Shown piece after piece: positions 1-64,000 of a DNA stretch of 64,000 bases. The notes below the pieces were generated by a model that was given only the letters and a program-made list of their open reading frames with translations, searched no databases and was not told the DNA's origin. Origin of the DNA: an uncultured Ilyobacter sp. (GTDB taxonomy: Bacteria; Fusobacteriota; Fusobacteriia; Fusobacteriales; Fusobacteriaceae); NCBI RefSeq assembly GCF_963668085.1, contig NZ_OY764058.1:868001-932000 (forward strand), given 5' to 3'. Numbering within the stretch: the first letter of the stretch is position 1; the number at the start of each line of letters is the position of its first letter. Made by a program: the position numbers and the translations under genes.

Positions 1-226
1 CTATCTTTGGAAGTAGTGTACTGTGAGCTCCTGAAAGGATGCTGCAAGCAACTACGTCTACGTCTTCTTGAATTGCAGCATTTACGATCTCTTCAGGTGT
101 TTGACGAAGTCCAGTGTAGATAACTTCCATCCCTGCATCTCTAAGTGCTCTTGCTACAACTTTTGCTCCTCTATCATGTCCATCAAGACCTGGTTTAGCT
201 ACTAAAACTCTAATAGGTTTATCCAT
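1..226 (-). CDS. mcmA2: Methylmalonyl-CoA mutase, B12-binding small subunit (partial, runs off window)
   Basis: This is the N-terminal 75 codons of a stand-alone cobalamin-binding subunit. It reads [20 protein letters not shown], and the DGHDRG segment is the B12 lower-ligand motif (DxHxxG) of methylmalonyl-CoA mutases. A strong AGGAGG lies 8 bases before the ATG. With the upstream large subunit it should form the enzyme that interconverts succinyl-CoA and methylmalonyl-CoA, with adenosylcobalamin bound here and catalysis in the other chain. The gap to the large-subunit gene is 32 bases, so the two are co-transcribed. The 3' end lies outside the window; a full subunit of this kind is usually about 130-140 residues. 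Confidence 0.93.
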
Positions 227-258
227 TTTTAAATCCTCCTAAAATCTATTATTAATTA

Positions 259-1935
259 TTATAACTTGATGCTTTGCTTGTACTCTCCAAATACCTCTCT
301 CATAACTCCACAAATTTCTCCAAGAGTTCCATATGCTCTTACAGCATCAACGATGTAAGGCATTAGGTTTTCATCTGTAGAACAAGCAGCTTTTAGAGCA
401 GCCAATTTTTCAGCTACAGCATCATTGTCTCTCTTAGCCTTAAGTGCTGCGATTTTGTCAGCTTGCATTTGTCCAACAGCTGGATCAACTTTTAATAGAT
501 CTTTTGGTGCGTCTTCTTCGATTATGTACTTGTTCATACCAACGATGATTCTCTCACCTTTTTCGATATCCATTTGGTAGTTGTAAGCAGCATCCATGAT
601 CTCTTCTTGGATATAACCTTTTTCGATAGCAGCTGGTGCTCCACCAAGTTCGTCAATTTTCTTGATGAACTCCATAGCTTTATCTTCGATATCTTTTGTT
701 TTTGCTTCGATGTAGTAAGAACCTGCTAATGGATCAATTGTATTAGTTACTCCACTTTCTTCTGCAACTATTTGCTGAGTTCTTAGTGCTACTCTTACTG
801 AATCTTCAGTAGGAAGAGCTAAAGCCTCATCTTTAGAGTTTGTATGTAGAGATTGAGTTCCACCCATTACAGCAGCAAGAGTTTGGATTGCAACTCTTAC
901 GATGTTGTTCTCAGGTTGTTGTGCAGTAAGAGTAGATCCTCCTGTTTGAGTATGGAATTTAAGAGCCATTGATTTTGCACTCTTAGCTCCGAATCTTTCT
1001 TTCATGATCTTAGCCCAAAGTCTTCTAGCAGCTCTGTATTTTGCTACTTCTTCTAAAAGGTCATTGTGAGCGTTGAAGAAGAATGAAAGTCTAGGAGCAA
1101 ATGTATCTACGTCTAGTCCAGCTTTTACAGCTGCATCAACGTATGCTATACCATCAGCAAGAGTGAATCCTACTTCTTGAGCAGCTGTAGATCCAGCTTC
1201 TCTGATATGGTATCCAGATATTGAGATTGTATTCCACTGAGGTACTTCTTTTGAACAATATTCGAAAATATTAGTTATAAGTCTCATTGATGGAGTAGGT
1301 GGGAATATGTAAGTTCCTCTAGCAATGTATTCTTTTAGGATATCGTTTTGGATAGTTCCTCTAAGTTTGTCAGCAGAAACTCCTTGCTTTTCAGCAACTA
1401 CGATGTACATAGCAAGTAGTACAGACGCAGGTCCGTTGATTGTCATTGAAGTACTTACTTTACCAAGATCGATTCCTCCAAAAAGGATCTCCATGTCAGC
1501 TAGTGAGTCGATAGCAACTCCAACTTTTCCAACTTCTCCTTCAGATAATTCGTGATCTGAGTCATAACCTATCTGTGTAGGAAGGTCAAATGCAACTGAA
1601 AGTCCCATTGATCCTTGCTCGATAAGATACTTGTATCTCTTGTTTGATTCTTCTGCAGTTGAGAATCCAGCGTACATTCTCATTGTCCAGTATCTACCTC
1701 TATACATTGTAGGCTGTACACCTCTTGTATAAGGATATTCTCCAGGGAATCCAATTTCTGACATGTAATCTACATTCTCTACATCAGCAGGTGTATAAAG
1801 TCTCTCGATTTCTTCTCCTGATCCAGTTACAAACGTTGATCTCATTTCAGGTCTTTTTTCTAGACCTTTTTTTGTTTTCTCGTCGTACTTTGCAAATCCT
1901 TCTTTCACTTCAGCGAGTTTTTCCGCTTTGAACAT
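259..1935 (-). CDS. mcmA1: Methylmalonyl-CoA mutase, catalytic large subunit
   Basis: A 558-residue protein covering only the TIM-barrel substrate domain of methylmalonyl-CoA mutase. It ends where fused mutases would continue into the B12 domain, which is encoded separately just downstream. Family motifs visible are [16 protein letters not shown] (about residues 76-91), [17 protein letters not shown], and [18 protein letters not shown]. It catalyses the cobalamin radical rearrangement between succinyl-CoA and (R)-methylmalonyl-CoA in the cytoplasm, the central step of succinate-to-propionate fermentation. An AAGGAGGA ribosome site precedes the ATG. The CoA-transferase gene ends 46 bases upstream, so a common transcript is likely. 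The split organisation resembles archaeal and many anaerobe mutases. Confidence 0.96.
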
Positions 1936-1981
1936 ATGAAGTTCCTCCTTGAATAAAATAATTAGTTTGTTGGAAATTTAT

Positions 1982-3484
1982 CTATTTAATTTTCATGCTG
2001 CCAGTTTTAACGAATCTATCATGCCAAGAAAGTGCTTCACCAATAATGTGCGGCTCGTGACCTCCAACCTCTTTCTCAGCTCTTTCAAGATAATCTAATA
2101 ATGCAGGTCTGTAGTCAGGATGAGCACAGTTATTTATTATAGCTCTTGCTCTTTCTCTTGCAGTAAGTCCTCTAAGGTCAGCAGTTCCCTGCTCAGTAAC
2201 AACTACCTGTACGTCGTGCTCAGTGTGATCTACATGAGATACCATAGGTACGATTGAAGAGATGTCTCCTCCCTTAGCAGTAGAAACAGTTGTGTATATA
2301 GAGATATAAGCATTTCTAGTAAAGTCTCCAGATCCACCTAATCCATTCATCATTCTGTTACCCATAATCATCGTAGAGTTTACGTGTCCGTACATATCTA
2401 CTTCTATAGCTGTATTCATTGCTATTACACCAAGCTGTCTAGTTAGGATTGGGTTGTTAGAAATTTCCATCGGTCTTAGTATACAGTATTTTGCATAATG
2501 TTTCATGTTTTCTTTTAATTTTACCAATCCTGTATCAGAAGGTGTGAATGAAGTTCCTGATGCAACCCTTACTTTTCCTGCGTCGATAAGGTCAAACATT
2601 GAATCCTGTATAACCTCTGTAAAACATGTAAGATTTTCAAAATCAGAATCTACTAATCCACCTAGTACTGCGTTTGCAACAGATCCCACTCCCGATTGAA
2701 GTGGTAGAAGGTTTTCAGGAAGTCTTCCTTCTGCAACCTCTTTTTTGAAGAATTCAATTATGTTTGCTGATATTTTTTTAGAGTCCTCATCTATTGCTCC
2801 TAGAGGTCTAACGTTATCAGGAATGTCACATTCTACGATTGCTGCGATTTTAGCAGGATCACATGGAATATAAGTAGTTCCTATTCTGTCTCCTGGATCT
2901 TTTAGTGGGATAGGCTCACTAAATGGTGGCTTCTTCACTGAATATATGTCATGACAACCTTCAAGTTCCATAGGTTGAGTCGAGTTGATTTCAACGATTA
3001 CGATATCTGCGTTTGCTATTCCTTGAGGAGATACTCCTACTGATGTTGTAGGTATTATTCCTCCGTCTTCTGTTATTGCTATTGCTTCTACTATGGCTAT
3101 ATCAATGTTTCCAAAGAAACCATAGTCAACATATCTTGGTACATGGCTAAGGTGCATATCTTGGTATGCCACCGTTCCGGCATTTAGTGCTTTTCTCATG
3201 TCTTTGTTTGTCTGATATGGGAATCTTCTTGCGATCGCTCCTGCTCTAGTCAGTGCTCCGTCTAATTCATCCCCTACTGATGCTCCTGTAATAAGAGTAA
3301 GGTTGTATTTTTCCTCTGAGGCTTCTGCCATTTTTGCTAATGCAAGAGGTACTGCCTTAGGGTATCCTGCTGGCGTGAATCCACTTGTAACCATAGTCAT
3401 TCCAGGTTTTACAAGTTTTGCAGCTTCTTCTGCTGTCATTACTTTTCTTTTCAGTTCTTCGCAACGAATACGTTCTTTTAGCAT
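1982..3484 (-). CDS. Succinyl-CoA:acetate/propionate CoA-transferase (Cat1/AarC/ScpC family)
   Basis: A 500-residue class I CoA-transferase of the acetyl-CoA hydrolase/transferase family. Visible motifs are SGVGSVANAVLGGL (about residues 264-277), FTEVIQDS with Glu290 matching the catalytic Glu of AarC-type enzymes, and VTEQGTADLRGL near residue 430. In propionate formers this enzyme activates succinate using propionyl-CoA or acetyl-CoA, so the CoA is recycled without ATP. Its position directly upstream of both mutase subunits fits that role: it makes the succinyl-CoA the mutase consumes. The start is supported by GAGGTGGG eight bases before the ATG. The exact CoA donor (acetyl or propionyl) cannot be read from sequence. 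Confidence 0.92.
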   Translation of the reverse strand: MLKERIRCEELKRKVMTAEEAAKLVKPGMTMVTSGFTPAGYPKAVPLALAKMAEASEEKYNLTLITGASVGDELDGALTRAGAIARRFPYQTNKDMRKALNAGTVAYQDMHLSHVPRYVDYGFFGNIDIAIVEAIAITEDGGIIPTTSVGVSPQGIANADIVIVEINSTQPMELEGCHDIYSVKKPPFSEPIPLKDPGDRIGTTYIPCDPAKIAAIVECDIPDNVRPLGAIDEDSKKISANIIEFFKKEVAEGRLPENLLPLQSGVGSVANAVLGGLVDSDFENLTCFTEVIQDSMFDLIDAGKVRVASGTSFTPSDTGLVKLKENMKHYAKYCILRPMEISNNPILTRQLGVIAMNTAIEVDMYGHVNSTMIMGNRMMNGLGGSGDFTRNAYISIYTTVSTAKGGDISSIVPMVSHVDHTEHDVQVVVTEQGTADLRGLTARERARAIINNCAHPDYRPALLDYLERAEKEVGGHEPHIIGEALSWHDRFVKTGSMKIK

Positions 3485-3596
3485 ATTTTTTATCCCACCT
3501 CGTCTTTTATAATATGGTTTGCTCGTGTTTCAAATCCATTACATTTTATATAGTCCAAACTTAAAAATATTTTTATTCAAAGACAAATTCTCAGGT

Positions 3597-3631
3597 TTGG
3601 CACAGATTTTATCTACTTTAATCTGTGCCAA
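3597..3631. terminator. Strong hairpin between transporter and CoA-transferase genes
   Basis: A 12-bp perfect inverted repeat (TTGGCACAGATT / AATCTGTGCCAA) with an 11-base loop lies just past the transporter stop codon. No T-run follows it on the minus strand, so it may be an mRNA-stabilising or processing hairpin rather than a full terminator. It could let transporter and enzyme genes be expressed at different levels. Confidence 0.5.
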
Positions 3632-3653
3632 GCCATATTTAAAAGGTTAAAAT

Positions 3654-5018
3654 TTACATTGGTAGTTTATGTAATATTATTGTGAAGAGTACCATTCCAA
3701 ATAATGCAAATGGGTATGTAGCTCCGTATCCTGCTGCAGGGTCATCGTTACCTACTGCATCGATTGCCACTCCTAGTCCAGGAGTAGATGTCATACCACC
3801 ACAGATAGCTCCAGAAAGCATGATCCAGTTGATTCCCATGAAGTATTTTCCTACGATGAATCCGATTGTCATTGCAACGACTCCAACCATTAGTGAAACA
3901 AATGCTAGGAAAAGTCCTGATCCAGTAAGTGAATCTATAACTGCAAATCCATATCTAAGTCCAACTATTGCAAGGAAAAGAGCAAGTCCTACTTCTCTTA
4001 TTGCTGCAAGGATCTTCTTATCCATTCTAAAGTGGAACATTCCAACTTTACCGATGTAACCAAATACAAGTGCTGCTATTAGTACTCCTCCTGTAGAACC
4101 AAGTCCGAAGTATCCTAGAGGTCCTAAGAAGATTTTTATCTTACCGATAAAGTAACCTACTGCACAAGCAAGTATGAATGCTGTCAGGTCAAAAGTTACA
4201 GTTTCTATCTCTTTTACTCCGCCAGCTGCTTCTGCTGCTGCCATCTCTTCGTTAAACTTTTTATATTCTTCATCTACATTCAATCTGAATATAATTGGGA
4301 AGAATCTCATAGCTATAATAACTATTATTACTCCAAATGGATATCCGATTGCGTGTCCTACTCCAACTCCTGCTTCTGCCTTTACCACAAATTCATCAAC
4401 TTGTGCAGGTGTAAGAGATGTTGTGTTGTCAAGAGTTACTCCATCTTCACCAAGGATATTTAATATTCTTCCTTTATCGTGATCATCTAGTTCACTATAC
4501 TCTTCAGCCCATCCTCTAGCGTGTTCTCTAGCTGTCTCGATGGCTGCTGCAAGTCCTGGAGAACTTGTAAGTGCTCCTGTGTAAACTCCTGAAACCTCAT
4601 AAGGACTAGCATTTTTACTCATAAGTGTAAGACCATAAGTAGTAGCCGCTCCTAAAAGAGTAATGATGAATCCAAGAATTATAAATTTTGCACCGTATTT
4701 TTTAATAATGACACCAATCTTATCTGCTGCAAGAAGTCCAACTGCTGCAACGAATAGTATCAAGAAAAGTAAGAAAAACATCTTATCTACAACAGATATT
4801 TTTAGAAGCTTTTGTGCCGCTTTTACATGACCAGCAACGTCTCCCGCTGCGACAGTTTCAACTGCCATCTTCCTTACTGCCCATCCCATTCCAAGTCCTG
4901 TAAACAGTGTCCCTGAAGTTCCTATTTTTAGAAGTTTACCAAGTATCATTCCTGTAACAACTGCGACGAACATCAGTACAAACTGGTCCATCATAAAGCT
5001 CATCAAATCAAATTTCAT
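3654..5018 (-). CDS. AspT/SucE-type (aspartate:alanine exchanger family) membrane transporter
   Basis: A 454-residue polytopic membrane protein with roughly ten hydrophobic segments in two similar halves. Each half carries the family signature: GALTSSPGLAAA in the first and GGMTSTPGLGVA in the second. The hydrophilic loop between the halves (about residues 160-270) is acidic and shorter than the TrkA-C-containing loop of AspT. The start is set at the ATG preceded by GGGAGGAATT. A longer frame upstream lacks a ribosome site. Characterised relatives exchange aspartate for alanine (AspT) or export succinate (SucE). Its place at the head of a succinate/methylmalonyl-CoA operon suggests exchange of a C4 dicarboxylate against a product such as propionate. 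The substrate is inferred from context only. Confidence 0.85.
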   Translation of the reverse strand: MKFDLMSFMMDQFVLMFVAVVTGMILGKLLKIGTSGTLFTGLGMGWAVRKMAVETVAAGDVAGHVKAAQKLLKISVVDKMFFLLFLILFVAAVGLLAADKIGVIIKKYGAKFIILGFIITLLGAATTYGLTLMSKNASPYEVSGVYTGALTSSPGLAAAIETAREHARGWAEEYSELDDHDKGRILNILGEDGVTLDNTTSLTPAQVDEFVVKAEAGVGVGHAIGYPFGVIIVIIAMRFFPIIFRLNVDEEYKKFNEEMAAAEAAGGVKEIETVTFDLTAFILACAVGYFIGKIKIFLGPLGYFGLGSTGGVLIAALVFGYIGKVGMFHFRMDKKILAAIREVGLALFLAIVGLRYGFAVIDSLTGSGLFLAFVSLMVGVVAMTIGFIVGKYFMGINWIMLSGAICGGMTSTPGLGVAIDAVGNDDPAAGYGATYPFALFGMVLFTIILHKLPM

Positions 5019-5187
5019 AATTCCTCCCTCGTTATGTTTTGGTGAAAATAATAACTCGTACAGCCTCAAGTATTCCTAAAAGTTGTACACGCAAGGTCAG
5101 CAATGCTGCCCCGAAAGATTCTTAAGATGGTGTTAGGGTCCGGATCCTATTTTCTCAAGAAAATTTTAGTATGTTTCTATAAAATAA

Positions 5188-5289
5188 AAAAGTTGATATA
5201 CTCTCTCCTCGGTCCATATATTATAGCGGTTACATAAAAATATGCTTAACGCCTAATATACTTCTCTTAAAGAAAGTAAATCAACTTTT
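5188..5289 (-). promoter_or_regulatory. Structured 5' leader of the transporter/mutase operon (possible attenuator or riboswitch)
   Basis: On the minus strand the 320-base gap before the transporter contains a long closing stem. AAAAGTTGAT at about 5280-5289 pairs with ATCAACTTTT at about 5188-5197, followed by one mismatch and 3 more pairs. The stem encloses a second extended hairpin (TATATTA...TAATATA, then GCG-TTA...TAA-CGC, loop near 5235). The closing stem is followed by T6ATTTTA, as in an intrinsic terminator. Internal-loop segments (AAGAGAAG, GGACCGAGGAGAGA) are purine-rich, as in ligand-binding junctions. It does not match the cobalamin, TPP, FMN, SAM or glycine consensus. A regulatory RNA is likely; its ligand is unknown. 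Confidence 0.5.
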
Positions 5290-5339
5290 ATTTTACCGTT
5301 TAAAGAACAAAGGGTCGCTTTATTCCCGCGGCAAAACCG

Positions 5340-5675
5340 TCACTTACTAGTTTCCAGGGCTTTTCTGTTTTCTAAAGCTTTGAGGTATCGATCACAACAT
5401 ATCTTCGTAGCAGTTATTAATGCTTTCCTAGTGGAACCATGATAATCGTTTTTGAATTTATGCTCGAGACCACCGATATCTGTCAGTTTCTCTCCTTCAA
5501 GTATCCTCTTTACAAATTCTCTAGCTAATTTCGTTACCAGCGAACAGTCTGCTTTAATTATTTCTCCAGTCTCTACATCTACTTCCATACTCACGCCTAT
5601 CACTGAATAGATATCAGATGCGGAAATTCCTCCTGGTATTTTTGAATACCCTGTGACTAATACTCTATTTCCCAT
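5340..5675 (-). CDS. DUF3870 family protein
   Basis: A 111-residue soluble protein reading MGNRVLVTGYSKIPGGISAS and later GVSMEVDVETGEIIKADCSLVT, the features I associate with the DUF3870 family of anaerobic Firmicutes and Fusobacteria. Its biochemical role is unknown. The start is placed at the ATG preceded by AGGGGTG; an in-frame ATG 12 codons upstream lacks a ribosome site. It is the first gene before the structured leader and the transporter-mutase operon, on the same strand. It may therefore be a co-regulated accessory protein, but nothing in the sequence shows a function. Confidence 0.75.
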   Translation of the reverse strand: MGNRVLVTGYSKIPGGISASDIYSVIGVSMEVDVETGEIIKADCSLVTKLAREFVKRILEGEKLTDIGGLEHKFKNDYHGSTRKALITATKICCDRYLKALENRKALETSK

Positions 5676-6130
5676 TGCAACACCCCTGAGAAAATTTTCT
5701 GTAATTATCATTTAGTAACATCATTCACATTAAAGGTATACCTCTTTTTTAGTGTTATATTCAATTACTTTATTTCAATGTTACCCATATACAATATATA
5801 TATAGATTCTCTATCCCAGTGATACCAAAGAAATTAATTTCATAACTCCTTTAAAAAAAAATGAAAAAAGTTAAAAAATGTTTTGATTACATACGTTTTG
5901 AAATTTCTTCGAATCCAAACATTTTATTTTATTTATGTTTAAGATTGTTTTTATAAATATTTTGAACTCTCTTTTTTTACAAAAAAAAGTTATAAAATTC
6001 ACATATTTTTAAAAAAGAAAATCAGCACATTAAAATATTCTCTTTGTACTGATTTTTATATGAGAAAATTGATAGCAATCTAAGTTACTCTTTTATTTCA
6101 AATTAAAGTATTGAATTTATAAGAATTCGT

Positions 6131-6312
6131 TACTTTTCTCTTGAAAGAAAAGTAACCAAAAGTTCAAGCCTGTGAAACTCTCTCTTTTTCTCTGTGCCCT
6201 CTGTGGCCAAAAGGTTTTATCCTTATTCGTGTTAATTTTTTTGTCTTTTATAAGATTTTCATTCGTGACAAAATCTTTTGACTTTAATATCCTTGTAAAT
6301 TCAGTAATTTAT
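6131..6312. repeat. Dispersed intergenic repeat, copy 1 (in gap 5676-6377)
   Basis: The 700-base gap 5676-6377 has no convincing gene. It contains a hairpin (GTTACTTTTCT / AAGAAAAGTAAC, 6131-6157), then a 142-bp block at 6171-6312 that recurs with a single visible mismatch at 15453-15594. Both copies are preceded by a similar 'taaagtattgaattta' string and a GTTACTTT hairpin. A degenerate inverted copy lies near 8661-8735 and hairpin-end fragments lie near 19108-19170. No transposase is associated. It behaves like a miniature, non-autonomous intergenic repeat family. Confidence 0.8.
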
Positions 6313-6377
6313 CAACAAATATTTCAAGTAGAAACTAAGTTAATGGGATTTCTTTTGGAAAACAATAGCTATAAAAA

Positions 6378-6773
6378 TCACTGAACAACAAATTCCTTTG
6401 ACTCTAAAATTTCCCCGCTATCATCGGTTAAATCAACTATCCAACTTCCTTTATCATATAGATTTTTTGATGACCAGGTACGCCATCTATAACCTTTTAT
6501 CTTAAGTGATACAGATGCCATCATTTCTTTTGTCCCGTCATTTTTTACGAGATACCATTTATGAAAAACCTTTTTTTCATCCACACCTATATCTGTAAGT
6601 TCTGTAAAAAACACCGCCCGCTCTCCAAAATAAAACATTTCCCTCTGAGGTGCAGGTTCTTTTTGAACTATAGCGTCTGTGAGAACAGACCTAGAGACAT
6701 TATAATAAGTCTCCCCGTAGGCAAAACTCAAAACCGTCATAAAAATTATCACACCAAATATTTTCTTCATCAT
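6378..6773 (-). CDS. Exported DUF2914-domain protein
   Basis: A 131-residue protein with an N-terminal signal peptide (MMKKIFGVIIFMTVLSFAYG, cleavage probably after YG). One small domain of DUF2914 type follows, with the conserved spacing of HKWYLVKND, GYRWRTWSSK, GSWIVDLTDDSGEIL and a terminal EFVV. Such domains are found in periplasmic or secreted proteins, sometimes attached to regulators; no catalytic role is known. The start is the ATG preceded by AAGGGGGG; a longer frame upstream lacks a ribosome site. It stands alone on the minus strand, divergent from the next small exported protein. Confidence 0.75.
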   Translation of the reverse strand: MMKKIFGVIIFMTVLSFAYGETYYNVSRSVLTDAIVQKEPAPQREMFYFGERAVFFTELTDIGVDEKKVFHKWYLVKNDGTKEMMASVSLKIKGYRWRTWSSKNLYDKGSWIVDLTDDSGEILESKEFVVQ

Positions 6774-6998
6774 AAATACCCCCCTTGCTAAAAAAGAAAT
6801 ACCCTTTGAGTATCTCATATCATTTTTTCATTAAACGGTAAAAAATAAAACCGGTTATTAAATAGTATATACTAAATTTAGAGCCAATACTTTTTTAAAA
6901 ATTATTTAATGTAAAAGACACCTTTTTGACACATAGCTTACCTAGTATTTTATTTAGTTGTTTTTCTTTAAAATTTATATCTAAATGGAGGTATGCCT

Positions 6999-7487
6999 AT
7001 GAAAAAAATGTTAATTGTATTGATGTTACTGGGTTGTTTTTCTTTTTCCCAGACAAAACCCTTTGGACACGTACACTTTAGCAAAGATCCTCTGCTGATT
7101 CCTTTTGCAGCAGCAGTTACCATATTTGGATTGGTAACTTTAAACAACCAAAATGACTATAAGGAATTTGAAAATGGAATAAAAGAAACTTTGTTCCTTA
7201 TAGATGAGGCTGACGACATCGAGGAGTTGACCAGAATAAAGGCAACTCATTCAAAATATTTTACAGAACCTGTAGAAAGCCTCTATCGTGAGAAAAAAAG
7301 AACCCTTGAAACTACAAAATACGTTTCTCAAAATATCACTAAAGGTGAAGAACTTACAATATTCCTTATACGTGATGCAGAGAGTATAGAGGAACTAGAA
7401 AGTATAAAGGAAAAAAGATTAGAATACTTTACTGAAGATGTCCAAGATGAATATTTTGCCAAGAAAAAATCCATCTTAAAAAAATAA
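6999..7487 (+). CDS. Small exported protein with an internal ~48-residue duplication
   Basis: A 162-residue protein of unknown function. It has a signal peptide (MKKMLIVLMLLGCFSFSQ), then a short hydrophobic stretch (LLIPFAAAVTIFGLVTL) that may anchor it. Two tandem helical units follow: LIDEADDIEELTRIKATHSK... and LIRDAESIEELESIKEKRLE..., sharing the pattern D-x-IEEL-x-x-IK, then YFTE and a Lys-rich end. The start is set at the second ATG because GGAGG lies 7 bases before it and only one base before the first. The duplicated helices suggest a scaffold or binding role in the envelope; no family is recognised. Confidence 0.65.
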   Translation: MKKMLIVLMLLGCFSFSQTKPFGHVHFSKDPLLIPFAAAVTIFGLVTLNNQNDYKEFENGIKETLFLIDEADDIEELTRIKATHSKYFTEPVESLYREKKRTLETTKYVSQNITKGEELTIFLIRDAESIEELESIKEKRLEYFTEDVQDEYFAKKKSILKK

Positions 7488-7516
7488 TATTCTAATTAAA
7501 TTGAAAATTTTGTGTC

Positions 7517-7543
7517 AGAGCTCCTGTATAGGGGCTCTTTTTA
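7517..7543 (+). terminator. Intrinsic terminator after the small exported protein
   Basis: AGAGCTCC, a 6-base loop and GGGGCTCT (8 pairs including one G-U) are followed directly by a T-run. It lies 30 bases past the stop codon at 7487. Confidence 0.85.
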
Positions 7544-7617
7544 ATTATTATCTTCTCCCAAAGTTTCTTAAAATAAAGATATTGACTAAGAGAGACTTTT
7601 ATTATTTTAAAAAAATT

Positions 7618-8436
7618 CTAGTTGTTTATACTTTTGATATAGTATCTGTTATTTTCTTTTTGTACATCTATTTCTATTTCAAAAATTTTAGACAAATTTT
7701 CCGAATTAAGTACCTCGTCCTTATTCCCCTGCTTAAAAATTGTTTTATCATACATCAAAGCCACATGGGTAATTTCCTGAAAGATCTCTTCAATATGGTG
7801 GGTTACCAGTATAATAGTGGACTTTTCAGATAACTTTTGTATAAACTTTATAAAGCTGTTTTGAGCCTTTATATCCAACCCCACTGTGGGTTCATCTAGT
7901 ATTAATGCCTTGGGATCATGTATAAGTGCCCTTCCGATGATGCACCTTCTCAACTGTCCAGTACTCATCTGATGTACTTTTTTATCTTTTATTTCTAAAA
8001 TTTTAAGAAATTCCAAGACCTCTAAAACCTTTTGGTGCTGTTTTTTTGTAAAGTCATGATATTTAAATATCCCAATAGAACTATAATAACCACTTAAGAC
8101 CACTTCATAGGCAGTTGCATACTTTCCATGTATTCCAAAATAATTGTGCAGATCGTTTGTGATGATTCCAAGGTTTTTTCTGATCTCAAATAAACTCCAT
8201 CTGTCCTTCCCAAATATCTGTTTTCTAAAGGGATAACCTGTATTGGGATGCAGGTCATTTGATATTAATTTGATCAATGTCGATTTTCCGCTTCCATTTG
8301 CCCCTAAAATAGCCCAGTGCTCATTTGTATTGATTTTAAGGTTTATATTTTCCAGAACTGGTTGCCCCACTTCATAATTTATATGTATATTTTCAAAATC
8401 AATTATATTTTTTAAAAATTTTTCTTCTTTTTCCAA
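7618..8436 (-). CDS. Stand-alone ABC transporter ATP-binding protein
   Basis: A 272-residue ABC ATPase. It shows Walker A GANGSGKST (about residues 44-52), a Q-loop region, an unusual signature MSTGQLRR in place of LSGGQ, Walker B ALILDEPTVGLD with catalytic Glu, and the H-loop LVTHHIEE. The pattern resembles the ModF/YlmA-like subgroup, whose members often lack an adjacent permease. No permease or binding protein lies nearby. The start is a TTG preceded by AGGAGGGTG. The substrate, or whether it drives transport at all, cannot be told from sequence. Confidence 0.85.
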   Translation of the reverse strand: MEKEEKFLKNIIDFENIHINYEVGQPVLENINLKINTNEHWAILGANGSGKSTLIKLISNDLHPNTGYPFRKQIFGKDRWSLFEIRKNLGIITNDLHNYFGIHGKYATAYEVVLSGYYSSIGIFKYHDFTKKQHQKVLEVLEFLKILEIKDKKVHQMSTGQLRRCIIGRALIHDPKALILDEPTVGLDIKAQNSFIKFIQKLSEKSTIILVTHHIEEIFQEITHVALMYDKTIFKQGNKDEVLNSENLSKIFEIEIDVQKENNRYYIKSINN

Positions 8437-8660
8437 TTTTTCACCCTCCTAATCTCTTTATTTTGAAACCTATATCTGAAAATACTATTACATCTTACCA
8501 TATATCTAATATTTCTTAAATCTAATATGAAGTATGTATACTTTAAATTGCTATTGTAATAAAATATGGGATTTTTTAAAAATACACAAAGTCTTTTTTA
8601 ATCAAGAACCCCACCAATAGATTAAACAAATCAAATTGCTGCCTGAAAGAAATTTTCATA

Positions 8661-8735
8661 AATTACTGAACTTACGAGAAAATTAAAGTCAAAAGACTTT
8701 GGTCACAGAGGACACAGAGAAAAAATAGCTTATTT
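8661..8735. repeat. Degenerate inverted copy of the dispersed repeat (gap 8437-8867)
   Basis: In the divergent 430-base gap between the ABC ATPase and HxlR genes, the reverse strand reads CTCTGTG-CCTCTGTG-CCAAA, CTTTTGACTTTAAT and AGTTCAGTAATTTAT. These are the start and end of the 142-bp repeat at 6171-6312 with its middle deleted. A TATAAT at 8792-8797 may serve the HxlR gene. I see nothing else in the gap. Confidence 0.6.
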
Positions 8736-8867
8736 CTATCATAGAATTTTGAATTTTTCTTATAAAGTAATTTTTTTACTATCTTTTATGATATAATACT
8801 ATCATTAAATAGGCCAGTTTAACAAGTATGTAATTTTATGCTTTATATAGTAAGAAAGGAGAGTACG

Positions 8868-9209
8868 ATGGATAATAAAGATATTTTAAATGATTGCTCT
8901 AACGGAGCTATCTGTCATATGGCATATACCATGAATAGAATCGCCGGTAAATGGAAGTTGGTTATTTTGTGGCATATCTATGATAAAGAGGTCATAAGAT
9001 ACGGAGAGTTAAGAAAAAGTGTTGGCAAAATCACACATAAAATGCTCAGTAACCAACTTAAGGAGCTTGTAAGCGACGGTATAATTCACAAAGAAATTTA
9101 TCACCAGGTCCCTCCAAAGGTAGAATATTCCCTTACCGAATATGGTAAAACCTTGGCCCCTATAATGGATATGCTCTATGAATGGGGAAAGAAGTATAGA
9201 AGGGATTAA
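8868..9209 (+). CDS. HxlR-family winged-helix transcriptional regulator
   Basis: A 113-residue DNA-binding protein with the HxlR/MarR-like winged helix. Family hallmarks include MNRIAGKWKLVILWHI, YGELRKSVGKITHKMLSNQLKEL and the wing VPPKVEYSLTEYG. Two N-terminal cysteines (NDCSNGAIC) could act as a thiol or redox switch, as known for HypR and QorR/YodB relatives; that is inference. The start is the ATG preceded by AAGGAGAG, because an upstream in-frame ATG has no ribosome site. It is monocistronic, divergent from the ABC ATPase gene, and ends at a strong terminator. The target genes are unknown; members usually regulate an adjacent gene. Confidence 0.88.
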   Translation: MDNKDILNDCSNGAICHMAYTMNRIAGKWKLVILWHIYDKEVIRYGELRKSVGKITHKMLSNQLKELVSDGIIHKEIYHQVPPKVEYSLTEYGKTLAPIMDMLYEWGKKYRRD

Positions 9210-9244
9210 TCCCCTCCTTCTAGATCTTCAAAAAATTTGATATC

Positions 9245-9290
9245 AACTTCTAGATTGATGTATTCTATCATTGGTCTAGAAGTTTTTTAT
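9245..9290 (+). terminator. Intrinsic terminator of the HxlR gene
   Basis: A 10-bp perfect stem (AACTTCTAGA / TCTAGAAGTT) with a 20-base loop that itself can pair (GAT/ATC) is followed by a T-run. Confidence 0.85.
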
Positions 9291-9485
9291 TTGATATATC
9301 AAAAAATAATTAGGATAAAATCAGTATATTTATAGCTCATTATTTTTTCTATAACTTTTTCTCATGATCCTCTTTTAAAAATTATATTTTTAATAAAGAG
9401 TTTTTAACCCCCTTAATTAGCCTTTTAAAATCAAAATTTGAGGACAAAATATAAAATATATATGGCTAACATCCTATTATTCAAC

Positions 9486-9514
9486 TGGACATAAAACACC
9501 ACATATGGTATCAT
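9486..9514 (+). promoter_or_regulatory. Candidate promoter of the nrdD operon
   Basis: TGGACA at 9486-9491 and TATCAT at 9509-9514 are separated by 17 bases, 37 bases upstream of the nrdD start codon. The rest of gap 9210-9550 is AT-rich with only the HxlR terminator. No clear NrdR box pair was seen. Confidence 0.55.
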
Positions 9515-9550
9515 CTCTTTTAGATTTAAACTAAATATAGGGGGTTTCTC

Positions 9551-11905
9551 ATGTTTGTTATAAAAAGAGATGGAACAAAGGTTCCCTTCAATGAGGAAAA
9601 AATAATCAATGCCATTGAAAAGGCTGGAATTGCAGCAGGAAAAGATATACCTAAAGAATTTTCAATGGCTGCGGCTTCAAAAATACTAAAACTAAATTCA
9701 GATACAGAAGTAGAATCCGTTCAAGATATGGTAGAAAAGGAATTAATGCAGGAGTATCCTGAAGTTGCAAAAAAATACATCTTATACAGAGATATGAGAA
9801 ATGTAGAGAGGCACAAACGAACACATATAAAGAAGGCCTTTGACGGAATAGTCACAGTAGAAAAAAACAATATAAACAAAGAAAATGCAAATATGGCTGG
9901 GGACACTCCAAGTGGTCAGATGATGACGTTTGCCAGTGAAACTACCAAGGACTATACACATAAATACCTTCTAAACCAGGAATATTCCAGAGCACACATG
10001 AGCGGCGATATCCACATACATGATTTGGACTATTACCCTACTAAGACCTCTACCTGTGTACAGTACGATTTGAAAAAACTTTTTGACAAGGGCTTCTCAT
10101 CTAAGCACGGGAAAATAAGGGAGCCAAAATCTATATCAACTTATGCTGTACTGGCTACAATTATCTTTCAAACAAACCAAAATGAGCAGCATGGCGGTCA
10201 GGCAATCCCAGCTTTTGATTTTTTCTTGGCTCCGGGAGTTTTAAAGTCTTTTAGAAGACACTTTAGATACAGGGCCCTTACTTTCTTGGAATTTGACTAT
10301 ATAGAGGAAAAAAGTAAAGAGGTCAAACAAATCGTAAATACCCTGGTAACAACTATAGAGGTAGACGACGAAACCAAAGAAAAATTGGCTTCAGAGTTAA
10401 ATCTTCCTTTAAAAACTGTAAACAGATTGGTTATGATCGCTTATAATGATACAAAAAATGAAACTCACCAGGCTATGGAAGGGTTTATCCACAACCTCAA
10501 TACTATGCATTCTAGAGGTGGGAACCAGGTGGTATTCAGCTCAATAAACTACGGTACCGATACTTCTCCAGAGGGAAGAATGGTCTCTTTTGAGCTTTTA
10601 AAATCTACTGAGGAAGGACTAGGAGACTCTGAAACACCTATATTTCCGATACAGATACTTAAGATAAAAGAGGGGATAACTTATTCTGAAAAAGATTTTA
10701 ACTTAGCCTGTGAAAACTGGGATAAGGCTATCAAGGGCAAACTGGAGTTTGAAACTCCTAACTTTGATTTATTTATAAGATCGTGTGAAGTTTCTGCAAA
10801 GAGACTCTTCCCTAATTTTGTATTTTTAGATGCGCCATTTAACCATAATGAAAAATGGGATATAAATGATCCAGACAGATATAAGTACGAAATCGCCACC
10901 ATGGGATGCAGAACAAGGGTATTTGAAAATGTAAACGGAGAAAAAACATCTGTAGGAAGAGGTAATATATCCTTTACATCTATAAATATGCCAAGACTGG
11001 CAATCAGGGCAAAATTAGATGCAGAGAGAGAACTAGGCGGTGCTTCTGAAAGTGAAATCCAAAAATTGGCCATAGAGAAGTTTTATGACAGAGTAAGAAA
11101 TATGTCTTTATTTGTAGGAAAGCAGTTAGCTGACAGATTTTCATTTCAAAAGACGGCTCTTGCCAGACAGTTCCCCTTTATGATGAGTAACGGTATCTGG
11201 AACGGTGGAGAAAGCCTGAATCTAAATGAAGAGGTAGGGGAGGTACTAGCAAGTGGTACCTTAGGAATCGGTTTCATAGGAGGGCACAACGCCATGATGG
11301 CTCTTTTTGGTAAGGGACACGGCTCAGACGACAAAGCTTATGAAACTCTCTATAAGGCAGTAAAAATAATCAAAGAAACTGCTGAAGAGTTAGGAAGCAA
11401 GCACAAATTAAACTTCTCTGCCCTTGCAACTCCTGCAGAGGGTCTATCAGGTAGATTTACCAAAATAGACAAACAGATATTCGGAGATATCCCTGGAGTA
11501 AACGACAGAGACTACTATATAAATTCTTTCCATGTAGATGTAAAAGAAGATATCTCGGCAATTGAAAAAATAAAAAAGGAAGCCCCTTTCCATGAATTGA
11601 CAAGAGGGGGACATATCACATATATAGAGCTAGACGGTGAGGCAAAGAAAAATGTGCTGGCTATCATGAAACTGGTGAAAGAGATGCACGAAGCTGGAAT
11701 CGGATACGGTTCTATAAACCACCCTGTAGATAGATGTAAAGAGTGCGGATACAAGGGAATCATTCAGGATGACTGCCCTGTTTGTGGGAGTACGAATATA
11801 TCAAAAACAAGAAGAATCACAGGTTATCTTACTGGAGATTTGGACAACTGGAACTCTTATAAACAGAAAGAGGAAAAAGACAGAGTCAAACACGGAATGA
11901 AATAA
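9551..11905 (+). CDS. nrdD: Anaerobic (class III) ribonucleoside-triphosphate reductase
   Basis: A 784-residue glycyl-radical enzyme that makes deoxyribonucleotides from NTPs in the absence of oxygen. It has an N-terminal ATP-cone (residues about 1-90, starting MFVIKRDGTKVPFNEEKI), the large catalytic barrel (HIHDLDYYPTKTSTCVQYDL), a C-terminal zinc motif CKECGYKG...CPVCGS (from residue 729), and a glycyl-radical loop RRITGYLTGD, with the radical Gly near residue 758. The ribosome site GGGGG precedes the ATG. nrdG follows after one small gene, as expected because the activase must generate the radical. The ATP-cone implies allosteric ATP/dATP control. Confidence 0.97.
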   Translation: MFVIKRDGTKVPFNEEKIINAIEKAGIAAGKDIPKEFSMAAASKILKLNSDTEVESVQDMVEKELMQEYPEVAKKYILYRDMRNVERHKRTHIKKAFDGIVTVEKNNINKENANMAGDTPSGQMMTFASETTKDYTHKYLLNQEYSRAHMSGDIHIHDLDYYPTKTSTCVQYDLKKLFDKGFSSKHGKIREPKSISTYAVLATIIFQTNQNEQHGGQAIPAFDFFLAPGVLKSFRRHFRYRALTFLEFDYIEEKSKEVKQIVNTLVTTIEVDDETKEKLASELNLPLKTVNRLVMIAYNDTKNETHQAMEGFIHNLNTMHSRGGNQVVFSSINYGTDTSPEGRMVSFELLKSTEEGLGDSETPIFPIQILKIKEGITYSEKDFNLACENWDKAIKGKLEFETPNFDLFIRSCEVSAKRLFPNFVFLDAPFNHNEKWDINDPDRYKYEIATMGCRTRVFENVNGEKTSVGRGNISFTSINMPRLAIRAKLDAERELGGASESEIQKLAIEKFYDRVRNMSLFVGKQLADRFSFQKTALARQFPFMMSNGIWNGGESLNLNEEVGEVLASGTLGIGFIGGHNAMMALFGKGHGSDDKAYETLYKAVKIIKETAEELGSKHKLNFSALATPAEGLSGRFTKIDKQIFGDIPGVNDRDYYINSFHVDVKEDISAIEKIKKEAPFHELTRGGHITYIELDGEAKKNVLAIMKLVKEMHEAGIGYGSINHPVDRCKECGYKGIIQDDCPVCGSTNISKTRRITGYLTGDLDNWNSYKQKEEKDRVKHGMK

Positions 11906-11915
11906 TATTTTTTTT

Positions 11916-11943
11916 AAAGGGGGAGAAATATTATCCCCCCTTT
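11916..11943. terminator. Hairpin after nrdD
   Basis: AAAGGGGG and CCCCCCTTT pair around an 11-base loop. The long T-run lies before the hairpin on the plus strand and only TTT follows it, so termination is probably partial and read-through into the next genes is likely. Confidence 0.5.
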
Positions 11944-11988
11944 AAATTGATTGAAAATCAAAAATGATTTTTATTCGCTATTTTTCAG

Positions 11989-12294
11989 ATGATCAGGAAG
12001 GGATATAGTTTGGAATTAAAGGGTCTATTTGAGCTAGAATCAGCTCTAAAGAAAATTAACAATATAGATACAATCAGTAGATACAAGGGAATTTTTTCTG
12101 AAAATTTTATGATAGATAACACGCAATTTGACGACATAGAGGACTTTTTCTACTTTGGAAAAATAGAAATAAAACCTATAAAAGAGTATACTCTCGTTGA
12201 AATATGGATGATAGATGAAGCGGTGGATAAATATACTGATTTTTCTACTTGGGAAGAGTTTTTAAAAGCTGCTGAATTGAAAGGCAGAACCTAG
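11989..12294 (+). CDS. Small uncharacterised protein between nrdD and nrdG
   Basis: A 101-residue acidic soluble protein (MIRKGYSLELKGLFELESAL...) with no family I recognise. The sequence alternates predicted helix and strand and is rich in Asp, Glu and aromatic residues near FDDIEDFFYFGKIEI. No convincing ribosome site precedes the ATG, so the true start could differ and expression may be coupled to nrdD. It lies between the reductase and its activase, on the same strand, 83 bases after nrdD and 44 before nrdG. An accessory role in the anaerobic reductase system is possible but rests only on position. Confidence 0.55.
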   Translation: MIRKGYSLELKGLFELESALKKINNIDTISRYKGIFSENFMIDNTQFDDIEDFFYFGKIEIKPIKEYTLVEIWMIDEAVDKYTDFSTWEEFLKAAELKGRT

Positions 12295-12338
12295 TTTTTA
12301 TGAGGTATCGAGGATAGAAAGCACAGGTGTAAGTAATT

Positions 12339-12839
12339 TTGAAGATAATAAAAATATTTAAAGAGACCATCTCAGATGGACCTGGATTCAGATATAGCAT
12401 TTATTTTTCTGGGTGCGGACATTATTGCGAAGGATGCCATAATCCCGAGACCTGGAAGGGAGATATAGGGGAACTCTTAGATGAAAGATACATGGAAAAA
12501 ATAATATCACAAATAAAAGGCAACTCTCTCTTAGACGGTGTGACTCTTTCTGGAGGAGACCCATTCTTCATTCCTGAAGAGCTCTTTGGATTTCTGAGGC
12601 GTCTCAAAGAGGAAACCCATAAGAACATATGGGCATATACAGGTTACACATTAGAAGAGCTTATTAAAAAGGATATCACAAAAAAATGCCTAGAATATAT
12701 AGATGTCCTAGTGGACGGCAGATTTGAAAAAAATCTTGCAAATCCTGAGCTTTTTTACAGAGGAAGTTCAAATCAAAGACTGGTGGATGTTAAAGCTTCC
12801 CTTACAGAAGGAAGAGTCTGCACAAAAGATTATGACTAA
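12339..12839 (+). CDS. nrdG: Anaerobic ribonucleotide reductase activating protein (radical SAM)
   Basis: A 166-residue radical-SAM activase. The cluster motif is CGHYCEGC (C-x3-C-x2-C, about residues 26-33), in the context ISDGPGFRYSIYFSGCGHYCEGCHNPETW typical of NrdG. A GGDP (SGGDPF) SAM-binding stretch lies near residue 71. It uses a [4Fe-4S] cluster and S-adenosylmethionine to form the glycyl radical on NrdD. The start codon is TTG with AGGTGT upstream; no better start exists close by. It belongs to the nrdD operon and is followed 15 bases later by another small gene. Confidence 0.93.
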   Translation: MKIIKIFKETISDGPGFRYSIYFSGCGHYCEGCHNPETWKGDIGELLDERYMEKIISQIKGNSLLDGVTLSGGDPFFIPEELFGFLRRLKEETHKNIWAYTGYTLEELIKKDITKKCLEYIDVLVDGRFEKNLANPELFYRGSSNQRLVDVKASLTEGRVCTKDYD

Positions 12840-12854
12840 TAGAGGAGGAAAGAG

Positions 12855-13487
12855 ATGTTAAAGGTTTTTAATACCAGGGTTTACGGTCTAGAAGAGAGCA
12901 TCATCGCCGGGGGATATCCCATGAGGTCCGATGAGATTACAGAATGGACTGATGAGGATACACAGCTCACTGAAAAGGATATCGCCAGAGCTGTCAAGCT
13001 AGGAACAGTCCCTACAGGAAGTGGACACGATAACTTCTTGAAGGGAATAGTCGTTCAATATGACGTCAGATATCCAAACTACTGGACGCCGCAATTTCAG
13101 AGATATTCATTTCACGACATAGTATCTTCAAACAGTAAGATGCACAGAATGACCAAGATGGACATAAAAGAATGCTGCAACAAGTATGTAGATGATATTG
13201 TTATCGAAAACCTTCAGAAATGGGTGGATATCTACAACTCTTTTGAGGCTGGGGTGAATGAGGTGAGTATAGGGGGACAAAGTTATTCCAAGTATGAGGT
13301 CTTTATGAAGGTCGTCTCTAATGCTCCCCTAGGATTTGAGCAGACAATGAGAGTTACCTCTAATTATCTCCAGCTAAAGACTATCTACCTGCAGAGGAGG
13401 CACCACAAACTTAAAGAAGATTGGGGAACCTTCTGTGAATGGTGTGAAACCCTGCCTCATTTCAAGGAATTTTGCCTAAAAAAATAA
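12855..13487 (+). CDS. Conserved hypothetical protein of the nrd operon (possible distant ThyX-like fold)
   Basis: A 210-residue protein with a strong GAGGAGG ribosome site. Conserved-looking stretches are GSGHDNFLKGIVVQYDV, PQFQRYSFHDIVSSNSKMHR and YLQLKTIYLQRRHHKL. The Q-x-x-RY element and the later R-R-HHKL cluster recall, weakly, the RHR...S-x-RY signature and Arg-rich nucleotide site of flavin-dependent thymidylate synthase (ThyX). Similar proteins occur, to my recollection, in phages and anaerobic Firmicutes without assigned function. Position after nrdD-nrdG would suit a dNTP-linked job. ThyX activity is speculation: the canonical RHRxxS is absent. Confidence 0.6.
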   Translation: MLKVFNTRVYGLEESIIAGGYPMRSDEITEWTDEDTQLTEKDIARAVKLGTVPTGSGHDNFLKGIVVQYDVRYPNYWTPQFQRYSFHDIVSSNSKMHRMTKMDIKECCNKYVDDIVIENLQKWVDIYNSFEAGVNEVSIGGQSYSKYEVFMKVVSNAPLGFEQTMRVTSNYLQLKTIYLQRRHHKLKEDWGTFCEWCETLPHFKEFCLKK

Positions 13488-13508
13488 AGTCGGTTTCCCG
13501 ACTTTTTT
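13487..13508 (+). terminator. Terminator of the nrd operon
   Basis: AAGTCGG, TTT and CCCGACTT form a short GC-rich stem directly followed by T7. It starts at the stop codon of the preceding gene. Confidence 0.88.
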
Positions 13509-13530
13509 TATTTTCTTCAAAAAATAAAAA

Positions 13531-13607
13531 TGGCGACCCTGGCGCGATTCGAACGCACGGCCTACGCCTTAGGAGGGCGCCGCTCTATCCATCTGAGCTA
13601 CAGGGTC
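13531..13607 (-). tRNA. tRNA-Arg (anticodon CCT)
   Basis: The reverse strand folds as a 77-base cloverleaf with encoded CCA. The acceptor is GACCCTG/CAGGGTC, the D-arm GCTC...GAGC, and the anticodon stem GCGCC/GGCGT with loop CTCCTAA, giving anticodon CCT. The T-arm is GTGCG-TTCGAAT-CGCGC. It reads the AGG arginine codon. Confidence 0.95.
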
Positions 13608-13749
13608 AACGAAACAAGTATACAATATTTTCAAATAAAAATAAAGATTTTTTTGTAAAAAATCTTTTGTTTATGAATTCTCTAGCCTTATAATTAGTCT
13701 ATTTTATATCTCAGAGTATTACAATAAATTTTCTCAATAAGTATATATA

Positions 13750-13781
13750 AAAAATATTCCCTGAATTCAGGGAATATTTTT
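13750..13781. terminator. Bidirectional terminator between macrodomain gene and tRNA-Arg
   Basis: A palindrome built on ATATTCCCTGAATTCAGGG with A-runs before and T-runs after, so it can terminate on either strand. It lies just past the macrodomain stop codon on the minus strand. Confidence 0.8.
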
Positions 13782-13804
13782 GAATTTGTTAAATTCTTTT
13801 TAAA

Positions 13805-14332
13805 TTATTTGGCAAGTTTTTTCTTACTCTCTTCATACTGATTAAAAGTTTCTTCACTTTTACAAACTATATAAACATTTTCTATTTCATTTTCCTCGTT
13901 GCTCAAAACTTCTGAAATTGTATTTAGGGCAATTTCACTAGCCATTTCCAATGGAAATTTATGCCCCCCAGTGCTTATAGAAGGAAAAGCAACTGACTTA
14001 ACTTTTAACTCTATGGCTTTTTTCAACGAACTGATGTAAGATTTACGCAGCAGACTCTCTTCATCAAAAAAACCTCCCCTCCATATTGGCCCTGGAGTAT
14101 GAATTATATACTCTGCATCCAAGTTATACGCCTTTGTAACTCTGGCTTCTCCAGTGGGACATCCATGAAATTTTTTACATTCTTTTAAAAGCTCTGGACC
14201 TGCGGCTCTATGAATAGCTCCGTCAACTCCACCGCCCCCTAATAATGATACATTAGCGGCGTTAACAATCACATCAGCCTTTTGCTCGGTTATATCGCCT
14301 TTTATTATACTTAACTTACTCCAATCCCACAT
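13805..14332 (-). CDS. Macrodomain protein (YmdB-like, ADP-ribose or O-acetyl-ADP-ribose binding)
   Basis: A 175-residue protein that is a single macrodomain. The conserved ADP-ribose loops are visible: DVIVNAANVSLLGGGGVDGAIHRAAG near the N-terminus and FPSISTGGHKFPLE for the second phosphate loop. Relatives remove ADP-ribose from proteins or hydrolyse O-acetyl-ADP-ribose. The Asn-Ala-Ala-Asn and Gly-Gly-Gly-Val-Asp residues needed for deacetylase activity are present. The start is the ATG preceded by GGGAG; an ATG five codons earlier overlaps that ribosome site. It stands alone. Confidence 0.92.
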   Translation of the reverse strand: MWDWSKLSIIKGDITEQKADVIVNAANVSLLGGGGVDGAIHRAAGPELLKECKKFHGCPTGEARVTKAYNLDAEYIIHTPGPIWRGGFFDEESLLRKSYISSLKKAIELKVKSVAFPSISTGGHKFPLEMASEIALNTISEVLSNEENEIENVYIVCKSEETFNQYEESKKKLAK

Positions 14333-14469
14333 AAAAAACACTCCCATTTTTCTGCAATAAACTATTCTAAAATTAATTTCTGCGTACTCTTTACTAATAA
14401 CATATTATTGTTTTTTTTTAAAATTAAATAATTATATGTTACATATATCAAAGGTAAATATAACAGCTT

Positions 14470-15030
14470 TTATTTATATAATTCTTCATATCTTTCTTTA
14501 AGCATGACATAATGAAGGTGATCTTCCCATTTACCATTAATCTTCAGATATTTTTTTGAAATACCCTCTTTTATAAAGCCAGCTCTTTCTGCAGTCTTTA
14601 TCCCCAAAATATTTTGAGGCATGAGATTAACCTCTATACGGTGTAACTTCATCACATCAAAGTAAAAAGCCATCCCCTCCTTTAAAGCTTCAGTCATATA
14701 ACCTTTTCCAGTTTCTTCCTTGTCTAGTTTATAACCTAAAAAACACGAATCAAAGGCACCTCTTATTATATTCCCAAAATTTAAAAATCCAATAATTTTA
14801 TTATTTTCCTTGTTAAAAATCCATAACTTCATTCTGTGACCGTTTTCAATCTCTTCTTGCTCCAACTTTAAAAGCATCTTTTGATATGATTCTGAAAAAA
14901 AATCATCTCTTTTTGAACTTTCCCATTTTCTAAAAAACTCCCTATTTTTATTATAATATTCTGCCACTTCTGAAACTGCTTCTTCTCCAAGGACTTTCAG
15001 ATATAATCTTTCTGTTTTTAATGTAACCAT
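14470..15030 (-). CDS. GNAT acetyltransferase, RimJ/RimL type
   Basis: A 186-residue GCN5-type N-acetyltransferase of the ribosomal-protein-alanine acetyltransferase subgroup. It starts MVTLKTERLYLKVL and has the acetyl-CoA region GYKLDKEETGKGYMTEALKEGM (motif A, about residues 105-126) followed by HRIEVNLMPQNILGIKTAERAGFIKEG (motif B). Members acetylate the N-terminal residue of ribosomal proteins or small substrates such as antibiotics; the substrate here is unknown. A good ribosome site (AGGGAG) precedes the ATG. It is monocistronic. Confidence 0.88.
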   Translation of the reverse strand: MVTLKTERLYLKVLGEEAVSEVAEYYNKNREFFRKWESSKRDDFFSESYQKMLLKLEQEEIENGHRMKLWIFNKENNKIIGFLNFGNIIRGAFDSCFLGYKLDKEETGKGYMTEALKEGMAFYFDVMKLHRIEVNLMPQNILGIKTAERAGFIKEGISKKYLKINGKWEDHLHYVMLKERYEELYK

Positions 15031-15216
15031 TATACGTCTCCCTTCGAATATTTAGCTTTTTTATCTCTAATAAAATTATACTAGAAATAACTCTGAAACC
15101 CAAAAAATACATGACAAACATTCAAAATATTTTTTTAAAATAACGAAAAATACAGATGAAGATTCAAATAATTTTCAATTATCAAATTTAACCTAGGTTA
15201 CTGCCTATGTTTGAAT

Positions 15217-15594
15217 TAAAGTATTGAATTTATCGGAAAAACTGTGTTACTTTCTTTGCTTGCCCAAAGAAAGTAACCAAAGAAAAGGCACCCCTAAAAA
15301 ATACCTAAAATCACTTCTGAACTAACTTTCTATTGAAATATAGTCGGTAAACCTCCTTATTTCAATGAAAGTGGATTTCACAAGATGATTTCTTAACGGC
15401 ATTTTTTAAAGGGGAAAGTAGTTTAAAAATTAAAATATTTTTATTTTCACTCTGTGAAACTCTCTCTTTTTCTCTGTGCCCTCTGTGGCCAAAAGGGTTT
15501 ATCCTTATTCGTGTTAATTTTTTTGTCTTTTATAAGATTTTCATTCGTGACAAAATCTTTTGACTTTAATATCCTTGTAAATTCAGTAATTTAT
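15217..15594. repeat. Dispersed intergenic repeat, copy 2 (gap 15031-15742)
   Basis: The 711-base gap before tRNA-Ala carries the second good copy of the repeat. It has the 'taaagtattgaattta' lead-in, a hairpin GTTACTTTCTTTG / CAAAGAAAGTAAC at about 15250-15282, then about 170 bases absent from copy 1, then the 142-bp block 15453-15594. That block matches 6171-6312 with one visible difference. No credible coding frame is seen. Confidence 0.8.
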
Positions 15595-15650
15595 AAAAAC
15601 TTCTCTCAAATACAGCTAAAGTAAATTTATATAAAAAATTTAAAAGTTTG

Positions 15651-15679
15651 TTGACTTTTTTTTTACCATATGATACTAT
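15651..15679 (+). promoter_or_regulatory. Promoter of the tRNA-Ala/tRNA-Met pair
   Basis: TTGACT (15651-15656) and TACTAT (15674-15679) are spaced by 17 bases, 63 bases before tRNA-Ala. Confidence 0.7.
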
Positions 15680-15742
15680 TTTTCTGTCCTGAATACACCA
15701 ATTTGATTTGGAGTTAAATTTTCCTGTCAGTGTATCATGCAT

Positions 15743-15818
15743 GGGGATATAGCTCAGTTGGGAGAGCGTCGCACTTGCACTGCGAAGGTCAGCGGTTCGA
15801 CTCCGCTTATCTCCACCA
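15743..15818 (+). tRNA. tRNA-Ala (anticodon TGC)
   Basis: A 76-base cloverleaf with encoded CCA. The acceptor is GGGGATA/TATCTCC (with one G-U), the anticodon stem TCGCA/TGCGA with loop CTTGCAC, and the T-arm AGCGG-TTCGACT-CCGCT. Confidence 0.95.
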
Positions 15819-15825
15819 TTTATAT

Positions 15826-15902
15826 GCCTAGATAGCTCAGTTGGCTAGAGCACACGGTTCATACCCGTGCGGTCGGTGGTTCGAATCCACTTCTAGGCAC
15901 CA
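15826..15902 (+). tRNA. tRNA with CAT anticodon, probably elongator tRNA-Met
   Basis: A 77-base cloverleaf with encoded CCA. The acceptor is GCCTAGA/TCTAGGC and the anticodon stem CACGG/CCGTG with loop TTCATAC. The first acceptor pair is normal and the stem lacks the three G-C pairs of initiator tRNA, so it is not fMet. A lysidine-modified tRNA-Ile cannot be fully excluded. It lies 7 bases after tRNA-Ala on the same transcript. Confidence 0.85.
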
Positions 15903-16107
15903 TCTTGGAATTAAAATGCATCTTTGTTCTTTAAAGGATGCTTTTTTTATTTGTATTATTATTTTATTAACTTACTATAAAAAATACTATTTAAGAATTA
16001 CAGTTGTTATTTTTTTATTGATTTAGAGTAAAATCAATTTACTAAAAAAAAAAGTTATGATATAATTTTCAAAATCTTCATCATCAGATTTTCAGGGGGA
16101 ACAAATA

Positions 16108-16644
16108 GTGAACAATTTAGGAGAAAAAATTAAATTTTGCAGAAAAGAAAAGGGACTTACCCTAAAAAAACTGTCAGATATGACTGGTTTGTCCGTTGGC
16201 TTTATCAGCAACATAGAAAGAAATCAAAACAGTCCTTCTGTTTCTAATCTTCAGCAAATTTGTGCGGCGCTTTCTATTAATTTAATGGAGATCTTGCAGG
16301 TTAACTCTGATTCATCTCCAGTGGTAAAAAAAAGCGAAAGAAAGGAAGTTTTTTCTTCTAACAGCGACCACACAAAGATAGAATTACTTACAAAGGGGTC
16401 ACATAAACTTAACAGTATTGCTATTACCATTGATGGAAACAGTGACTATAGCGACCTTTCCTGGGGACACGATTATGATGAAATCGGAGTTGTGATCAAA
16501 GGGGCTCTAGAGATAGAGGTAAATAATGAAATCTTCAATCTAAATGAAGGAGATTCTGTCTATTTAGAAAAATTTACCCCTCATAAATATAGAAATCCAC
16601 ATAAAGATCCCAGTGTTGTTTACTGGTTTTCTGTAAAAAAATAA
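16108..16644 (+). CDS. XRE-cupin transcriptional regulator
   Basis: A 178-residue regulator with an N-terminal XRE helix-turn-helix (residues about 6-62: IKFCRKEKGLTLKKLSDMTG, LSVGFISNIERNQNSPSVSN) and a C-terminal cupin barrel (about 105-175, with GHDYDEIGVVIKGALEIEVN and EKFTPHKYRNP). This pairing is typical of small-molecule-responsive repressors of amino-acid, polyamine or osmolyte genes. The start is GTG with CAGGGGGA upstream. No metabolic gene is adjacent on its strand, so its regulon cannot be inferred. It converges on the PHP-GT4 gene. Confidence 0.88.
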   Translation: MNNLGEKIKFCRKEKGLTLKKLSDMTGLSVGFISNIERNQNSPSVSNLQQICAALSINLMEILQVNSDSSPVVKKSERKEVFSSNSDHTKIELLTKGSHKLNSIAITIDGNSDYSDLSWGHDYDEIGVVIKGALEIEVNNEIFNLNEGDSVYLEKFTPHKYRNPHKDPSVVYWFSVKK

Positions 16645-16657
16645 CAAGTAAAAAAAG

Positions 16658-16694
16658 CAAAGACACCTTCAGTTTAAGATGAAGGTGTCTTTTA
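16658..16694. terminator. Bidirectional terminator between convergent genes
   Basis: A 13-bp perfect stem (AAAGACACCTTCA / TGAAGGTGTCTTT) has an A-run on one side and a T-run on the other. It lies between the XRE-cupin and PHP-GT4 stop codons. Confidence 0.88.
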
Positions 16695-16698
16695 TAGT

Positions 16699-19032
16699 TT
16701 ATCTATCAAAAATATCTTCCATGACCTTGTCCCAACTGAAAGTATTTTCTACCATTTTTGCTGCATTTCTTCTCATAGTTTTATACTCTTCCGGATAATT
16801 TTTTATCATATCAATGAAGAACTCGATCTTACTCTCCCAATCTCCTTCATTTAGAGCCTTGGCTACAAATCCGGTATTTCCGTTTAATATTATCTCCTTA
16901 GGCCCACCCTTATCAGATACCACAGCTGGTATTCCACACGACTGAGCCTCTAGAACAGACATACCGAATGTATCTGTGACACTTGGAAATAAAAATACAT
17001 TTGAATTCTGGTAAACCTCTGGAAGTTTTTCATAGTCTATCTTTCCTAAAAATTCGATGTTTTTGTATCCACCAAATTTTTTCTTAAGTTCATTTAGATC
17101 AGGCCCTTTCCCAGCCAGCTTAATCTCTATATCTCTGTGTCTCTTAGACATCTCCACAAAGAGCTCTAATAGAAAATCAATGTTCTTATCCTTAGATATT
17201 CTTCCAGTATAAAGAAAGATGATCTTATCCTCTTCAGTCCTGTAGTCAGCTATTCCAAAAACATCTGTTTCTATACCTCTAGGAAAAATTCTAAGTTTTT
17301 CTCTGTCAAATCCCCTAGTTGAAAGTATATCTATATACTCAGAAGTTGGGACCTTTATCGTGTCCATCTTTCCAAAAAACCACTTTGTGTAACCCTCTAG
17401 CATATTCATCAGAGAAACATTATCCGCTATCTCTTTTGCCTGCATGGTAAAATCTGTATGATAAATCCCAGTTGCTTTAATTTTTAAAAGTTTTGCAAAC
17501 ATCAGACCCATGAGCCCCACTGATCCAGGGGTGGATATGTATATTTCATCTGGATTGTACTCATACACTTTTTTTAAGGTATCTAAAATAGGAAGAATTT
17601 TCATTTGATAATCTTCATAGTATGGGAGGTCCACACAGGATATATAGTCTAAGTTTATTACATTATCCGGCAATTCAGAAAGTTTATCCTTATCAGTGAG
17701 TGAACAGATTACAGCCAGATCTCTTCCCTTTATCTTTGATATTTCAGCCATTTTTTTCAGTGTAACCGACACACCGTTTAGATCCCCTATAGTATCTGTA
17801 AACCACAAAATTTTCTTGTTTTTCTTTAATTCTAGCTTACCTGTATCCTCAATAAGCCTGTCTAATATATCCCTGTTTTCAAACATGAGCCTGAATGTAG
17901 ACAAAAAAGGTGAGCAAAGAAAAAAACCCATGGTTGCTGAGGAAATATCTCTTATGACATTATGCAGGTTCCCTTTTTTCAGATCTTTCCCCACTGCTTT
18001 TGCTACTAAGTTAACGAACTCATTTGTTATGAGACTCACCTTGTCGTATACGATATCGAGTTTTTTCTCTATATCCCTCTCATCTTGAAGTTCCTCTACG
18101 AGATCTGCTATGAGACCCTGTATTTTTTTACCCTTCTTCTTGGCCTTTTTCATTTTATTTATTTTAAGCCAGTTTTTTAGCCCCAGTTTTTTTTCTCCGA
18201 AAATATACTCGTTTATCTGATATATGAAGTGGTCTGAAAAATACCCGTTATTTTTTGTATACTCATAGGCTATCTTGTATATGGAGAAGGTCAGCCCCTG
18301 ATAGTTGTTGTGTCTACCAAATGCCATTGTTTTTTTATTTTTTAGATTTTCAAAAAAATCTCCAATGGTGTCTCCCTGGGATGTAGTAAAAACCTTTGCA
18401 ATAAAGATCCCTGCGTGGTCATCTGAACCCCCTGTATAGGCTTTTTTCCAAGGATCCAAAGAATAAGGTGCTATGTCATACTTTTCTCTAAACTTTTCGA
18501 TATCAGCTTCTGTCAGGGCATTCAGAAAATTTTCCCAAGATTTATTGCTCAGTTCGCCTCTTCCGCCGTTTATAATTTCGAAGTTATCAAAAAGTAGTAT
18601 CAACTTTTCTAGGTGTTCCGGCTTTAAAGTACCGTTTACAGAGTAAGTTGCGTGTGCTACTGAATAGGCAAGGTTATTCTCCTTTATATACTCCCTCAGC
18701 TTATATATGTCTTTTCTGAGAATGTCTATTTCAGCAAACTGCTCCTCTGTTATATCATAAATCAGTATGTGAACTTTTCCGTTGTCTTCTGGAAAATATA
18801 CAGTTGCCTCGACACTTATAAAGCATTTGTCTGGATACTTGTTTTTTAAATATACAGCCCCGTCGATTTTATTGTGGTCAGTGATAGTGACAAAATCCAT
18901 CCCCTTCTCCAAAGCTGTTTTGTAGATATACTCTGGTTCTGTATAAGATTCTGAAGCTCCCAATTTTTGTAGAAACCATTCTGATGGATGATCGGAATAT
19001 TTGGAGTGCACATGCAAGTCTATTTTTAACAT
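16699..19032 (-). CDS. PHP-domain phosphoesterase fused to a GT4 glycosyltransferase
   Basis: A 777-residue two-part protein. Residues 1 to about 250 form a PHP metallo-phosphoesterase domain: LHVHSKYSD (His7, His9), TITDHNKIDG, VAHATYS and GGSDDHAG are the metal ligands. A Lys-rich linker (KKAKKKGKKIQG) follows. From about residue 395 comes a GT-B glycosyltransferase of family GT4: ILWFTDTIGDLNGVSVTLKKM, then IFPRGIETDVF, LYTGRISKDKNIDFLLELF and the nucleotide-sugar site FPSVTDTFGMSVLEAQSCGIPAV. The start is the ATG after GGGAGGG. The GT half resembles diacylglycerol or mannosyl transferases; the PHP half could remove a phosphate in the same pathway. Confidence 0.88.
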   Translation of the reverse strand: MLKIDLHVHSKYSDHPSEWFLQKLGASESYTEPEYIYKTALEKGMDFVTITDHNKIDGAVYLKNKYPDKCFISVEATVYFPEDNGKVHILIYDITEEQFAEIDILRKDIYKLREYIKENNLAYSVAHATYSVNGTLKPEHLEKLILLFDNFEIINGGRGELSNKSWENFLNALTEADIEKFREKYDIAPYSLDPWKKAYTGGSDDHAGIFIAKVFTTSQGDTIGDFFENLKNKKTMAFGRHNNYQGLTFSIYKIAYEYTKNNGYFSDHFIYQINEYIFGEKKLGLKNWLKINKMKKAKKKGKKIQGLIADLVEELQDERDIEKKLDIVYDKVSLITNEFVNLVAKAVGKDLKKGNLHNVIRDISSATMGFFLCSPFLSTFRLMFENRDILDRLIEDTGKLELKKNKKILWFTDTIGDLNGVSVTLKKMAEISKIKGRDLAVICSLTDKDKLSELPDNVINLDYISCVDLPYYEDYQMKILPILDTLKKVYEYNPDEIYISTPGSVGLMGLMFAKLLKIKATGIYHTDFTMQAKEIADNVSLMNMLEGYTKWFFGKMDTIKVPTSEYIDILSTRGFDREKLRIFPRGIETDVFGIADYRTEEDKIIFLYTGRISKDKNIDFLLELFVEMSKRHRDIEIKLAGKGPDLNELKKKFGGYKNIEFLGKIDYEKLPEVYQNSNVFLFPSVTDTFGMSVLEAQSCGIPAVVSDKGGPKEIILNGNTGFVAKALNEGDWESKIEFFIDMIKNYPEEYKTMRRNAAKMVENTFSWDKVMEDIFDR

Positions 19033-19107
19033 TTTCCCTCCCATAGAATTGATATTTTTCATATCAATCTTTTTATAAAGTTAAGTATAAACCATAATAA
19101 CTTAAAT

Positions 19108-19170
19108 AGATTACTGAATTTACACGGTGTTACTTTTCATCAAGAGAAAAGTGACAGAAGCCTTTAGATA
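19108..19170. repeat. Fragment of the dispersed repeat (gap 19033-19391)
   Basis: The divergent 358-base gap between the PHP-GT4 and GT28-type genes contains ATTACTGAATTTAC and a GTGTTACTTTTC...GAGAAAAGTGAC hairpin. These resemble the outer pieces of the repeat at 6131-6312. A TATAAT at 19313-19318 may be the -10 box of the gene at 19392. I see nothing else. Confidence 0.45.
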
Positions 19171-19391
19171 AATTCAATGCCTTATCCAGAGTTAGTTACT
19201 GATAATAGCTTAGGTTAAATTATAAACCCTCTATGTAAATAAGAAACAGTTTTCAGGTAAATAAATTGTGAAAAATGCAATGTCTTCTGGAAACGTTGTA
19301 AATATGCTGTAGTATAATTTGATTCTAAAATGAAAGAGGGTTAAAATAAGCATGAATATAGTTCAAGTTTGAAAAAGGATGTGTAAAATAT

Positions 19392-20639
19392 ATGAAGGCT
19401 CTGTTTCTTTCAGTTACAGCTGGATGCGGCCATAATTCTGCAGCAAAATCGGTCATGTCGCATCTAGAGGAAAAAGGTTTTCAGTGTGCTCTACTTGATA
19501 CTTTTGAATATATAAACCCGGTCTTAAGTGAATCTATCTCCAAGTGCAACTTTGCCTCTACTAAATTTACCCCTGGAGTATACGACAAACTCTACAGACT
19601 GGCGGAGAAAAAAAGTAAAAAGCTCAGTGATTTTTCCGTCTCAAAATTGATAAGCTCTATTTTGTCTAGAAAACTGATAAAGTATATCTCAGACTTCAAA
19701 CCAGATGTGATAGTCTGCACCCATGTTTTTTCTGCTCAGATCGTAACCGCCATGAAAAAGAAAAATATCTCTGTTAAGAGCATCGGGATCATAACAGACT
19801 TCACGGTGCATCCATTTTGGGAGGAAACTGATCTTGACTATTATGTCACTGCCAGCGAACTTTTGAACTTTCAGGTTGAGAGAAAAGGTATCAGTCTCGA
19901 CAAAGTCCTTCCCGTTGGCATACCAATTCATAAGAAATTCTCCAAAAAAATAGGCCGTCAGGAGGCAAGAGAGATTTTAGGTATAGAGGATAAAACCTCC
20001 ATTCTTATTATGAGTGGCGGTACGGGTCACGGAAGTCTTTTAAAGTTGATTCGAAAACTTGATAAATTAGATATGGATTTTCAAATACTCTCTGTGTGCG
20101 GAAGTAATAAGAAGCTAAAAAAGAAAATCGATAAGTTCATGGGGGAAAAAAAGGTGTACAACTACGGCTATATTGATAACGTAGACTTAATGATGGATGC
20201 AGCAGATTGTATAATTACAAAACCCGGTGGGCTGACTATATCTGAAAGCTTGGCAAAAGAACTCCCCCTCATATTGATGAAGCCTATACCTGGTCAGGAG
20301 GAGAGGAATGCTGAATTTCTTTTAAATAACGGTCTGGCTGTAAAGATTACCCCGACTTTTACACCTGAAGAGGCTGTTTTCCAGCTTCTCATTAAAAACT
20401 CAAAATATAAAAACGGCAGAGATTTTATAAAGAGTTTCGGAAAGCCTGACTCTTCCAAAGATTTAGGGGAGTTTATCGAAACCCTGGTAAAAGATAACAA
20501 AACTAAAGTGTTGTCATGCTTTCACCCTGAAATAAGAATTAATAAGAATTCAAATTTCCTCAAGAGCCCTTTAAACTTTATTTTGACCAGGCAAGGAACA
20601 GCTAAGTTCAGTTATCTCAGCAAAAGCAGAGAGATTTAA
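19392..20639 (+). CDS. GT28/MGDG-synthase-type glycolipid glycosyltransferase
   Basis: A 415-residue GT-B enzyme of the MurG/UgtP (processive diacylglycerol glucosyltransferase) group. The N-terminus MKALFLSVTAGCGHNSAAKS matches the glycine-rich acceptor-side motif of MGDG synthases (TGxGHxxAA). The donor site is IMSGGTGHGSLLKL, then the GYIDNVDLMMDAADCIITKPGGLTISESLA region (about residues 255-290), where GGLTxxE contacts the UDP-sugar. It probably adds hexose to diacylglycerol in the inner membrane. It is transcribed away from the PHP-GT4 gene and converges on the split glycan gene. Confidence 0.85.
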   Translation: MKALFLSVTAGCGHNSAAKSVMSHLEEKGFQCALLDTFEYINPVLSESISKCNFASTKFTPGVYDKLYRLAEKKSKKLSDFSVSKLISSILSRKLIKYISDFKPDVIVCTHVFSAQIVTAMKKKNISVKSIGIITDFTVHPFWEETDLDYYVTASELLNFQVERKGISLDKVLPVGIPIHKKFSKKIGRQEAREILGIEDKTSILIMSGGTGHGSLLKLIRKLDKLDMDFQILSVCGSNKKLKKKIDKFMGEKKVYNYGYIDNVDLMMDAADCIITKPGGLTISESLAKELPLILMKPIPGQEERNAEFLLNNGLAVKITPTFTPEEAVFQLLIKNSKYKNGRDFIKSFGKPDSSKDLGEFIETLVKDNKTKVLSCFHPEIRINKNSNFLKSPLNFILTRQGTAKFSYLSKSREI

Positions 20640-20660
20640 AAAAATCAAATTTTTGTAACC

Positions 20661-20695
20661 AGGGTTAAGGCAGTGTTAAAAACTGCCTTAACCCT
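20661..20695. terminator. Hairpin between convergent genes
   Basis: A 14-bp perfect stem (AGGGTTAAGGCAGT / ACTGCCTTAACCCT, 7-base loop) lies between the GT28-type gene and the 3' half of the split gene. T-runs are poor, but the stem is strong enough to act on both strands. Confidence 0.7.
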
Positions 20696-20698
20696 AAA

Positions 20699-21877
20699 TT
20701 ATTTGAACAAAGTTTCAAAAGGCATACCCTGATTATCTAAAAATTTAGGGAATTTTTTTTTGGCTGTTTTGTAGATGGAAAGATAAATCGGCGAGGTAAA
20801 TTTGTTGAATAAAATCTTATCCTGCAGTCTGTACTCCTTTTTTCTCCTGACAAGGAGTCTTATAAGAGGTAAAAAAATCTTGTTTTTTTTCTTCTTTGAA
20901 AGCTTAACTCTAAATCTATAGGCATAAGGGTAGTCGGACCTGTATTTTTTTACCATGGTTTTAAATTCTTTTATGCACTCTCTGTTCAAATCAAAATATA
21001 TAAGCTCTCTCGATTTTAATAAAAGGTAAAAAGTGTCATAATGAAAAGCATAATCATAACAGTCGATCTCATTTTCTCTAGCAATTCTATTCAACTTGTC
21101 TATTTTTTTTAGTGCTTTATATCCAATCTCAATCGAAGATTCTGGGTCCTGGCAGAAGTTTCTGTAGAAAGCGACCGTAAAATCCGTGATGGTCACGTTG
21201 TTCCAGAAGATGTGGATTACTGTAGGTACTCTTACCTTATTAAAATAAAGCTTTAACCGGGAATAATTTGGATCATATAAAAGCTCCTTTATAACTTCAT
21301 CTGATATCTTTAAAAATTCCATCATTCTGTCCCTAGAAACAGTAGGTACGAACTCTCCTACAGCCTCCTCTACGCTCTTTCCGTTTTTGAAAATTTGTAC
21401 TGTTGTATAAGTGTTTAACTCATTCCAAAAGGAGGATTCTTTTATAAATGTAAGGTTTTTAAAATTTGACCACCCTCCTGTCTGGCACCACACTGTTATC
21501 CCAACCAATGAGCTGTTCTGCTTTATTTTTTCATAGTAATCTTGGTAATCCCATCCTACAAAGGAGGGGAACTCTCCAAACCCCTCATACTCCCTACGAG
21601 TTTGAAGCTCTATTATTTTTTTCTTACCGTCGACGAAAAATTGTGAATTTAAATTTAAATATCTGAAAAAATCAGCATCTCCAAACTTCATGGAAATGAT
21701 GAAATTTTCACTGTCTATGCCCTTAAACACATCTCCATAGGTCTTCTCGTTCCACATTAGGTCCCCTACCTCATAGGCTCCAACAGTCCATGTCCTGAAA
21801 ATAAGATATTTTGATCTCTCTTCAAAAATCAAAAGAAGTTTTTTGATGAAGGAGTTTGCCTGTTTCTTTCTCTTTAA
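20699..21877 (-). pseudogene. 3' half of a split glycan-related gene (joins the fragment at 57484-58002)
   Basis: The frame is open from the transposon boundary to a stop at 20699, about 390 codons. It starts LKRKKQANSFIKKLL with no start codon at the junction. It is the C-terminal part of a gene whose 5' part lies 35.6 kb away on the same strand. Removing the insertion and one TTTAA copy restores reading through EFKSKIFLKRKKQANS without a shift, giving about 570 residues (565 if the GTG start is used). The sequence (GWDYQDYYEKIKQ, GITVWCQTGGW, RVPTVIHIFWNN) resembles the later strands of a TIM-barrel glycoside hydrolase of alpha-glucuronidase type, but I cannot name the family. An in-frame TTG near 21832 could allow expression of the fragment, probably without function. 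Confidence 0.8.
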
Positions 21878-22835
21878 GGCCTAGCGTCGATATTTATGGC
21901 TTTTTGCACAAAACACTATTCTAGCTCAATAAAAATAGGGATAGAGAAAATATCCCTACCCCTTAACCTTAATTTCTCTGAGTCCATCTTCTGTAGCTAT
22001 TTTACTCTCCTCAAATATATATTTTCCTAAAAAATTAACATGCCCTGTGCCTAGTGGACTTACTCTCTTAAATTCTTCTTCATCAAACCATTCATAGTCC
22101 TTTATAACGGAATAAATCTTCTCTAAGTACCTTGTATTCCAGATAATTAAAGAGGAAAGTAGGATATTTAAGCAACTAGCTTTTTCTAATTGCTCACCTA
22201 TTGATCTCTCATTAAGCCTTCCGTGCTTCCCAAAAAACATTAATCTTGCCACGGAGTTTATAGCTTCTCCCTTATTTAGCATCTTTTGTACCTCTTTTCT
22301 TAGGTCGTCATCTGAGAAGTACTCTAATATATACTTGGTCTTTATGATTCTTCCAATCTCCTTTAGCCCTTTGGCTACTCCATTATCCCTGTTATATGAG
22401 TTTATCTTATTTAAAATCAGTGATGCCTTTACTTTTCCACATCTGATAGATTCAATAAGCCTTAAAATCTCACTGTAGTTTTCAGTTATTATTTTTTCAT
22501 TTATCTTTTTAAACTTCTTATTACTTACTTCTGTATTCTCAAAATAATAGAGCTGTTGCTGGCTTAGGCTTTTTATTCTTGGTTTAAACTCAAATCCCAG
22601 AAGGTAAGTCAATGCAAACATCTGCTCTGTATACCCTGCCGTATCTGTGGAATGTTCATATATTTCGAGCTCTGTACCATGATAAAGTAACCCATCTAAC
22701 ACATGATTACTATCTCTTCCCTCTAGCATCTGAACATAGTATGGAGTATATTGGTCGCTAATATGACGGTATATGCTTCCACCCTTGTTTTTGTAGTGAG
22801 TATTATAGTCAGCGTAGATAGTTTTTAGGCTTATA
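21878..22835. mobile_element. Tn-A copy 1, truncated (left end and tnpA 3' part only)
   Basis: 958 bases appear identical to 53745-54702, the left end of the complete Tn-A. They begin at the terminal repeat and stop inside tnpA, where the end of Tn-B follows directly. The copy lacks tnpR and the res region, so it cannot take part in resolvase-mediated resolution. Confidence 0.92.
21956..22835 (-). pseudogene. tnpA: Tn-A transposase, C-terminal fragment
   Basis: The last 293 codons of the Tn3-family transposase, identical in protein sequence to the C-terminus of the full copy at 53823-56591. It includes the DDE-domain stretch around HVLDGLLYHGTELEIYEHSTDTAGYTEQMFAL with catalytic acidic residues. 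The reading frame continues 35 bases into the Tn-B end, giving a chance start (MVKKFGKNGARPI). Without its first 630 or so residues it cannot bind ends or transpose. Confidence 0.93.
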
Positions 22836-22868
22836 GGCCTAGCTCCGTTTTTCCCGAATTTTTTCACC
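22836..22868 (+). repeat. Tn-B left terminal inverted repeat
   Basis: 33 bases beginning GGCCTAGCTCCG and ending GAATTTTTTCACC. It differs from the right end at two positions. Confidence 0.9.
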
Positions 22869-22922
22869 AATCACATATTTAGCTCAACAAAAAAGAGATA
22901 ATCTCAAACTAAAGCTATAGAA

Positions 22923-22999
22923 TACCTTGATATTAAAGAGATAGCCCGTCAGTAAAAATTCCTTAGCGTTGTAAATCCGCATTTTCCTGACGGGACCCC
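22923..22999. repeat. Partial MITE-like sequence inside Tn-B
   Basis: About 75 bases (ACCTTGATATTAAAG ... CCTGACGGGACCCC) resemble the right end of the 326-bp element at 46135-46460 (ACCTTTGATATTAAAG ... CCTGACGGTACCCC). It is a one-ended remnant in the 139-base gap between the Tn-B end and the first cargo gene. Confidence 0.55.
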
Positions 23000-23007
23000 C
23001 TATAGTA

Positions 23008-23433
23008 TTACTTTTTATATTCTTTTAATTCACCAATACCAGAGAAATAAAACATGTCTTCAATTATATTGCGAGTCTTATCAGGGTTGTAGGCATTATA
23101 ATCAGGATTCAGAATTGCATATAAAACTCCAACTTCGATGGATCTGATAAACTTAAGATTATATATTATAGTTTCAGAATTGATACATTCAAATCTTACA
23201 AACCTATCTAAATAAGTATCGCTTAAATATGATTTTGAGTACCTAATATCACCTTCCTCGTTTATAACTTTAAAAATAGGTCCTATAAGATTATAAGTTT
23301 CTACCCTTTCTGGACTAGGGTTTCCTCTTGATTCTTTTGTTCCTCCTATCCAAGAACCTGCGATTTTCTTTTTTGCTGGTATACGTCCTATTTCAATACC
23401 TTGTTTACTAAGTTCCTCTTCTGCTTTTATCAT
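23008..23433 (-). CDS. Uncharacterised protein in Tn-B
   Basis: A 141-residue soluble protein with no recognised family. Notable stretches are IGRIPAKKKIAGSWIGGTKESRGNPSPERVE, which is basic and glycine-rich, and FVRFECINSETIIYNLKFIRSIEVGVLYAIL, which looks like beta-strands. The ribosome site AGGAGG lies before the ATG. It lies downstream of the glycan operon on the same strand, separated by 150 bases that hold only a short relic frame (ending KYGIEGLPMPWINL at about 23507). It could be a separate cargo gene or a fragment of something larger. Confidence 0.5.
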   Translation of the reverse strand: MIKAEEELSKQGIEIGRIPAKKKIAGSWIGGTKESRGNPSPERVETYNLIGPIFKVINEEGDIRYSKSYLSDTYLDRFVRFECINSETIIYNLKFIRSIEVGVLYAILNPDYNAYNPDKTRNIIEDMFYFSGIGELKEYKK

Positions 23434-23583
23434 GCTTAACCTCCTAAAAATACTTAAAAATTTAGCTCAAGTTAATAATTTATGTATTATTTTTTAAGAA
23501 TATCTTTTATAAATTAATCCATGGCATAGGTAACCCTTCTATACCATACTTTTCAACTACATCTACAGCACTCTATTTGAATT

Positions 23584-25860
23584 TCATTTAAAACTTTCGT
23601 CTTCTATCTCATGTATTTTAATTAAGGATATTAACCCTGCCAATGTAGATTCAGCACCCTGATTCGTACTTACCCCATGAGAATCCAATCCATCTCTACA
23701 CCCTCCATCTTCATAGTTATATATAGGGGTATTCAGATCATTTTCCCCAAAAAACCATGCCATGCATTTTTTAGCTTCATTTAGCCACCATTGGTCCTTT
23801 ATAGTTCTATATACATGTAAGCAAGCATTGAGTAAGCACATGGCCTCTACTGGTTGCTGACCAAAGGTAATTTTTTCTCTATCTCTAGCAAACCACCCCT
23901 CATTTCCAATTATAGAAAGATGCCCCTCTGGAGCGGTTTGAATTTCCAGTAACCATTTTAGAGACTGAATTCCTGTATTATACATATCCTTATCATCGAT
24001 AGCTTCCCCAGTTAATATTAACGCATGAGGTAAAATTCCATTAGAATACGTAATAGTTTCCTCACACCAAAGCCATTCGCTGGTAACTATGTTCTTATAT
24101 AAGCTATGAATTTTCTCAGCTAAAATTTTCTTGATCAATTTTTTTTCCAAGTCTTCTGGATTTACTTCTAGATATGCAGATAATCCCAGTACTGTAAAAG
24201 CCCAAGCTCTAGGAGAAGTGAAATCTCTCACCACAGAAAGTGCAGATATGAACAGGTCCATAGCGTTGGAACGGATAGATTTATCCACTATATTTTTAAT
24301 TGTAACTCCCAGGGCCCAAAGGGCTCTTCCGTGAGAATCTTCACTGCCTATATTTTCTTGCCACCTTCTGTCATAAGACATCAAGTTTGCAAATCTATTT
24401 GTCTTTTCATCAAAAGAATAATTTAAAAAAGCTAAATATTTCTTAATAAAAGGATATATATCCTTATCTCCTGTAAGATTGTGATACATTGATACAACGA
24501 TTAGTGCTCTGGCATTATCATCTACACAATATCCATGATTTAAATCTGGAATAGTATATTTTGCATGTTGAAGTATTCCTGTATCATCTGTCAATATTTT
24601 TAGATGAGATAAGTCTATCTCGGGTAATTTATAAGATATTCTTTTTGACCTTCTTTCATCCTCTGATTCATATTTTGGAGATATATTGATATTCTTTTTC
24701 TCTTTGCACTCCACTATGACCTTCAAATAACTCTTGGCAACCTCCGACCAAATCATAGATCTAACATAATTATAAGCCTTTCTTCTTATATTTTCACGCT
24801 TCTCTGAATCTGATAATAATATGTTTATTTCTCTAGCTAAGCTTTCTGAATCTCTAAAGGGTACTAATATCCCTCTTCCTTCTGCTAAAAGTTCTTCAGC
24901 GTGCCAAAATGGCGTAGATACAACTGCTGCCCCTGACCCAAGAGCATAGGCTAATGTTCCAGAAGTTATCTGTTCTTTATTTAAATACGGGATAGAGTAT
25001 ATAGTAGATGTTTTTATATAGCTTACAAGAGTCTCTTGGTCTACAAATTTATTATGAAAAACAACATTTTTTTCTAAGTTTAAACTTCTTATCAGTTCTT
25101 TTAATTTTTCTCTATATACATCTCCTGTTTTCTTTACAATATTAGGATGTGTTTTCCCCAAGATTAAATAAACCGCATTGGGATTTTTCTTTATAATAGC
25201 TGGCATTGCTTTGATCATAAATTCCAGACCCTTTCCAGGACTTAAAAGACCAAAGGTAAGAATAATTTCTTTTCCTTCTAAACCTATTGCATCGTTGTAT
25301 ATACCCTGATCCTCATAAGTGGTGTTTGGTATTCCGTGGGGAATAAATACCACAATTTCTTGAGGAATACCGTATACTCTAGTCAGTATGTCGAAAGCTT
25401 TTCTACTCATTACCAATAGTTTTTCAGAATATTTAGCCAAATCATTCATTACTTTTCTTTGCCCAAAACTTGGATTTTCCAATACAGTATGAAGGTTGGT
25501 TAAAATAGGCATATCTAACCTTTTCATCAGTTCTATGATGTATTCACCATCTGCACCGCCATAGATTCCATATTCATGCTGAATAACTACAGCTCTATAA
25601 TTATTCCCGTTCAGATATTGAGCTACTTTAATATATTCTTCCATGTTACCTTCTTGAATTGTTAGTTTTACTTCAGAAGGATAATTATAACCTTCTTCTT
25701 TGTCATTCATAGCTATATTTATTAATCCATTTTCCCCACGTAATTCATTGGTTATTGCCTTACTCAGATCTGTTGTAAAAGTGGCTATTCCACACTGTCT
25801 TGGGAGATAATTCCCTATAACACATATTTTTTCTTGTCCATTTATAATCTTATTTATCAT
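23584..25860 (-). CDS. GT4 glycosyltransferase fused to an alpha-helical glycosidase-like domain
   Basis: A 758-residue two-domain protein. Residues 1 to about 390 are a GT4 glycosyltransferase: GNYLPRQCGIATFTTDL, HEYGIYGGADGEY, FIPHGIPN, ILTFGLLSPGKGLEFMIKAM and the donor site near YALGSGAAVVSTPFWHAEELLAEGRGILVPF. Residues about 410-758 look like an alpha/alpha barrel of the kind found in many glycosidases and epimerases, with DDNARALIVVSMY, SHGRALWALG and a terminal SHGVSTNQGAESTLA. It is the last gene of a four-gene operon, 12 bases after a GH130 gene. It probably builds or trims a mannose- or glucose-based glycan; the activity of the second domain is not known. Confidence 0.8.
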   Translation of the reverse strand: MINKIINGQEKICVIGNYLPRQCGIATFTTDLSKAITNELRGENGLINIAMNDKEEGYNYPSEVKLTIQEGNMEEYIKVAQYLNGNNYRAVVIQHEYGIYGGADGEYIIELMKRLDMPILTNLHTVLENPSFGQRKVMNDLAKYSEKLLVMSRKAFDILTRVYGIPQEIVVFIPHGIPNTTYEDQGIYNDAIGLEGKEIILTFGLLSPGKGLEFMIKAMPAIIKKNPNAVYLILGKTHPNIVKKTGDVYREKLKELIRSLNLEKNVVFHNKFVDQETLVSYIKTSTIYSIPYLNKEQITSGTLAYALGSGAAVVSTPFWHAEELLAEGRGILVPFRDSESLAREINILLSDSEKRENIRRKAYNYVRSMIWSEVAKSYLKVIVECKEKKNINISPKYESEDERRSKRISYKLPEIDLSHLKILTDDTGILQHAKYTIPDLNHGYCVDDNARALIVVSMYHNLTGDKDIYPFIKKYLAFLNYSFDEKTNRFANLMSYDRRWQENIGSEDSHGRALWALGVTIKNIVDKSIRSNAMDLFISALSVVRDFTSPRAWAFTVLGLSAYLEVNPEDLEKKLIKKILAEKIHSLYKNIVTSEWLWCEETITYSNGILPHALILTGEAIDDKDMYNTGIQSLKWLLEIQTAPEGHLSIIGNEGWFARDREKITFGQQPVEAMCLLNACLHVYRTIKDQWWLNEAKKCMAWFFGENDLNTPIYNYEDGGCRDGLDSHGVSTNQGAESTLAGLISLIKIHEIEDESFK

Positions 25861-25872
25861 TTTTCCAACTCC

Positions 25873-27312
25873 CTAGTTTATCATGTAATCCAGTAATTCC
25901 TTTACTGAAATTAAAGCTATTCCTGAATTTGTGTCTGACATTGCATAAGGAATGATTAAATTATCTCCATGGATGATTCCTCCGCAAGAGTAAACTACAT
26001 TTGGAACATACCCATTTCTTTCGCTTTCTAACGGTTCTAAAATTGGTTTACTGGTCGCCCCTATTACTTTTCTTGGATCCTCTAGATCCAATAGGATTGC
26101 TCCTATACAATACTTTCTCATAGCCCCAACACCGTGAGTTAAAACTATCCATCCTCTATCTGTTTCTATCGGAGACCCACAGTTCCCAATCTGCATAAAT
26201 TCCCAATCATATTGCGGTTGCCTCAGTAGCTTTGAAGTATTCCAAAAATGGATGTTTTCGGAAGACATTATATATAGGTTTTCTCCATCAATTCTAGAGA
26301 TTACTGTGTATTTACCATTGATTTTTTTCGGAAAAAGAGACATACCTTTATTAGCTGCATACTCTCCGTTTAACGTTATAGCTTTATAGCTAAAGAAATC
26401 TTTAGTTTCCAATATTTGGGGAAGAATCCTAATTCCATTATAGGCCGTATACGTAGCGTAATAAACTACCTCTCCATCATCATATTTAAATCGTACAAAC
26501 CTTGCATCTTCTATTCCATTACTTTCATTTTGTGAACTAGGGAATACGATCCTTTCGGATAATTTTTGATCTATTTTAAACTGTAGCTCATAATTAGATT
26601 CTGCCAACCATAATATGGTGTCTTTTAGATCATGATTTTTTTTTTCTGGTGATATATTTAATAGATCCCGGAGCTCAGATAAACTGAATTCATCTGATAG
26701 TTGTTCTTTTAGATTTGATAAGGAACTACAGTCTTCATTCATTTCATTTAATTTACAAAAGAATATATCTTTTTTATATATAGGATTTTTCACGGCTATT
26801 GCCCTTTCTACAAAGGGACTCACCTCGTCAAATTCAAAGTTGCCTTCTTTATCTACCACTCCGCCCCTAAACTCTATAGAGGATAGGTGTCCCTCTCCTA
26901 CTGCCCTAAAACTTAATATAAATCTTATACTCCCTTCTGGAACTTGAGTTTGATCTGGATGTTTTACAATAGATGGATTAAAAAAAGCTGCTGATTGAAC
27001 TGTATACTCTTGGGAAAAATAAGCTCCCAGAAGAGCTCTTTTCACCTCACTTATCCTTTGATTCGAAGGAATATGCTCTTTTATTCTATTATAGTGCTTA
27101 TCCAGTGCATCCCAGATATTTTTATGCCTTGCTGAGAAGTTTTCTATTGTATCCTGTAAAATATTATTGGCTTCCTCATCTGATAAGTTTAAAACGCGAT
27201 TTATGATATTATCTATACGTCCTTCACCTGAAGGTATATGAGATTTTATAATTACTCTTGATGGATCTGGTCTAAATATCTTGTCTATCCTCCTTACATT
27301 TAATTTTCCCAT
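25873..27312 (-). CDS. GH130-family beta-mannoside phosphorylase-like protein (long form)
   Basis: A 479-residue protein whose C-terminal 300 residues form the five-bladed GH130 propeller. Visible blade motifs are NGIEDARFVRFKYDDGEVVYYATYTAYNG, IGNCGSPIETDRGWIVLTHGVGAMRKYCIGAILLDLEDP and NGYVPNVVYSCGGIIHGDNLIIPY. The N-terminal 110 residues are helical and extra compared with short GH130 enzymes. Family members cleave beta-mannosides with phosphate, or run in reverse to extend beta-1,2-mannan. It overlaps functionally with the shorter GH130 directly upstream (one-base gap), so the two may act on different chain lengths. Linkage cannot be read from the sequence. Confidence 0.82.
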   Translation of the reverse strand: MGKLNVRRIDKIFRPDPSRVIIKSHIPSGEGRIDNIINRVLNLSDEEANNILQDTIENFSARHKNIWDALDKHYNRIKEHIPSNQRISEVKRALLGAYFSQEYTVQSAAFFNPSIVKHPDQTQVPEGSIRFILSFRAVGEGHLSSIEFRGGVVDKEGNFEFDEVSPFVERAIAVKNPIYKKDIFFCKLNEMNEDCSSLSNLKEQLSDEFSLSELRDLLNISPEKKNHDLKDTILWLAESNYELQFKIDQKLSERIVFPSSQNESNGIEDARFVRFKYDDGEVVYYATYTAYNGIRILPQILETKDFFSYKAITLNGEYAANKGMSLFPKKINGKYTVISRIDGENLYIMSSENIHFWNTSKLLRQPQYDWEFMQIGNCGSPIETDRGWIVLTHGVGAMRKYCIGAILLDLEDPRKVIGATSKPILEPLESERNGYVPNVVYSCGGIIHGDNLIIPYAMSDTNSGIALISVKELLDYMIN

Positions 27313-27313
27313 T

Positions 27314-28246
27314 TTAATCCCTCTCCTTTAAACACATATCTATTAACTTATTTATATTGGCTTCTCCTACACACATGACACTATCGGCACCGCCCCAATA
27401 AATCTTCAGAGTCCCATCCCCTTCGTCCACTGCTCCACAGGTAAAGACTACGTTGGGCACATAGCCTGTTACTTCCCAGGGATCTTCTGGCTCCAAGATC
27501 CACTCATCTGAAACTCCCAATACAATAGATGGATCCTCCAAATCATGAAGTGCTACCCCAAGTCTGTAAACAGATCCTGACATGGTTTTAAATACACCAT
27601 GATATATATTTAGCCATCCTTTTTCAGTCTTTATAGGAGTAGCTCCAGGTCCTATCTTCATCTCATCCCAGCGGTATTTATGGGGCTGCATTATTAATCT
27701 AGATCTTCCCCAATGTACCAAATCCGGTGAATAAGATATCCAGATAGACCATTTAGATATCTCTGAATGAGGTCTATCCAACCTCACATACTGTCCGTCT
27801 ATCTTTTGGGGAAAAATAACTACATTTCTTAGATCCGCCTGGGTAATAAGAGCGACTCTTTCTATCTCTGTGAAATCACGAGTTTTTGCAAGGGCTATTC
27901 TGACTCCATATTTAGAATAGCAGCTATAAGTTAAAAGGTGTTCACCGTCGATTTCACTAATCCGGAGATCTTCTACACCGTATTCCTCATACTGAGAAAA
28001 TATTGATTCCTTTTGCTTACATGGTGTTAAAAAAGGTTTCGATTCCACTTTAAAATCATAACCATCATCACTTTTAGCCATTCCTATAATAGATCTTCCA
28101 TTTAGAAGGTGGGAACGAAATAGCATAATATATTTATTTTTATATTTGACAATCCCTGCATTATGAACTGTAGCTACAGGATATGGCACGTCATCTTTAG
28201 TCAATATAGGATTTTTTTTATATCTTACCACCACTTCTCTCTTCAC
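27314..28246 (-). CDS. GH130-family beta-mannoside phosphorylase (short form)
   Basis: A 310-residue GH130 protein of normal family length. Hallmarks are GVEDLRISEIDGEHLLTYSCYS, FPQKIDGQYVRLDRPHSE, SIWISYSPDLVHWG, KIGPGATPIKTEKGWLNIYHGV and GYVPNVVFTCGAV. The catalytic Asp is probably in GVEDLRI. These enzymes phosphorolyse beta-1,2- or beta-1,4-mannosides to mannose-1-phosphate. The start is GTG with GAGGAGG upstream, overlapping the stop of the preceding glycosyltransferase by 3-4 bases, so translation is coupled. The neighbouring GT4 genes suggest a glycan made and turned over by one operon. Confidence 0.87.
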   Translation of the reverse strand: MKREVVVRYKKNPILTKDDVPYPVATVHNAGIVKYKNKYIMLFRSHLLNGRSIIGMAKSDDGYDFKVESKPFLTPCKQKESIFSQYEEYGVEDLRISEIDGEHLLTYSCYSKYGVRIALAKTRDFTEIERVALITQADLRNVVIFPQKIDGQYVRLDRPHSEISKWSIWISYSPDLVHWGRSRLIMQPHKYRWDEMKIGPGATPIKTEKGWLNIYHGVFKTMSGSVYRLGVALHDLEDPSIVLGVSDEWILEPEDPWEVTGYVPNVVFTCGAVDEGDGTLKIYWGGADSVMCVGEANINKLIDMCLKERD

Positions 28247-29409
28247 ATATTTCCTCCTCGTTCTTCGAGGATTTTTTCATAGACCTTTATATATTCATCC
28301 ACCATTCGGTCTACTGAAAATTTTTCCTCCACAATCTCTCTACATCTTTTTCTGTCAATGCTTGAGATGTTCTCCAAGGCTCTTAGAGCTCCGTCTACAT
28401 CATTCACAATAAACCCATTGACACCATCCTCTATAAGTTCAGGCATACTACCTTTGTTATATGCTATTACAGGTGTCCCACAAGCCATCGCTTCAACGAC
28501 AGATAATCCAAAGGGTTCTTGGAAGTATATAGGGTGAAGAAGGGCCAGTGCTCCGCCTAACAACTTATCTCTCTCTTCAGGTCCAACACTTCCTATATAG
28601 GTGATCTGTTCATTCAGATGGGGCTCTACTTCACCTTTAAAATACCCTTCATCTTGAATAATTCCTGCCATGATGAGTTTTTTATTGGATCTCTTAGCAA
28701 TCTCAATAGCTTCCTTTGGACCTTTATCTCTATGTAATCTTCCGAAAAATAACAGATAATCTTCAGGTAGTTCTCTATATGTAAATTGATTTAAATCTAT
28801 TCCATGGTGTACAGTACCGATATAATTCAAACCACTATTCCTATCCGAATTGCTTATCGAAACATAGTAGGTTCTTTTGTTATATTTTTCATACACAGGG
28901 AGTATTTTTTCAGAAGAAAATCCGTGTATTGTAGTAAGTACTGGCGTCTCAACTAAACCACTATATGTCAACGGGAGAAAATCAAAATTGTTATGTATAA
29001 TATCAAATTCATCGGCGCTCTGAAATACATTAGCTATATGCAGACCTTCCCAGACTTTAGGATCTATATTTTTATCCTCTTCATATCCGACTTGACATAC
29101 TGATCTCAATTCTCCTTCTGTTATAGATTCCCCTGTTGCAAATAGGGTTACATCCACTCCTCTTTTTACTAAACCCTCACAGAGTAAGGAAACAACACTT
29201 TCCCAAGGACCATAATGTCTTGGAGGGGTTCTCCAAGCTATGGGGGAAATCAAAGCCACCCTCAACGGAGTCTTTTTCTGAACTTCATCATTTCTTCTAT
29301 TTTTATTCACCTTAAACCACCTCATTTTTAATTCTTTCTGATCCATTTCATACAAAAAAAATGATTGTTTCTTTCTTGAATAATGATTAGAACTTAATTT
29401 TAATTGCAT
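28243..29409 (-). CDS. GT4 glycosyltransferase, first gene of the Tn-B glycan operon
   Basis: A GT-B enzyme of up to 388 residues. It reads LRVALISPIAWRTPPRHYGPWE, a glycine-poor N-terminal loop typical of this GT4 subgroup. HHGIDLNQF, LLFFGRLHRDKGPKEAIEIA and the donor site FQEPFGLSVVEAMACGTPVIAYNKGSMPELI follow. The start is uncertain: a GTG 47 codons in (VNKNRRNDEV) has AGGTGG at good spacing, while the first ATG has no clear ribosome site. The protein would then be about 340 residues. It heads the operon, with the resolvase gene divergent upstream. Confidence 0.85.
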   Translation of the reverse strand: MQLKLSSNHYSRKKQSFFLYEMDQKELKMRWFKVNKNRRNDEVQKKTPLRVALISPIAWRTPPRHYGPWESVVSLLCEGLVKRGVDVTLFATGESITEGELRSVCQVGYEEDKNIDPKVWEGLHIANVFQSADEFDIIHNNFDFLPLTYSGLVETPVLTTIHGFSSEKILPVYEKYNKRTYYVSISNSDRNSGLNYIGTVHHGIDLNQFTYRELPEDYLLFFGRLHRDKGPKEAIEIAKRSNKKLIMAGIIQDEGYFKGEVEPHLNEQITYIGSVGPEERDKLLGGALALLHPIYFQEPFGLSVVEAMACGTPVIAYNKGSMPELIEDGVNGFIVNDVDGALRALENISSIDRKRCREIVEEKFSVDRMVDEYIKVYEKILEERGGNM

Positions 29410-29625
29410 TGATTGTTGAGAATCATATATTTTTTAAAACTAACACCACTCAAATCTATATTACTACAATATTTTTGACTATTTGAAATCTGATGATTCT
29501 AAGGTCAAAAAATTCCTAGTTTTTATATTTTTTGACTTTCATACAGTTTATTTAAATAATTATAGACCAAATCTATAATTCAGAATAATATAGCCATATA
29601 TTTAATTAAAAGGAGCCAAAGAAAA
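29410..29625. promoter_or_regulatory. Candidate res region of Tn-B
   Basis: A 216-base AT-rich gap lies between the cargo operon and the divergent resolvase gene, the usual place of res in this arrangement. It contains small inverted pairs such as TATAGA/TCTATA near 29563-29578. Subsites could not be assigned with confidence. Confidence 0.4.
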
Positions 29626-30234
29626 ATGATATATGGATATTGCAGAGTAAGTACAAAGCATCAGAACCTACAGAGACAGGTAGATGCACTAATTGACCAC
29701 GGAATAAATCCAAGATTTATATTTTCAGATAAATATAGTGGAAAGACCTTGGACAGAGAAGGTCTTAATGAGCTATTAGCGATATTGAAACCTGGAGATA
29801 TACTGGTTGTAAAGGAGATTGACAGGCTAGGAAGGAATAGAAAAGAGACTAAAGAACTTATGATTAGACTCATAAAGCAGGATATAGGGCTGGTATGTCT
29901 AGATATGCCATATCTAAAGGAGTTCATAATAGATAAAATAAAAGAAAATGAAGGCTTCCTCGAGATAATGGCCAATGCTCTTTTGGATGTCATATTGGAG
30001 GTTGCTGAACAAGAGAGAAAGAAAATAATAAATAGGACAGCTGAAGGAAGAAAAAAAGCATTTCAAAAGGGAATAAAATTTGGAAGATCGAAGAAAGTAT
30101 CATTAGAAACCTTTAGAAAATATTATAATAAATTCTTGAAGCGCGAGATGAAAGCTATTGAAATTCAAAAGGAACTTGGCATAAGTAAACAGTGTTACTA
30201 TAACTATTCAAAGCAGCTTAAAGATGAAATATAG
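29626..30234 (+). CDS. tnpR: Tn-B serine resolvase
   Basis: A 202-residue small serine recombinase. The N-terminus MIYGYCRVSTKHQNLQRQVDAL carries the catalytic Ser (RVST) and nearby Arg. KEIDRLGRNRKE is the conserved DRLGR helix. The long E-helix and a C-terminal helix-turn-helix (EIQKELGISKQCYYNY) follow. It should resolve Tn-B cointegrates at res just upstream. It overlaps tnpA by 11 bases, so translation is coupled. A ribosome site AAAGGAGCC precedes the ATG. Confidence 0.94.
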   Translation: MIYGYCRVSTKHQNLQRQVDALIDHGINPRFIFSDKYSGKTLDREGLNELLAILKPGDILVVKEIDRLGRNRKETKELMIRLIKQDIGLVCLDMPYLKEFIIDKIKENEGFLEIMANALLDVILEVAEQERKKIINRTAEGRKKAFQKGIKFGRSKKVSLETFRKYYNKFLKREMKAIEIQKELGISKQCYYNYSKQLKDEI

Positions 30235-32998
30235 ATATACAGTTTTGACTAAAAATGAAAAAGAAAGAATATTAATATCCTTATATGATGATAAAAACAT
30301 GGAAAAGGATTTTTCTCTTACTAATATAGAGCTTGAAAAAATACAGAAAGTTAACAAACCGTATTTGGCTTTAGGATATGCTGTTCAGATACTTTTTTTA
30401 AGAAGTAGAGGAATTTCAATTCTTTCTTCTCACGATAGAGTTTCTCGAAAGATTATAGAATATATAGCTTTCCAGATAGGTTGTAACCCTGATTTTATTG
30501 ATAAATATTGGAAAGTGAAGAATACAAAATTTAGACATTTTCAAGATATTTCTAATATTTTGGAGTTTAAAAAGTTTGAAATGACTCCTAAAGTAGAGAG
30601 AATCATCTACAATATAGCACTTTCTAAAGGAGAAAGTATTGAGATTGTTGAAGTATTAATTGAGGAATTAAAAAGAAAAAAGATAATTCTACCTAGCCTT
30701 TCTAAAATAGAAGAAGTGGTTTCTAAAGGAATAGCTACCACAGAATCCTTTATCTATTCAATAATCTGCAATGAGATAGAAGATAGAAAGAAATTGGAAA
30801 GTCTTTTCTCTTTAGAAAATGGAGTTTCTAACTATTCTAGAATAAAGAATATTTCAGTAAATAAAAGTCCTACTGGGGTAAAGGAGCTTTTGAGGTTAAT
30901 CAAAAATATCGACCATTATGGAAAAAGTATTGATCTAAGCTTTCTTACAGAGAGTAAGATCAGACATTTCTATGGAAAGCTTCAGCGTTCAGATAGATTC
31001 AGAATAGAAAGATTTCAAGATATGGAAAAGAGACATGCGTATCTGGCTATGTTTCTTAGCTTTAGGCGTAAAGAGTTTGTAGATATGGTTATAGAGGTTA
31101 CATCCAACTATGCACATGTAGTTATGAAAAGATCCAAAAAGAAAGCTCAACACTATAATTTGAAAAATCAGAAGAGGTATAAGGTAAATTCTGATAAGTT
31201 AAAAGATGTTGTAAAAAATATCTTGGAAATTGATGACTTCAACTCTCTCAAAAAGTATCAAGCTTACCTTCTAGATTTAAAGAGAGAGCTTGATTTAGAG
31301 AATGAAGAGATGGAGGAAATCGATTTTCTCCTTAAATCACACCAGAGCTTCAACTATACCAATGAACTTTTAGAGTGTATCGAGTTTGATAGCAATACAA
31401 AACCCAACTTCATAAAATATCTGAATTTTTTCAAGGAAAACAGACATAAGAAAAAGCTTAAGGCAGACATATCTTTTTTCAGCCCTCAATGGCAGAAGAA
31501 TATAAAAAAATATGACTATATCAAGAAGGTTGTTGAGATAGCTCTACTTTATTCAATAAGAGATTATATAAGGTCTGGAGATCTTTTTGTAAGAGAAAGT
31601 AAAAAGTACAATAGCTTTGACCACTATCTAGTAGATCCAGGGGAAGAAATACTTACTGAAGAGACTACAAAGTTTATTTCTCAATTAAAATTACTTCTTG
31701 ATATTCCCAAAGAGACAGATTTTCATCGAGAGATAGAGAAGGATAATAAGAGTAGTTTTGGAGATAAAATATACAACCTTTTTCCTAAAATTACCATGAC
31801 AGAGATTCTTTATGAGGTTAACTCATGGACTGGACTTTTGGAGAACTTCCAAAGATTATCCCAAAGTTCTGAAAATCGGCAGAAAGTTTTAGTCGCTACT
31901 CTTCTTGCAAATGGCCATAATATAGGATTTTCCAAGATGGCCATATCAAGCTCAATTGATGAGGCAGTTTTAAGAAGGGCTAACGAATTCCATTTCAACT
32001 ATGATAATCTGTTCAAAGCTCAGAAAAATTTAGTAAACTACCATCATTCTCTTGATATTGTTGGCAACTGGGGTGATGGAAAAAAGTCCTCTTCTGATGG
32101 AATGAGAGTTCCAATTACTTCAAAAACAATCTATGCCGACTACAACTCCCATTATGGAAATAAGGGAGGCGGTATATACAGACACATAAGTGACCAGTAT
32201 ACCCCTTACTATGTTCAAATGCTTGAAGGAAGGGACAGCAATCATGTTTTAGATGGACTTCTATATCATGAAACCGAGCTTGAAATATACGATCATTCCA
32301 CAGATACCGCTGGATATACTGAGCAGATGTTTGCTCTAACTTATCTTTTAGGATTTAATTTTAAACCAAGAATAAAGAATTTAGACCAGCAGCAACTTTA
32401 TGCCTTTGAAACTTTAGAGATAAGTGACATCAAGTTCAAGAAAATCAATGAAAAAATAATTTCTGAAAATTATTCTGAGGTTATGAGACTCGTGAAATCC
32501 ATAAAGTGTGGCAAGGTAAAGGCATCTCTGATTCTTCAGAAAATAAACTCGTATAACAGAGATAACAGTGTGGCAAAAGGATTAAAAGAGATTGGAAGAG
32601 TATTGAAAACCAAATACATATTGGAATACTACACAAAAAAAGAGCTTAGAAAAGAGGTTCAGAAGATTTTAAATAAGGGAGAATCAATCAATTCCGTAGG
32701 AAGACTTCTGTTTTTTGGAAAGCATGGTAGACTAAATGAATCATCTCTAGAAAATCAGCTTGAAAAAGTTAGTTGTCTAAATATCTTGCTAGGATCTTTA
32801 ATCGTTTGGAATTCACGTTACCTAGAAAAGGTTTACAAGTCAGCAAGGAATGAGGAGTGGTTTGAATTAGAAGAGTTTAAGAGAGTAGGACCTTTAGGAA
32901 CTCAACATGTCAATTTTCTAGGGAAATATATATTCGAAGATAATCAAATAGATACAGATGATGGTTTAAGACCATTAAAAATAGAGGTTCAGGCTTGA
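30224..32998 (+). CDS. tnpA: Tn-B Tn3-family transposase
   Basis: A 924-residue Tn3-family transposase. It has the N-terminal DUF4158-type end-binding region (MKYRYTVLTKNEKERIL...), a central helical region and the C-terminal DDE domain with SSDGMRVPITSKTIYADYNSHYGNKGG and HETELEIYDHSTDTAGYTEQMFAL. It is clearly homologous to the Tn-A transposase (922 residues), with the DDE half much closer than the N-terminal half, in line with their different terminal repeats. It is full length and in frame. The stop lies 43 bases before the right terminal repeat. Confidence 0.95.
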   Translation: MKYRYTVLTKNEKERILISLYDDKNMEKDFSLTNIELEKIQKVNKPYLALGYAVQILFLRSRGISILSSHDRVSRKIIEYIAFQIGCNPDFIDKYWKVKNTKFRHFQDISNILEFKKFEMTPKVERIIYNIALSKGESIEIVEVLIEELKRKKIILPSLSKIEEVVSKGIATTESFIYSIICNEIEDRKKLESLFSLENGVSNYSRIKNISVNKSPTGVKELLRLIKNIDHYGKSIDLSFLTESKIRHFYGKLQRSDRFRIERFQDMEKRHAYLAMFLSFRRKEFVDMVIEVTSNYAHVVMKRSKKKAQHYNLKNQKRYKVNSDKLKDVVKNILEIDDFNSLKKYQAYLLDLKRELDLENEEMEEIDFLLKSHQSFNYTNELLECIEFDSNTKPNFIKYLNFFKENRHKKKLKADISFFSPQWQKNIKKYDYIKKVVEIALLYSIRDYIRSGDLFVRESKKYNSFDHYLVDPGEEILTEETTKFISQLKLLLDIPKETDFHREIEKDNKSSFGDKIYNLFPKITMTEILYEVNSWTGLLENFQRLSQSSENRQKVLVATLLANGHNIGFSKMAISSSIDEAVLRRANEFHFNYDNLFKAQKNLVNYHHSLDIVGNWGDGKKSSSDGMRVPITSKTIYADYNSHYGNKGGGIYRHISDQYTPYYVQMLEGRDSNHVLDGLLYHETELEIYDHSTDTAGYTEQMFALTYLLGFNFKPRIKNLDQQQLYAFETLEISDIKFKKINEKIISENYSEVMRLVKSIKCGKVKASLILQKINSYNRDNSVAKGLKEIGRVLKTKYILEYYTKKELRKEVQKILNKGESINSVGRLLFFGKHGRLNESSLENQLEKVSCLNILLGSLIVWNSRYLEKVYKSARNEEWFELEEFKRVGPLGTQHVNFLGKYIFEDNQIDTDDGLRPLKIEVQA

Positions 32999-33040
32999 TT
33001 TGGCTTGAACCCTTTATTTTATTGGTAAAAATGAATGGTT

Positions 33041-33073
33041 GGTGAAAAAATTCGAGAAAACCGGAGCTAGGCC
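33041..33073 (-). repeat. Tn-B right terminal inverted repeat
   Basis: 33 bases; read on the minus strand they begin GGCCTAGCTCCGG and end TTTTTTCACC. The sequence pairs with 22836-22868. Confidence 0.9.
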
Positions 33074-33202
33074 TTAAATGAAATATTAGAATTGGGCATG
33101 GAGCTAAATATAATAAAACAAGATGAAGGCTTTCTAAAACTTAGTAAGTATATAGATCATTTCACAATAGATATATTAGACGAAGGGGAAGAAAATGAGT
33201 AG
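33074..33202 (+). pseudogene. jetB: jetB 3' remnant (DUF2398-like, Wadjet type III)
   Basis: An open frame of 42 codons begins at the Tn-B end (LNEILELGMELNIIKQDEGF...) and stops at 33200-33202, overlapping the jetC start by 8 bases. That overlap and the strand show it is the tail of the gene normally upstream of jetC. In type III Wadjet operons that gene encodes a DUF2398 protein. The rest of jetB and all of jetA (DUF2397) are absent from the window. The family assignment rests on position and on the identity of jetC and jetD; the fragment alone is too short to prove it. Confidence 0.65.
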
Positions 33203-36200
33203 ATGGAAGATAGAAAAATATGGGTTTTTTAACTTTTGGTTATTTGATAAAGAGGAGATAAAAACCAGTGAGGGCAACTTACTGCTAAATGGTGAAAACG
33301 GAAGTGGTAAAAGCGTTATTCTGCAGAGTTTTATTCCTTTGATTTTTGATGGAGACCTATCAGCAAGAAATCTTTCAACAGAGGGAGATAGCTCAAGAAA
33401 GATGGATTACTATATATCATATGGAGATAAAAAAGAGGGGATATCTTATCTCTATAGTGAACTCAGCAGAACTGACAGCAGTGGGAATAAGAGATATATA
33501 AATTTAATTGTTGGAATGAAGTCTAGAAACGGATCCCTGATCTCTAAATGGTTTTTGATAACTAAGGATAAACGAGTAGGGACAGATTTTTATATATATA
33601 AGTCAGAGGGAAGCTCTTTGATTCCTTTAGATAAACAGAATCTAAAGAGAGACCTAAAAAATAAAATTGATGGTTATTATGAATTTTATGAAAAACCTCA
33701 AGAATATAAGGTTGCTGTAAACAAAAATGTATTTGGGTTTAGTGAGGTAGACGAGTTTGATGAAACGTTAAACTTAATTAGAAAATTAAGAAAACCAGAC
33801 CTTAAGGAAAATGGAAGCTTAGATCCTAAAAAGATATATGAAATACTAAATAGCTCTCTGAAAGTAATTCCTGAAAATGAATTAAGGGGTATGACAGATA
33901 CTCTTGAAAACATAGAGGCTATTTCTACAGAAATTAAATCTATGAAGGCTAAATTAGAAGTTTTAAGAAAAATTAGGGATGACTATGAAATCTATAAGAA
34001 GATAGTTTTAACTAAAAGACTAAAAGAATATTTTAAAGCCCAAGAAAATTATCAAGAAATGAATAATATCTACAATAAAAATATAGAAAAGAAGAGAATT
34101 AGGGAAGAGAGATTAAAAAAATCAATTGAGAAAGAAGAAAAACTAACAAGTGAACTAGAGTTAAAGCATAAGGAGTTAAAAGAATTAGAGGGGAGTGAGG
34201 ATAATACCCTGATAAATATGCTAGAAAATGCTATAAATGATATAAAAAAATTAGACAAAAAGATAGCCTTTCTGGATAAGGATATAGAAACTGAGGAATT
34301 GAAGTTAAAAAAAGCTGATGAAAAACTTGGTTCTACAAGAAGAGAATTTGAAAAAAGTAAATCAAAATGTTTAGACAAGATAGAGGAATTAGAGAAATTA
34401 AAAAATGAAATAGGCTTAGAGTGGGAAATAGACTTCTATGAGCTCCTTTCAAATAAAAGAATAACTCAGGTAGAGATGCTTGAAAAAAAATATGAGGAAC
34501 ATAAAAATAGTATAGATAAATTTATGGAATTAATTAAAAGGTTAGATAAAATAGAAACAGATATAGCTAATATAGAGAAAAAGGTAGAAGAAGAAAAAAA
34601 ACGACTAGAAAATCACCGTAGGGAAAAAAATGAAATTGAAGTCTTGAATACTAATAAAGTAGATGAATTTTTAGATGTTTTTAGTGAAAGCTATCAAGAA
34701 ATGAGATTTGACTATGGAGACATCAAAAAATTTCAAGGAATTTTAGACGAACTAAGTGAAGATTATAATGGAAAAGATGACGCCATTGAACTCTTTAGAA
34801 CATTGAAAGAATATAAGAAAGAAAGCCTGTCTAAAGAGTTGATTAAGTATGATAGAAGTATAGAGAAGCTGCAAGAGGAGATAGATGATAATTATAAAGA
34901 AAAATCTAAATTAGAGCTGTCAGAAGACAGTGAAATAGAATTATTATCACATAAGAAGAAAGATAGACAAAATCTAGAAGGGATATCTCCTTTTTATAAA
35001 TGTATAAGGTTTAAAGATAAATTAGAGGAAAGTCTAAAGGGTAAAATTGAAAAGGCTCTTTGGGAAATGGGATTATTAGATGCCTTAGTAGGCAATAATG
35101 ATATTTTTGATAAATTTGTAAAAGCTGATATTAATGTGCCAGAGAATCTTACGAATTATTTAGAGGTTGAAGATGAGTGCATAGAAAAAGGTAATGTAAT
35201 AAGAATTTTAGAATCTATTTCAATAAGAGAAGATGGAGATGCTTTTATAAACTCTGACGGGAAGTACAGAAATAAATTAATCAACGGTAAAGTAGATAAC
35301 TGGAAGGGAACCTACATAGGGATTGAAGCCAGAAAAAAACTAAGACTATCAAAACTAGAAAAACTAAGAAAAGAAATAGAGAATTTAGAGGAAAGAAGAG
35401 ATCTGATTAAAGTTAGCAGGGATAATACCTCTCAGAGAATAGGTGTTCTAGAAGATGAATCTCAAAAGATAATAGATAGATATTTAGAAATTTTTAGACC
35501 TATCTACGAGAATTATCAAAAGACATTAACCCTTTTAGAAAGCAGAGAAAGAGAACTCTTTGATATAGAAAAAGATCTCACTAACAGAAAAGACATGAAA
35601 ACTGAAGTTTACAGGGATATAGAGGTGATAGAAAAGAAGTTAAATATATCTATAAAAAAAGAGATGTACTTAAAACTCAAATTTTCCATGGAAAGGTTTG
35701 GACAAATTTTAGAGATATTTAAGTCCAATTTAGAAACTCATATTTCATACTCAAACAGGTTGGAAGATATAAAAAGTACAATAAATAATATTAAATCAAT
35801 TCAGGACAGGTATAGATTAGAAAGAAGAAGCAGTATCAATGAAAAAAATGAACTGGTGGAGAGAAAAAAAGTCCTGGAAATAGAAGTAGAGAGTAAAGAC
35901 CTGGCTAATTTAAAAGAAAGAATATACTCTCTTAGAGAAAGTATTAATATAGAGATTCCAAATAGAAAATATAAGAATGCATTAACTATTGGGAATCTAC
36001 AAAAAGATATAGAGGTGCTAGGAGAAAGATTATCTGAAGATATTAAACTACTAGAAAAATTAAGAATAGAAAGTTTAGTAGAAGAAAAGCTGCTAAAATT
36101 GGAAGTGAAACTAGACCATGATGTTGTAGAAGGAGAAATTCTAGATCTAGAAGGTAAAAAAACTGTCTATGATAGATATAAGGAGCATGAAAATAAAAAA

Positions 36201-37262
36201 GAAATTCATTACATCAACAAAATAAACACTTCATTGATAGAAAATGGTTCTATATTAAAGGAATATAGAATAGAAAAAAGTGAATACCTCTATGAAGAGA
36301 TAGAGGAACTAATGCAAGAAGAAGTGGATAATAAAAATATGAGGTATATAATAAAGGGAAGCTATCAAGGTAATAAGGTACACCTAGGTGAATTATACAA
36401 TAATTTAGATGAAATAGTTAAAATAAATAGTGAAGTACTATCTGATGAAGAGGGGAAATTCTTTTCTGAAATGGTTTTCAACTATCTGTATAATGAAGTA
36501 GCTGTCCAGATAAAAGAAAGCAGAGAATGGGTAAACCAGATCGACATAATAATGAACAATGCAAGGACGAATAGTGGGAAGAGATATACTTTAGAATGGA
36601 AACCAAAGGATCTACAATTTGGATTTAATGGAACAAAACTAAAAGAGCACATAGAAAATATATATAATCCTAGTAATAAAGGGAAAGAATCTCAAGAGGC
36701 TTTAAAAGTATTTTTTAAAAAGAAAATGATTGATTTAAAAAAGAGAGCTGAAGACAATAAAGAATACACTAGCAGTTATGACATAATAAAAGAAATACTA
36801 GATTACAGAAAATGGTATGATTTTAAAATGAAGGTTGCTGAACATAATGATGGTAAGGTTGTAGAGCTAACAAAAAGAAAATTAAACTCATATAGTGGCG
36901 GAGAAAAGGCTATGGCAATGTATATACCTCTGTTTTCAGCCCTCTATGCCAGATTTAAAAATGCTAGCAGCAAGGCGCCAATTATATTAGGAATGGACGA
37001 AGCTTTTTCAGTTGTAGATGATGAGAATATATCTAAATTATTTGAGATATTAGAAAGTTTGAATATTAACTATCTGCTGGCCTCACAAAAACTCTCTGGG
37101 ACATACCATTCTGTTCAAAACCTTGCAATTGTTCATATAGAAAATCTGGCAACAAGGAGAAACCTTCCACCAGAAGAAGCCTTTGTTACCCTTATAAAAT
37201 ATATATGGAATGGTAAAAAGAGAATCAGAGATACCAGAGATATCGAAGGGAGCTTGATTTAA
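33195..37262 (+). CDS. jetC: Wadjet (type III) SMC-like ATPase, TIGR02680 family
   Basis: A 1355-residue SMC/MukB-like protein. It starts MSRWKIEKYGFFNFWLFDKE, then Walker A GENGSGKS (residues 33-40). Long charged coiled coils run from about 270 to 560 and 730 to 1060, around a globular hinge-like segment near 600-720. The ABC signature YSGGEKAM is near 1233 and Walker B PIILGMDEAF near 1262. In Wadjet systems this motor, with JetA and JetB, extrudes plasmid DNA loops so that JetD can cleave. Length and motifs fit TIGR02680. JetC is intact, but its kleisin and wing-helix partners are missing, so the complex cannot assemble from this locus. Confidence 0.88.
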   Translation: MSRWKIEKYGFFNFWLFDKEEIKTSEGNLLLNGENGSGKSVILQSFIPLIFDGDLSARNLSTEGDSSRKMDYYISYGDKKEGISYLYSELSRTDSSGNKRYINLIVGMKSRNGSLISKWFLITKDKRVGTDFYIYKSEGSSLIPLDKQNLKRDLKNKIDGYYEFYEKPQEYKVAVNKNVFGFSEVDEFDETLNLIRKLRKPDLKENGSLDPKKIYEILNSSLKVIPENELRGMTDTLENIEAISTEIKSMKAKLEVLRKIRDDYEIYKKIVLTKRLKEYFKAQENYQEMNNIYNKNIEKKRIREERLKKSIEKEEKLTSELELKHKELKELEGSEDNTLINMLENAINDIKKLDKKIAFLDKDIETEELKLKKADEKLGSTRREFEKSKSKCLDKIEELEKLKNEIGLEWEIDFYELLSNKRITQVEMLEKKYEEHKNSIDKFMELIKRLDKIETDIANIEKKVEEEKKRLENHRREKNEIEVLNTNKVDEFLDVFSESYQEMRFDYGDIKKFQGILDELSEDYNGKDDAIELFRTLKEYKKESLSKELIKYDRSIEKLQEEIDDNYKEKSKLELSEDSEIELLSHKKKDRQNLEGISPFYKCIRFKDKLEESLKGKIEKALWEMGLLDALVGNNDIFDKFVKADINVPENLTNYLEVEDECIEKGNVIRILESISIREDGDAFINSDGKYRNKLINGKVDNWKGTYIGIEARKKLRLSKLEKLRKEIENLEERRDLIKVSRDNTSQRIGVLEDESQKIIDRYLEIFRPIYENYQKTLTLLESRERELFDIEKDLTNRKDMKTEVYRDIEVIEKKLNISIKKEMYLKLKFSMERFGQILEIFKSNLETHISYSNRLEDIKSTINNIKSIQDRYRLERRSSINEKNELVERKKVLEIEVESKDLANLKERIYSLRESINIEIPNRKYKNALTIGNLQKDIEVLGERLSEDIKLLEKLRIESLVEEKLLKLEVKLDHDVVEGEILDLEGKKTVYDRYKEHENKKEIHYINKINTSLIENGSILKEYRIEKSEYLYEEIEELMQEEVDNKNMRYIIKGSYQGNKVHLGELYNNLDEIVKINSEVLSDEEGKFFSEMVFNYLYNEVAVQIKESREWVNQIDIIMNNARTNSGKRYTLEWKPKDLQFGFNGTKLKEHIENIYNPSNKGKESQEALKVFFKKKMIDLKKRAEDNKEYTSSYDIIKEILDYRKWYDFKMKVAEHNDGKVVELTKRKLNSYSGGEKAMAMYIPLFSALYARFKNASSKAPIILGMDEAFSVVDDENISKLFEILESLNINYLLASQKLSGTYHSVQNLAIVHIENLATRRNLPPEEAFVTLIKYIWNGKKRIRDTRDIEGSLI

Positions 37263-37267
37263 TTATA

Positions 37268-38464
37268 ATGTTAACTAATTTTTTTAATTCTGAAGGAATG
37301 AAAAGGGTAGTAGAAGAACTAGAAAAAAAATACTATTCATATGGAGGTATAAAAGGGACTATAAAGATAGATTCTCCTACGCCTGTTGAGATAGATGCTC
37401 TTAAGAAGCTTGGGATAAAAACCGCAGGCGAAACTATTAAGTTCACAGTTAAAAAACTTTTAGAAAACTTAGACATGAAGGATCCCAAGGAATTAGAGAA
37501 TATTCTTAGCAATGAACTAGGGGTAAACCTTAAGACAAAAAAAGATATTTTAGAAAAAGAAAATAATAAGATAAATAAAAAAATAAATATATTAATTGAA
37601 TCTATCAACAATGAAAAACTTAAGGAGTATATTTTAAAAACATCTTTAATATTAAAATTGGACCATTATCATGGGCTGGTTAAAATATTAGATACCTTAG
37701 AGGAAAATCCTAAAAGATTGATAACTTTAGGAAACCTCGGTGGAAGAAGTGTAAATAACCCACACTTTTTTGATGTGGGTACAAGTAATTATAGATATTT
37801 AATCAACTATTTAAAACATTACTTTAATGAAGATATAAAAAACAGTATGGATGAGAAGGCGCTCTTGTTGAAAATGGGAATAGTAGGAGATTCATTGAGC
37901 AACTTTATAACCATCTATGGGTTTAGAGGAGTTACTAAGGATAATACTGTGTATACTCTCCTTGAAAATGATGAAAATATCAATATTAATATTGGAAATT
38001 TATATAAGATAAGAAGTATAGAGGCGAAATATTCAAAAGTGTTGATTGTGGAAAATCCAAATGTTTTTATAGCGATTAGAGAGTATCTTGAGACCGCAAA
38101 AGAGAGAATTAGTTTAGTTTGTACAAGTGGCCAAATAAATCAATGTGGATACTTATTTTTAGATAAACTTGAGAAACATAAAAAAGAGGTTTATTACAGT
38201 GGTGATATAGACCCTGAGGGAATATTAATAGGTCAAGGCTTAAAAGAAAAATATTCTTGGATAAGTCTTGCGTCTTATAATAAAGAAAACCTTATTAAAT
38301 ATATGTCTGAGGTCAAACTAACGAAAGAACGATTAAAAAAGTTAGAAAGAGTAAAGTTAGGAGATGAAATAAAAAAAGAGCTCTTGGACATTCTTATCAA
38401 AGAAGAGAGAGGAGCCTATCAGGAAGCCTACTATATAGAGATAATAAATGAAGTTTTAAAATAG
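37268..38464 (+). CDS. jetD: Wadjet (type III) Toprim nuclease subunit, DUF2399
   Basis: A 398-residue protein, five bases after jetC. The C-terminal part has the Toprim-like core: KVLIVENPNVFIAIREYL with the Glu and EVYYSGDIDPEGILIGQGL with the D-x-D motif of topoisomerase VI-type cleavage domains. The N-terminal half is helical, as in the TIGR02679/DUF3323-DUF2399 family. It is the nuclease that cuts circular DNA trapped by the JetABC motor. The gene is complete and its spacing implies translation from the jetC mRNA. Alone it is unlikely to be active. Confidence 0.87.
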   Translation: MLTNFFNSEGMKRVVEELEKKYYSYGGIKGTIKIDSPTPVEIDALKKLGIKTAGETIKFTVKKLLENLDMKDPKELENILSNELGVNLKTKKDILEKENNKINKKINILIESINNEKLKEYILKTSLILKLDHYHGLVKILDTLEENPKRLITLGNLGGRSVNNPHFFDVGTSNYRYLINYLKHYFNEDIKNSMDEKALLLKMGIVGDSLSNFITIYGFRGVTKDNTVYTLLENDENININIGNLYKIRSIEAKYSKVLIVENPNVFIAIREYLETAKERISLVCTSGQINQCGYLFLDKLEKHKKEVYYSGDIDPEGILIGQGLKEKYSWISLASYNKENLIKYMSEVKLTKERLKKLERVKLGDEIKKELLDILIKEERGAYQEAYYIEIINEVLK

Positions 38465-38529
38465 TAACTGTTTGGTGGTGTTTCTAAATAATTGGGAAGA
38501 GATGCCGTATTTATGTTATCCATTTAGAT

Positions 38530-38570
38530 AGAGGGTTTCCCAAATATAGTGTAAATTTGGGAAACCCTCT
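38530..38570 (+). terminator. Hairpin downstream of jetD
   Basis: A 16-bp perfect inverted repeat (AGAGGGTTTCCCAAAT and its complement) with a 9-base loop lies 66 bases after the jetD stop. No T-run follows. It could end jet transcription or be an element end. Confidence 0.55.
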
Positions 38571-38619
38571 GGATGTCTATCCTCCCATTTTTTCTGAACT
38601 TATAAAAGGGTTTTATGAC

Positions 38620-39102
38620 CTTTTTCATATCCTAAGTGTTATCCATTTCAGCTTCAAACATCTTTTTAAGTGTGCCCCCCAAAAGGTCTTTTAAATGTCT
38701 TTAGAGTCTGTTTCAAGTTTTGTGTAAACTACCAGATTCATAATGCAGAACCTTGTAATATTTGAGAGTGACAGTTTTGGATAACTGTTACTCCTTCTTT
38801 TTTAGCTTAATGTCAAAATCTGATTATGTCAAGGCAAGAGCCTGGTTTAGCCTCTTGCCTGTGAGTATAAACTTGAGGCTGAACCTAGTCTGGGATCCTG
38901 TCAGAGAAATATATTTCCAGTTGAGAATGAATAACTCCACATCCTCTTCTGCGCCCTGTCCATTTCTTGGTTATGTCCCTCATTGATAGATAGAGCAACT
39001 TTAAGAGGCTCTCATCTGTTGGGAATACAGGCCTACTTTTAGTAACCTTTCTGAGCTGTCTGTTAAAAGCCTCAATAGAATTAGTGGTATAGATGATGGT
39101 CA
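38620..39102 (-). mobile_element. IS256-family remnants, left cluster
   Basis: Two pieces lie side by side. 38620-38703 matches the decayed transposase 5' part seen at about 44913-44994. 38704-39096 starts at an IS end (GAGTCTGTTTCAAG...) and encodes the transposase C-terminus on the minus strand (NSIEAFNRQLRKVTKSRPVFPTDESL, KKWTGRRRG), then breaks off. The copy at 43768 continues where this one stops. Gap 39103-39312 holds nothing else besides the start region of the next gene. Confidence 0.75.
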
Positions 39103-39312
39103 TGAGGGGAGATATGAAGCTCTAATGTAGGTAAAGAATTTATGAACTAAGACTCCTACATTGAATTGATTTAATATGTAATTTGATATAGATCCAATGA
39201 TGTAAAGTATAGAAATAAAACTCAAAATAATTTGTGAGATGACTACAAAAGGTGTTATAATCTTAGCATATATGACCCATAAAAAACCTAATTGATAGAA
39301 AGAGGTAATTGT

Positions 39313-42195
39313 ATGCAAGAAAATAATCAATATTATGTATGTATTGGGGCGTCAGCCGGTGGTTTAGAAGCCCTGGAAAGTTTTTTTAAATCGATGCCCA
39401 ATGATAGCGGACTCATTTTTATAGTAATACAACACTTATCCCCAGACTACAAAAGTTTAATGAGTGAGCTTCTTGCTAGATACACAGACATGAAAATACA
39501 AGTAATAGAAGATGGCATGGAGACGCAACCCAATCAAGTTTATTTGATTCCACCTAGAAAGAATCTGTCCATTTTTCATGGAAAACTATTTTTATCTGAG
39601 CAAGAGAACAAAGGTCATGTAAATTTACCAATCGACATATTTCTAAAGTCCCTTGCAAAAGACCAAAATAAGAAGGCAATAGGTATTATACTATCGGGAA
39701 CTGGAAGCGATGGTACAATTGGTGTTCGTGCAATTAAAGAAGCAGGTGGGATGGTCATGGTTCAAAGTGAAACTTCCGCAAAGTTTGACGGTATGCCTAA
39801 AAGTTCTATTTCAACAGGGCTATCGGATTATATTTTATCACCAAGTGAAATGCCAGAAGAACTGATTAATTTTATTAAACATCCTAATATTAAATCAATA
39901 TTAAATAGGGCATTAGATAGCAATGAAAAATTTGACGATATTACAAAGATCAGTTTAATTATGAAGGAGTTCGGAGGTATAGATTTTTCATATTACAAGG
40001 AAAATACCATTTTAAGGCGGTTGGATAGACGGGTAAAGATTAATAAACTTAACAATCTTCAAGAGTATACTTGTCTTTTGAGAGAATCAGATAAAGAAAA
40101 AGAAATATTGCAGAGAGAATTTCTCATAGGAGTAACTACTTTTTTTAGAGATAAAAGCGCCTTTAAAAGGCTTGAAACAGATGTATTACCTAATATTAAT
40201 TACAGTAAAGGTGTTGTAAGAATTTGGTCAGCAGCTTGCTCTACAGGGGAGGAAGTTTATTCGTTGGCAATCCTTTTCAGCGAATATATAAAAAAGAATA
40301 ATCTAAGTTGTGAAATTAAATTATTTGCCACAGATGTAGATACAAGAGCCCTTGAAATTGCAAGCAGAGGTTATTATTTAGAAAGTGTTGTTGCTGATAT
40401 AGATATTGAACTGGTAGAAAAGTATTTTATCAAGCACGAGGATGGTTATCAAATAAGTGACTCAATAAGGAAAATGGTAGTTTTTGCAAAGCATAATATT
40501 TTGAAGGATCCACCGTTTTCAAAATTGGACTTACTTGTATGCAGAAATTTATTTATATATATAAAAAGTGAGCATCAAAAGGCTATTCTTACTAATTTTT
40601 ATTTTTCATTAAATTCCCAAGGGTATATGTTTATTGGAAGTAGTGAAACTATTGGTGAACTTGGAAATGCCTTTACAACAATAGATAGCAAATGGAAGAT
40701 TTATAAATGTAAAGAAGGGTATAAAACTAAACTAACCAATGAAGTAACTATCGGAAATGATAGGGGGCTTCAACTAGCAGACCATCGATTAGATCCAAAG
40801 TTTCATCATGTAACTTTGAAAACAGAAAAATTACTTTCATCAATTATTGAAAAAGTTGCCCCCCCTTCTATAATTATTGATAGTGAAGATAATATTATTC
40901 AGGTAATCAACGATGTTTCTTCAGTTATAAAAATGCAATCTGGAAAATTTTCAAATAATTTTCATTCAAATATGAGCAAAGAGATGGCATTATTTATGAA
41001 CAATATTATCCGGCGTCTGAAAACAGAATCTGGTGAAGTGATTTTTAGTAATATTATATTTAAAGAGAATAGTGATAGGTTATATACTTTGATAGGAAGG
41101 CACATATTATCTAATAATCAGAGTTTTTATATGGTTAGTTTCATTACTAATGAGCGTGATGAGAGTAAGGACAAATTAGTTGAAATAAATATGTCTGAAG
41201 AAGTTAAAATGCGTGTCAAAGAATTAGAAAGTGAACTTCAACTTGCTCAGGAGGGACTTCAAGCAACAATAGAAGAACTTGAAACTTCCAATGAAGAATT
41301 GCAATCCTCCAATGAAGAATTGATTGCTTCAAATGAAGAATTACAGAGTACAAACGAAGAATTACAGTCAGTTAATGAAGAGTTGTATACAGTAAATAGT
41401 GAATATCAATCAAAAATAGGTGAACTTATAGACCTTAACAACGACTTAAATAATCTTATCCGTAATACAGAAATGGGAGCTTTATACCTAGATGAAAAAC
41501 TTTATATAAGAAAAGTCACTCCTATCGTTACAAATGTTACGAACATTATGAATAGCGATATAGGAAGGTCTATTAAGCATATAGCTGTTATGGAAAATTA
41601 TAGTGAATTGCTGAGAGATGTCGAAGTTGTCGTTGATACTTTAAGGCCCATAGAGAAAGAAATACAGGACAATGACGGTGCATATTGGCTTATTAGAATT
41701 CGGCCTTACAGAACAGAATATAATGCGGTAACAGGGATTATTCTAACATTTGTTAATATAGATCAACTGAAAACAATCCAAAAAGAACACAACCTAGTTA
41801 GTGAACGTCTTAATAGAGCTTTAAATATAGGAAATATGGCATATTGGTCTTTTGATGTAGAAACTGGACATATTGATTTTTCAAGCTCTAAGTCAAAAAT
41901 GCTTGGTTATGAAAAGGATGATTTTCCTACAGACATCGAAGTTAGAAATCAGCTTATTCATCCAGAAGATATAGAAAAAATTGAAAAAGCTATTGAAAAT
42001 TGTAAAAATGGTGTCAGTGAATCGTGGGATATAACATATCGAATCAAACGTAAAGATGGCAGATATGCAGTTCATCATGATCATGGAATCATTAACGCAT
42101 ATCATGAGGATAAGACAGTTAAGTCAATAATAGGAATTATTACTGATATTTCAGATTATACTTATAATTTATGTGAGGGGAAGGCTTATGAATGA
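39313..42195 (+). CDS. CheB-CheR fusion protein with PAS domains
   Basis: A 960-residue soluble multidomain protein. Residues 1-190 form a CheB methylesterase domain with the Ser-His-Asp triad visible (IGASAGG Ser14, IQHLSP His41, SGTGSDG Asp133). Residues about 205-470 form a CheR methyltransferase ([33 protein letters not shown] site). A coiled coil of repeated EELxSSNEEL units (about 640-700) and two PAS domains follow, the last ending [11 protein letters not shown]. No histidine kinase or receiver domain is present. The ribosome site AGAGGT sets the start. It overlaps the next gene by 8 bases. No chemoreceptor or flagellar genes are near, so it probably acts in signalling to its partner. 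Confidence 0.88.
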
Positions 42196-43720
42196 AATAA
42201 GAAGAAGAATTTCTGAGGCGCTAGAAAGTAATGATATAGGTATTGATAGTAAAAGTACAATTATGGAAGCCCTAGAAAAACTCTCTGTTTATCATGAAGA
42301 ACTTAGGTTTCAAAATGATGAATTAAAACGTGCAAATGCATTGGTTGAAAATCTGCAAAAAGAATATGAGTCACTTTTTACAGAGGCACCCGTTCCATAT
42401 TTGCTATTAAATGAAAAATTTGAAATTCAGAAATTTAATAATGCCAGTAGAAAATTATTTGGAACTTCTAAATTATTAGGGGTATCAATCACAAAATTTA
42501 TTGCTCATGATTCTCAAGATGATATCTATCACCTGAAGAGAAAGATGGTAGCTGGTGAAGAGTATGAGATTAAAATTAATTTAAATATTTTAGACGAAAT
42601 AAGGAATTTTAAAATATTTGCTAATATTATTAATTTTATGGATAAAGCCTATTGTAGGGTTACATTACTTGATCAAACTCAGATTTATCAGCAAATGGAG
42701 GAAATTAGATACCTGAGTTTTAAAGATAAGTTAACAGGGGCATACAACAGAAATTTTTTTAATGAGGAGCTTAAAAGGCTAGATAATAAGAAAAATTTCC
42801 CCGTAGGAGTTGTTATGGCTGACTTGAATGGTTTAAAATTAGTTAATGACGCTTTCGGACACCATTTTGGGGATAAATTGTTAAAGCAAACCGTATCAAT
42901 GTTAAAAAGCGGACTCCGAGGTGATGATATTATAGCTAGAATAGGTGGCGACGAGTTTGTAATGATCTTACCTAGAGTATCTGAATTAGAGATCAAGAAA
43001 ATCATTAAAAGAATGAAAAAAATATCAGAAGGAATTGGTGTAAGAGATATAAAGCTATCTGTTGCTTATGGATATTCGATCAAGAAATCTGAAGGAAACT
43101 CACTAGAATCCTTCCTGAAAGAAGCTGAAAATAATATGTATAAGGATAAAATTTTTAATCAGACTAGTCAAAGAAAAAGTGTAATCAATAGTATTATTGC
43201 AACTTTGCATGAAAAACATCCAAGAGAGGAAGAACACTCTAAAAGAGTCTCTGATTACTCTCAGCAGGTTGGAAAGGCGTTAGGATATAACAATGAAAAA
43301 CTTATAAATATCAAAACAGCCGGAATGCTTCATGATATAGGGAAAATAGCGATAGACTATTCGATTCTTGATAAACCATGTAAGTTAGATGAAGTTGATT
43401 ATAATGAAATAAAAAAGCATCCAGAAATAGGTTATAGAATTTTATCTAGTTCTGGTATTTTTACTGATATATCCGAAATAGTACTGATGCATCATGAAAA
43501 TATTGATGGAACGGGATATCCTAGAGAACTTAATGGCGGAGAAATTATGGAAGAGGCAAAAATTTTATCTGTCTGTGATGCTTATGACGCAATGACATCA
43601 GACCGAGCCTACAGAAATGCTATGTGTATGGAAGAGGCTATTGAGGAGTTGAAAAAAGGCAAAGGAACTCAGTTTGATCCAGAGATTACAGATGTGTTTA
43701 TAAAGTGTATACAGAATTAA
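42188..43720 (+). CDS. PAS-GGDEF-HD-GYP cyclic-di-GMP enzyme
   Basis: A 510-residue protein. The order is a coiled-coil and PAS-like sensor (about 20-165), then GGDEF (about 175-330) with an intact catalytic RIGGDEF and the inhibitory I-site RGDD five residues upstream. An HD-GYP domain (about 335-505) follows with MLHDIGK and MHHENIDGTGYP, both metal motifs complete. It could both make and break c-di-GMP. Overlap with the CheB-CheR-PAS gene means coupled translation and a shared pathway, perhaps with the upstream protein as sensor. The pair lies between two direct IS256 fragments, so it may have moved as a unit. Confidence 0.9.
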   Translation: MNEIRRRISEALESNDIGIDSKSTIMEALEKLSVYHEELRFQNDELKRANALVENLQKEYESLFTEAPVPYLLLNEKFEIQKFNNASRKLFGTSKLLGVSITKFIAHDSQDDIYHLKRKMVAGEEYEIKINLNILDEIRNFKIFANIINFMDKAYCRVTLLDQTQIYQQMEEIRYLSFKDKLTGAYNRNFFNEELKRLDNKKNFPVGVVMADLNGLKLVNDAFGHHFGDKLLKQTVSMLKSGLRGDDIIARIGGDEFVMILPRVSELEIKKIIKRMKKISEGIGVRDIKLSVAYGYSIKKSEGNSLESFLKEAENNMYKDKIFNQTSQRKSVINSIIATLHEKHPREEEHSKRVSDYSQQVGKALGYNNEKLINIKTAGMLHDIGKIAIDYSILDKPCKLDEVDYNEIKKHPEIGYRILSSSGIFTDISEIVLMHHENIDGTGYPRELNGGEIMEEAKILSVCDAYDAMTSDRAYRNAMCMEEAIEELKKGKGTQFDPEITDVFIKCIQN

Positions 43721-43767
43721 ATAAAATGATAGTAAAGGCTATTACAAAAGGTGTTACATTACCAGGG

Positions 43768-45133
43768 GAGTCTGTTTCAAGTTTTGTGTAAACTACCAGA
43801 TTCATAATGCAGAACCTTGTAATATTTGAGAGTGACAGTTTTGGATAACTGTTACTCCTTCTTTTTTAGCTTAATGTCAAAATCTGATTATGTCAAGGCA
43901 AGAGCCTGGTTTAGCCTCTTTCCGGTGAGTATAAACTTGAGGCTGAACCTAGTCTGGGATCCTGTCAGAGAAATATATTTCCAGCTGAGAATGGATAACT
44001 CCCCATCCTCTTCTGCGCCCTGTCCATTTCTTGGTTATGTCCCTCATTGATAGATAGAGCAACTTTAAGAGGCTCTCATCTGTTGGGAATACAGACCTAC
44101 TTTTAGTAACCTTTCTGAGCTGTCTGTTAAAAGCCTCAATAGAATTAGTGGTATAGATTAGGGTTCTGATCTCCTGAGGATATTTAAAGTAAGTAGCAAG
44201 GTTAGACCAATTTGATTTCCAGGAAACAGCGATCTGAGGATACTTTCCCTTCCATCTTTCTTCAAAACTATCTAGTTCAATTAGAGCAGCCTCTTCACTA
44301 TTAGCCTTGTAGACCTTTTTTAAATCAGCCATTAAAGGTTTGATATCTTTGTATGAAACATACCTTGTAGTATTTCTAATCTGGTGGATAATGCACTGCT
44401 GAATTTCTGCCTTTGGAAATGCAGAAGCAATGGCGCTGGAAAATCCAGTAAGCCCGTCAACGCATGCTATTAAGATATCTTCAACTCCACGGTTCTTGAG
44501 TTCATTCATCTTAGTCAGCTAGAATTTAGCACTTTCAGTTTCTCCTACCTACATACAGACTACATTCTTCATTAGGGTATCAAACCCCGGTGGAATACAA
44601 GATTAATAACCTTAAAAAAGTTGTCTAAAAAAGTGTTGCCATTCCAAAAACGTCCACAGGAAGTTTAGAAAGGTTACTAAATCCAAAGGAGTCTTTCCTA
44701 CGGATATGTCTCTTTTAAAACAGCTATATCTTGTGGTAATTGATCTGGATAAAAAATGGGATAGGAGTTTTAAAAGAGGTTGGGATCAGATTCTTGGACA
44801 ATTGGCAATTAAATATGAAAACAGACTCTCAGAATATTTATTTTAGAGAGAGCCTGTTGGTTTATTCAGTAATTAAGATTTGGAGAATACACAAAAGGTG
44901 TTACATTACCTTTTCATATCCTAAGTGTTATCCATTTCAGCTTCAAACATCTTTTTAAGTGTGCCCCCCAAAAGGTCTTTTAAATGTCTTTAGCACTTTT
45001 AATGTCATAAGTCTCTAATAACACACTTACAACTTGTTCTCTTTTTGCTATAATAAAAAGCCTCCTTATAGTAATAGTTATTACCACAGGAAGCAAATTA
45101 TTTAAATGCTATTTACAGACTTTTTGGACACTC
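43768..45133 (-). mobile_element. Decayed IS256-family element with nested second IS fragment
   Basis: The ends are GAGTCTGTTTCAAG... at 43768 and ...TTTTTGGACACTC at 45133, an imperfect inverted pair. The minus-strand transposase is broken into an N-terminal piece (about 44913-45050, with VSVLLETYDIKSAKDI then a stop and frame changes) and a C-terminal piece (43949-44509). Between them about 320 bases (44596-44913) are foreign: a plus-strand C-terminus of another IS256 transposase (PTDMSLLKQLYLVVIDLDKKW) and its end ACAAAAGGTGTTACATTACC. The string AAAAGGTGTTACATTAC recurs at 43746, 44892 and 45139. No intact IS remains. Confidence 0.75.
43949..44509 (-). pseudogene. IS256-family (mutator-type) transposase, C-terminal fragment
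   Basis: 186 codons of the DDE and C-terminal region: VEDILIACVDGLTGFSSAI with one catalytic Asp, PKAEIQQCIIHQIRN, then NSIEAFNRQLRKVTKS and KKWTGRRRGWGVIHSQL. The N-terminal half is missing at this reading frame. The segment is inactive. Confidence 0.85.
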
Positions 45134-45152
45134 TTATTTAAAAGGTGTTACA

Positions 45153-45527
45153 TTACTCCAGATTTTCTTTTTCTTTTATAATCATTTTTTCTATAAATTT
45201 TTCTAAATCTAAGATGTCAACTGTTGCTACTTGATAAACCATTTCTAAACTTACACCCCAATATTGATGGATAAGAAAATTTCTCATATCTTTTATTTGC
45301 CTCCAGTAAAGAGGGTCAGAATTATATTTTATTAATACTTCACTTGGAATTTTAGAAACAGCTTCTCCTATAATTAAAAGATTATATTCAATAATTTCTT
45401 GAAAATCAGAATTTTCTATAAAATTTTCAAATGAAGTTTGTTTTGTTTTATTTTTAATTCTTTCTATACGATCAAAAATGTCAATTATGTAATTATAATA
45501 ATGCTTACTTCTAGACATAAATAACAC
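45153..45527 (-). CDS. hepT: HepT-like (DUF86/HEPN) toxin, module 1
   Basis: A 124-residue HEPN-domain protein with the HepT RNase motif RNFLIHQYW (R-x4-H-x-Y). In MntA-HepT systems HepT is the RNase toxin and is neutralised when MntA adds AMP to the tyrosine of this motif; that tyrosine is present. The gene overlaps the upstream nucleotidyltransferase by 17 bases, the usual arrangement. It is the first of three related modules within 3 kb. Confidence 0.9.
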   Translation of the reverse strand: MLFMSRSKHYYNYIIDIFDRIERIKNKTKQTSFENFIENSDFQEIIEYNLLIIGEAVSKIPSEVLIKYNSDPLYWRQIKDMRNFLIHQYWGVSLEMVYQVATVDILDLEKFIEKMIIKEKENLE

Positions 45528-45843
45528 TCTCCAAAATTTCCTCTCTTATTTTCTTTTGGTTGTCTCTGGCTATTTTTGTTTTGTACTCTTGTTCAAATTG
45601 ATTTAGTGTTATTAAGTCGATTTCTTTATGGAATAAATCCTCTAAGAAATATTTTGTTTTACAGTAATTTTGATACATTCCTTTATCTGTAGATAAATCT
45701 ATTAAAATATCTATATCACTGTCTTCTTTAGCTGTTTCAGTTGCATAAGAACCAAATAATCCTATCCTTCTCACACCAAATTTTTCTAAGGTATTTTTAT
45801 TTATTTTTAATTTATTTATAATTTCATTTTTTTCTATATTCAT
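45511..45843 (-). CDS. mntA: MntA-like minimal nucleotidyltransferase antitoxin, module 1
   Basis: A 110-residue minimal nucleotidyltransferase. The catalytic motif is GSYATETAKEDSDIDILID (GS-x10-D-x-D), in the context GVRRIGLFGSYA. It should transfer AMP to its HepT partner to silence it. An AGGTAT ribosome site precedes the ATG. It is the first gene of a two-gene operon with hepT. Confidence 0.9.
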   Translation of the reverse strand: MNIEKNEIINKLKINKNTLEKFGVRRIGLFGSYATETAKEDSDIDILIDLSTDKGMYQNYCKTKYFLEDLFHKEIDLITLNQFEQEYKTKIARDNQKKIREEILESVIYV

Positions 45844-46134
45844 AAAAATACCTCCATGATATTTTTTATAATTATATCATATAACTAGACTTGTGCAAAA
45901 AATTAAAAAAAGAGAACTTTTTTAGGTAATATTCAGGTCACAACGTCAAAAGACTTCAAGGAGTTGTTTACTCAACTAATACATTGATCCTTAATTCTTA
46001 TTTTTTCAAATATTTGGAGAAATTTTTCAAATACAAGGGACACAAGTTCTTTTAATAAATTTATTCTATATTCTCTATAAAATGAGAAAATCTTAATTAT
46101 ACTAGAAAAAAATCGCTCTCAACGAAATGAGTAT

Positions 46135-46460
46135 GGGGTACCGTCCCGAAAATGCGGATTTACACCGTTAAGATACTTAGCTTATTTTCATGAAATTTAA
46201 TATTCGTCTTTAAGATGAGCCTTATGGTGCTATGGAATGTCTTATTTTATAAAGGTTTATATAGTATATCACTAGGAAATGTTCTAGTGATATACTGTAA
46301 CTATTTTCTATAAAAAATGGTTACGCAGGAGAAATTTAACTTCATTATTTTAAGTGGAATTTAAAATAATCAAATACTTTGTAACCTTTGATATTAAAGG
46401 TATAACTCGATATTGAAAATTTCTTAACGTTGTAAATTCGCGAATACCTGACGGTACCCC
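46135..46460. mobile_element. 326-bp MITE-like element with ~40-bp terminal inverted repeats
   Basis: The left end GGGGTACCGTCCCG...TTTACACCGTTAAG (46135-46175) and the right end CTTAACGTTGTAAATTCGCG...GACGGTACCCC (about 46423-46460) are imperfect inverted copies. The interior has no coding frame. A related right-end sequence lies at 22923-22999 in Tn-B. It occupies most of the 700-base gap 45844-46542; the rest holds only AT-rich sequence. No source transposase is visible in the window. Confidence 0.6.
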
Positions 46461-46542
46461 TTAAAGCTAATCCAAGGAGAGTCTTTACTTAATTAAATTG
46501 AAAAGGTATAATAAAACAAATATATGTTGGGAGGATGGCTGT

Positions 46543-47253
46543 ATGTATGGACTAACAGAAAAGGAATTCTATCAAATAATTACTGTACTAAACGCTTACT
46601 CCAAAGATATAAAATGGGTTAAAATATTTGGGTCTAGATCTAGAGATGATTACAAAAAAACATCTGATATAGACCTTGCAATCTCATTTAAAGAAGACAG
46701 ACTATTAGAAATAAAAAGTGATTTTTACAATACACAACTTCCTTACATGGTTGATATCATTGATTATAATAAAAATACAAATAAAAATTTAGAAAGTCTT
46801 ATAGATAAAGAAGGACAAATTATTTTTTTGACAGATAATAAGGGGAGTATAGTTATGAATGAAAGTAAGCTAAAATATAAATTAGCAGATTTTGAAAAAG
46901 CTTTATCTAAATTGGATGATTCTTTAAAAAAAGATCCTAATTTAGATGACCTGTATTTAGACGGCACGATCCAAAGGTTTGAGTTTGTGTTTGAACTAAG
47001 TTGGAAGCTTATGAAGGGTTATTTAGAATACAATGGAATAGAAGTTAATAGCCCTAGAGAGAGCTTCAGACAAGCTTTTAAAAACTCTATATTAGATAAT
47101 GCTACTGATTGGATAAAAATGATGGAAGATAGAAATAGGACTTCTCACACATACAATCTAGATACCGCTTGGGAAATATATGGAAAAATTAAAAGTGATT
47201 ATATTTACCTTTTTAAGAAATTTTACGAATTAATAAAATTGAAGATAATATAA
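46543..47253 (+). CDS. Fused nucleotidyltransferase + HI0074-type substrate-binding protein, module 2
   Basis: A 236-residue single frame joining two proteins that are normally separate genes. Residues 1-100 are a minimal nucleotidyltransferase (KIFGSRSRDDYKKTSDIDLAI). From about residue 105 (MNESKLKYKLADFEKALSKL) comes an all-helical HI0074/NTase-substrate-binding (HEPN-like) domain with LDGTIQRFEFVFELSWKLMKGYL and DRNRTSHTYN. The internal ATG at 46855 has its own AAGGGGAG site 7 bases upstream. It looks like the former second start, so both a fused and a free C-terminal product may form. The chosen start has GGGAGG upstream; a TTG 15 codons earlier is weaker. Confidence 0.85.
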   Translation: MYGLTEKEFYQIITVLNAYSKDIKWVKIFGSRSRDDYKKTSDIDLAISFKEDRLLEIKSDFYNTQLPYMVDIIDYNKNTNKNLESLIDKEGQIIFLTDNKGSIVMNESKLKYKLADFEKALSKLDDSLKKDPNLDDLYLDGTIQRFEFVFELSWKLMKGYLEYNGIEVNSPRESFRQAFKNSILDNATDWIKMMEDRNRTSHTYNLDTAWEIYGKIKSDYIYLFKKFYELIKLKII

Positions 47254-47296
47254 TCAATATTATTTTATCTAATGCAACTTATAGAAAAAAGCAAAT

Positions 47297-47328
47297 AAAA
47301 AAGAGCTAAAGAAACTTTAGCTCTTTTA
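47297..47328 (+). terminator. Terminator after module 2
   Basis: AAAGAGCTAAAG, AAA and CTTTAGCTCTTT form a 12-bp perfect stem with T4 following. It lies 45 bases past the stop. Confidence 0.85.
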
Positions 47329-47529
47329 CTATATTCAAAACTCCAAAGGCTCTAGAAACCTTTACAGTCTATATTCCTTGGTGGAAGTGAAGTACGACCA
47401 ACCTATATCACTACCATAAATATATTATTTATGTAAGATTTAGCTAATCTTATAACAACTTTCCTCCATTATACACATAGTCTTTAAATAGCATAACTTT
47501 ATATTGAAAAGTTGATACAATGATAATTG

Positions 47530-47877
47530 CTATTCTTCTAATTCATTATTTTTAATTTCTATTAAATCCTCCTTTAAACCTTCCAAATCATTAGTTATAA
47601 TATCCCATTCAATATCTTGGGGTACTTGAAAATATTGATGTATTACAAAGTTTCTTACTCCTATAATCTCTCTCCAAGGTATTTTTGGATATTTATTTTG
47701 AATATCATCAGGAATCCTATTTAAGGCTTCACCGATTATTTCTAAGTTTCTCTCTACTGCTTGCCTTACTAATCTATTATCCTCAAAGTCTTCATAAGTC
47801 ATATTTTTAGTATCTTCCTGAATATAATAAATAGATTGTAAAGCGTCCTCTACTCTTAATTTCCACTTACGAGACAT
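47530..47877 (-). CDS. hepT: HepT-like (DUF86/HEPN) toxin, module 3
   Basis: A 115-residue HEPN protein with the motif RNFVIHQYFQ (R-x4-H-x-Y). It is related to but distinct from the module 1 toxin: only scattered identity is seen outside the motif and the ILEIIGEALNRIPDDI-like helix. It overlaps its nucleotidyltransferase partner by 11 bases. No terminator is obvious downstream. Confidence 0.9.
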   Translation of the reverse strand: MSRKWKLRVEDALQSIYYIQEDTKNMTYEDFEDNRLVRQAVERNLEIIGEALNRIPDDIQNKYPKIPWREIIGVRNFVIHQYFQVPQDIEWDIITNDLEGLKEDLIEIKNNELEE

Positions 47878-48160
47878 ATCTAACGCTCCTCAATATTTCA
47901 TCTTTTATCTCTTTACGGATATCTTTTTCTCTACATAAATCAACTTCTTTGTTAAATAAATTTTCAAGGTAAAATTTCAATCCAAAATAGGATTTTGATA
48001 TTCTAGGAACTTCGCCAAAATTAACCAGTATATCTATATCACTACTTTCAGAAAAGTTTCCATTCGCATAAGAACCAAAAACACCTATTTTTTTTACTCC
48101 GAACGCTTTTATTTCATTTTCATGATCTTTTATAATTTGAATTATTTCATTCATTTCCAT
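47867..48160 (-). CDS. mntA: MntA-like minimal nucleotidyltransferase antitoxin, module 3
   Basis: A 97-residue nucleotidyltransferase with GVFGSYANGNFSESSDIDILVNF (GS-x10-D-x-D). It is the first gene of the pair with the HepT at 47530. The sequence upstream reads GGGGGTAAGAG before the ATG. Differences from module 1 argue for separate acquisition rather than recent local duplication. Confidence 0.9.
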   Translation of the reverse strand: MEMNEIIQIIKDHENEIKAFGVKKIGVFGSYANGNFSESSDIDILVNFGEVPRISKSYFGLKFYLENLFNKEVDLCREKDIRKEIKDEILRSVRYVS

Positions 48161-48274
48161 CTCTTACCCCCTATTACTTTGTCTTCTAATTCTGAATCTA
48201 TTAACACCAGGGCTGACTTATAATCTCTTTAAGATTAAAAAGTATAATCTGTATTAAATAAAAAATCTAGAATT

Positions 48275-48949
48275 CTATTTTATTTCATTTAAAGTCTTTA
48301 TAACTTTTCCACAAATAATAAAATCATCATATTCATCTACAATAATAGGGGAATATTCGCTGTTGTCAGAGTATAGAATTATAATATTATTTTTCTTAAA
48401 GAATCTTTTAACATAAGCTTCACCATTTAAAAGAAAAACACCAATGTCTTTAGATTTTAGCTCTGTGTCTTTTTTCATTACAATAACTGCCTTGTCTGTG
48501 ATTGTCGGTTCCATAGAATGTCCACTAACTATAATTCCAATACAATTTTCTTTTCCACTCAGATGTAAAGATATATATTCTAAGGGAACTGAATCAGGAA
48601 TATATCCACATCCAGCTGAAACACTTTCATAAATTGGAATTGTATCAACTAAAGTATCTGAAATCAACTCTATTTGTTGGGTAATCTTATCATTAAAGTC
48701 TGGGAGATAATAATCTGAAAGGGCTTCTTCTTCGATTATACCTGCTACTTTGTATAGTTCGATATAATTCATATCTAGACCTGTAGCTATTTTTTTTAGA
48801 TGTTCAAAATTAATTTTTTTTCTCTCTCCAACTTCTATTCTGTGTATAACAGAGGCTTCTAAATCACTTTTATACGATAACTGACCTTGGGATAAATTTA
48901 GACTTTCTCTTCTCTTTCTAATGAATTCTCCAACTTTTTTAATATCCAT
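48275..48949 (-). CDS. CI/LexA-like repressor (XRE + S24 peptidase)
   Basis: A 224-residue repressor. The N-terminal helix-turn-helix (residues about 3-62, RRESLNLSQGQLSYKSDLEASVIHRIEVGE) is joined to a C-terminal S24 self-cleavage domain. The S24 domain has the cleavage site Ala-Gly in VSAGCGY, the catalytic Ser in SGHSMEPT and the Lys in GEAYVKRF. Such proteins cut themselves when RecA is activated by DNA damage. The start is the ATG preceded by GGAAT. It is divergent from a small Cro-like gene and the conjugation operon, so it probably represses transfer genes until SOS induction. Confidence 0.92.
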   Translation of the reverse strand: MDIKKVGEFIRKRRESLNLSQGQLSYKSDLEASVIHRIEVGERKKINFEHLKKIATGLDMNYIELYKVAGIIEEEALSDYYLPDFNDKITQQIELISDTLVDTIPIYESVSAGCGYIPDSVPLEYISLHLSGKENCIGIIVSGHSMEPTITDKAVIVMKKDTELKSKDIGVFLLNGEAYVKRFFKKNNIIILYSDNSEYSPIIVDEYDDFIICGKVIKTLNEIK

Positions 48950-48997
48950 TTTTATTCCTTTCAATCAATTTAATTTCATTATAGTTTACTTTATTAA

Positions 48998-49080
48998 TTG
49001 ACAAATAGCATAGTATTTTTTATTTTTTGTTGACAAATAGCAATTTAAATTATAATATTTTAGTGTCAAAAAGCAATTAA
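48998..49080. promoter_or_regulatory. Divergent operator/promoter region of the CI/Cro-like switch
   Basis: Three spaced copies of a similar string occur: TTGACAAATAGCAT (48998), TTGACAAATAGCAATT (49030) and GTGTCAAAAAGCAATT (49063), about 32-33 bases apart. The second overlaps a rightward -35 box TTGACA (49030-49035) with TATAAT at 49051-49056, a short 15-base spacing. The arrangement fits repressor operators controlling the conjugation promoter and autoregulation. Confidence 0.75.
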
Positions 49081-49103
49081 GGAGGTGGATTATTTTAATA
49101 AAA

Positions 49104-49292
49104 GTGAAAAGCATCATTTTAAAAAAAAGTATAAGCATATCTGAATTATCTGAGAGAACATCACTAGACTATAAATCTCTTCATAATATAATCTCAAACA
49201 AAACTAAAGGGGCAAAATTCTCCACTTTAGATAAGATTGCTAAAGCTTTAGATATTTCTATTGATGAGCTTTTTGACCGTGAAGACTATTAA
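49104..49292 (+). CDS. Small Cro-like XRE regulator
   Basis: A 62-residue stand-alone helix-turn-helix protein (ISISELSERTSLDYKSLHNIISNKTKG, then FSTLDKIAKALDISIDELF). The annotated start is GTG, but the nearest strong ribosome site GGAGGTGG lies 15 bases upstream, so an unusual start closer to it (such as ATT at 49089) is possible. It is the first gene after the operators and is followed 20 bases later by the pilin gene. It probably plays the Cro role against the divergent CI-like repressor. Confidence 0.8.
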   Translation: MKSIILKKSISISELSERTSLDYKSLHNIISNKTKGAKFSTLDKIAKALDISIDELFDREDY

Positions 49293-49312
49293 GATCTAAA
49301 GGAGGATTTTTA

Positions 49313-49633
49313 ATGAAAAAGTTTTTAAAAAGTAATTTACATTACCTAGTTATAGCTGGGATGTTTACTTTAGTTCAGGAGGTTGGTATGGCGTCGTCTT
49401 CAGACATGCCCTTTGTCGGACCTCTTGAAGAGATTATGTTGGCAATCACAGGTCCGGTTGCTAAATATTTAGCGATTATCTGTGTTGCAGGATGTGGTCT
49501 AGCTATGTCCTTTGGGGAAATGGGAGGAGCTATGAAAAGACTTGTTAATATTGTCTTTGGTATTTCAATAGTTTTTGCTGCAGTTAGCTGGGTTCCAACC
49601 TTCTTCAGTTTTTCAGGTGGAGTTAATTTCTAA
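49313..49633 (+). CDS. virB2: VirB2/TrbC-type conjugative pilin
   Basis: A 106-residue pilin. It has a long signal peptide (MKKFLKSNLHYLVIAGMFTLVQEVGMA) and two hydrophobic helices (ITGPVAKYLAIICVAGCGLAM and LVNIVFGISIVFAAVSWVP) separated by a short FGEMGGAMKR loop, as in TrbC/VirB2. AAAGGAGG lies before the ATG. It forms the extracellular pilus of the type IV secretion system. It is directly followed by VirB8/9/10 homologues, so the genes that usually lie between (VirB3, B4, B5, B6) are absent or encoded elsewhere. Confidence 0.88.
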   Translation: MKKFLKSNLHYLVIAGMFTLVQEVGMASSSDMPFVGPLEEIMLAITGPVAKYLAIICVAGCGLAMSFGEMGGAMKRLVNIVFGISIVFAAVSWVPTFFSFSGGVNF

Positions 49634-49644
49634 GGAGGGGAGCT

Positions 49645-50328
49645 ATGAACTATAAACCGGATACCTCCCCTTTGGTTACTAATTCTCAAAAGATAAACCC
49701 CATGGATTCATGGCATGACAGATACTTAAATCTGTCTAAGGGAATTAGAAACTGGCAGTTAGCTTTTTTTCTTATCTTTATTCTTTTTACCGGTTCTCTT
49801 ATAGCCACATATTTCATAAGTATCAAAGCAACCTTTGTTCCATACATAATTGAAGTTGAGAAAAATGGAAAAGTTAACTCTATAGGCAAACCACTAGAGC
49901 AAAATTATAAAGTAACTGAGGGACAGATCAAATATTTTTTACGTCAATTTATTCTAAACACCAGAACAATATCTTTAGATCCAGTTCTTTATGGAAAAAA
50001 ATATAAGGAAGCCTTCTATTTTGTGAGCAAACAGTCAAAGCAAAAGCTTGGATTATTGTATGAAGAAGATAAAGTTCTTGAAAAATTAACGGCTAAAGAA
50101 ACGGTTTCACCAGAGATTATTTCTATTAATAAAATTGCCGGTACTCCAAACTCTTACCAAATAAGATGGTCTGAAACATATTTTGGAAAAGATGGAGGAA
50201 TAAAGGGGAAGAAACAGTATTCTGGAATTTACACGCTCTCTTCAAATCCTCCTCAAACTGAGGAAGCATTATACAGGAATCCACTTGGAATCATTATCGA
50301 GGATTTTTCACAGTCTATTGAGATATAG
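49645..50328 (+). CDS. trbF: VirB8/TrbF-type inner-membrane conjugation protein
   Basis: A 227-residue protein with a short cytoplasmic N-terminus, one membrane helix (LAFFLIFILFTGSLIATYF, about residues 34-52) and a periplasmic VirB8/NTF2-like domain. The domain contains YFLRQFILNTRTISLDPVLYGKKYKEAF and IRWSETYFGKDGG. It is a scaffold of the inner-membrane part of the type IV channel. The ribosome site AAGGAGGGG precedes it, and the gap to virB2 is 11 bases. The following gene begins 13 bases after its stop. Confidence 0.9.
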   Translation: MNYKPDTSPLVTNSQKINPMDSWHDRYLNLSKGIRNWQLAFFLIFILFTGSLIATYFISIKATFVPYIIEVEKNGKVNSIGKPLEQNYKVTEGQIKYFLRQFILNTRTISLDPVLYGKKYKEAFYFVSKQSKQKLGLLYEEDKVLEKLTAKETVSPEIISINKIAGTPNSYQIRWSETYFGKDGGIKGKKQYSGIYTLSSNPPQTEEALYRNPLGIIIEDFSQSIEI

Positions 50329-50341
50329 AAGGAGAATGAAA

Positions 50342-51178
50342 ATGAAAAAATTAATATTAGGAACTTTTATCTTTGTTAGCTGCCTTTCATTCTCAGAAGA
50401 ATCAACTTATCGAGATTTTTCCATGAAAGAACCAGTTATAAGATCTGGATTAAAAGAAGCTAAAGAAAACATTGCGAGAAGTTTTGTTTTTAATCAGGGA
50501 GATATGTATAGAGTCTATGCTAGAGAGGGATTTCTAACAACAATATTACTTCAGCCAGGAGAGGAAGTGACATTCTTAGGTGGTGGAGATACCTCTAGAT
50601 GGGCTATTGAACAAGCATTAACAGGATCTAACGAAGGGGAAAGAATTGCAATCTATATCAAGCCATTTCAACAAGAAATAAAAACAAATTTGATTATTAA
50701 TACAAACAAAAGGCAGTACCATTTTTTTCTTCAAAGTGCAAAAAATTATTATAACCCTTTAGTTAGTTTTATATATCCTAGAGAAGCTCAATTGAAATAC
50801 AAAATTGAAAAACTTAAGGATGAACAACAATTGACTCCAGTAAATACCGAGAACCTTTTCTTTGGATATAAGATAAATCACTCAAGGTATAAAATAGCTC
50901 CCTCACAGGTATTTGATGACGGGAATAAAACATTTCTGATAATGAAAAATGAAGTAAAAAGCTCTGAAGCTCCTGTAATCTATTTAGAAGACCCTCTTAC
51001 GGGAGATACGGCGTTAGTGAACTACAGAATCAAAGGGAATTATTATATAGTTGATCGTATTTTTGATAAAGCAATTATAAAACTTGGTAAAAAAGAAGTA
51101 AAAATTAAGAGAACTATTAATTCTAATAGAAAAAGGAAGGATAATATTAAGCTATCTGGTCGTAGAGGTGAGCTTTGA
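50342..51178 (+). CDS. trbG: VirB9/TrbG-type outer-channel protein
   Basis: A 278-residue exported protein with the signal peptide MKKLILGTFIFVSCLSFSEE. A VirB9 N-terminal domain (DMYRVYAREGFLTTILLQPGEEVTFLGGGDTSRW, then GERIAIYIKP) and a C-terminal beta domain (FGYKINHSRYKIAPSQVFDDGNKTFLIM) follow. It forms the outer-membrane core ring with the VirB10 homologue. The start is the ATG 7 bases after AAGGAG; a longer upstream frame overlaps trbF and is rejected. The stop lies one base before the trbI start, so translation is coupled. Confidence 0.9.
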   Translation: MKKLILGTFIFVSCLSFSEESTYRDFSMKEPVIRSGLKEAKENIARSFVFNQGDMYRVYAREGFLTTILLQPGEEVTFLGGGDTSRWAIEQALTGSNEGERIAIYIKPFQQEIKTNLIINTNKRQYHFFLQSAKNYYNPLVSFIYPREAQLKYKIEKLKDEQQLTPVNTENLFFGYKINHSRYKIAPSQVFDDGNKTFLIMKNEVKSSEAPVIYLEDPLTGDTALVNYRIKGNYYIVDRIFDKAIIKLGKKEVKIKRTINSNRKRKDNIKLSGRRGEL

Positions 51179-51179
51179 T

Positions 51180-52274
51180 ATGTCAGAAAGTTCTAATGAA
51201 AAACAAGTGAAAAAAGATGTGATTCCAGGAAAACATATAAACAAAAGGTCTTTAATAATAGCGTTTGTTTTAATCCTTGGAATCATAATTTTAACTTCAT
51301 CTTTTAAAAATAAAGGGAGTTCTGAGGAGAAGAAAAGTATTAATTTAGAGGAAAAAATGACGGTTAATAATGTTTCAGATCTTCCAAATAGCTATCAAGA
51401 GATGAGAATAAAAGAAGAGATAGAAACACCTTTTGATAATAGCAATTACACAGAAAATGTAATTTATCAAAATCAAATGTTAGATGAAGAAAAGCATAAA
51501 AAATTGGATAAACTTTATCAAGAAGCGGAACTAGCTAAAAGAAGTGGAATAGGATTTGGTGTCAATAAGAGAAATAATGAAAACACCTCAATTGACCAAA
51601 CTACCTATATTTCAAGAGAACAGAATTTAAATGACCAAGGAAGCAAGGATTCTTTCTTAAAAAATAAAGAATCTAGCCCTACCTACCTTAAAAATTATAT
51701 AGAGGATCCAATATCACCATATGAAATAAAAGCAGGAACAGTAATACCTGGTATTATGATTACCGGAATTAATTCTGATCTACCGGGAAATATAGTTGGT
51801 CAAGTTAGAGAGTCAGTATTTGATAAAGTTTCTGGTAACTATCTTTTAATTCCTCAAGGCACTAAAATTTTTGGAACTTATGACTCCAATGTAAGTTGGG
51901 GACAGAATCGAGTACTAATTGTCTGGCAAAGGCTTATTTTTCCTAATGGAAAATCAATTAATCTCTCTAATATGCCAGGAGTTGATCTTACAGGCCAGGC
52001 AGGTTTCAGCGATAAAGTAAATAATCACTTTGGAACACTTTTAAAAGGAGTAGTGCTTACATCAATTACAGGTGCCGGCTCAGCAATAGTAACAAATGAT
52101 GAAAATAATGATTATGAGTCTGAAGCTGCTAAGGCTGCAGGAATAGCAATTATTAATATTGGGAATAATTTTGCAGAAAAGGCCTTAGATGTACAGCCCA
52201 CCATTGAAATAAGAGCAGGATATAGATTTAACATCATGGTAAATAGCGATATGATTTTAACACCTTATGAATAA
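51180..52274 (+). CDS. trbI: VirB10/TrbI-type core channel protein
   Basis: A 364-residue protein with a cytoplasmic tail, one membrane helix (SLIIAFVLILGIIILTSS, about residues 26-43), an extended periplasmic linker and the C-terminal TrbI barrel. The barrel shows PYEIKAGTVIPGIMITGINSDLPG, NYLLIPQGTKIFGTYD, WQRLIFPNGKSINL and a final AGYRFNIMVNSDMIL. It spans both membranes and opens the outer gate on energy input. The start follows GAGGTGAG at good spacing. Confidence 0.92.
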   Translation: MSESSNEKQVKKDVIPGKHINKRSLIIAFVLILGIIILTSSFKNKGSSEEKKSINLEEKMTVNNVSDLPNSYQEMRIKEEIETPFDNSNYTENVIYQNQMLDEEKHKKLDKLYQEAELAKRSGIGFGVNKRNNENTSIDQTTYISREQNLNDQGSKDSFLKNKESSPTYLKNYIEDPISPYEIKAGTVIPGIMITGINSDLPGNIVGQVRESVFDKVSGNYLLIPQGTKIFGTYDSNVSWGQNRVLIVWQRLIFPNGKSINLSNMPGVDLTGQAGFSDKVNNHFGTLLKGVVLTSITGAGSAIVTNDENNDYESEAAKAAGIAIINIGNNFAEKALDVQPTIEIRAGYRFNIMVNSDMILTPYE

Positions 52275-52306
52275 AGAACAAAAATATTCAAAAAGGAAAA
52301 CCTGAT

Positions 52307-53744
52307 ATGAAACTTAATTTTAATTTTTATAAGAAAAATATAATCGGCTATATATTCATTTTGTTTCTTCTTTCTGGAATATGGATGGCCACACAAACTT
52401 TTGCTAAATATACAGGATATCACCCTGGATTAGGTGATCCACTGGTTAAATTTAAAGGAATTAAAATATACAAACCTTTTTTGATTTTAATCTGGCTAAA
52501 TAAATATTCCCACTTTGCTCCTATTGCTGCTCAAAAGTCAACACAAACATTATTTGGATTTATATTTACAGGATTTTTCATTATGGCTATTTTCAAAAGG
52601 CAGAATTCCTCTCTAGACACCCACGGTACTGCCAGATGGGCAAATATCTGTGATATCAGAGAATCTGGACTTTATTTAAAAAATAAAGAAGTTGAAAAAG
52701 CTTTAAAATCCTCTGGAATGTGGAATCTATATACCAAAAGACTACCTAAAGAAGAGCATCATAGGGATGGAGTTGTTTTAGGAAAAGACCGTAAAGGAAG
52801 AGAGATAATACATAATGGAGTTGAACACATTATGCTTATGGCCCCTACCAGGTCAGGTAAGGGGGTAGGTGTTATTATACCCACTCTTCTTACTTGGAAA
52901 CACTCTACAATTGTTAATGATATCAAAGGTGAGAACTATCAACTCACAAAAAAATTCAGAGAAGCATTGGGGCACAAATGTCTGAAATTTGATCCAACAA
53001 ATCCCGTCGAATCATGTAAGTATAATCCCCTTCTTGGCATTAATAAGGGGAAGGACTGTGAATATCAAGACGCCAGAATTATCGCAGAAATAATATGTGC
53101 TTCAGATAAGCCAGATCACTGGTCTCAAAGTGCAACTTCTTTTTTAACAGGAATAATCCTTCATGTTATCTATTCAGAATCTAACCCTACTCTAGGAGGA
53201 ATAGTTCGTTTTTTAACGTCAACAGAAACAAATTTCGAAGATAAAATGGAACAAATAATGTCCTATCCTCATACGAACGATCACTCTACTTTTGAAAATA
53301 TCTATCATGATGTTGTAAAGCTAAACGTTGAAGATGAAGAAACACAAGAGTTAACAGTAACAGAGTTTCCAAATACACATCCTGTTGCAGCAAGAGTTGC
53401 AGGAGACATGCTAGGAAAGGCAGATAAGGAAAGAGCAAGTATAGTTTCAACAGCTCTTACTAAACTGGGGATATATCAAGATCCCATTATAGACAAAAAT
53501 ACATCTGGCAGTGATTTTAATATAAATGATCTCATGAATGCCGATGTTCCTTTAGATCTTTTTCTTGTAACACCGCCCAAGGCATTAGATGTCACAGCTC
53601 CTCTTTTTAGGTTGATCATAACTCAGATTATATATGGACTTACTGAGGAAATGGTATTTATGAATGGAATGAAAAATAAGGGATATAAGCATAGACTTTT
53701 ACTTTTATTAGACGAATTTTCTGCACTTGGAAAAATTCCATTAA
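52307..53744 (+). pseudogene. traG: VirD4/TraG coupling protein, truncated by Tn-A
   Basis: The first 479 codons of a type IV coupling protein. It has two N-terminal membrane segments (FILFLLSGIWMATQTFA and TLFGFIFTGFFIMAIF), Walker A MAPTRSGKGVGVI (near residue 179) and Walker B LLLLLDEFSALGKIP (near 464). The frame is cut at 53744 by the Tn-A left end and reads 15 codons into it. Family proteins run 550-700 residues, so the C-terminal all-alpha and motor parts are lost. The missing 3' half is not next to the other Tn-A copy, because that copy is itself truncated. Transfer from this locus should be blocked. Confidence 0.92.
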
Positions 53745-53776
53745 GGCCTAGCGTCGATATTTATGGCTTTTTGCAC
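53745..53776 (+). repeat. Tn-A left terminal inverted repeat (copy 2)
   Basis: It starts GGCCTAGCGTCGATATTTAT. The first 26 bases equal the right end, then TT replaces CG and GCAC follows. The same sequence begins copy 1 at 21878. Confidence 0.93.
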
Positions 53777-53822
53777 AAAACACTATTCTAGCTCAATAAA
53801 AATAGGGATAGAGAAAATATCC

Positions 53823-56591
53823 CTACCCCTTAACCTTAATTTCTCTGAGTCCATCTTCTGTAGCTATTTTACTCTCCTCAAATATATATTTTCCTAAAAA
53901 ATTAACATGCCCTGTGCCTAGTGGACTTACTCTCTTAAATTCTTCTTCATCAAACCATTCATAGTCCTTTATAACGGAATAAATCTTCTCTAAGTACCTT
54001 GTATTCCAGATAATTAAAGAGGAAAGTAGGATATTTAAGCAACTAGCTTTTTCTAATTGCTCACCTATTGATCTCTCATTAAGCCTTCCGTGCTTCCCAA
54101 AAAACATTAATCTTGCCACGGAGTTTATAGCTTCTCCCTTATTTAGCATCTTTTGTACCTCTTTTCTTAGGTCGTCATCTGAGAAGTACTCTAATATATA
54201 CTTGGTCTTTATGATTCTTCCAATCTCCTTTAGCCCTTTGGCTACTCCATTATCCCTGTTATATGAGTTTATCTTATTTAAAATCAGTGATGCCTTTACT
54301 TTTCCACATCTGATAGATTCAATAAGCCTTAAAATCTCACTGTAGTTTTCAGTTATTATTTTTTCATTTATCTTTTTAAACTTCTTATTACTTACTTCTG
54401 TATTCTCAAAATAATAGAGCTGTTGCTGGCTTAGGCTTTTTATTCTTGGTTTAAACTCAAATCCCAGAAGGTAAGTCAATGCAAACATCTGCTCTGTATA
54501 CCCTGCCGTATCTGTGGAATGTTCATATATTTCGAGCTCTGTACCATGATAAAGTAACCCATCTAACACATGATTACTATCTCTTCCCTCTAGCATCTGA
54601 ACATAGTATGGAGTATATTGGTCGCTAATATGACGGTATATGCTTCCACCCTTGTTTTTGTAGTGAGTATTATAGTCAGCGTAGATAGTTTTTAGGCTTA
54701 TAGGTACTCTCATTCCATCAGAAGAAGATTTATGACCTTCTCCCCAGTTCTTAACGATATCCAAAGAGTGGTGGTAATTTACCAGTATCTTTTGAGCTTT
54801 GGATAACGCTTCACTACTAAAATAGAACTCATCTATTCTACGAAGAAGAGTTTCATTTATAGAGCTAGAGATAGCCATCTTAGAGAAACCTATATTGTGG
54901 CCATTAGACATCAAAGCAGCTATTAAGTGTTTCTGCTTCTCGTAGATATCGTCACTGTCCCTTATATAATCCAATACACCTGTCCATGTGTTTACTTCAT
55001 AAAGAATTTCAGGCATAGAGATTTTAGGAAAATAATTATAGACTCTGTCACTAAAAATACTTTTATCATCGGCTTGGATATCGGTATTGAATTCTATTTG
55101 TCTAGGTATAACCAGCAAATTCTTTAGAGTCTCCAGAAAGATTCTCACTTCTTTAGCATCAGATACCTTCTTATCTTCCACCAAATAATGATCGAAGCTA
55201 TTGTATTTTTTACTTTCCTTTACAAAGATATCTCCAGACCTTATATAGTCTCTAATGGAGTACAGAAGAGCTAATTCAATAGACTTCTTGCTAGACCCCA
55301 TTTTCTTTATATTTTTCTGCCATTGATTGTTAAATATGGAAATATCCATATCAATTTTCTTTTTATGTTTTAAGGCTGGAAACTCTTTAAGATTCCTTAT
55401 AAACTCGGGCTTAGTATTGCTTTCAAACTCTATAATTTCAATAAGTTCATTGGTATAATTGAAGCTGGATTGGGACTTTAACAGGAAATCAATCTCCTCC
55501 AGTTCATCTCTCTGAGACTCCAGTTCTTCATTGAGAGGTAATAAAGACTCCTGTAATTCCCTTAACTCCTGTACACCATTTAGTTCAAGAACCTCCTTTA
55601 CAACCTCTTTTAACTTTAAGGTATTCATTTTTAATTGCTCTTGATTCTTTAGGTTATATATCTTGGACTTTTTCCTACTCCTCTTAAGAACAGTCTGAGT
55701 ATATGCAGAAGTTACCTCTATAACCATATCTACAAACTCTTTCCTTCTAAAGTGTATAAACATAGCAAGATAAGCTAATTTCTTATTCTCGTCAGAAAAC
55801 TGATCTATTCTATGTTTATCAGATTTTTGAACCTCTAGATTAAAGTACCTTACCTTGGCTTCACTTAAGAAACTTAGATCCAAGGGACTTCTATAGGTAT
55901 CAAGTTCCTTTATCATCTTTAGCAGTGCTTTAGCTCCACCTGAATTGGCATTAACACTTATATTCTTTATCCTGGAGTAGGTTGATGTCCCTGATGCTTC
56001 TATATCCAGTAAAGAATACAGCCTAAAAGGATCTTCTACATTACTTCGGATTTCTTGAAAAATTTTGTCATCTGACTCCTTTATTTCCAACCACAATAAG
56101 TGTTCCATTATCTGTAGTGAAGGAGGTACAATTTTCTTATCTTTCAATACTTTAAAAGCTTCCTTAACTATAGCTACGTTATCACCATAAGAAAAAGCTA
56201 TCTTATAAAACTCTTCCCTTATATTATCTGTGTATTTGAACTCAGAGTAACTGTACTCTTCTATAATTTGATAAAAATATCTGGACTTTGTATTCTTTAT
56301 CCTCCAATGCTCACCTAGATTTTTAGCAGTACATCCTAACTGATCTTCTATAAAATTAACTACAACACCTGGTATTTTTTCAGGAAGATGCCTTATGTCC
56401 AGTCCTTTAACCCTTAAATATAAAAGCTGAAGAGCATAGCCAATCCTATGATATGGTTTAGGCAATTCTTGAATTTCCTTTATTTCTTCAGGGGTTAAGG
56501 TGAAGTTTGTTGACAGTTCCTTCTCGTTACATATTGACAATAAGATCTCTTCCCTTTCCCTTCTTAAAAGGATCTTGTTTCTATATCTCAT
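53823..56591 (-). CDS. tnpA: Tn-A Tn3-family transposase
   Basis: A 922-residue intact Tn3 transposase. It has an N-terminal DUF4158-type domain (MRYRNKILLRREREEILL...), helical central parts and a C-terminal DDE nuclease (SSDGMRVPISLKTIYADYNTHY; HGTELEIYEHSTDTAGYTEQMFAL). It carries out replicative transposition, joining donor and target into a cointegrate with two element copies. It overlaps tnpR by 11 bases. The Tn-B enzyme is similar throughout and most alike in the DDE half. Confidence 0.96.
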   Translation of the reverse strand: MRYRNKILLRREREEILLSICNEKELSTNFTLTPEEIKEIQELPKPYHRIGYALQLLYLRVKGLDIRHLPEKIPGVVVNFIEDQLGCTAKNLGEHWRIKNTKSRYFYQIIEEYSYSEFKYTDNIREEFYKIAFSYGDNVAIVKEAFKVLKDKKIVPPSLQIMEHLLWLEIKESDDKIFQEIRSNVEDPFRLYSLLDIEASGTSTYSRIKNISVNANSGGAKALLKMIKELDTYRSPLDLSFLSEAKVRYFNLEVQKSDKHRIDQFSDENKKLAYLAMFIHFRRKEFVDMVIEVTSAYTQTVLKRSRKKSKIYNLKNQEQLKMNTLKLKEVVKEVLELNGVQELRELQESLLPLNEELESQRDELEEIDFLLKSQSSFNYTNELIEIIEFESNTKPEFIRNLKEFPALKHKKKIDMDISIFNNQWQKNIKKMGSSKKSIELALLYSIRDYIRSGDIFVKESKKYNSFDHYLVEDKKVSDAKEVRIFLETLKNLLVIPRQIEFNTDIQADDKSIFSDRVYNYFPKISMPEILYEVNTWTGVLDYIRDSDDIYEKQKHLIAALMSNGHNIGFSKMAISSSINETLLRRIDEFYFSSEALSKAQKILVNYHHSLDIVKNWGEGHKSSSDGMRVPISLKTIYADYNTHYKNKGGSIYRHISDQYTPYYVQMLEGRDSNHVLDGLLYHGTELEIYEHSTDTAGYTEQMFALTYLLGFEFKPRIKSLSQQQLYYFENTEVSNKKFKKINEKIITENYSEILRLIESIRCGKVKASLILNKINSYNRDNGVAKGLKEIGRIIKTKYILEYFSDDDLRKEVQKMLNKGEAINSVARLMFFGKHGRLNERSIGEQLEKASCLNILLSSLIIWNTRYLEKIYSVIKDYEWFDEEEFKRVSPLGTGHVNFLGKYIFEESKIATEDGLREIKVKG

Positions 56592-57228
56592 GGCTGCCCT
56601 CTTTCTTCATCTTATAAAACATTGCCTTTGAACACCCTATCGCTTCAAGGGCTTCTTTCACTGAGATATAATCAGGGTTATTTTTGTTTCTTGTAAGTGG
56701 ATAAATTACTTTGAACCTTTCTCTAAGCTCTGTATCTTTGCTTCTGCCGAATTTAACCCCTTTAGATAAAGCCCTTTTAACACCTTCTCTCTGCCTCTTT
56801 CTCAACTCTTTCCTTTCCCACTCTGCTCTAAGGAGATCTACTTCAAGCATTGTATCTAGCATGACATTCAGCATAGCTTCAGCCAGAGAATTAGCTTTCT
56901 TAGAATTCAGATTTTCCTTTAAAAACTCATTTAAGTATCCCTGATCTATAGATTCTACTATGATACCTTTATTTGTAAGGTCTATAAGGCGTCTTCTTAC
57001 CTCTTTAGCATCTCTTCCTATTCGATCTAAGTTTTTAACAACAATAGTATCGTTTTCTTTAACCCATTCATTTACAAGCTCATTCCAGGCTTGTCTATTC
57101 TCAAAACTCTTTCCAGATTTCTTCTCTTTGAATATAGTCCTTTCTGTAGCTCCAATTTCTTTAAAGGCTTGGATTTGCCTATCTAGATTTTGTGTATCAG
57201 ATGAAACTCTAGCATAAAAATATTTCAT
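56581..57228 (-). CDS. tnpR: Tn-A serine resolvase
   Basis: A 215-residue serine recombinase starting MKYFYARVSSDTQNLDRQIQAF (catalytic Ser in RVSS), with KNLDRIGRDAKEV and a C-terminal helix-turn-helix (SVKEALEAIGCSKAMFYKM). GGAGG lies 6 bases before the ATG. It normally resolves cointegrates by recombining two res sites. Only one res region remains in this insertion, so the enzyme has no partner site to act on here. Confidence 0.94.
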   Translation of the reverse strand: MKYFYARVSSDTQNLDRQIQAFKEIGATERTIFKEKKSGKSFENRQAWNELVNEWVKENDTIVVKNLDRIGRDAKEVRRRLIDLTNKGIIVESIDQGYLNEFLKENLNSKKANSLAEAMLNVMLDTMLEVDLLRAEWERKELRKRQREGVKRALSKGVKFGRSKDTELRERFKVIYPLTRNKNNPDYISVKEALEAIGCSKAMFYKMKKEGSHEI

Positions 57229-57345
57229 TCACTACCTCCGATGCTTTTATTATCTCTACACTTTTCAGGTGGAAAAAGTCAATGAAATATATAGTATTTT
57301 ATGAACTAAAGTTTATAAATAAGGAATAGAATGTTTATAGACTAA

Positions 57346-57416
57346 AAAAACAGAGATTTAAAACAGGTCTATAATAGTATACTATCGTAGACTCCTACTA
57401 AAGAATCTCTGTTTTT
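57346..57416. promoter_or_regulatory. Candidate res subsite I of Tn-A
   Basis: A near-perfect palindrome GTCTATAATAGTATACTATC...TAGAC (57367-57392) is nested inside a larger inverted repeat (AAAACAGAGATT / AATCTCTGTTTT, about 57346-57416). Its place between tnpR and the right end, 138 bases from the tnpR start, suits a resolvase crossover site. Confidence 0.55.
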
Positions 57417-57446
57417 ATTGATTTTATTGGGATAGATTTACATTTG

Positions 57447-57478
57447 GTGCCGAAAGCCATAAATATCGACGCTAGGCC
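57447..57478 (-). repeat. Tn-A right terminal inverted repeat (copy 2)
   Basis: On the minus strand it begins GGCCTAGCGTCGATATTTAT and continues GGCTTTCGGCAC. It is followed by the duplicated target TTTAA at 57479-57483. Confidence 0.93.
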
Positions 57479-57483
57479 TTTAA

Positions 57484-58002
57484 GAATATCTTACTCTTGA
57501 ACTCCCCTATAGTCTCAACTCCGTCTGACTCGCCTATCCTAAAAATAACCCCCTCTACCACTGGGAAAAAGTCAAACAGCTTTATTATCCCCTCCATCAA
57601 AAGCTCAGTCTCGGTTACCTTTCCTTTTTTTAGATAACTCTCTATACTGTCGTTATAAAACATAATGTCTGTGGTCACAAAAATTTTCATTTGGGATTCT
57701 ACTGCTATTTTAAATATTTCACTGTAAAGTTCTCTATATCTTTGGATCTTCTTTTTCAGGTCAGGGTCATAGAAATCAAAATCCACCATATAACAAAGTT
57801 CATCTACTGAGACTGCGGTGTACCCCATATCTTTTGCTTTCTCAATAAAAATCTTGAAGTAACCCACAATCTTTTGAATTTTCTTTTGGCTTAGATCCTG
57901 TTTCTCTAGATAGTAGAATGGAATTTTTGACCAGTTGAGCTTCTTCTTTTTTATTCCCGTAAAAAAAGGACCAATGGTATCGATCATATAAATTTTTTCC
58001 AC
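57484..58002 (-). pseudogene. 5' half of the split glycan-related gene
   Basis: About 173 codons, reading VEKIYMIDTIGPFFTGIKKK from a GTG that follows GGGGGG at good spacing (an ATG five codons earlier overlaps that site). It runs open into the target duplication and then stops three codons into Tn-A. Its other half is at 20699-21877. The stretch EKAKDMGYTAVSVDELCYM and GVIFRIGESDGVET look like the first strands of a TIM-barrel glycosidase. The gene ends a run of surface-polysaccharide genes on this strand, so loss of it may change a glycan of the cell surface. Confidence 0.8.
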
Positions 58003-58100
58003 TCTCAATCCCCCCATACAGAAAATAACAAACGAAATTTAAGTTATTATAACAAATTTAAGAGTGAACTTTGCCTTTCTTTACACATCTTTTGCATTGA

Positions 58101-58132
58101 AAAAAATAAAAGCCTCCGGTATTTCCGAAAGC
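58101..58132 (-). terminator. Terminator of the polysaccharide operon
   Basis: On the minus strand GCTTTCGG, AAATA and CCGGAGGC pair (8 bp with two G-U), followed by TTTTATTTTTT. It lies 18 bases past the epimerase stop. Confidence 0.8.
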
Positions 58133-58149
58133 CTTTAAGGTTTTTATCT

Positions 58150-59112
58150 TTATTTAACTTTATTGTACCAGCTTAAAAACTTTTTTATCCCGTCTTTAAA
58201 CTGAGTTTTAGGGTTATATCCCAAAATCTCTTTTGCCTTAGTTATATCTGCATAAGTCTTCTTAACGTCTCCAGGCTGCATAGGCTGCCTGTCTATCTTG
58301 GCCTCTATACCTAGCCCTGCCTCTATGGTTCCTACCATCTCATTGAGAGATATAGTATGAGATTCCCCTAGATTGAAGATTTCATATACTTTCTTGTTAT
58401 TTTCAAGGTATTTTATGGATTTTACCACCCCATCTATAATATCGTCTATGTAGGTATAGTCCCTCTGAGTAGTCCCGTCTCCATAAAATGGAATGGCTTC
58501 TCCTGCTGTTATCATCCTTGTGAACTTATGTATAGCAAGGTCCGGCCTTTGCCTAGGACCATACACTGTAAAGAACCTCAGTTGGATCATATCGATGCTA
58601 TAGAGGTGGTGATAGACATGTCCCATTACCTCTCCCGACTTTTTTGTAGCGGCATAGGGAGATATGGCATAGTCCACAACGGCCGTTTCTTTAAAAGGGG
58701 CATCTTTATTGTTACCGTACACCGATGAAGAGGATGCCTGGATAAATTTATTTATCCCGTGAGTCTTACATAACTCTAGTAGATTCATAAGGCCCTTCAC
58801 ATTGACCTCTTCGTAGAGCAAGGGATTTTCAAGAGATGGTCTCACTCCTGCCATAGCAGCAAGGTTGATAACCATTTCTACATTTTCTTCTTCAAATATT
58901 TTTTTTAAAAAATCAAAATCCCTTATATCACCTCTATACAACTTGTAGTTTGGATTATCTAGATTACTCCTTACATTTCTTTCTTTTATTTTCACATCAT
59001 AATAAGCATTAAAATTATCTACAACCACCACTTTGTGTCCCTCATTGAGTAGATAGTCGCAAAGGTGTGAGCCTATGAAGCCTGCTCCGCCGGTTACTAG
59101 ATACTTTTTCAT
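58150..59112 (-). CDS. UDP-glucuronate 4-epimerase-like SDR enzyme
   Basis: A 320-residue extended short-chain dehydrogenase. It has the NAD motif TGGAGFIGSHL (residues about 7-17), SSSSVYGNN with the catalytic Ser/Thr, and YAATK (Tyr-x3-Lys). The stretches GVRPSLENP, RFFTVYGPRQRPDLAIHKF and FYGDGTTQRDYTYIDDI match the UDP-glucuronate/galacturonate 4-epimerase (CapI/LpsL) subgroup. It supplies a sugar nucleotide for surface polysaccharide. AGGAGAT precedes the ATG. It is the last intact gene of the minus-strand cluster before the terminator. Confidence 0.88.
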   Translation of the reverse strand: MKKYLVTGGAGFIGSHLCDYLLNEGHKVVVVDNFNAYYDVKIKERNVRSNLDNPNYKLYRGDIRDFDFLKKIFEEENVEMVINLAAMAGVRPSLENPLLYEEVNVKGLMNLLELCKTHGINKFIQASSSSVYGNNKDAPFKETAVVDYAISPYAATKKSGEVMGHVYHHLYSIDMIQLRFFTVYGPRQRPDLAIHKFTRMITAGEAIPFYGDGTTQRDYTYIDDIIDGVVKSIKYLENNKKVYEIFNLGESHTISLNEMVGTIEAGLGIEAKIDRQPMQPGDVKKTYADITKAKEILGYNPKTQFKDGIKKFLSWYNKVK

Positions 59113-59128
59113 TAGATCATCTCCTAAT

Positions 59129-59851
59129 CTATATTTTCCAGCCCTTATCCCTTAAAATCTTCTTATTCTTTTTTATCTTTGCCACTATGGGATTCCTTTT
59201 AAAAAATTTTACTAAAAGTACGAGATAATAAAAAATATTTTTCCTATACGGGTATATCATCTCCTTATAAGAGTCATTTTTCATAGTTACCATATCATAA
59301 TGTGCCCTGTAATTTCCAAAACACATTTTTTTGGCCTGAGTATCTATCACCTTGACACCTTCTTTTGTAATTATAAAATTACTCGGATTACAGTCTCCAT
59401 GATAGACTCCGTACTTATGCATTTCTTTTGTAGCCTCTACCGCCATATGCTTATTTTTTAAAACAGCTTCCCCGTCTGCCATCTCGAAAATTATACGGGA
59501 TTCTTCAATCATACCATATTTTCTATTTACAATAGCTCCTAGAGGCATAGCAAAGATATCCAACCCTTTTTCTTTTAAGATATTAATATTTTTAAGAGTC
59601 TCCACTACTTCTCCAGACTTGAAAAGAGTAAAAAATTTCCTCTGGGGTATTCTAAATTCGTTTCTTGGAGATTTCATAACATAATCTTTACCATAATAAT
59701 TTATTTTCACTACATAATTACGCAGAGTATTTTTAAACTCCTCTTTTATTTCAATGTCATTATCTGCTATTTTTTTTAAAATATTTTCGATTTCGGAATC
59801 ATAAAAAAACAATTTATATCCCTTATACTCTTTTTCTATAAAATCATTCAT
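59129..59851 (-). CDS. LPS-core kinase-like protein (RfaY/WaaP type)
   Basis: A 240-residue protein kinase-like fold enzyme. It has a Lys-containing N-lobe (YVVKINYYGKDYVMKSPRNEF), the catalytic loop YGVYHGDCNPSNFII (HGD-x-N-x3-N) and the metal Asp in VKVIDTQAKK. This pattern is that of the lipopolysaccharide core heptose/Kdo kinases. It would phosphorylate core sugar at the inner membrane, raising outer-membrane charge. It lies between a GT9 gene and an epimerase, which supports an LPS job. The substrate sugar is not certain. Confidence 0.85.
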   Translation of the reverse strand: MNDFIEKEYKGYKLFFYDSEIENILKKIADNDIEIKEEFKNTLRNYVVKINYYGKDYVMKSPRNEFRIPQRKFFTLFKSGEVVETLKNINILKEKGLDIFAMPLGAIVNRKYGMIEESRIIFEMADGEAVLKNKHMAVEATKEMHKYGVYHGDCNPSNFIITKEGVKVIDTQAKKMCFGNYRAHYDMVTMKNDSYKEMIYPYRKNIFYYLVLLVKFFKRNPIVAKIKKNKKILRDKGWKI

Positions 59852-59881
59852 AAAGTCCCTTTCAAAGTTAAAAATAGAAAA

Positions 59882-60895
59882 TTATCTTTTCTCAACATAC
59901 CTGTCTATCATATCGTCCAGTTTTTCTATAACATGACTGGGCTTTATATCAAAATATTCTTTAGCCCCTATATCCTTAGTCTCTATACCCTGATGCCTGT
60001 CATTTGCATTGGATAGCCACTCCTTCTTCTCTGCACTTGGACTAAATATAGCGAGGCTAGGGACATCCAATCCCTGAGCTATATGTCTAGGCCCACCTTC
60101 ATTTCCCACAAACATATCACAGTTTGCAAGAAGCATGGCCAGTTCTCTTATAGACTTGGTTTCTACGTTGGAAAATATATTTTTATTCCACTCCATCATT
60201 TCGTGAGTTTCCTTGGCATAGGTTTTCTCTGTAGGGGAATAATAAAACACAGCCTGAGCCTTATACTTATCAATACAGTGATTTATGACTTCTACCATGT
60301 AGTCTCTTTTCCATATTTTATTCGGTCTTCTAGAATTTATAGCAAACGCAAAAACAGGCTTATTGAAATTTATACCTGCTTGTTGCATTCTATATCTGAG
60401 TTTTTTCTTTTCTTCATCAGTCAAATGGATACTATAATCGTGATCGTATTTTACATCTACTCCGCTATTTTCTAGTGGTTTTAGCATCTTTAGAAACTTA
60501 TCCACCTTATCCTTGGCGTCTCTTGGTTCGTCAATCTTATGGGTGTAGGTATAGCCTCTCTTGGACTTTCTCCGACCTATCCTATATTTCGCCGTTGGAG
60601 AGAGAAGGGTAAAGACTTCACTCTTAGGAGTAGACATTATGTCTATAACAATATCGTACTTTTTTCTGGTGACTTTCCAAACCTTTCTTAAGTATTTAAA
60701 AGGATTTTTCTGCTCCTCTCTTGTTATGGATATTACTTTGTCTATGGAAAGATGATTTTCAAAAAGTGGAGCTATATGCTCATATACCACATAATCTATT
60801 TCACCGTCTGGATAAGTTTTTTTTAAACTTCCGCATATAGGGGATGCCAGAACAGAGTCTCCTATCTGCTTAAATCTAACCACTAATATTTTCAT
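59882..60895 (-). CDS. GT9 heptosyltransferase-like glycosyltransferase
   Basis: A 337-residue GT9 enzyme. The N-terminus MKILVVRFKQIGDSVLASPI is the classic heptosyltransferase start (R-x-x-GD-x-L). The C-terminal ADP-sugar site reads FVGNEGGPRHIAQGLDVPSLAIFSP (GN-x-G-x-x-H-x-A). It probably adds heptose or a related sugar to the lipid A-core. The start is the ATG with AGAGGT upstream; a TTG two codons earlier is weaker. It lies one gene upstream of the kinase in the same orientation. Confidence 0.9.
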   Translation of the reverse strand: MKILVVRFKQIGDSVLASPICGSLKKTYPDGEIDYVVYEHIAPLFENHLSIDKVISITREEQKNPFKYLRKVWKVTRKKYDIVIDIMSTPKSEVFTLLSPTAKYRIGRRKSKRGYTYTHKIDEPRDAKDKVDKFLKMLKPLENSGVDVKYDHDYSIHLTDEEKKKLRYRMQQAGINFNKPVFAFAINSRRPNKIWKRDYMVEVINHCIDKYKAQAVFYYSPTEKTYAKETHEMMEWNKNIFSNVETKSIRELAMLLANCDMFVGNEGGPRHIAQGLDVPSLAIFSPSAEKKEWLSNANDRHQGIETKDIGAKEYFDIKPSHVIEKLDDMIDRYVEKR

Positions 60896-60901
60896 AAGCA
60901 A

Positions 60902-62101
60902 TTACCTCTTATCATACATTTTTTCATAATACTTCTGGTAGTCTCCACTCACTACCTCATCCACCCATTTCTGGTTTTCAAGATACCATCTTATAGTCTT
61001 TTCTATCCCATCTGCAAATGGTGTCTCAGGATAAAAACCTAACTCTTTCACAGTTTTAGTAGGATCTATAGCATATCTGGCATCATGACCTAGTCTATCT
61101 TGTACGTGAGTTATAAGGTTATAATTAATATTATTTAAATCCGTCTTAAGAATTTTTTGATACTCAGGTTCTTCATTCATTATTCTAGTAATTATATCTA
61201 TGGTAAGTTTTACGATATTGATATTCTGTTCTTCATTAAATCCACCTATGTTATAAGCTTCACCAAGTCTTCCTTTGTTTATCACCATGTCAATTCCCTT
61301 ACAGTGGTCATCTACATATAACCAGTCTCTTACCTGCTTACCATCTCCATATACTGGTAAATTCTTTCCTTCCAGTATATTTTTTATTATTAGGGGTATC
61401 AGTTTTTCTGGAAAATGATAGGGCCCATAGTTATTACTGCACCTTGTTACATTTACTGGAAAATGATATGTCTCAGCATATGCTCTCACAAGCATATCCG
61501 CACCAGTTTTAGAAGTAGCATAAGGTGATCTGGGGTCTAAACTAGTCTTTTCAGTAAAAAGCTCTGTTCCAAATGTCTTTGGCATTACTTTTCTGTTTTT
61601 TAGAACCTTCTCTACGAACTCATTATTGACAGGTAGGTCAGATCCTTCTGGCAGATTTGTATGAAGGGTTCCATAGACTTCATCTGTACTTACCTGAAGA
61701 AACTTCTTCTCAGCACTATAAATTGGGTAGCCTTTCTCATCCTTTCCTATAGTCCAATGTGCCTTGGCAACGTCCATAAGAGTCTGAGTTCCTATTATAT
61801 TTGTTTCCAGAAATATACCTGGATTTTCTATTGATCTATCCACATGAGACTCTGCAGCAAAGTTTACAACTGTATCAATATCATGGTTCATAAATATATT
61901 TTCAACCAGTTCGCGATTACATATATCTCCCTTTACAAAAGTAACTCTTGAATCTCGCAATTCTTCCTTTATAGTTCCTAGGTTCCCTGCATATGTAAGT
62001 TTATCCAGAATTATTATTTTTATGTTCTCATATTTTTTAAGCATATACTTTACAAAATTGGCACCTATAAACCCAGCTCCGCCCGTCACTAAATAATTCA
62101 T
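60902..62101 (-). CDS. rfbB: dTDP-glucose 4,6-dehydratase
   Basis: A 399-residue SDR enzyme: TGGAGFIGANFVKYML NAD site, FAAESHVDRSIENP, STDEVYGTL with the catalytic Thr-Asp-Glu, and YATSK. It is about 45 residues longer than typical RfbB. Extra segments lie around HWTIGKDEKGYPIYSAEKK and EFVEKVLKNRKVMPKTFGTELF; similar long forms exist in anaerobes. It converts dTDP-glucose into the 4-keto-6-deoxy intermediate for rhamnose or amino-deoxy sugars. It is 11 bases after rfbA. The rfbC and rfbD genes are not in the window, so the final sugar may instead be made by the DegT-type aminotransferase upstream. Confidence 0.95.
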   Translation of the reverse strand: MNYLVTGGAGFIGANFVKYMLKKYENIKIIILDKLTYAGNLGTIKEELRDSRVTFVKGDICNRELVENIFMNHDIDTVVNFAAESHVDRSIENPGIFLETNIIGTQTLMDVAKAHWTIGKDEKGYPIYSAEKKFLQVSTDEVYGTLHTNLPEGSDLPVNNEFVEKVLKNRKVMPKTFGTELFTEKTSLDPRSPYATSKTGADMLVRAYAETYHFPVNVTRCSNNYGPYHFPEKLIPLIIKNILEGKNLPVYGDGKQVRDWLYVDDHCKGIDMVINKGRLGEAYNIGGFNEEQNINIVKLTIDIITRIMNEEPEYQKILKTDLNNINYNLITHVQDRLGHDARYAIDPTKTVKELGFYPETPFADGIEKTIRWYLENQKWVDEVVSGDYQKYYEKMYDKR

Positions 62102-62112
62102 TTTATTCCCCT

Positions 62113-62976
62113 TTACTTTATCAAGTTCATCAAATACTGTCCATAGTGTGTTTTTAAAAGCGGTTCTGCTAACTCTTTAATTTTTTCTTTGGATATCCAC
62201 CCTTTTAGATATGCTATCTCCTCAGGACAAGCTATCATTATCCCCTGTCTGTCTTGCACAGCTTTGACAAAGTTTGTGGCATCTAAAAGTCCCTCAAATG
62301 TCCCTGTATCCAGCCAGGCCATCCCTCTCCCAAGGTTTATACAGTTTAGCTTTTCTTCCTCAAGATAAAGTCTATTTATATCCGTTATCTCCAGTTCGCC
62401 TCTGTCAGACGGTTTTATTTTTTTAGCTTTTTCAACAACTGTTTTATCATAAAAATAAAGACCTGGTATTGCATAGTTAGATTTGGGTTGCTCAGGCTTT
62501 TCTTCGAGTGAAGTAACCATTCCATCTGAATCAAATTCCACTACTCCAAAAACGCTTGGATTTTTGACGTAATATCCGAAAATTTTTGCTCCCTCTGATA
62601 ATTTACCAGCATTCCCCAATATACTTCCGAATCCATACCCATAAAAAATATTGTCTCCAAGAATAAGAGCTACATTATCATTTTCAATAAATTCCTCTCC
62701 GATTATAAAAGCCTCTGCCAGCCCATTTGGCTTCTCCTGAACAGCATACTGGAGTTGCAGTCCAAAATTATTACCATCTCCCAACAGCTCTTCAAATACT
62801 TTTATATCTCTTGGGGTTGATATAATTAATATATCTCTTATCCCCGCCAACATAAGTACCGACAAAGGATAATAAATCATTGGTTTGTCATATATTGGTA
62901 CCATTTGTTTGCTTATAGCCTTCGTCACAGGATAGAGCCTGGTTCCGCTTCCCCCCGCTAGTATTATGCCTTTCAT
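62113..62976 (-). CDS. rfbA: Glucose-1-phosphate thymidylyltransferase
   Basis: A 287-residue nucleotidyltransferase: [39 protein letters not shown] (signature G-x-G-T-R-L-x-P-x-T-x-x-x-x-K), [10 protein letters not shown] and the product site [19 protein letters not shown]. It forms dTDP-glucose for RfbB. The start is placed at the ATG right before the signature; 13 upstream codons in frame have no better ribosome site and would precede the conserved start. Feedback by dTDP-sugars is known for the family. Confidence 0.96.
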
Positions 62977-63248
62977 GATCTTCTCTCTTTCTTTAATTTT
63001 ATTTGAATTTTTCAATGAATTTTAAATATTGTCAAATATATCTATATTTTTTCCGATCCATTTTTAATCTTTATCTCACCATTTAAACTCCAATATGTAT
63101 TTTATCTGATACTCTAAAAGTCTTAAAAATATAGGTCGTTACAAATTTCTTTATTGGGTGTTTTCCTAATGCTATTCTTACAAATTTGATCCTAAAAATT
63201 TTTCTTTTAAAGTTAACATTAGTTTTTAAAAAATTTCTCTGCAATTTC

Positions 63249-64000
63249 TTAAAGAGAACCACTTTTTAAAAATTTAATTTTATTGAATATATATATTACT
63301 TCCTTTTCTTTTAATTTTCCATACATAGGGAGTGCCAAAATCCTTTTACCTACATATTTAGCAACATCTAAATCATCATCGTTATACTTTCCTTTATAGC
63401 AATCAAATTCTGTTATAAGCGGATGGAAATATTTTCTAGTAAAAATGTTATATTCTTTTAATTTCTCATGTAGATCATCTCTAGTTATTCCAAATTTTTC
63501 CTCTTTTATCAAAATTGGGAAATAAGCATAATTATGCTTTACACCTGGTATATCTTCTAAGAATTTTATTCCATCAATTTCTTTAAGTACGTCTCTATAT
63601 TTCTTTGCTACCCTTTTTCTGTTTTCTATCTCTTTATCTATATATCTTATATTTACAAGCCCCATTGCTGCCTGAAATTCATTCATTTTTGAATTTCCTC
63701 CAACAGTCACAACTTCCTCTGGACCTGTTATTCCAAAATTCTTTAAATTTTTAATCCTTTTTTCAAAAGTTTTATCTTTATAAGTTAATACTCCTCCCTC
63801 TATTGAATGGAAAACCTTTGTTGCATGGAGTGAAAACATGGATATGTCCCCAAAACTTCCTATCCCATTACCATCAACTTCAACTCCAAAAGTATGTGCC
63901 GCATCATAAATAACTTTTAGATTATATTTTTGTGATATTTCATCAATCTTTTTTATATCACACGGAGTTCCAAAAACATGTACAGGTAATATAGCCACTG
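63249..64000 (-). CDS. DegT/DnrJ/EryC1-family sugar aminotransferase (partial, 5' end outside window)
   Basis: About 250 codons of a PLP aminotransferase of the sugar-nucleotide type. It shows LPVHVFGTPCDIKKI, IYDAAHTFGVEVDG (Asp binding the PLP ring), FSLHATKVFHSIEGG with the Schiff-base Lys, and the C-terminal PLPM-type ending LALPMYGKLKEKEV. The first reading-frame codon in the window is internal, so the start is upstream. Relatives make dTDP-amino sugars (FdtB, VioA, WecE); with RfbA/RfbB downstream, a dTDP-amino-dideoxyhexose is likely. The 272 bases between this gene and rfbA contain no other gene. Confidence 0.9.
   Translation of the reverse strand, partial: VAILPVHVFGTPCDIKKIDEISQKYNLKVIYDAAHTFGVEVDGNGIGSFGDISMFSLHATKVFHSIEGGVLTYKDKTFEKRIKNLKNFGITGPEEVVTVGGNSKMNEFQAAMGLVNIRYIDKEIENRKRVAKKYRDVLKEIDGIKFLEDIPGVKHNYAYFPILIKEEKFGITRDDLHEKLKEYNIFTRKYFHPLITEFDCYKGKYNDDDLDVAKYVGKRILALPMYGKLKEKEVIYIFNKIKFLKSGSL

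Follow-up and report, generated by a model that had tools for sequence, protein, structure and literature searches.

A 35.6-kb block that splits a putative GH67-like gene in an uncultured Ilyobacter is bordered by two direct copies of the same Tn3-family transposon (Tn-A), and a second Tn3-family transposon (Tn-B) starts exactly where the left copy is cut. Our preferred reading, in which we place about even confidence, is that a plasmid resembling pILYOP02 was fused to the host replicon as a replicative cointegrate and that a Tn-B deletion subsequently removed the resolution half of the left copy. Tn3 cointegrates are usually short-lived intermediates. Here, the cause of persistence appears to be legible in the DNA, because the half that is missing at the Tn-B border is the resolution half.

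The stretch that we analysed (the window) comprises 64,000 nucleotides of a close relative of Ilyobacter polytropus. The genome assembly consists of three contigs with a completeness estimate of 100%, and the window sits on contig C2 (965,686 bp), which is collinear with the 961,624-bp plasmid pILYOP01 (NC_014633.1). This plasmid is near C2 in size and matches it on both sides of the insert (81-95% identity in the collinear pieces), but the insert is entirely missing from it, as are the split gene and the neighbours of this gene from position 16699 on. At 966 kb, the host replicon is thus megaplasmid-like. A sequence-only reading of the window had placed the insertion in a chromosomal gene, a description that is not supported and that we rejected in view of the size of C2 and its collinearity with pILYOP01.

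The C-terminal part of the split gene (20699..21877, minus strand) runs up to a TTTAA motif and the N-terminal part (57484..58017, minus strand) comprises 178 codons. When the outer flanks were joined with a single TTTAA, we obtained an open frame of 570 codons with its ATG at 58017, and the join lies after codon 178. Among the best 120 of 1133 homologues found, none (0/120) showed an alignment gap at a distance of up to 6 residues from the join, and the best one was uninterrupted and 98% identical over its full length. In their source records, 21 of these 120 proteins are named 'glycosyl hydrolase family 67', and these names suggest that the gene encodes a GH67-like hydrolase. An uninterrupted relative lacking the gene entirely had been put forward as an argument against a fusion. 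I. polytropus indeed lacks it, but an intact counterpart with 98% identity exists elsewhere.

The complete Tn-A copy (3,734 bp, 53745..57478, minus strand) has inverted repeats that are identical at 33/38 positions, including all of the first 20. It carries tnpA (922 aa, 53823..56591, minus strand) and tnpR, which encodes an apparently intact serine resolvase (215 aa, 56581..57228, minus strand; PF00239). TnpA matched PF01526 (2e-112) and NF033527 (524.9 bits, cut-off 500) and was aligned with the Tn4430 transposase in the PDB (3e-127) over the SSDGMR, TDTAGYT and NKGEAIN blocks, which we take to hold the catalytic residues. A large DDE transposase of the Tn3 type, inverted repeats of some 38 bp at the ends and a 5-bp target duplication place Tn-A in the Tn3 family. 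The left copy (21878..22835, minus strand) consists of the outer inverted repeat and the 3' end of tnpA only, and its ORF (21956-22870) matches positions 112-389 of the DDE_Tnp_Tn3 profile. Alignment of 21878-22835 with 53745-54702 gave 958/958 identical bases in the same orientation. In BLAST the identity stretch extended over 21874-22837, and the bases beyond the 958 are the flanking TTAA and a GG common to the Tn-A interior and the Tn-B end. The 12-bp end GGCCTAGCGTCG is found at 21878 (plus strand), 53745 (plus strand) and 57467-57478 (minus strand).

The left and right copies of the target duplication TTTAA are located at 21873..21877 and 57479..57483. For one given pair of 5-mers, a chance match has a probability of 0.0017 at the window composition. 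The TTTAA pair coincides with exact transposon ends and with the open joined reading frame. On the inner side, the complete copy is flanked by ATTAA (53740..53744), the donor flank inside a cut traG gene. Taken alone, this copy therefore has unlike flanks (ATTAA/TTTAA), as expected of a cointegrate. Thus, the architecture described in the sequence-only reading stands: about 100% identity of the two stretches, TTTAA repeats around 35.6 kb, the same Tn3-type end facing outward at both borders, a truncated 958-base left copy and a complete right copy in the same orientation, and ATTAA in traG.

An exact repeat of 958 bp makes both possible joins equal for an assembler that uses short reads only, so that a circle of 31,867 bp might have been misjoined over it to a replicon that in reality carries just a simple Tn-A insertion. 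We regard such an artefact as very improbable. Three contigs, the completeness of 100% and the size of C2 near that of pILYOP01 suggest a finished genome, and we found no replication gene for the hypothetical circle. Contig C1 is similar in size (31,714 bp), but it is different DNA that is unlike the insert and carries a Rep3 gene. C1 has hsdR/hsdM and a resolvase in common with pILYOP02, and none of the pILYOP02 transfer genes tested was found on it.

Tn-B (10,238 bp, 22836..33073, plus strand) is bounded by inverted repeats at 22836-22870 (plus strand) and 33039-33073 (minus strand), which are identical at 35/38 positions. The repeat pattern, which was derived from those two ends, was absent from all of 100 shuffles. 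The cargo (23584..29409, minus strand) comprises a glycosyltransferase, two GH130 proteins and another glycosyltransferase according to Pfam. It is followed by tnpR (serine resolvase, 202 aa, 29626..30234, plus strand; PF00239) and tnpA (924 aa, 30224..32998, plus strand; PF01526; NF033527 565.2 bits, cut-off 500). Transposase, resolvase and inverted repeats place Tn-B in the Tn3 family, and no res-like palindrome was recognised in it. The left Tn-A copy stops at 22835/22836, the latter being the exact first base of the Tn-B inverted repeat. Tn-B is joined there to TTATA of Tn-A (22831..22835); the target motif of Tn1 has been given as TTWTA (PMC8116780). On its right side, Tn-B is flanked by TTAAA in an open 42-codon remnant (33074..33202, plus strand) that precedes jetC. 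The remnant can be called jetB by position only and had no PADLOC match. Behind it follow jetC and jetD (33195..38464, plus strand; PADLOC JetC2 1.3e-223, JetD2 5e-69) of a type II Wadjet operon. This jetABCD system is incomplete: only jetC and jetD gave matches, and the gene ahead of them is broken off by the end of Tn-B. The unlike flanks, TTATA in Tn-A and TTAAA in the shortened Wadjet operon, are likely the signature of a Tn-B-mediated deletion. We also considered a simple insertion of Tn-B into the left Tn-A, which was rejected because Tn-A does not continue past Tn-B and the two flanks are unlike. The coincidence of the truncation point 22835/22836 with the start of an inverted repeat had been missed in the sequence-only reading, as had a reason for the 'frozen' state of the fusion, which the Tn-B deletion may offer.

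What the left copy has lost can be read from the right one. The complete Tn-A carries tnpR and, between tnpR and the transposon end, a 26-bp near-palindrome (57367..57392, 11/13 pairs) that is putatively the res site. The left copy has neither. The near-palindrome is all that was recognised of a res site, which would comprise three subsites. Its GTCTA-TAGAC pattern occurs twice in the window versus 0.81 expected, and 13 of 100 shuffles reached two, so that by itself it does not exceed what chance would give there. The lack of tnpR and of the res-like site in the left copy is the likely reason for the persistence of the fusion. A point against our preferred reading is that tnpR of Tn-A looks intact, so that a cointegrate with two res sites should be resolved rapidly unless Tn-B struck first. 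For Tn1 without tnpR, transformants consistent with unresolved cointegrates have been described (PMC8116780).

The remaining interior points to a plasmid donor. A block at 48275..53744 (plus strand) comprises a LexA-like repressor (minus strand), virB2, virB8, virB9, virB10 and the cut traG, as identified by Pfam and tblastn. This T4SS block shares 91% DNA identity with positions 74497-80001 of pILYOP02 from I. polytropus DSM 2926 (NC_014634.1), a plasmid typed as conjugative (MOBQ/MPF_T), and the Tn-B cargo is 97.6% identical to DNA of the same plasmid. Both are plasmid-borne in I. polytropus and not native chromosome; native chromosomal copies of the interior genes in close relatives had been named as a finding that would speak against the fusion. 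The retained pieces fall in the pILYOP02 arc at about 55.2-80.0 kb with order and orientation conserved. The other arc carries the rest of traG, trbB, virB3, virB4, virB6 and parA; the pILYOP02 gene names were verified by Pfam. In contrast to the insert, pILYOP02 is a free plasmid with a relaxase, an intact traG and further T4SS genes, and its own Tn-B has no match to tnpA or to the right end of the Tn-B described here. In the stretch from Tn-B to the T4SS block, the relaxase is missing from the window and its place is taken by Wadjet and other genes, and this difference suggests that the donor was related to pILYOP02 but not identical with it.

The insert had been called a conjugative replicon, and this label is not upheld. 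Its traG is cut at codon 387 of 528 (pILYOP02 protein numbering), and no genes for a relaxase, trbB, virB3 or virB4 were found in it. Replication families were absent from all 30 insert ORFs of at least 90 aa (30/30) and from the one of eight smaller uncovered ORFs that was scanned. A self-transmissible plasmid requires a replication gene, a relaxase, VirB4 and an uncut coupling protein, and the insert does not qualify as one. The pILYOP02 proteins MobA, TrbB, VirB3, VirB4 and VirB6 gave no tblastn match in the window or in C1, and MobA had none in the genome as a whole in a search run without a positive control. Survival of the lost plasmid half elsewhere in the genome is not supported. The lost trbB-virB3-virB4 stretch had no match there at the DNA level (best 40 of 239 candidates), and the only coupling-protein gene matched in the genome was the cut traG.

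These losses bear on a different origin, in which the 35.6-kb unit with both outer Tn-A ends left a plasmid that already had two Tn-A copies and jumped en bloc, like a composite transposon. The missing plasmid genes would then be explained without any deletion after arrival, the ends of the unit are properly inverted relative to each other, and transposase, resolvase and one res-like site lie within it. A composite reading has also been raised for TnPa38 (PMC12466754). We nevertheless consider this origin improbable, because the donor plasmid must have held two Tn-A copies in direct orientation, which the resolvase would part, and no such plasmid was found in our searches. Target immunity of Tn3 elements would also discourage two Tn-A copies on one plasmid.

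According to our preferred reading, a pILYOP02-like plasmid with Tn-A in traG would have undergone replicative transposition into the GH67-like gene of the 966-kb replicon, and the fusion would be the transposition intermediate itself. Tn-B would then have deleted, probably by intramolecular transposition (the 'cis' pathway drawn in PMC5142620), a large part of the plasmid DNA along with the left Tn-A half that would hold tnpR and the res-like site. With no second res left, the resolvase would be unable to undo the fusion, and loss of the other pILYOP02 arc would also take away a competing replication system. We infer this order of events, fusion first and Tn-B deletion second. A cointegrate leaves a copy of the element, in direct orientation, at each border between donor and target as well as a target duplication at the outer ends, and both are seen here. 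The donor flank ATTAA is visible at the right inner side alone, because the left inner end, and with it the other inner flank, has been lost.

The same outer and inner flanks would result from homologous recombination, and by them a true cointegrate is indistinguishable from a later recombination of two Tn-A copies. Here, a resolved Tn-A insertion in the GH67-like gene (TTTAA) would have been followed by a single crossover in Tn-A with the plasmid, the traG copy of which had perhaps been cut by Tn-B beforehand. With the truncation first, no unresolved stage with two res sites is required. Plasmid fusion between Tn3 copies is on record (PMC10714771), and single-crossover fusion via shared elements is drawn in PMC5142620. 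On the other hand, recombination needs one extra step, and a plasmid without the arc from 80 through 124 to 55 kb and without any replication gene found would have to be caught in passing. Moreover, there was no other full Tn-A in the genome among the best 40 of 83 candidates, the other matches being Tn-B at 70% and a 122-bp end at 88%. We consider this course a serious contender, but less probable than replicative fusion. Of the earlier proposal of an unresolved plasmid integration via Tn-A, the fusion is well supported by the pILYOP02 T4SS match and the intact homologue, but the flanks fit the replicative route and recombination alike.

Matches to Tn-A at E<=1e-20 were obtained in 9/98 Fusobacteriota genomes, the source genome included (best 3 candidates per genome), and among the matches listed none outside this genome exceeded 74% identity. 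At E<=0.001, any match was seen in 17/61 genomes, again including the source (best <=4 candidates per genome), and with the same number of candidates the genome taken as I. polytropus DSM 2926 gave no match. A pattern scan of genome contigs for the Tn-A TnpA yielded 213 pattern matches, none of which was confirmed as a relative. A near full-length relative (71%) in genome G018, the single one whose flanks were read, has ends without a target duplication. Neither the plasmid with traG::Tn-A that the sequence-only reading had suggested looking for nor a clone with a simple Tn-A insertion was found in our searches.

The locus suggests a likely and simple way in which a plasmid is locked for good, though disabled, into a larger replicon, and the same route could build a composite transposon. 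Somewhat doubtfully, it may be a snapshot of a Tn3 cointegrate turning into a large transposon, with one res deleted by a second Tn3 element and thus out of reach of the resolvase, the plasmid stripped of its genes for replication and transfer, and the 35.6-kb unit movable as a whole. If so, the outer Tn-A ends and one intact tnpA-tnpR-res set would mobilise 35.6 kb including the cargo transposon Tn-B.

Among the titles and abstract openings of the papers listed, we recognised none on a Tn3 cointegrate locked by the deletion of a second transposon, and no paper on Ilyobacter together with Tn3 was found among those covered. Natural cointegrates with an intact target duplication had been called seldom documented, which may be fair, but a Tn3-family cointegrate of chromosome and plasmid with target duplication is already published (PMC12466754). 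In that case, TnPa38 of Pseudomonas aeruginosa, two direct Tn3-family copies with a single 5-bp duplication enclose plasmid DNA within a larger replicon, an arrangement that was interpreted as a cointegrate in that paper. However, the two TnPa38 copies abut the plasmid, whereas at our locus a second Tn3 transposon truncates one of the two copies. The duplication is found at the inner ends for TnPa38 and at the outer ends here. Movement from chromosome to plasmid was inferred for TnPa38. In our insert, most of the plasmid genes are gone. The deletion step resembles Tn1331-delta::IS26 of Klebsiella plasmids (PMC5142620), in which a deletion in cis from an exact Tn3-family end removed the original duplication. 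There, 171 and 1,259 bp of plasmid were deleted, whereas the loss described here would amount to tens of kilobases, including the resolution half of Tn-A, if the donor resembled pILYOP02.

The two copies of the Tn3-family transposon Tn-A were aligned and found identical over 958 bases (21878-22835 and 53745-54702, zero differences), which confirms the coordinates of the sequence-only reading. The complete copy (53745-57478; 3,734 bp) encodes a TnpA of 922 aa and a TnpR of 215 aa, and its inverted repeats share 33 of 38 positions. As had been claimed from the sequence, TTTAA lies immediately outside both outer ends, and ATTAA, which is the cut site in traG, borders the complete copy on its inner side.

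When we joined the outer flanks via one TTTAA, a single open frame of 570 codons was obtained (ATG at 58017). For homologue searches 560 aa of the joined protein were used, starting at a later Met, and 1133 proteins were retrieved at E<=0.001. The best 120 of these 1133 were aligned: no gap lies within six residues of the join in any of them (0/120), and the closest is 98% identical, full length and uninterrupted. The source name of 21 of these best 120 was glycosyl hydrolase family 67. An NCBIfam search with the joined protein and a Pfam search with its 98% homologue gave no match, and therefore the name GH67-like is taken from homologues. An intact homologue (61%) is present in one of 60 relatives searched (genome G011); none was found in the other two genomes belonging to the genus.

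The genome comprises three contigs (3,102,539 bp), of which C2, where the window occupies 868001-932000, measures 965,686 bp and C1 31,714 bp. The window is collinear with pILYOP01 of I. polytropus DSM 2926 over 3-16648 and over 58166-63980, the collinear pieces being 81-95% identical; in pILYOP01 the two matching flanks lie only 64 bases apart. Since pILYOP01 is a plasmid record (961,624 bp), the earlier designation of the target as chromosomal is not supported. A 143-bp direct repeat, 99% identical, was seen at 6170-6312 and 15452-15594 in stretches of the host locus lacking ORFs of at least 90 aa.

The integrated DNA is what remains of a conjugative plasmid. It matches the I. polytropus plasmid pILYOP02 at 48235-53739 (91.3%) and 46479-47254 (98.2%). 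This 124,226-bp plasmid is typed conjugative, MOBQ and MPF_T; its traG is intact, with trbB, virB3 and other transfer genes after it, and Pfam supports VirB3, VirB4 (PF03135), VirB6 (PF04610), MobA and a topoisomerase. In tblastn, traG of the window proved to be cut at codon 387 of the 528 in the pILYOP02 protein. Of 15 pILYOP02 proteins tested, six match the window (partial TraG, VirB10, VirB9, VirB8, VirB2, LexA), ParA and the protein at 19-1692 match only C1, weakly, and seven match neither (MobA, TraD, TrbB, VirB3, VirB4, VirB6, topoisomerase). The stretch between the second Tn3-family transposon, Tn-B, and the T4SS block is unlike pILYOP02, which counts against the cointegrate reading. 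A Pfam scan of all 30 insert ORFs of at least 90 aa found no replication and no relaxase family. Thus, of the proposed conjugative replicon, the conjugative-plasmid origin is upheld by the pILYOP02 match, but replicon status is not.

Several other features were observed in the insert. At the Tn-B junction (33074-38464), all that is left of a type II Wadjet operon is jetC, jetD and the end of the gene before jetC. Wadjet acts against plasmids, and here it is carried on DNA of plasmid origin which has come to lie within a larger replicon. Pieces of an IS256/Mutator-type element (38604-39094 and 43768-44993; direct orientation, order swapped) enclose two genes, one CheB-CheR-PAS and one GGDEF-HD, and may mark a signalling cassette captured between IS sequences. 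Two HepT/nucleotidyltransferase pairs (45153-45843, 47530-48160) cluster with a nucleotidyltransferase fused to a substrate-binding domain (46498-47253), and additional genes of these kinds are annotated on pILYOP02. A repeat of about 80 bp (22925-23003) recurs at 46384-46460 and twice more on pILYOP02.

The left Tn-A copy ends with base 22835. Directly after it, at 22836, a different inverted repeat begins (GGCCTAGCTCCG...), the partner of which ends at 33073 (35/38 identical); a pattern drawn from these ends matched twice in the window and never in shuffled sequence. These repeats bound Tn-B (22836-33073; 10,238 bp), which carries glycosyltransferase and GH130 genes, a resolvase and a 924-aa Tn3 transposase. 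Its first 172 bases are 92% identical to pILYOP02, the start of tnpR 98-99% and the cargo (23584-29409; GT4, GH130, GH130, GT4) 97.6%; compared with 91% for the T4SS block, the cargo value suggests that Tn-B was exchanged more recently than the backbone. The pILYOP02 relative of Tn-B (L019, 5155-15000) has kept the left end (flank TTTAA) and the cargo; its resolvase gene is interrupted by an IS256-family transposase gene, and neither tnpA nor the right end gave a match there. The Tn-B flanks differ in origin, TTATA belonging to Tn-A and TTAAA opening the remnant of the gene upstream of jetC, and therefore a simple insertion is ruled out. A Tn3-family element with flanks from two once-distant sequences is the expected product of intramolecular replicative deletion, the pathway called cis in PMC5142620, and TTATA conforms to the Tn1 target motif TTWTA (PMC8116780). 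The same arrangement would follow from recombination or resolution involving two Tn-B copies.

Missing from the left Tn-A copy is the stretch in which the complete copy carries tnpR and a near-palindrome of 26 bp (57367-57392), the latter likely the core of res. Its pattern is statistically insecure (two occurrences in the window, 0.81 expected, two reached in 13 of 100 shuffles), and it is favoured because it adjoins tnpR. With a single res-like site remaining, TnpR would have no partner to recombine with, and release would be left to general recombination across the 958 bp, giving a 31,867-bp circle. On C1 (L061, 10856-11760), a resolvase gene precedes a Tn-A-like end of roughly 122 bp (88% identity), beside which a motif resembles the Tn-A palindrome by eye; it was not ranked by the palindrome scan. 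C1 also has a Rep3 gene, and it shares hsdR/hsdM with pILYOP02.

That the fusion formed directly as a replicative Tn-A cointegrate appears to us an even call. This route takes fewer events and no second resident Tn-A copy; against it count the apparently intact Tn-A tnpR, which favours fast resolution, and a Tn-A relative in genome G018 without target duplication at its ends. An identical sequence would result if two Tn-A insertions, the first flanked by TTTAA and the second by ATTAA, had recombined through a single crossover. That route would skip the unresolved stage if the plasmid copy had been truncated first, but it requires more events and a second resident copy, and we consider it possible, if somewhat less probable. 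Further results count against the reading, as does the statistical insecurity of the res motif: neither a plasmid with traG::Tn-A nor a simple Tn-A insertion was found in the searches made, and in 97 other Fusobacteriota genomes (three candidates scored per genome) nothing exceeded 74% identity to Tn-A among the matches listed. Movement of the whole 35.6-kb unit en bloc is improbable, and an assembly error very improbable.

In the titles and abstract openings searched, a natural fusion with its resolution half replaced by a second Tn3 element was not met. Cointegrates, plasmid fusions via Tn3 copies and Tn3-made deletions are already published separately: a TnPa38 chromosome-plasmid cointegrate (PMC12466754), a Tn3-mediated plasmid fusion and its resolution (PMC10714771), transformants consistent with cointegrates that remain unresolved when tnpR is missing (PMC8116780), Tn3-made deletions (PMC5142620) and the general scheme of cointegrate and res (PMC7157771).
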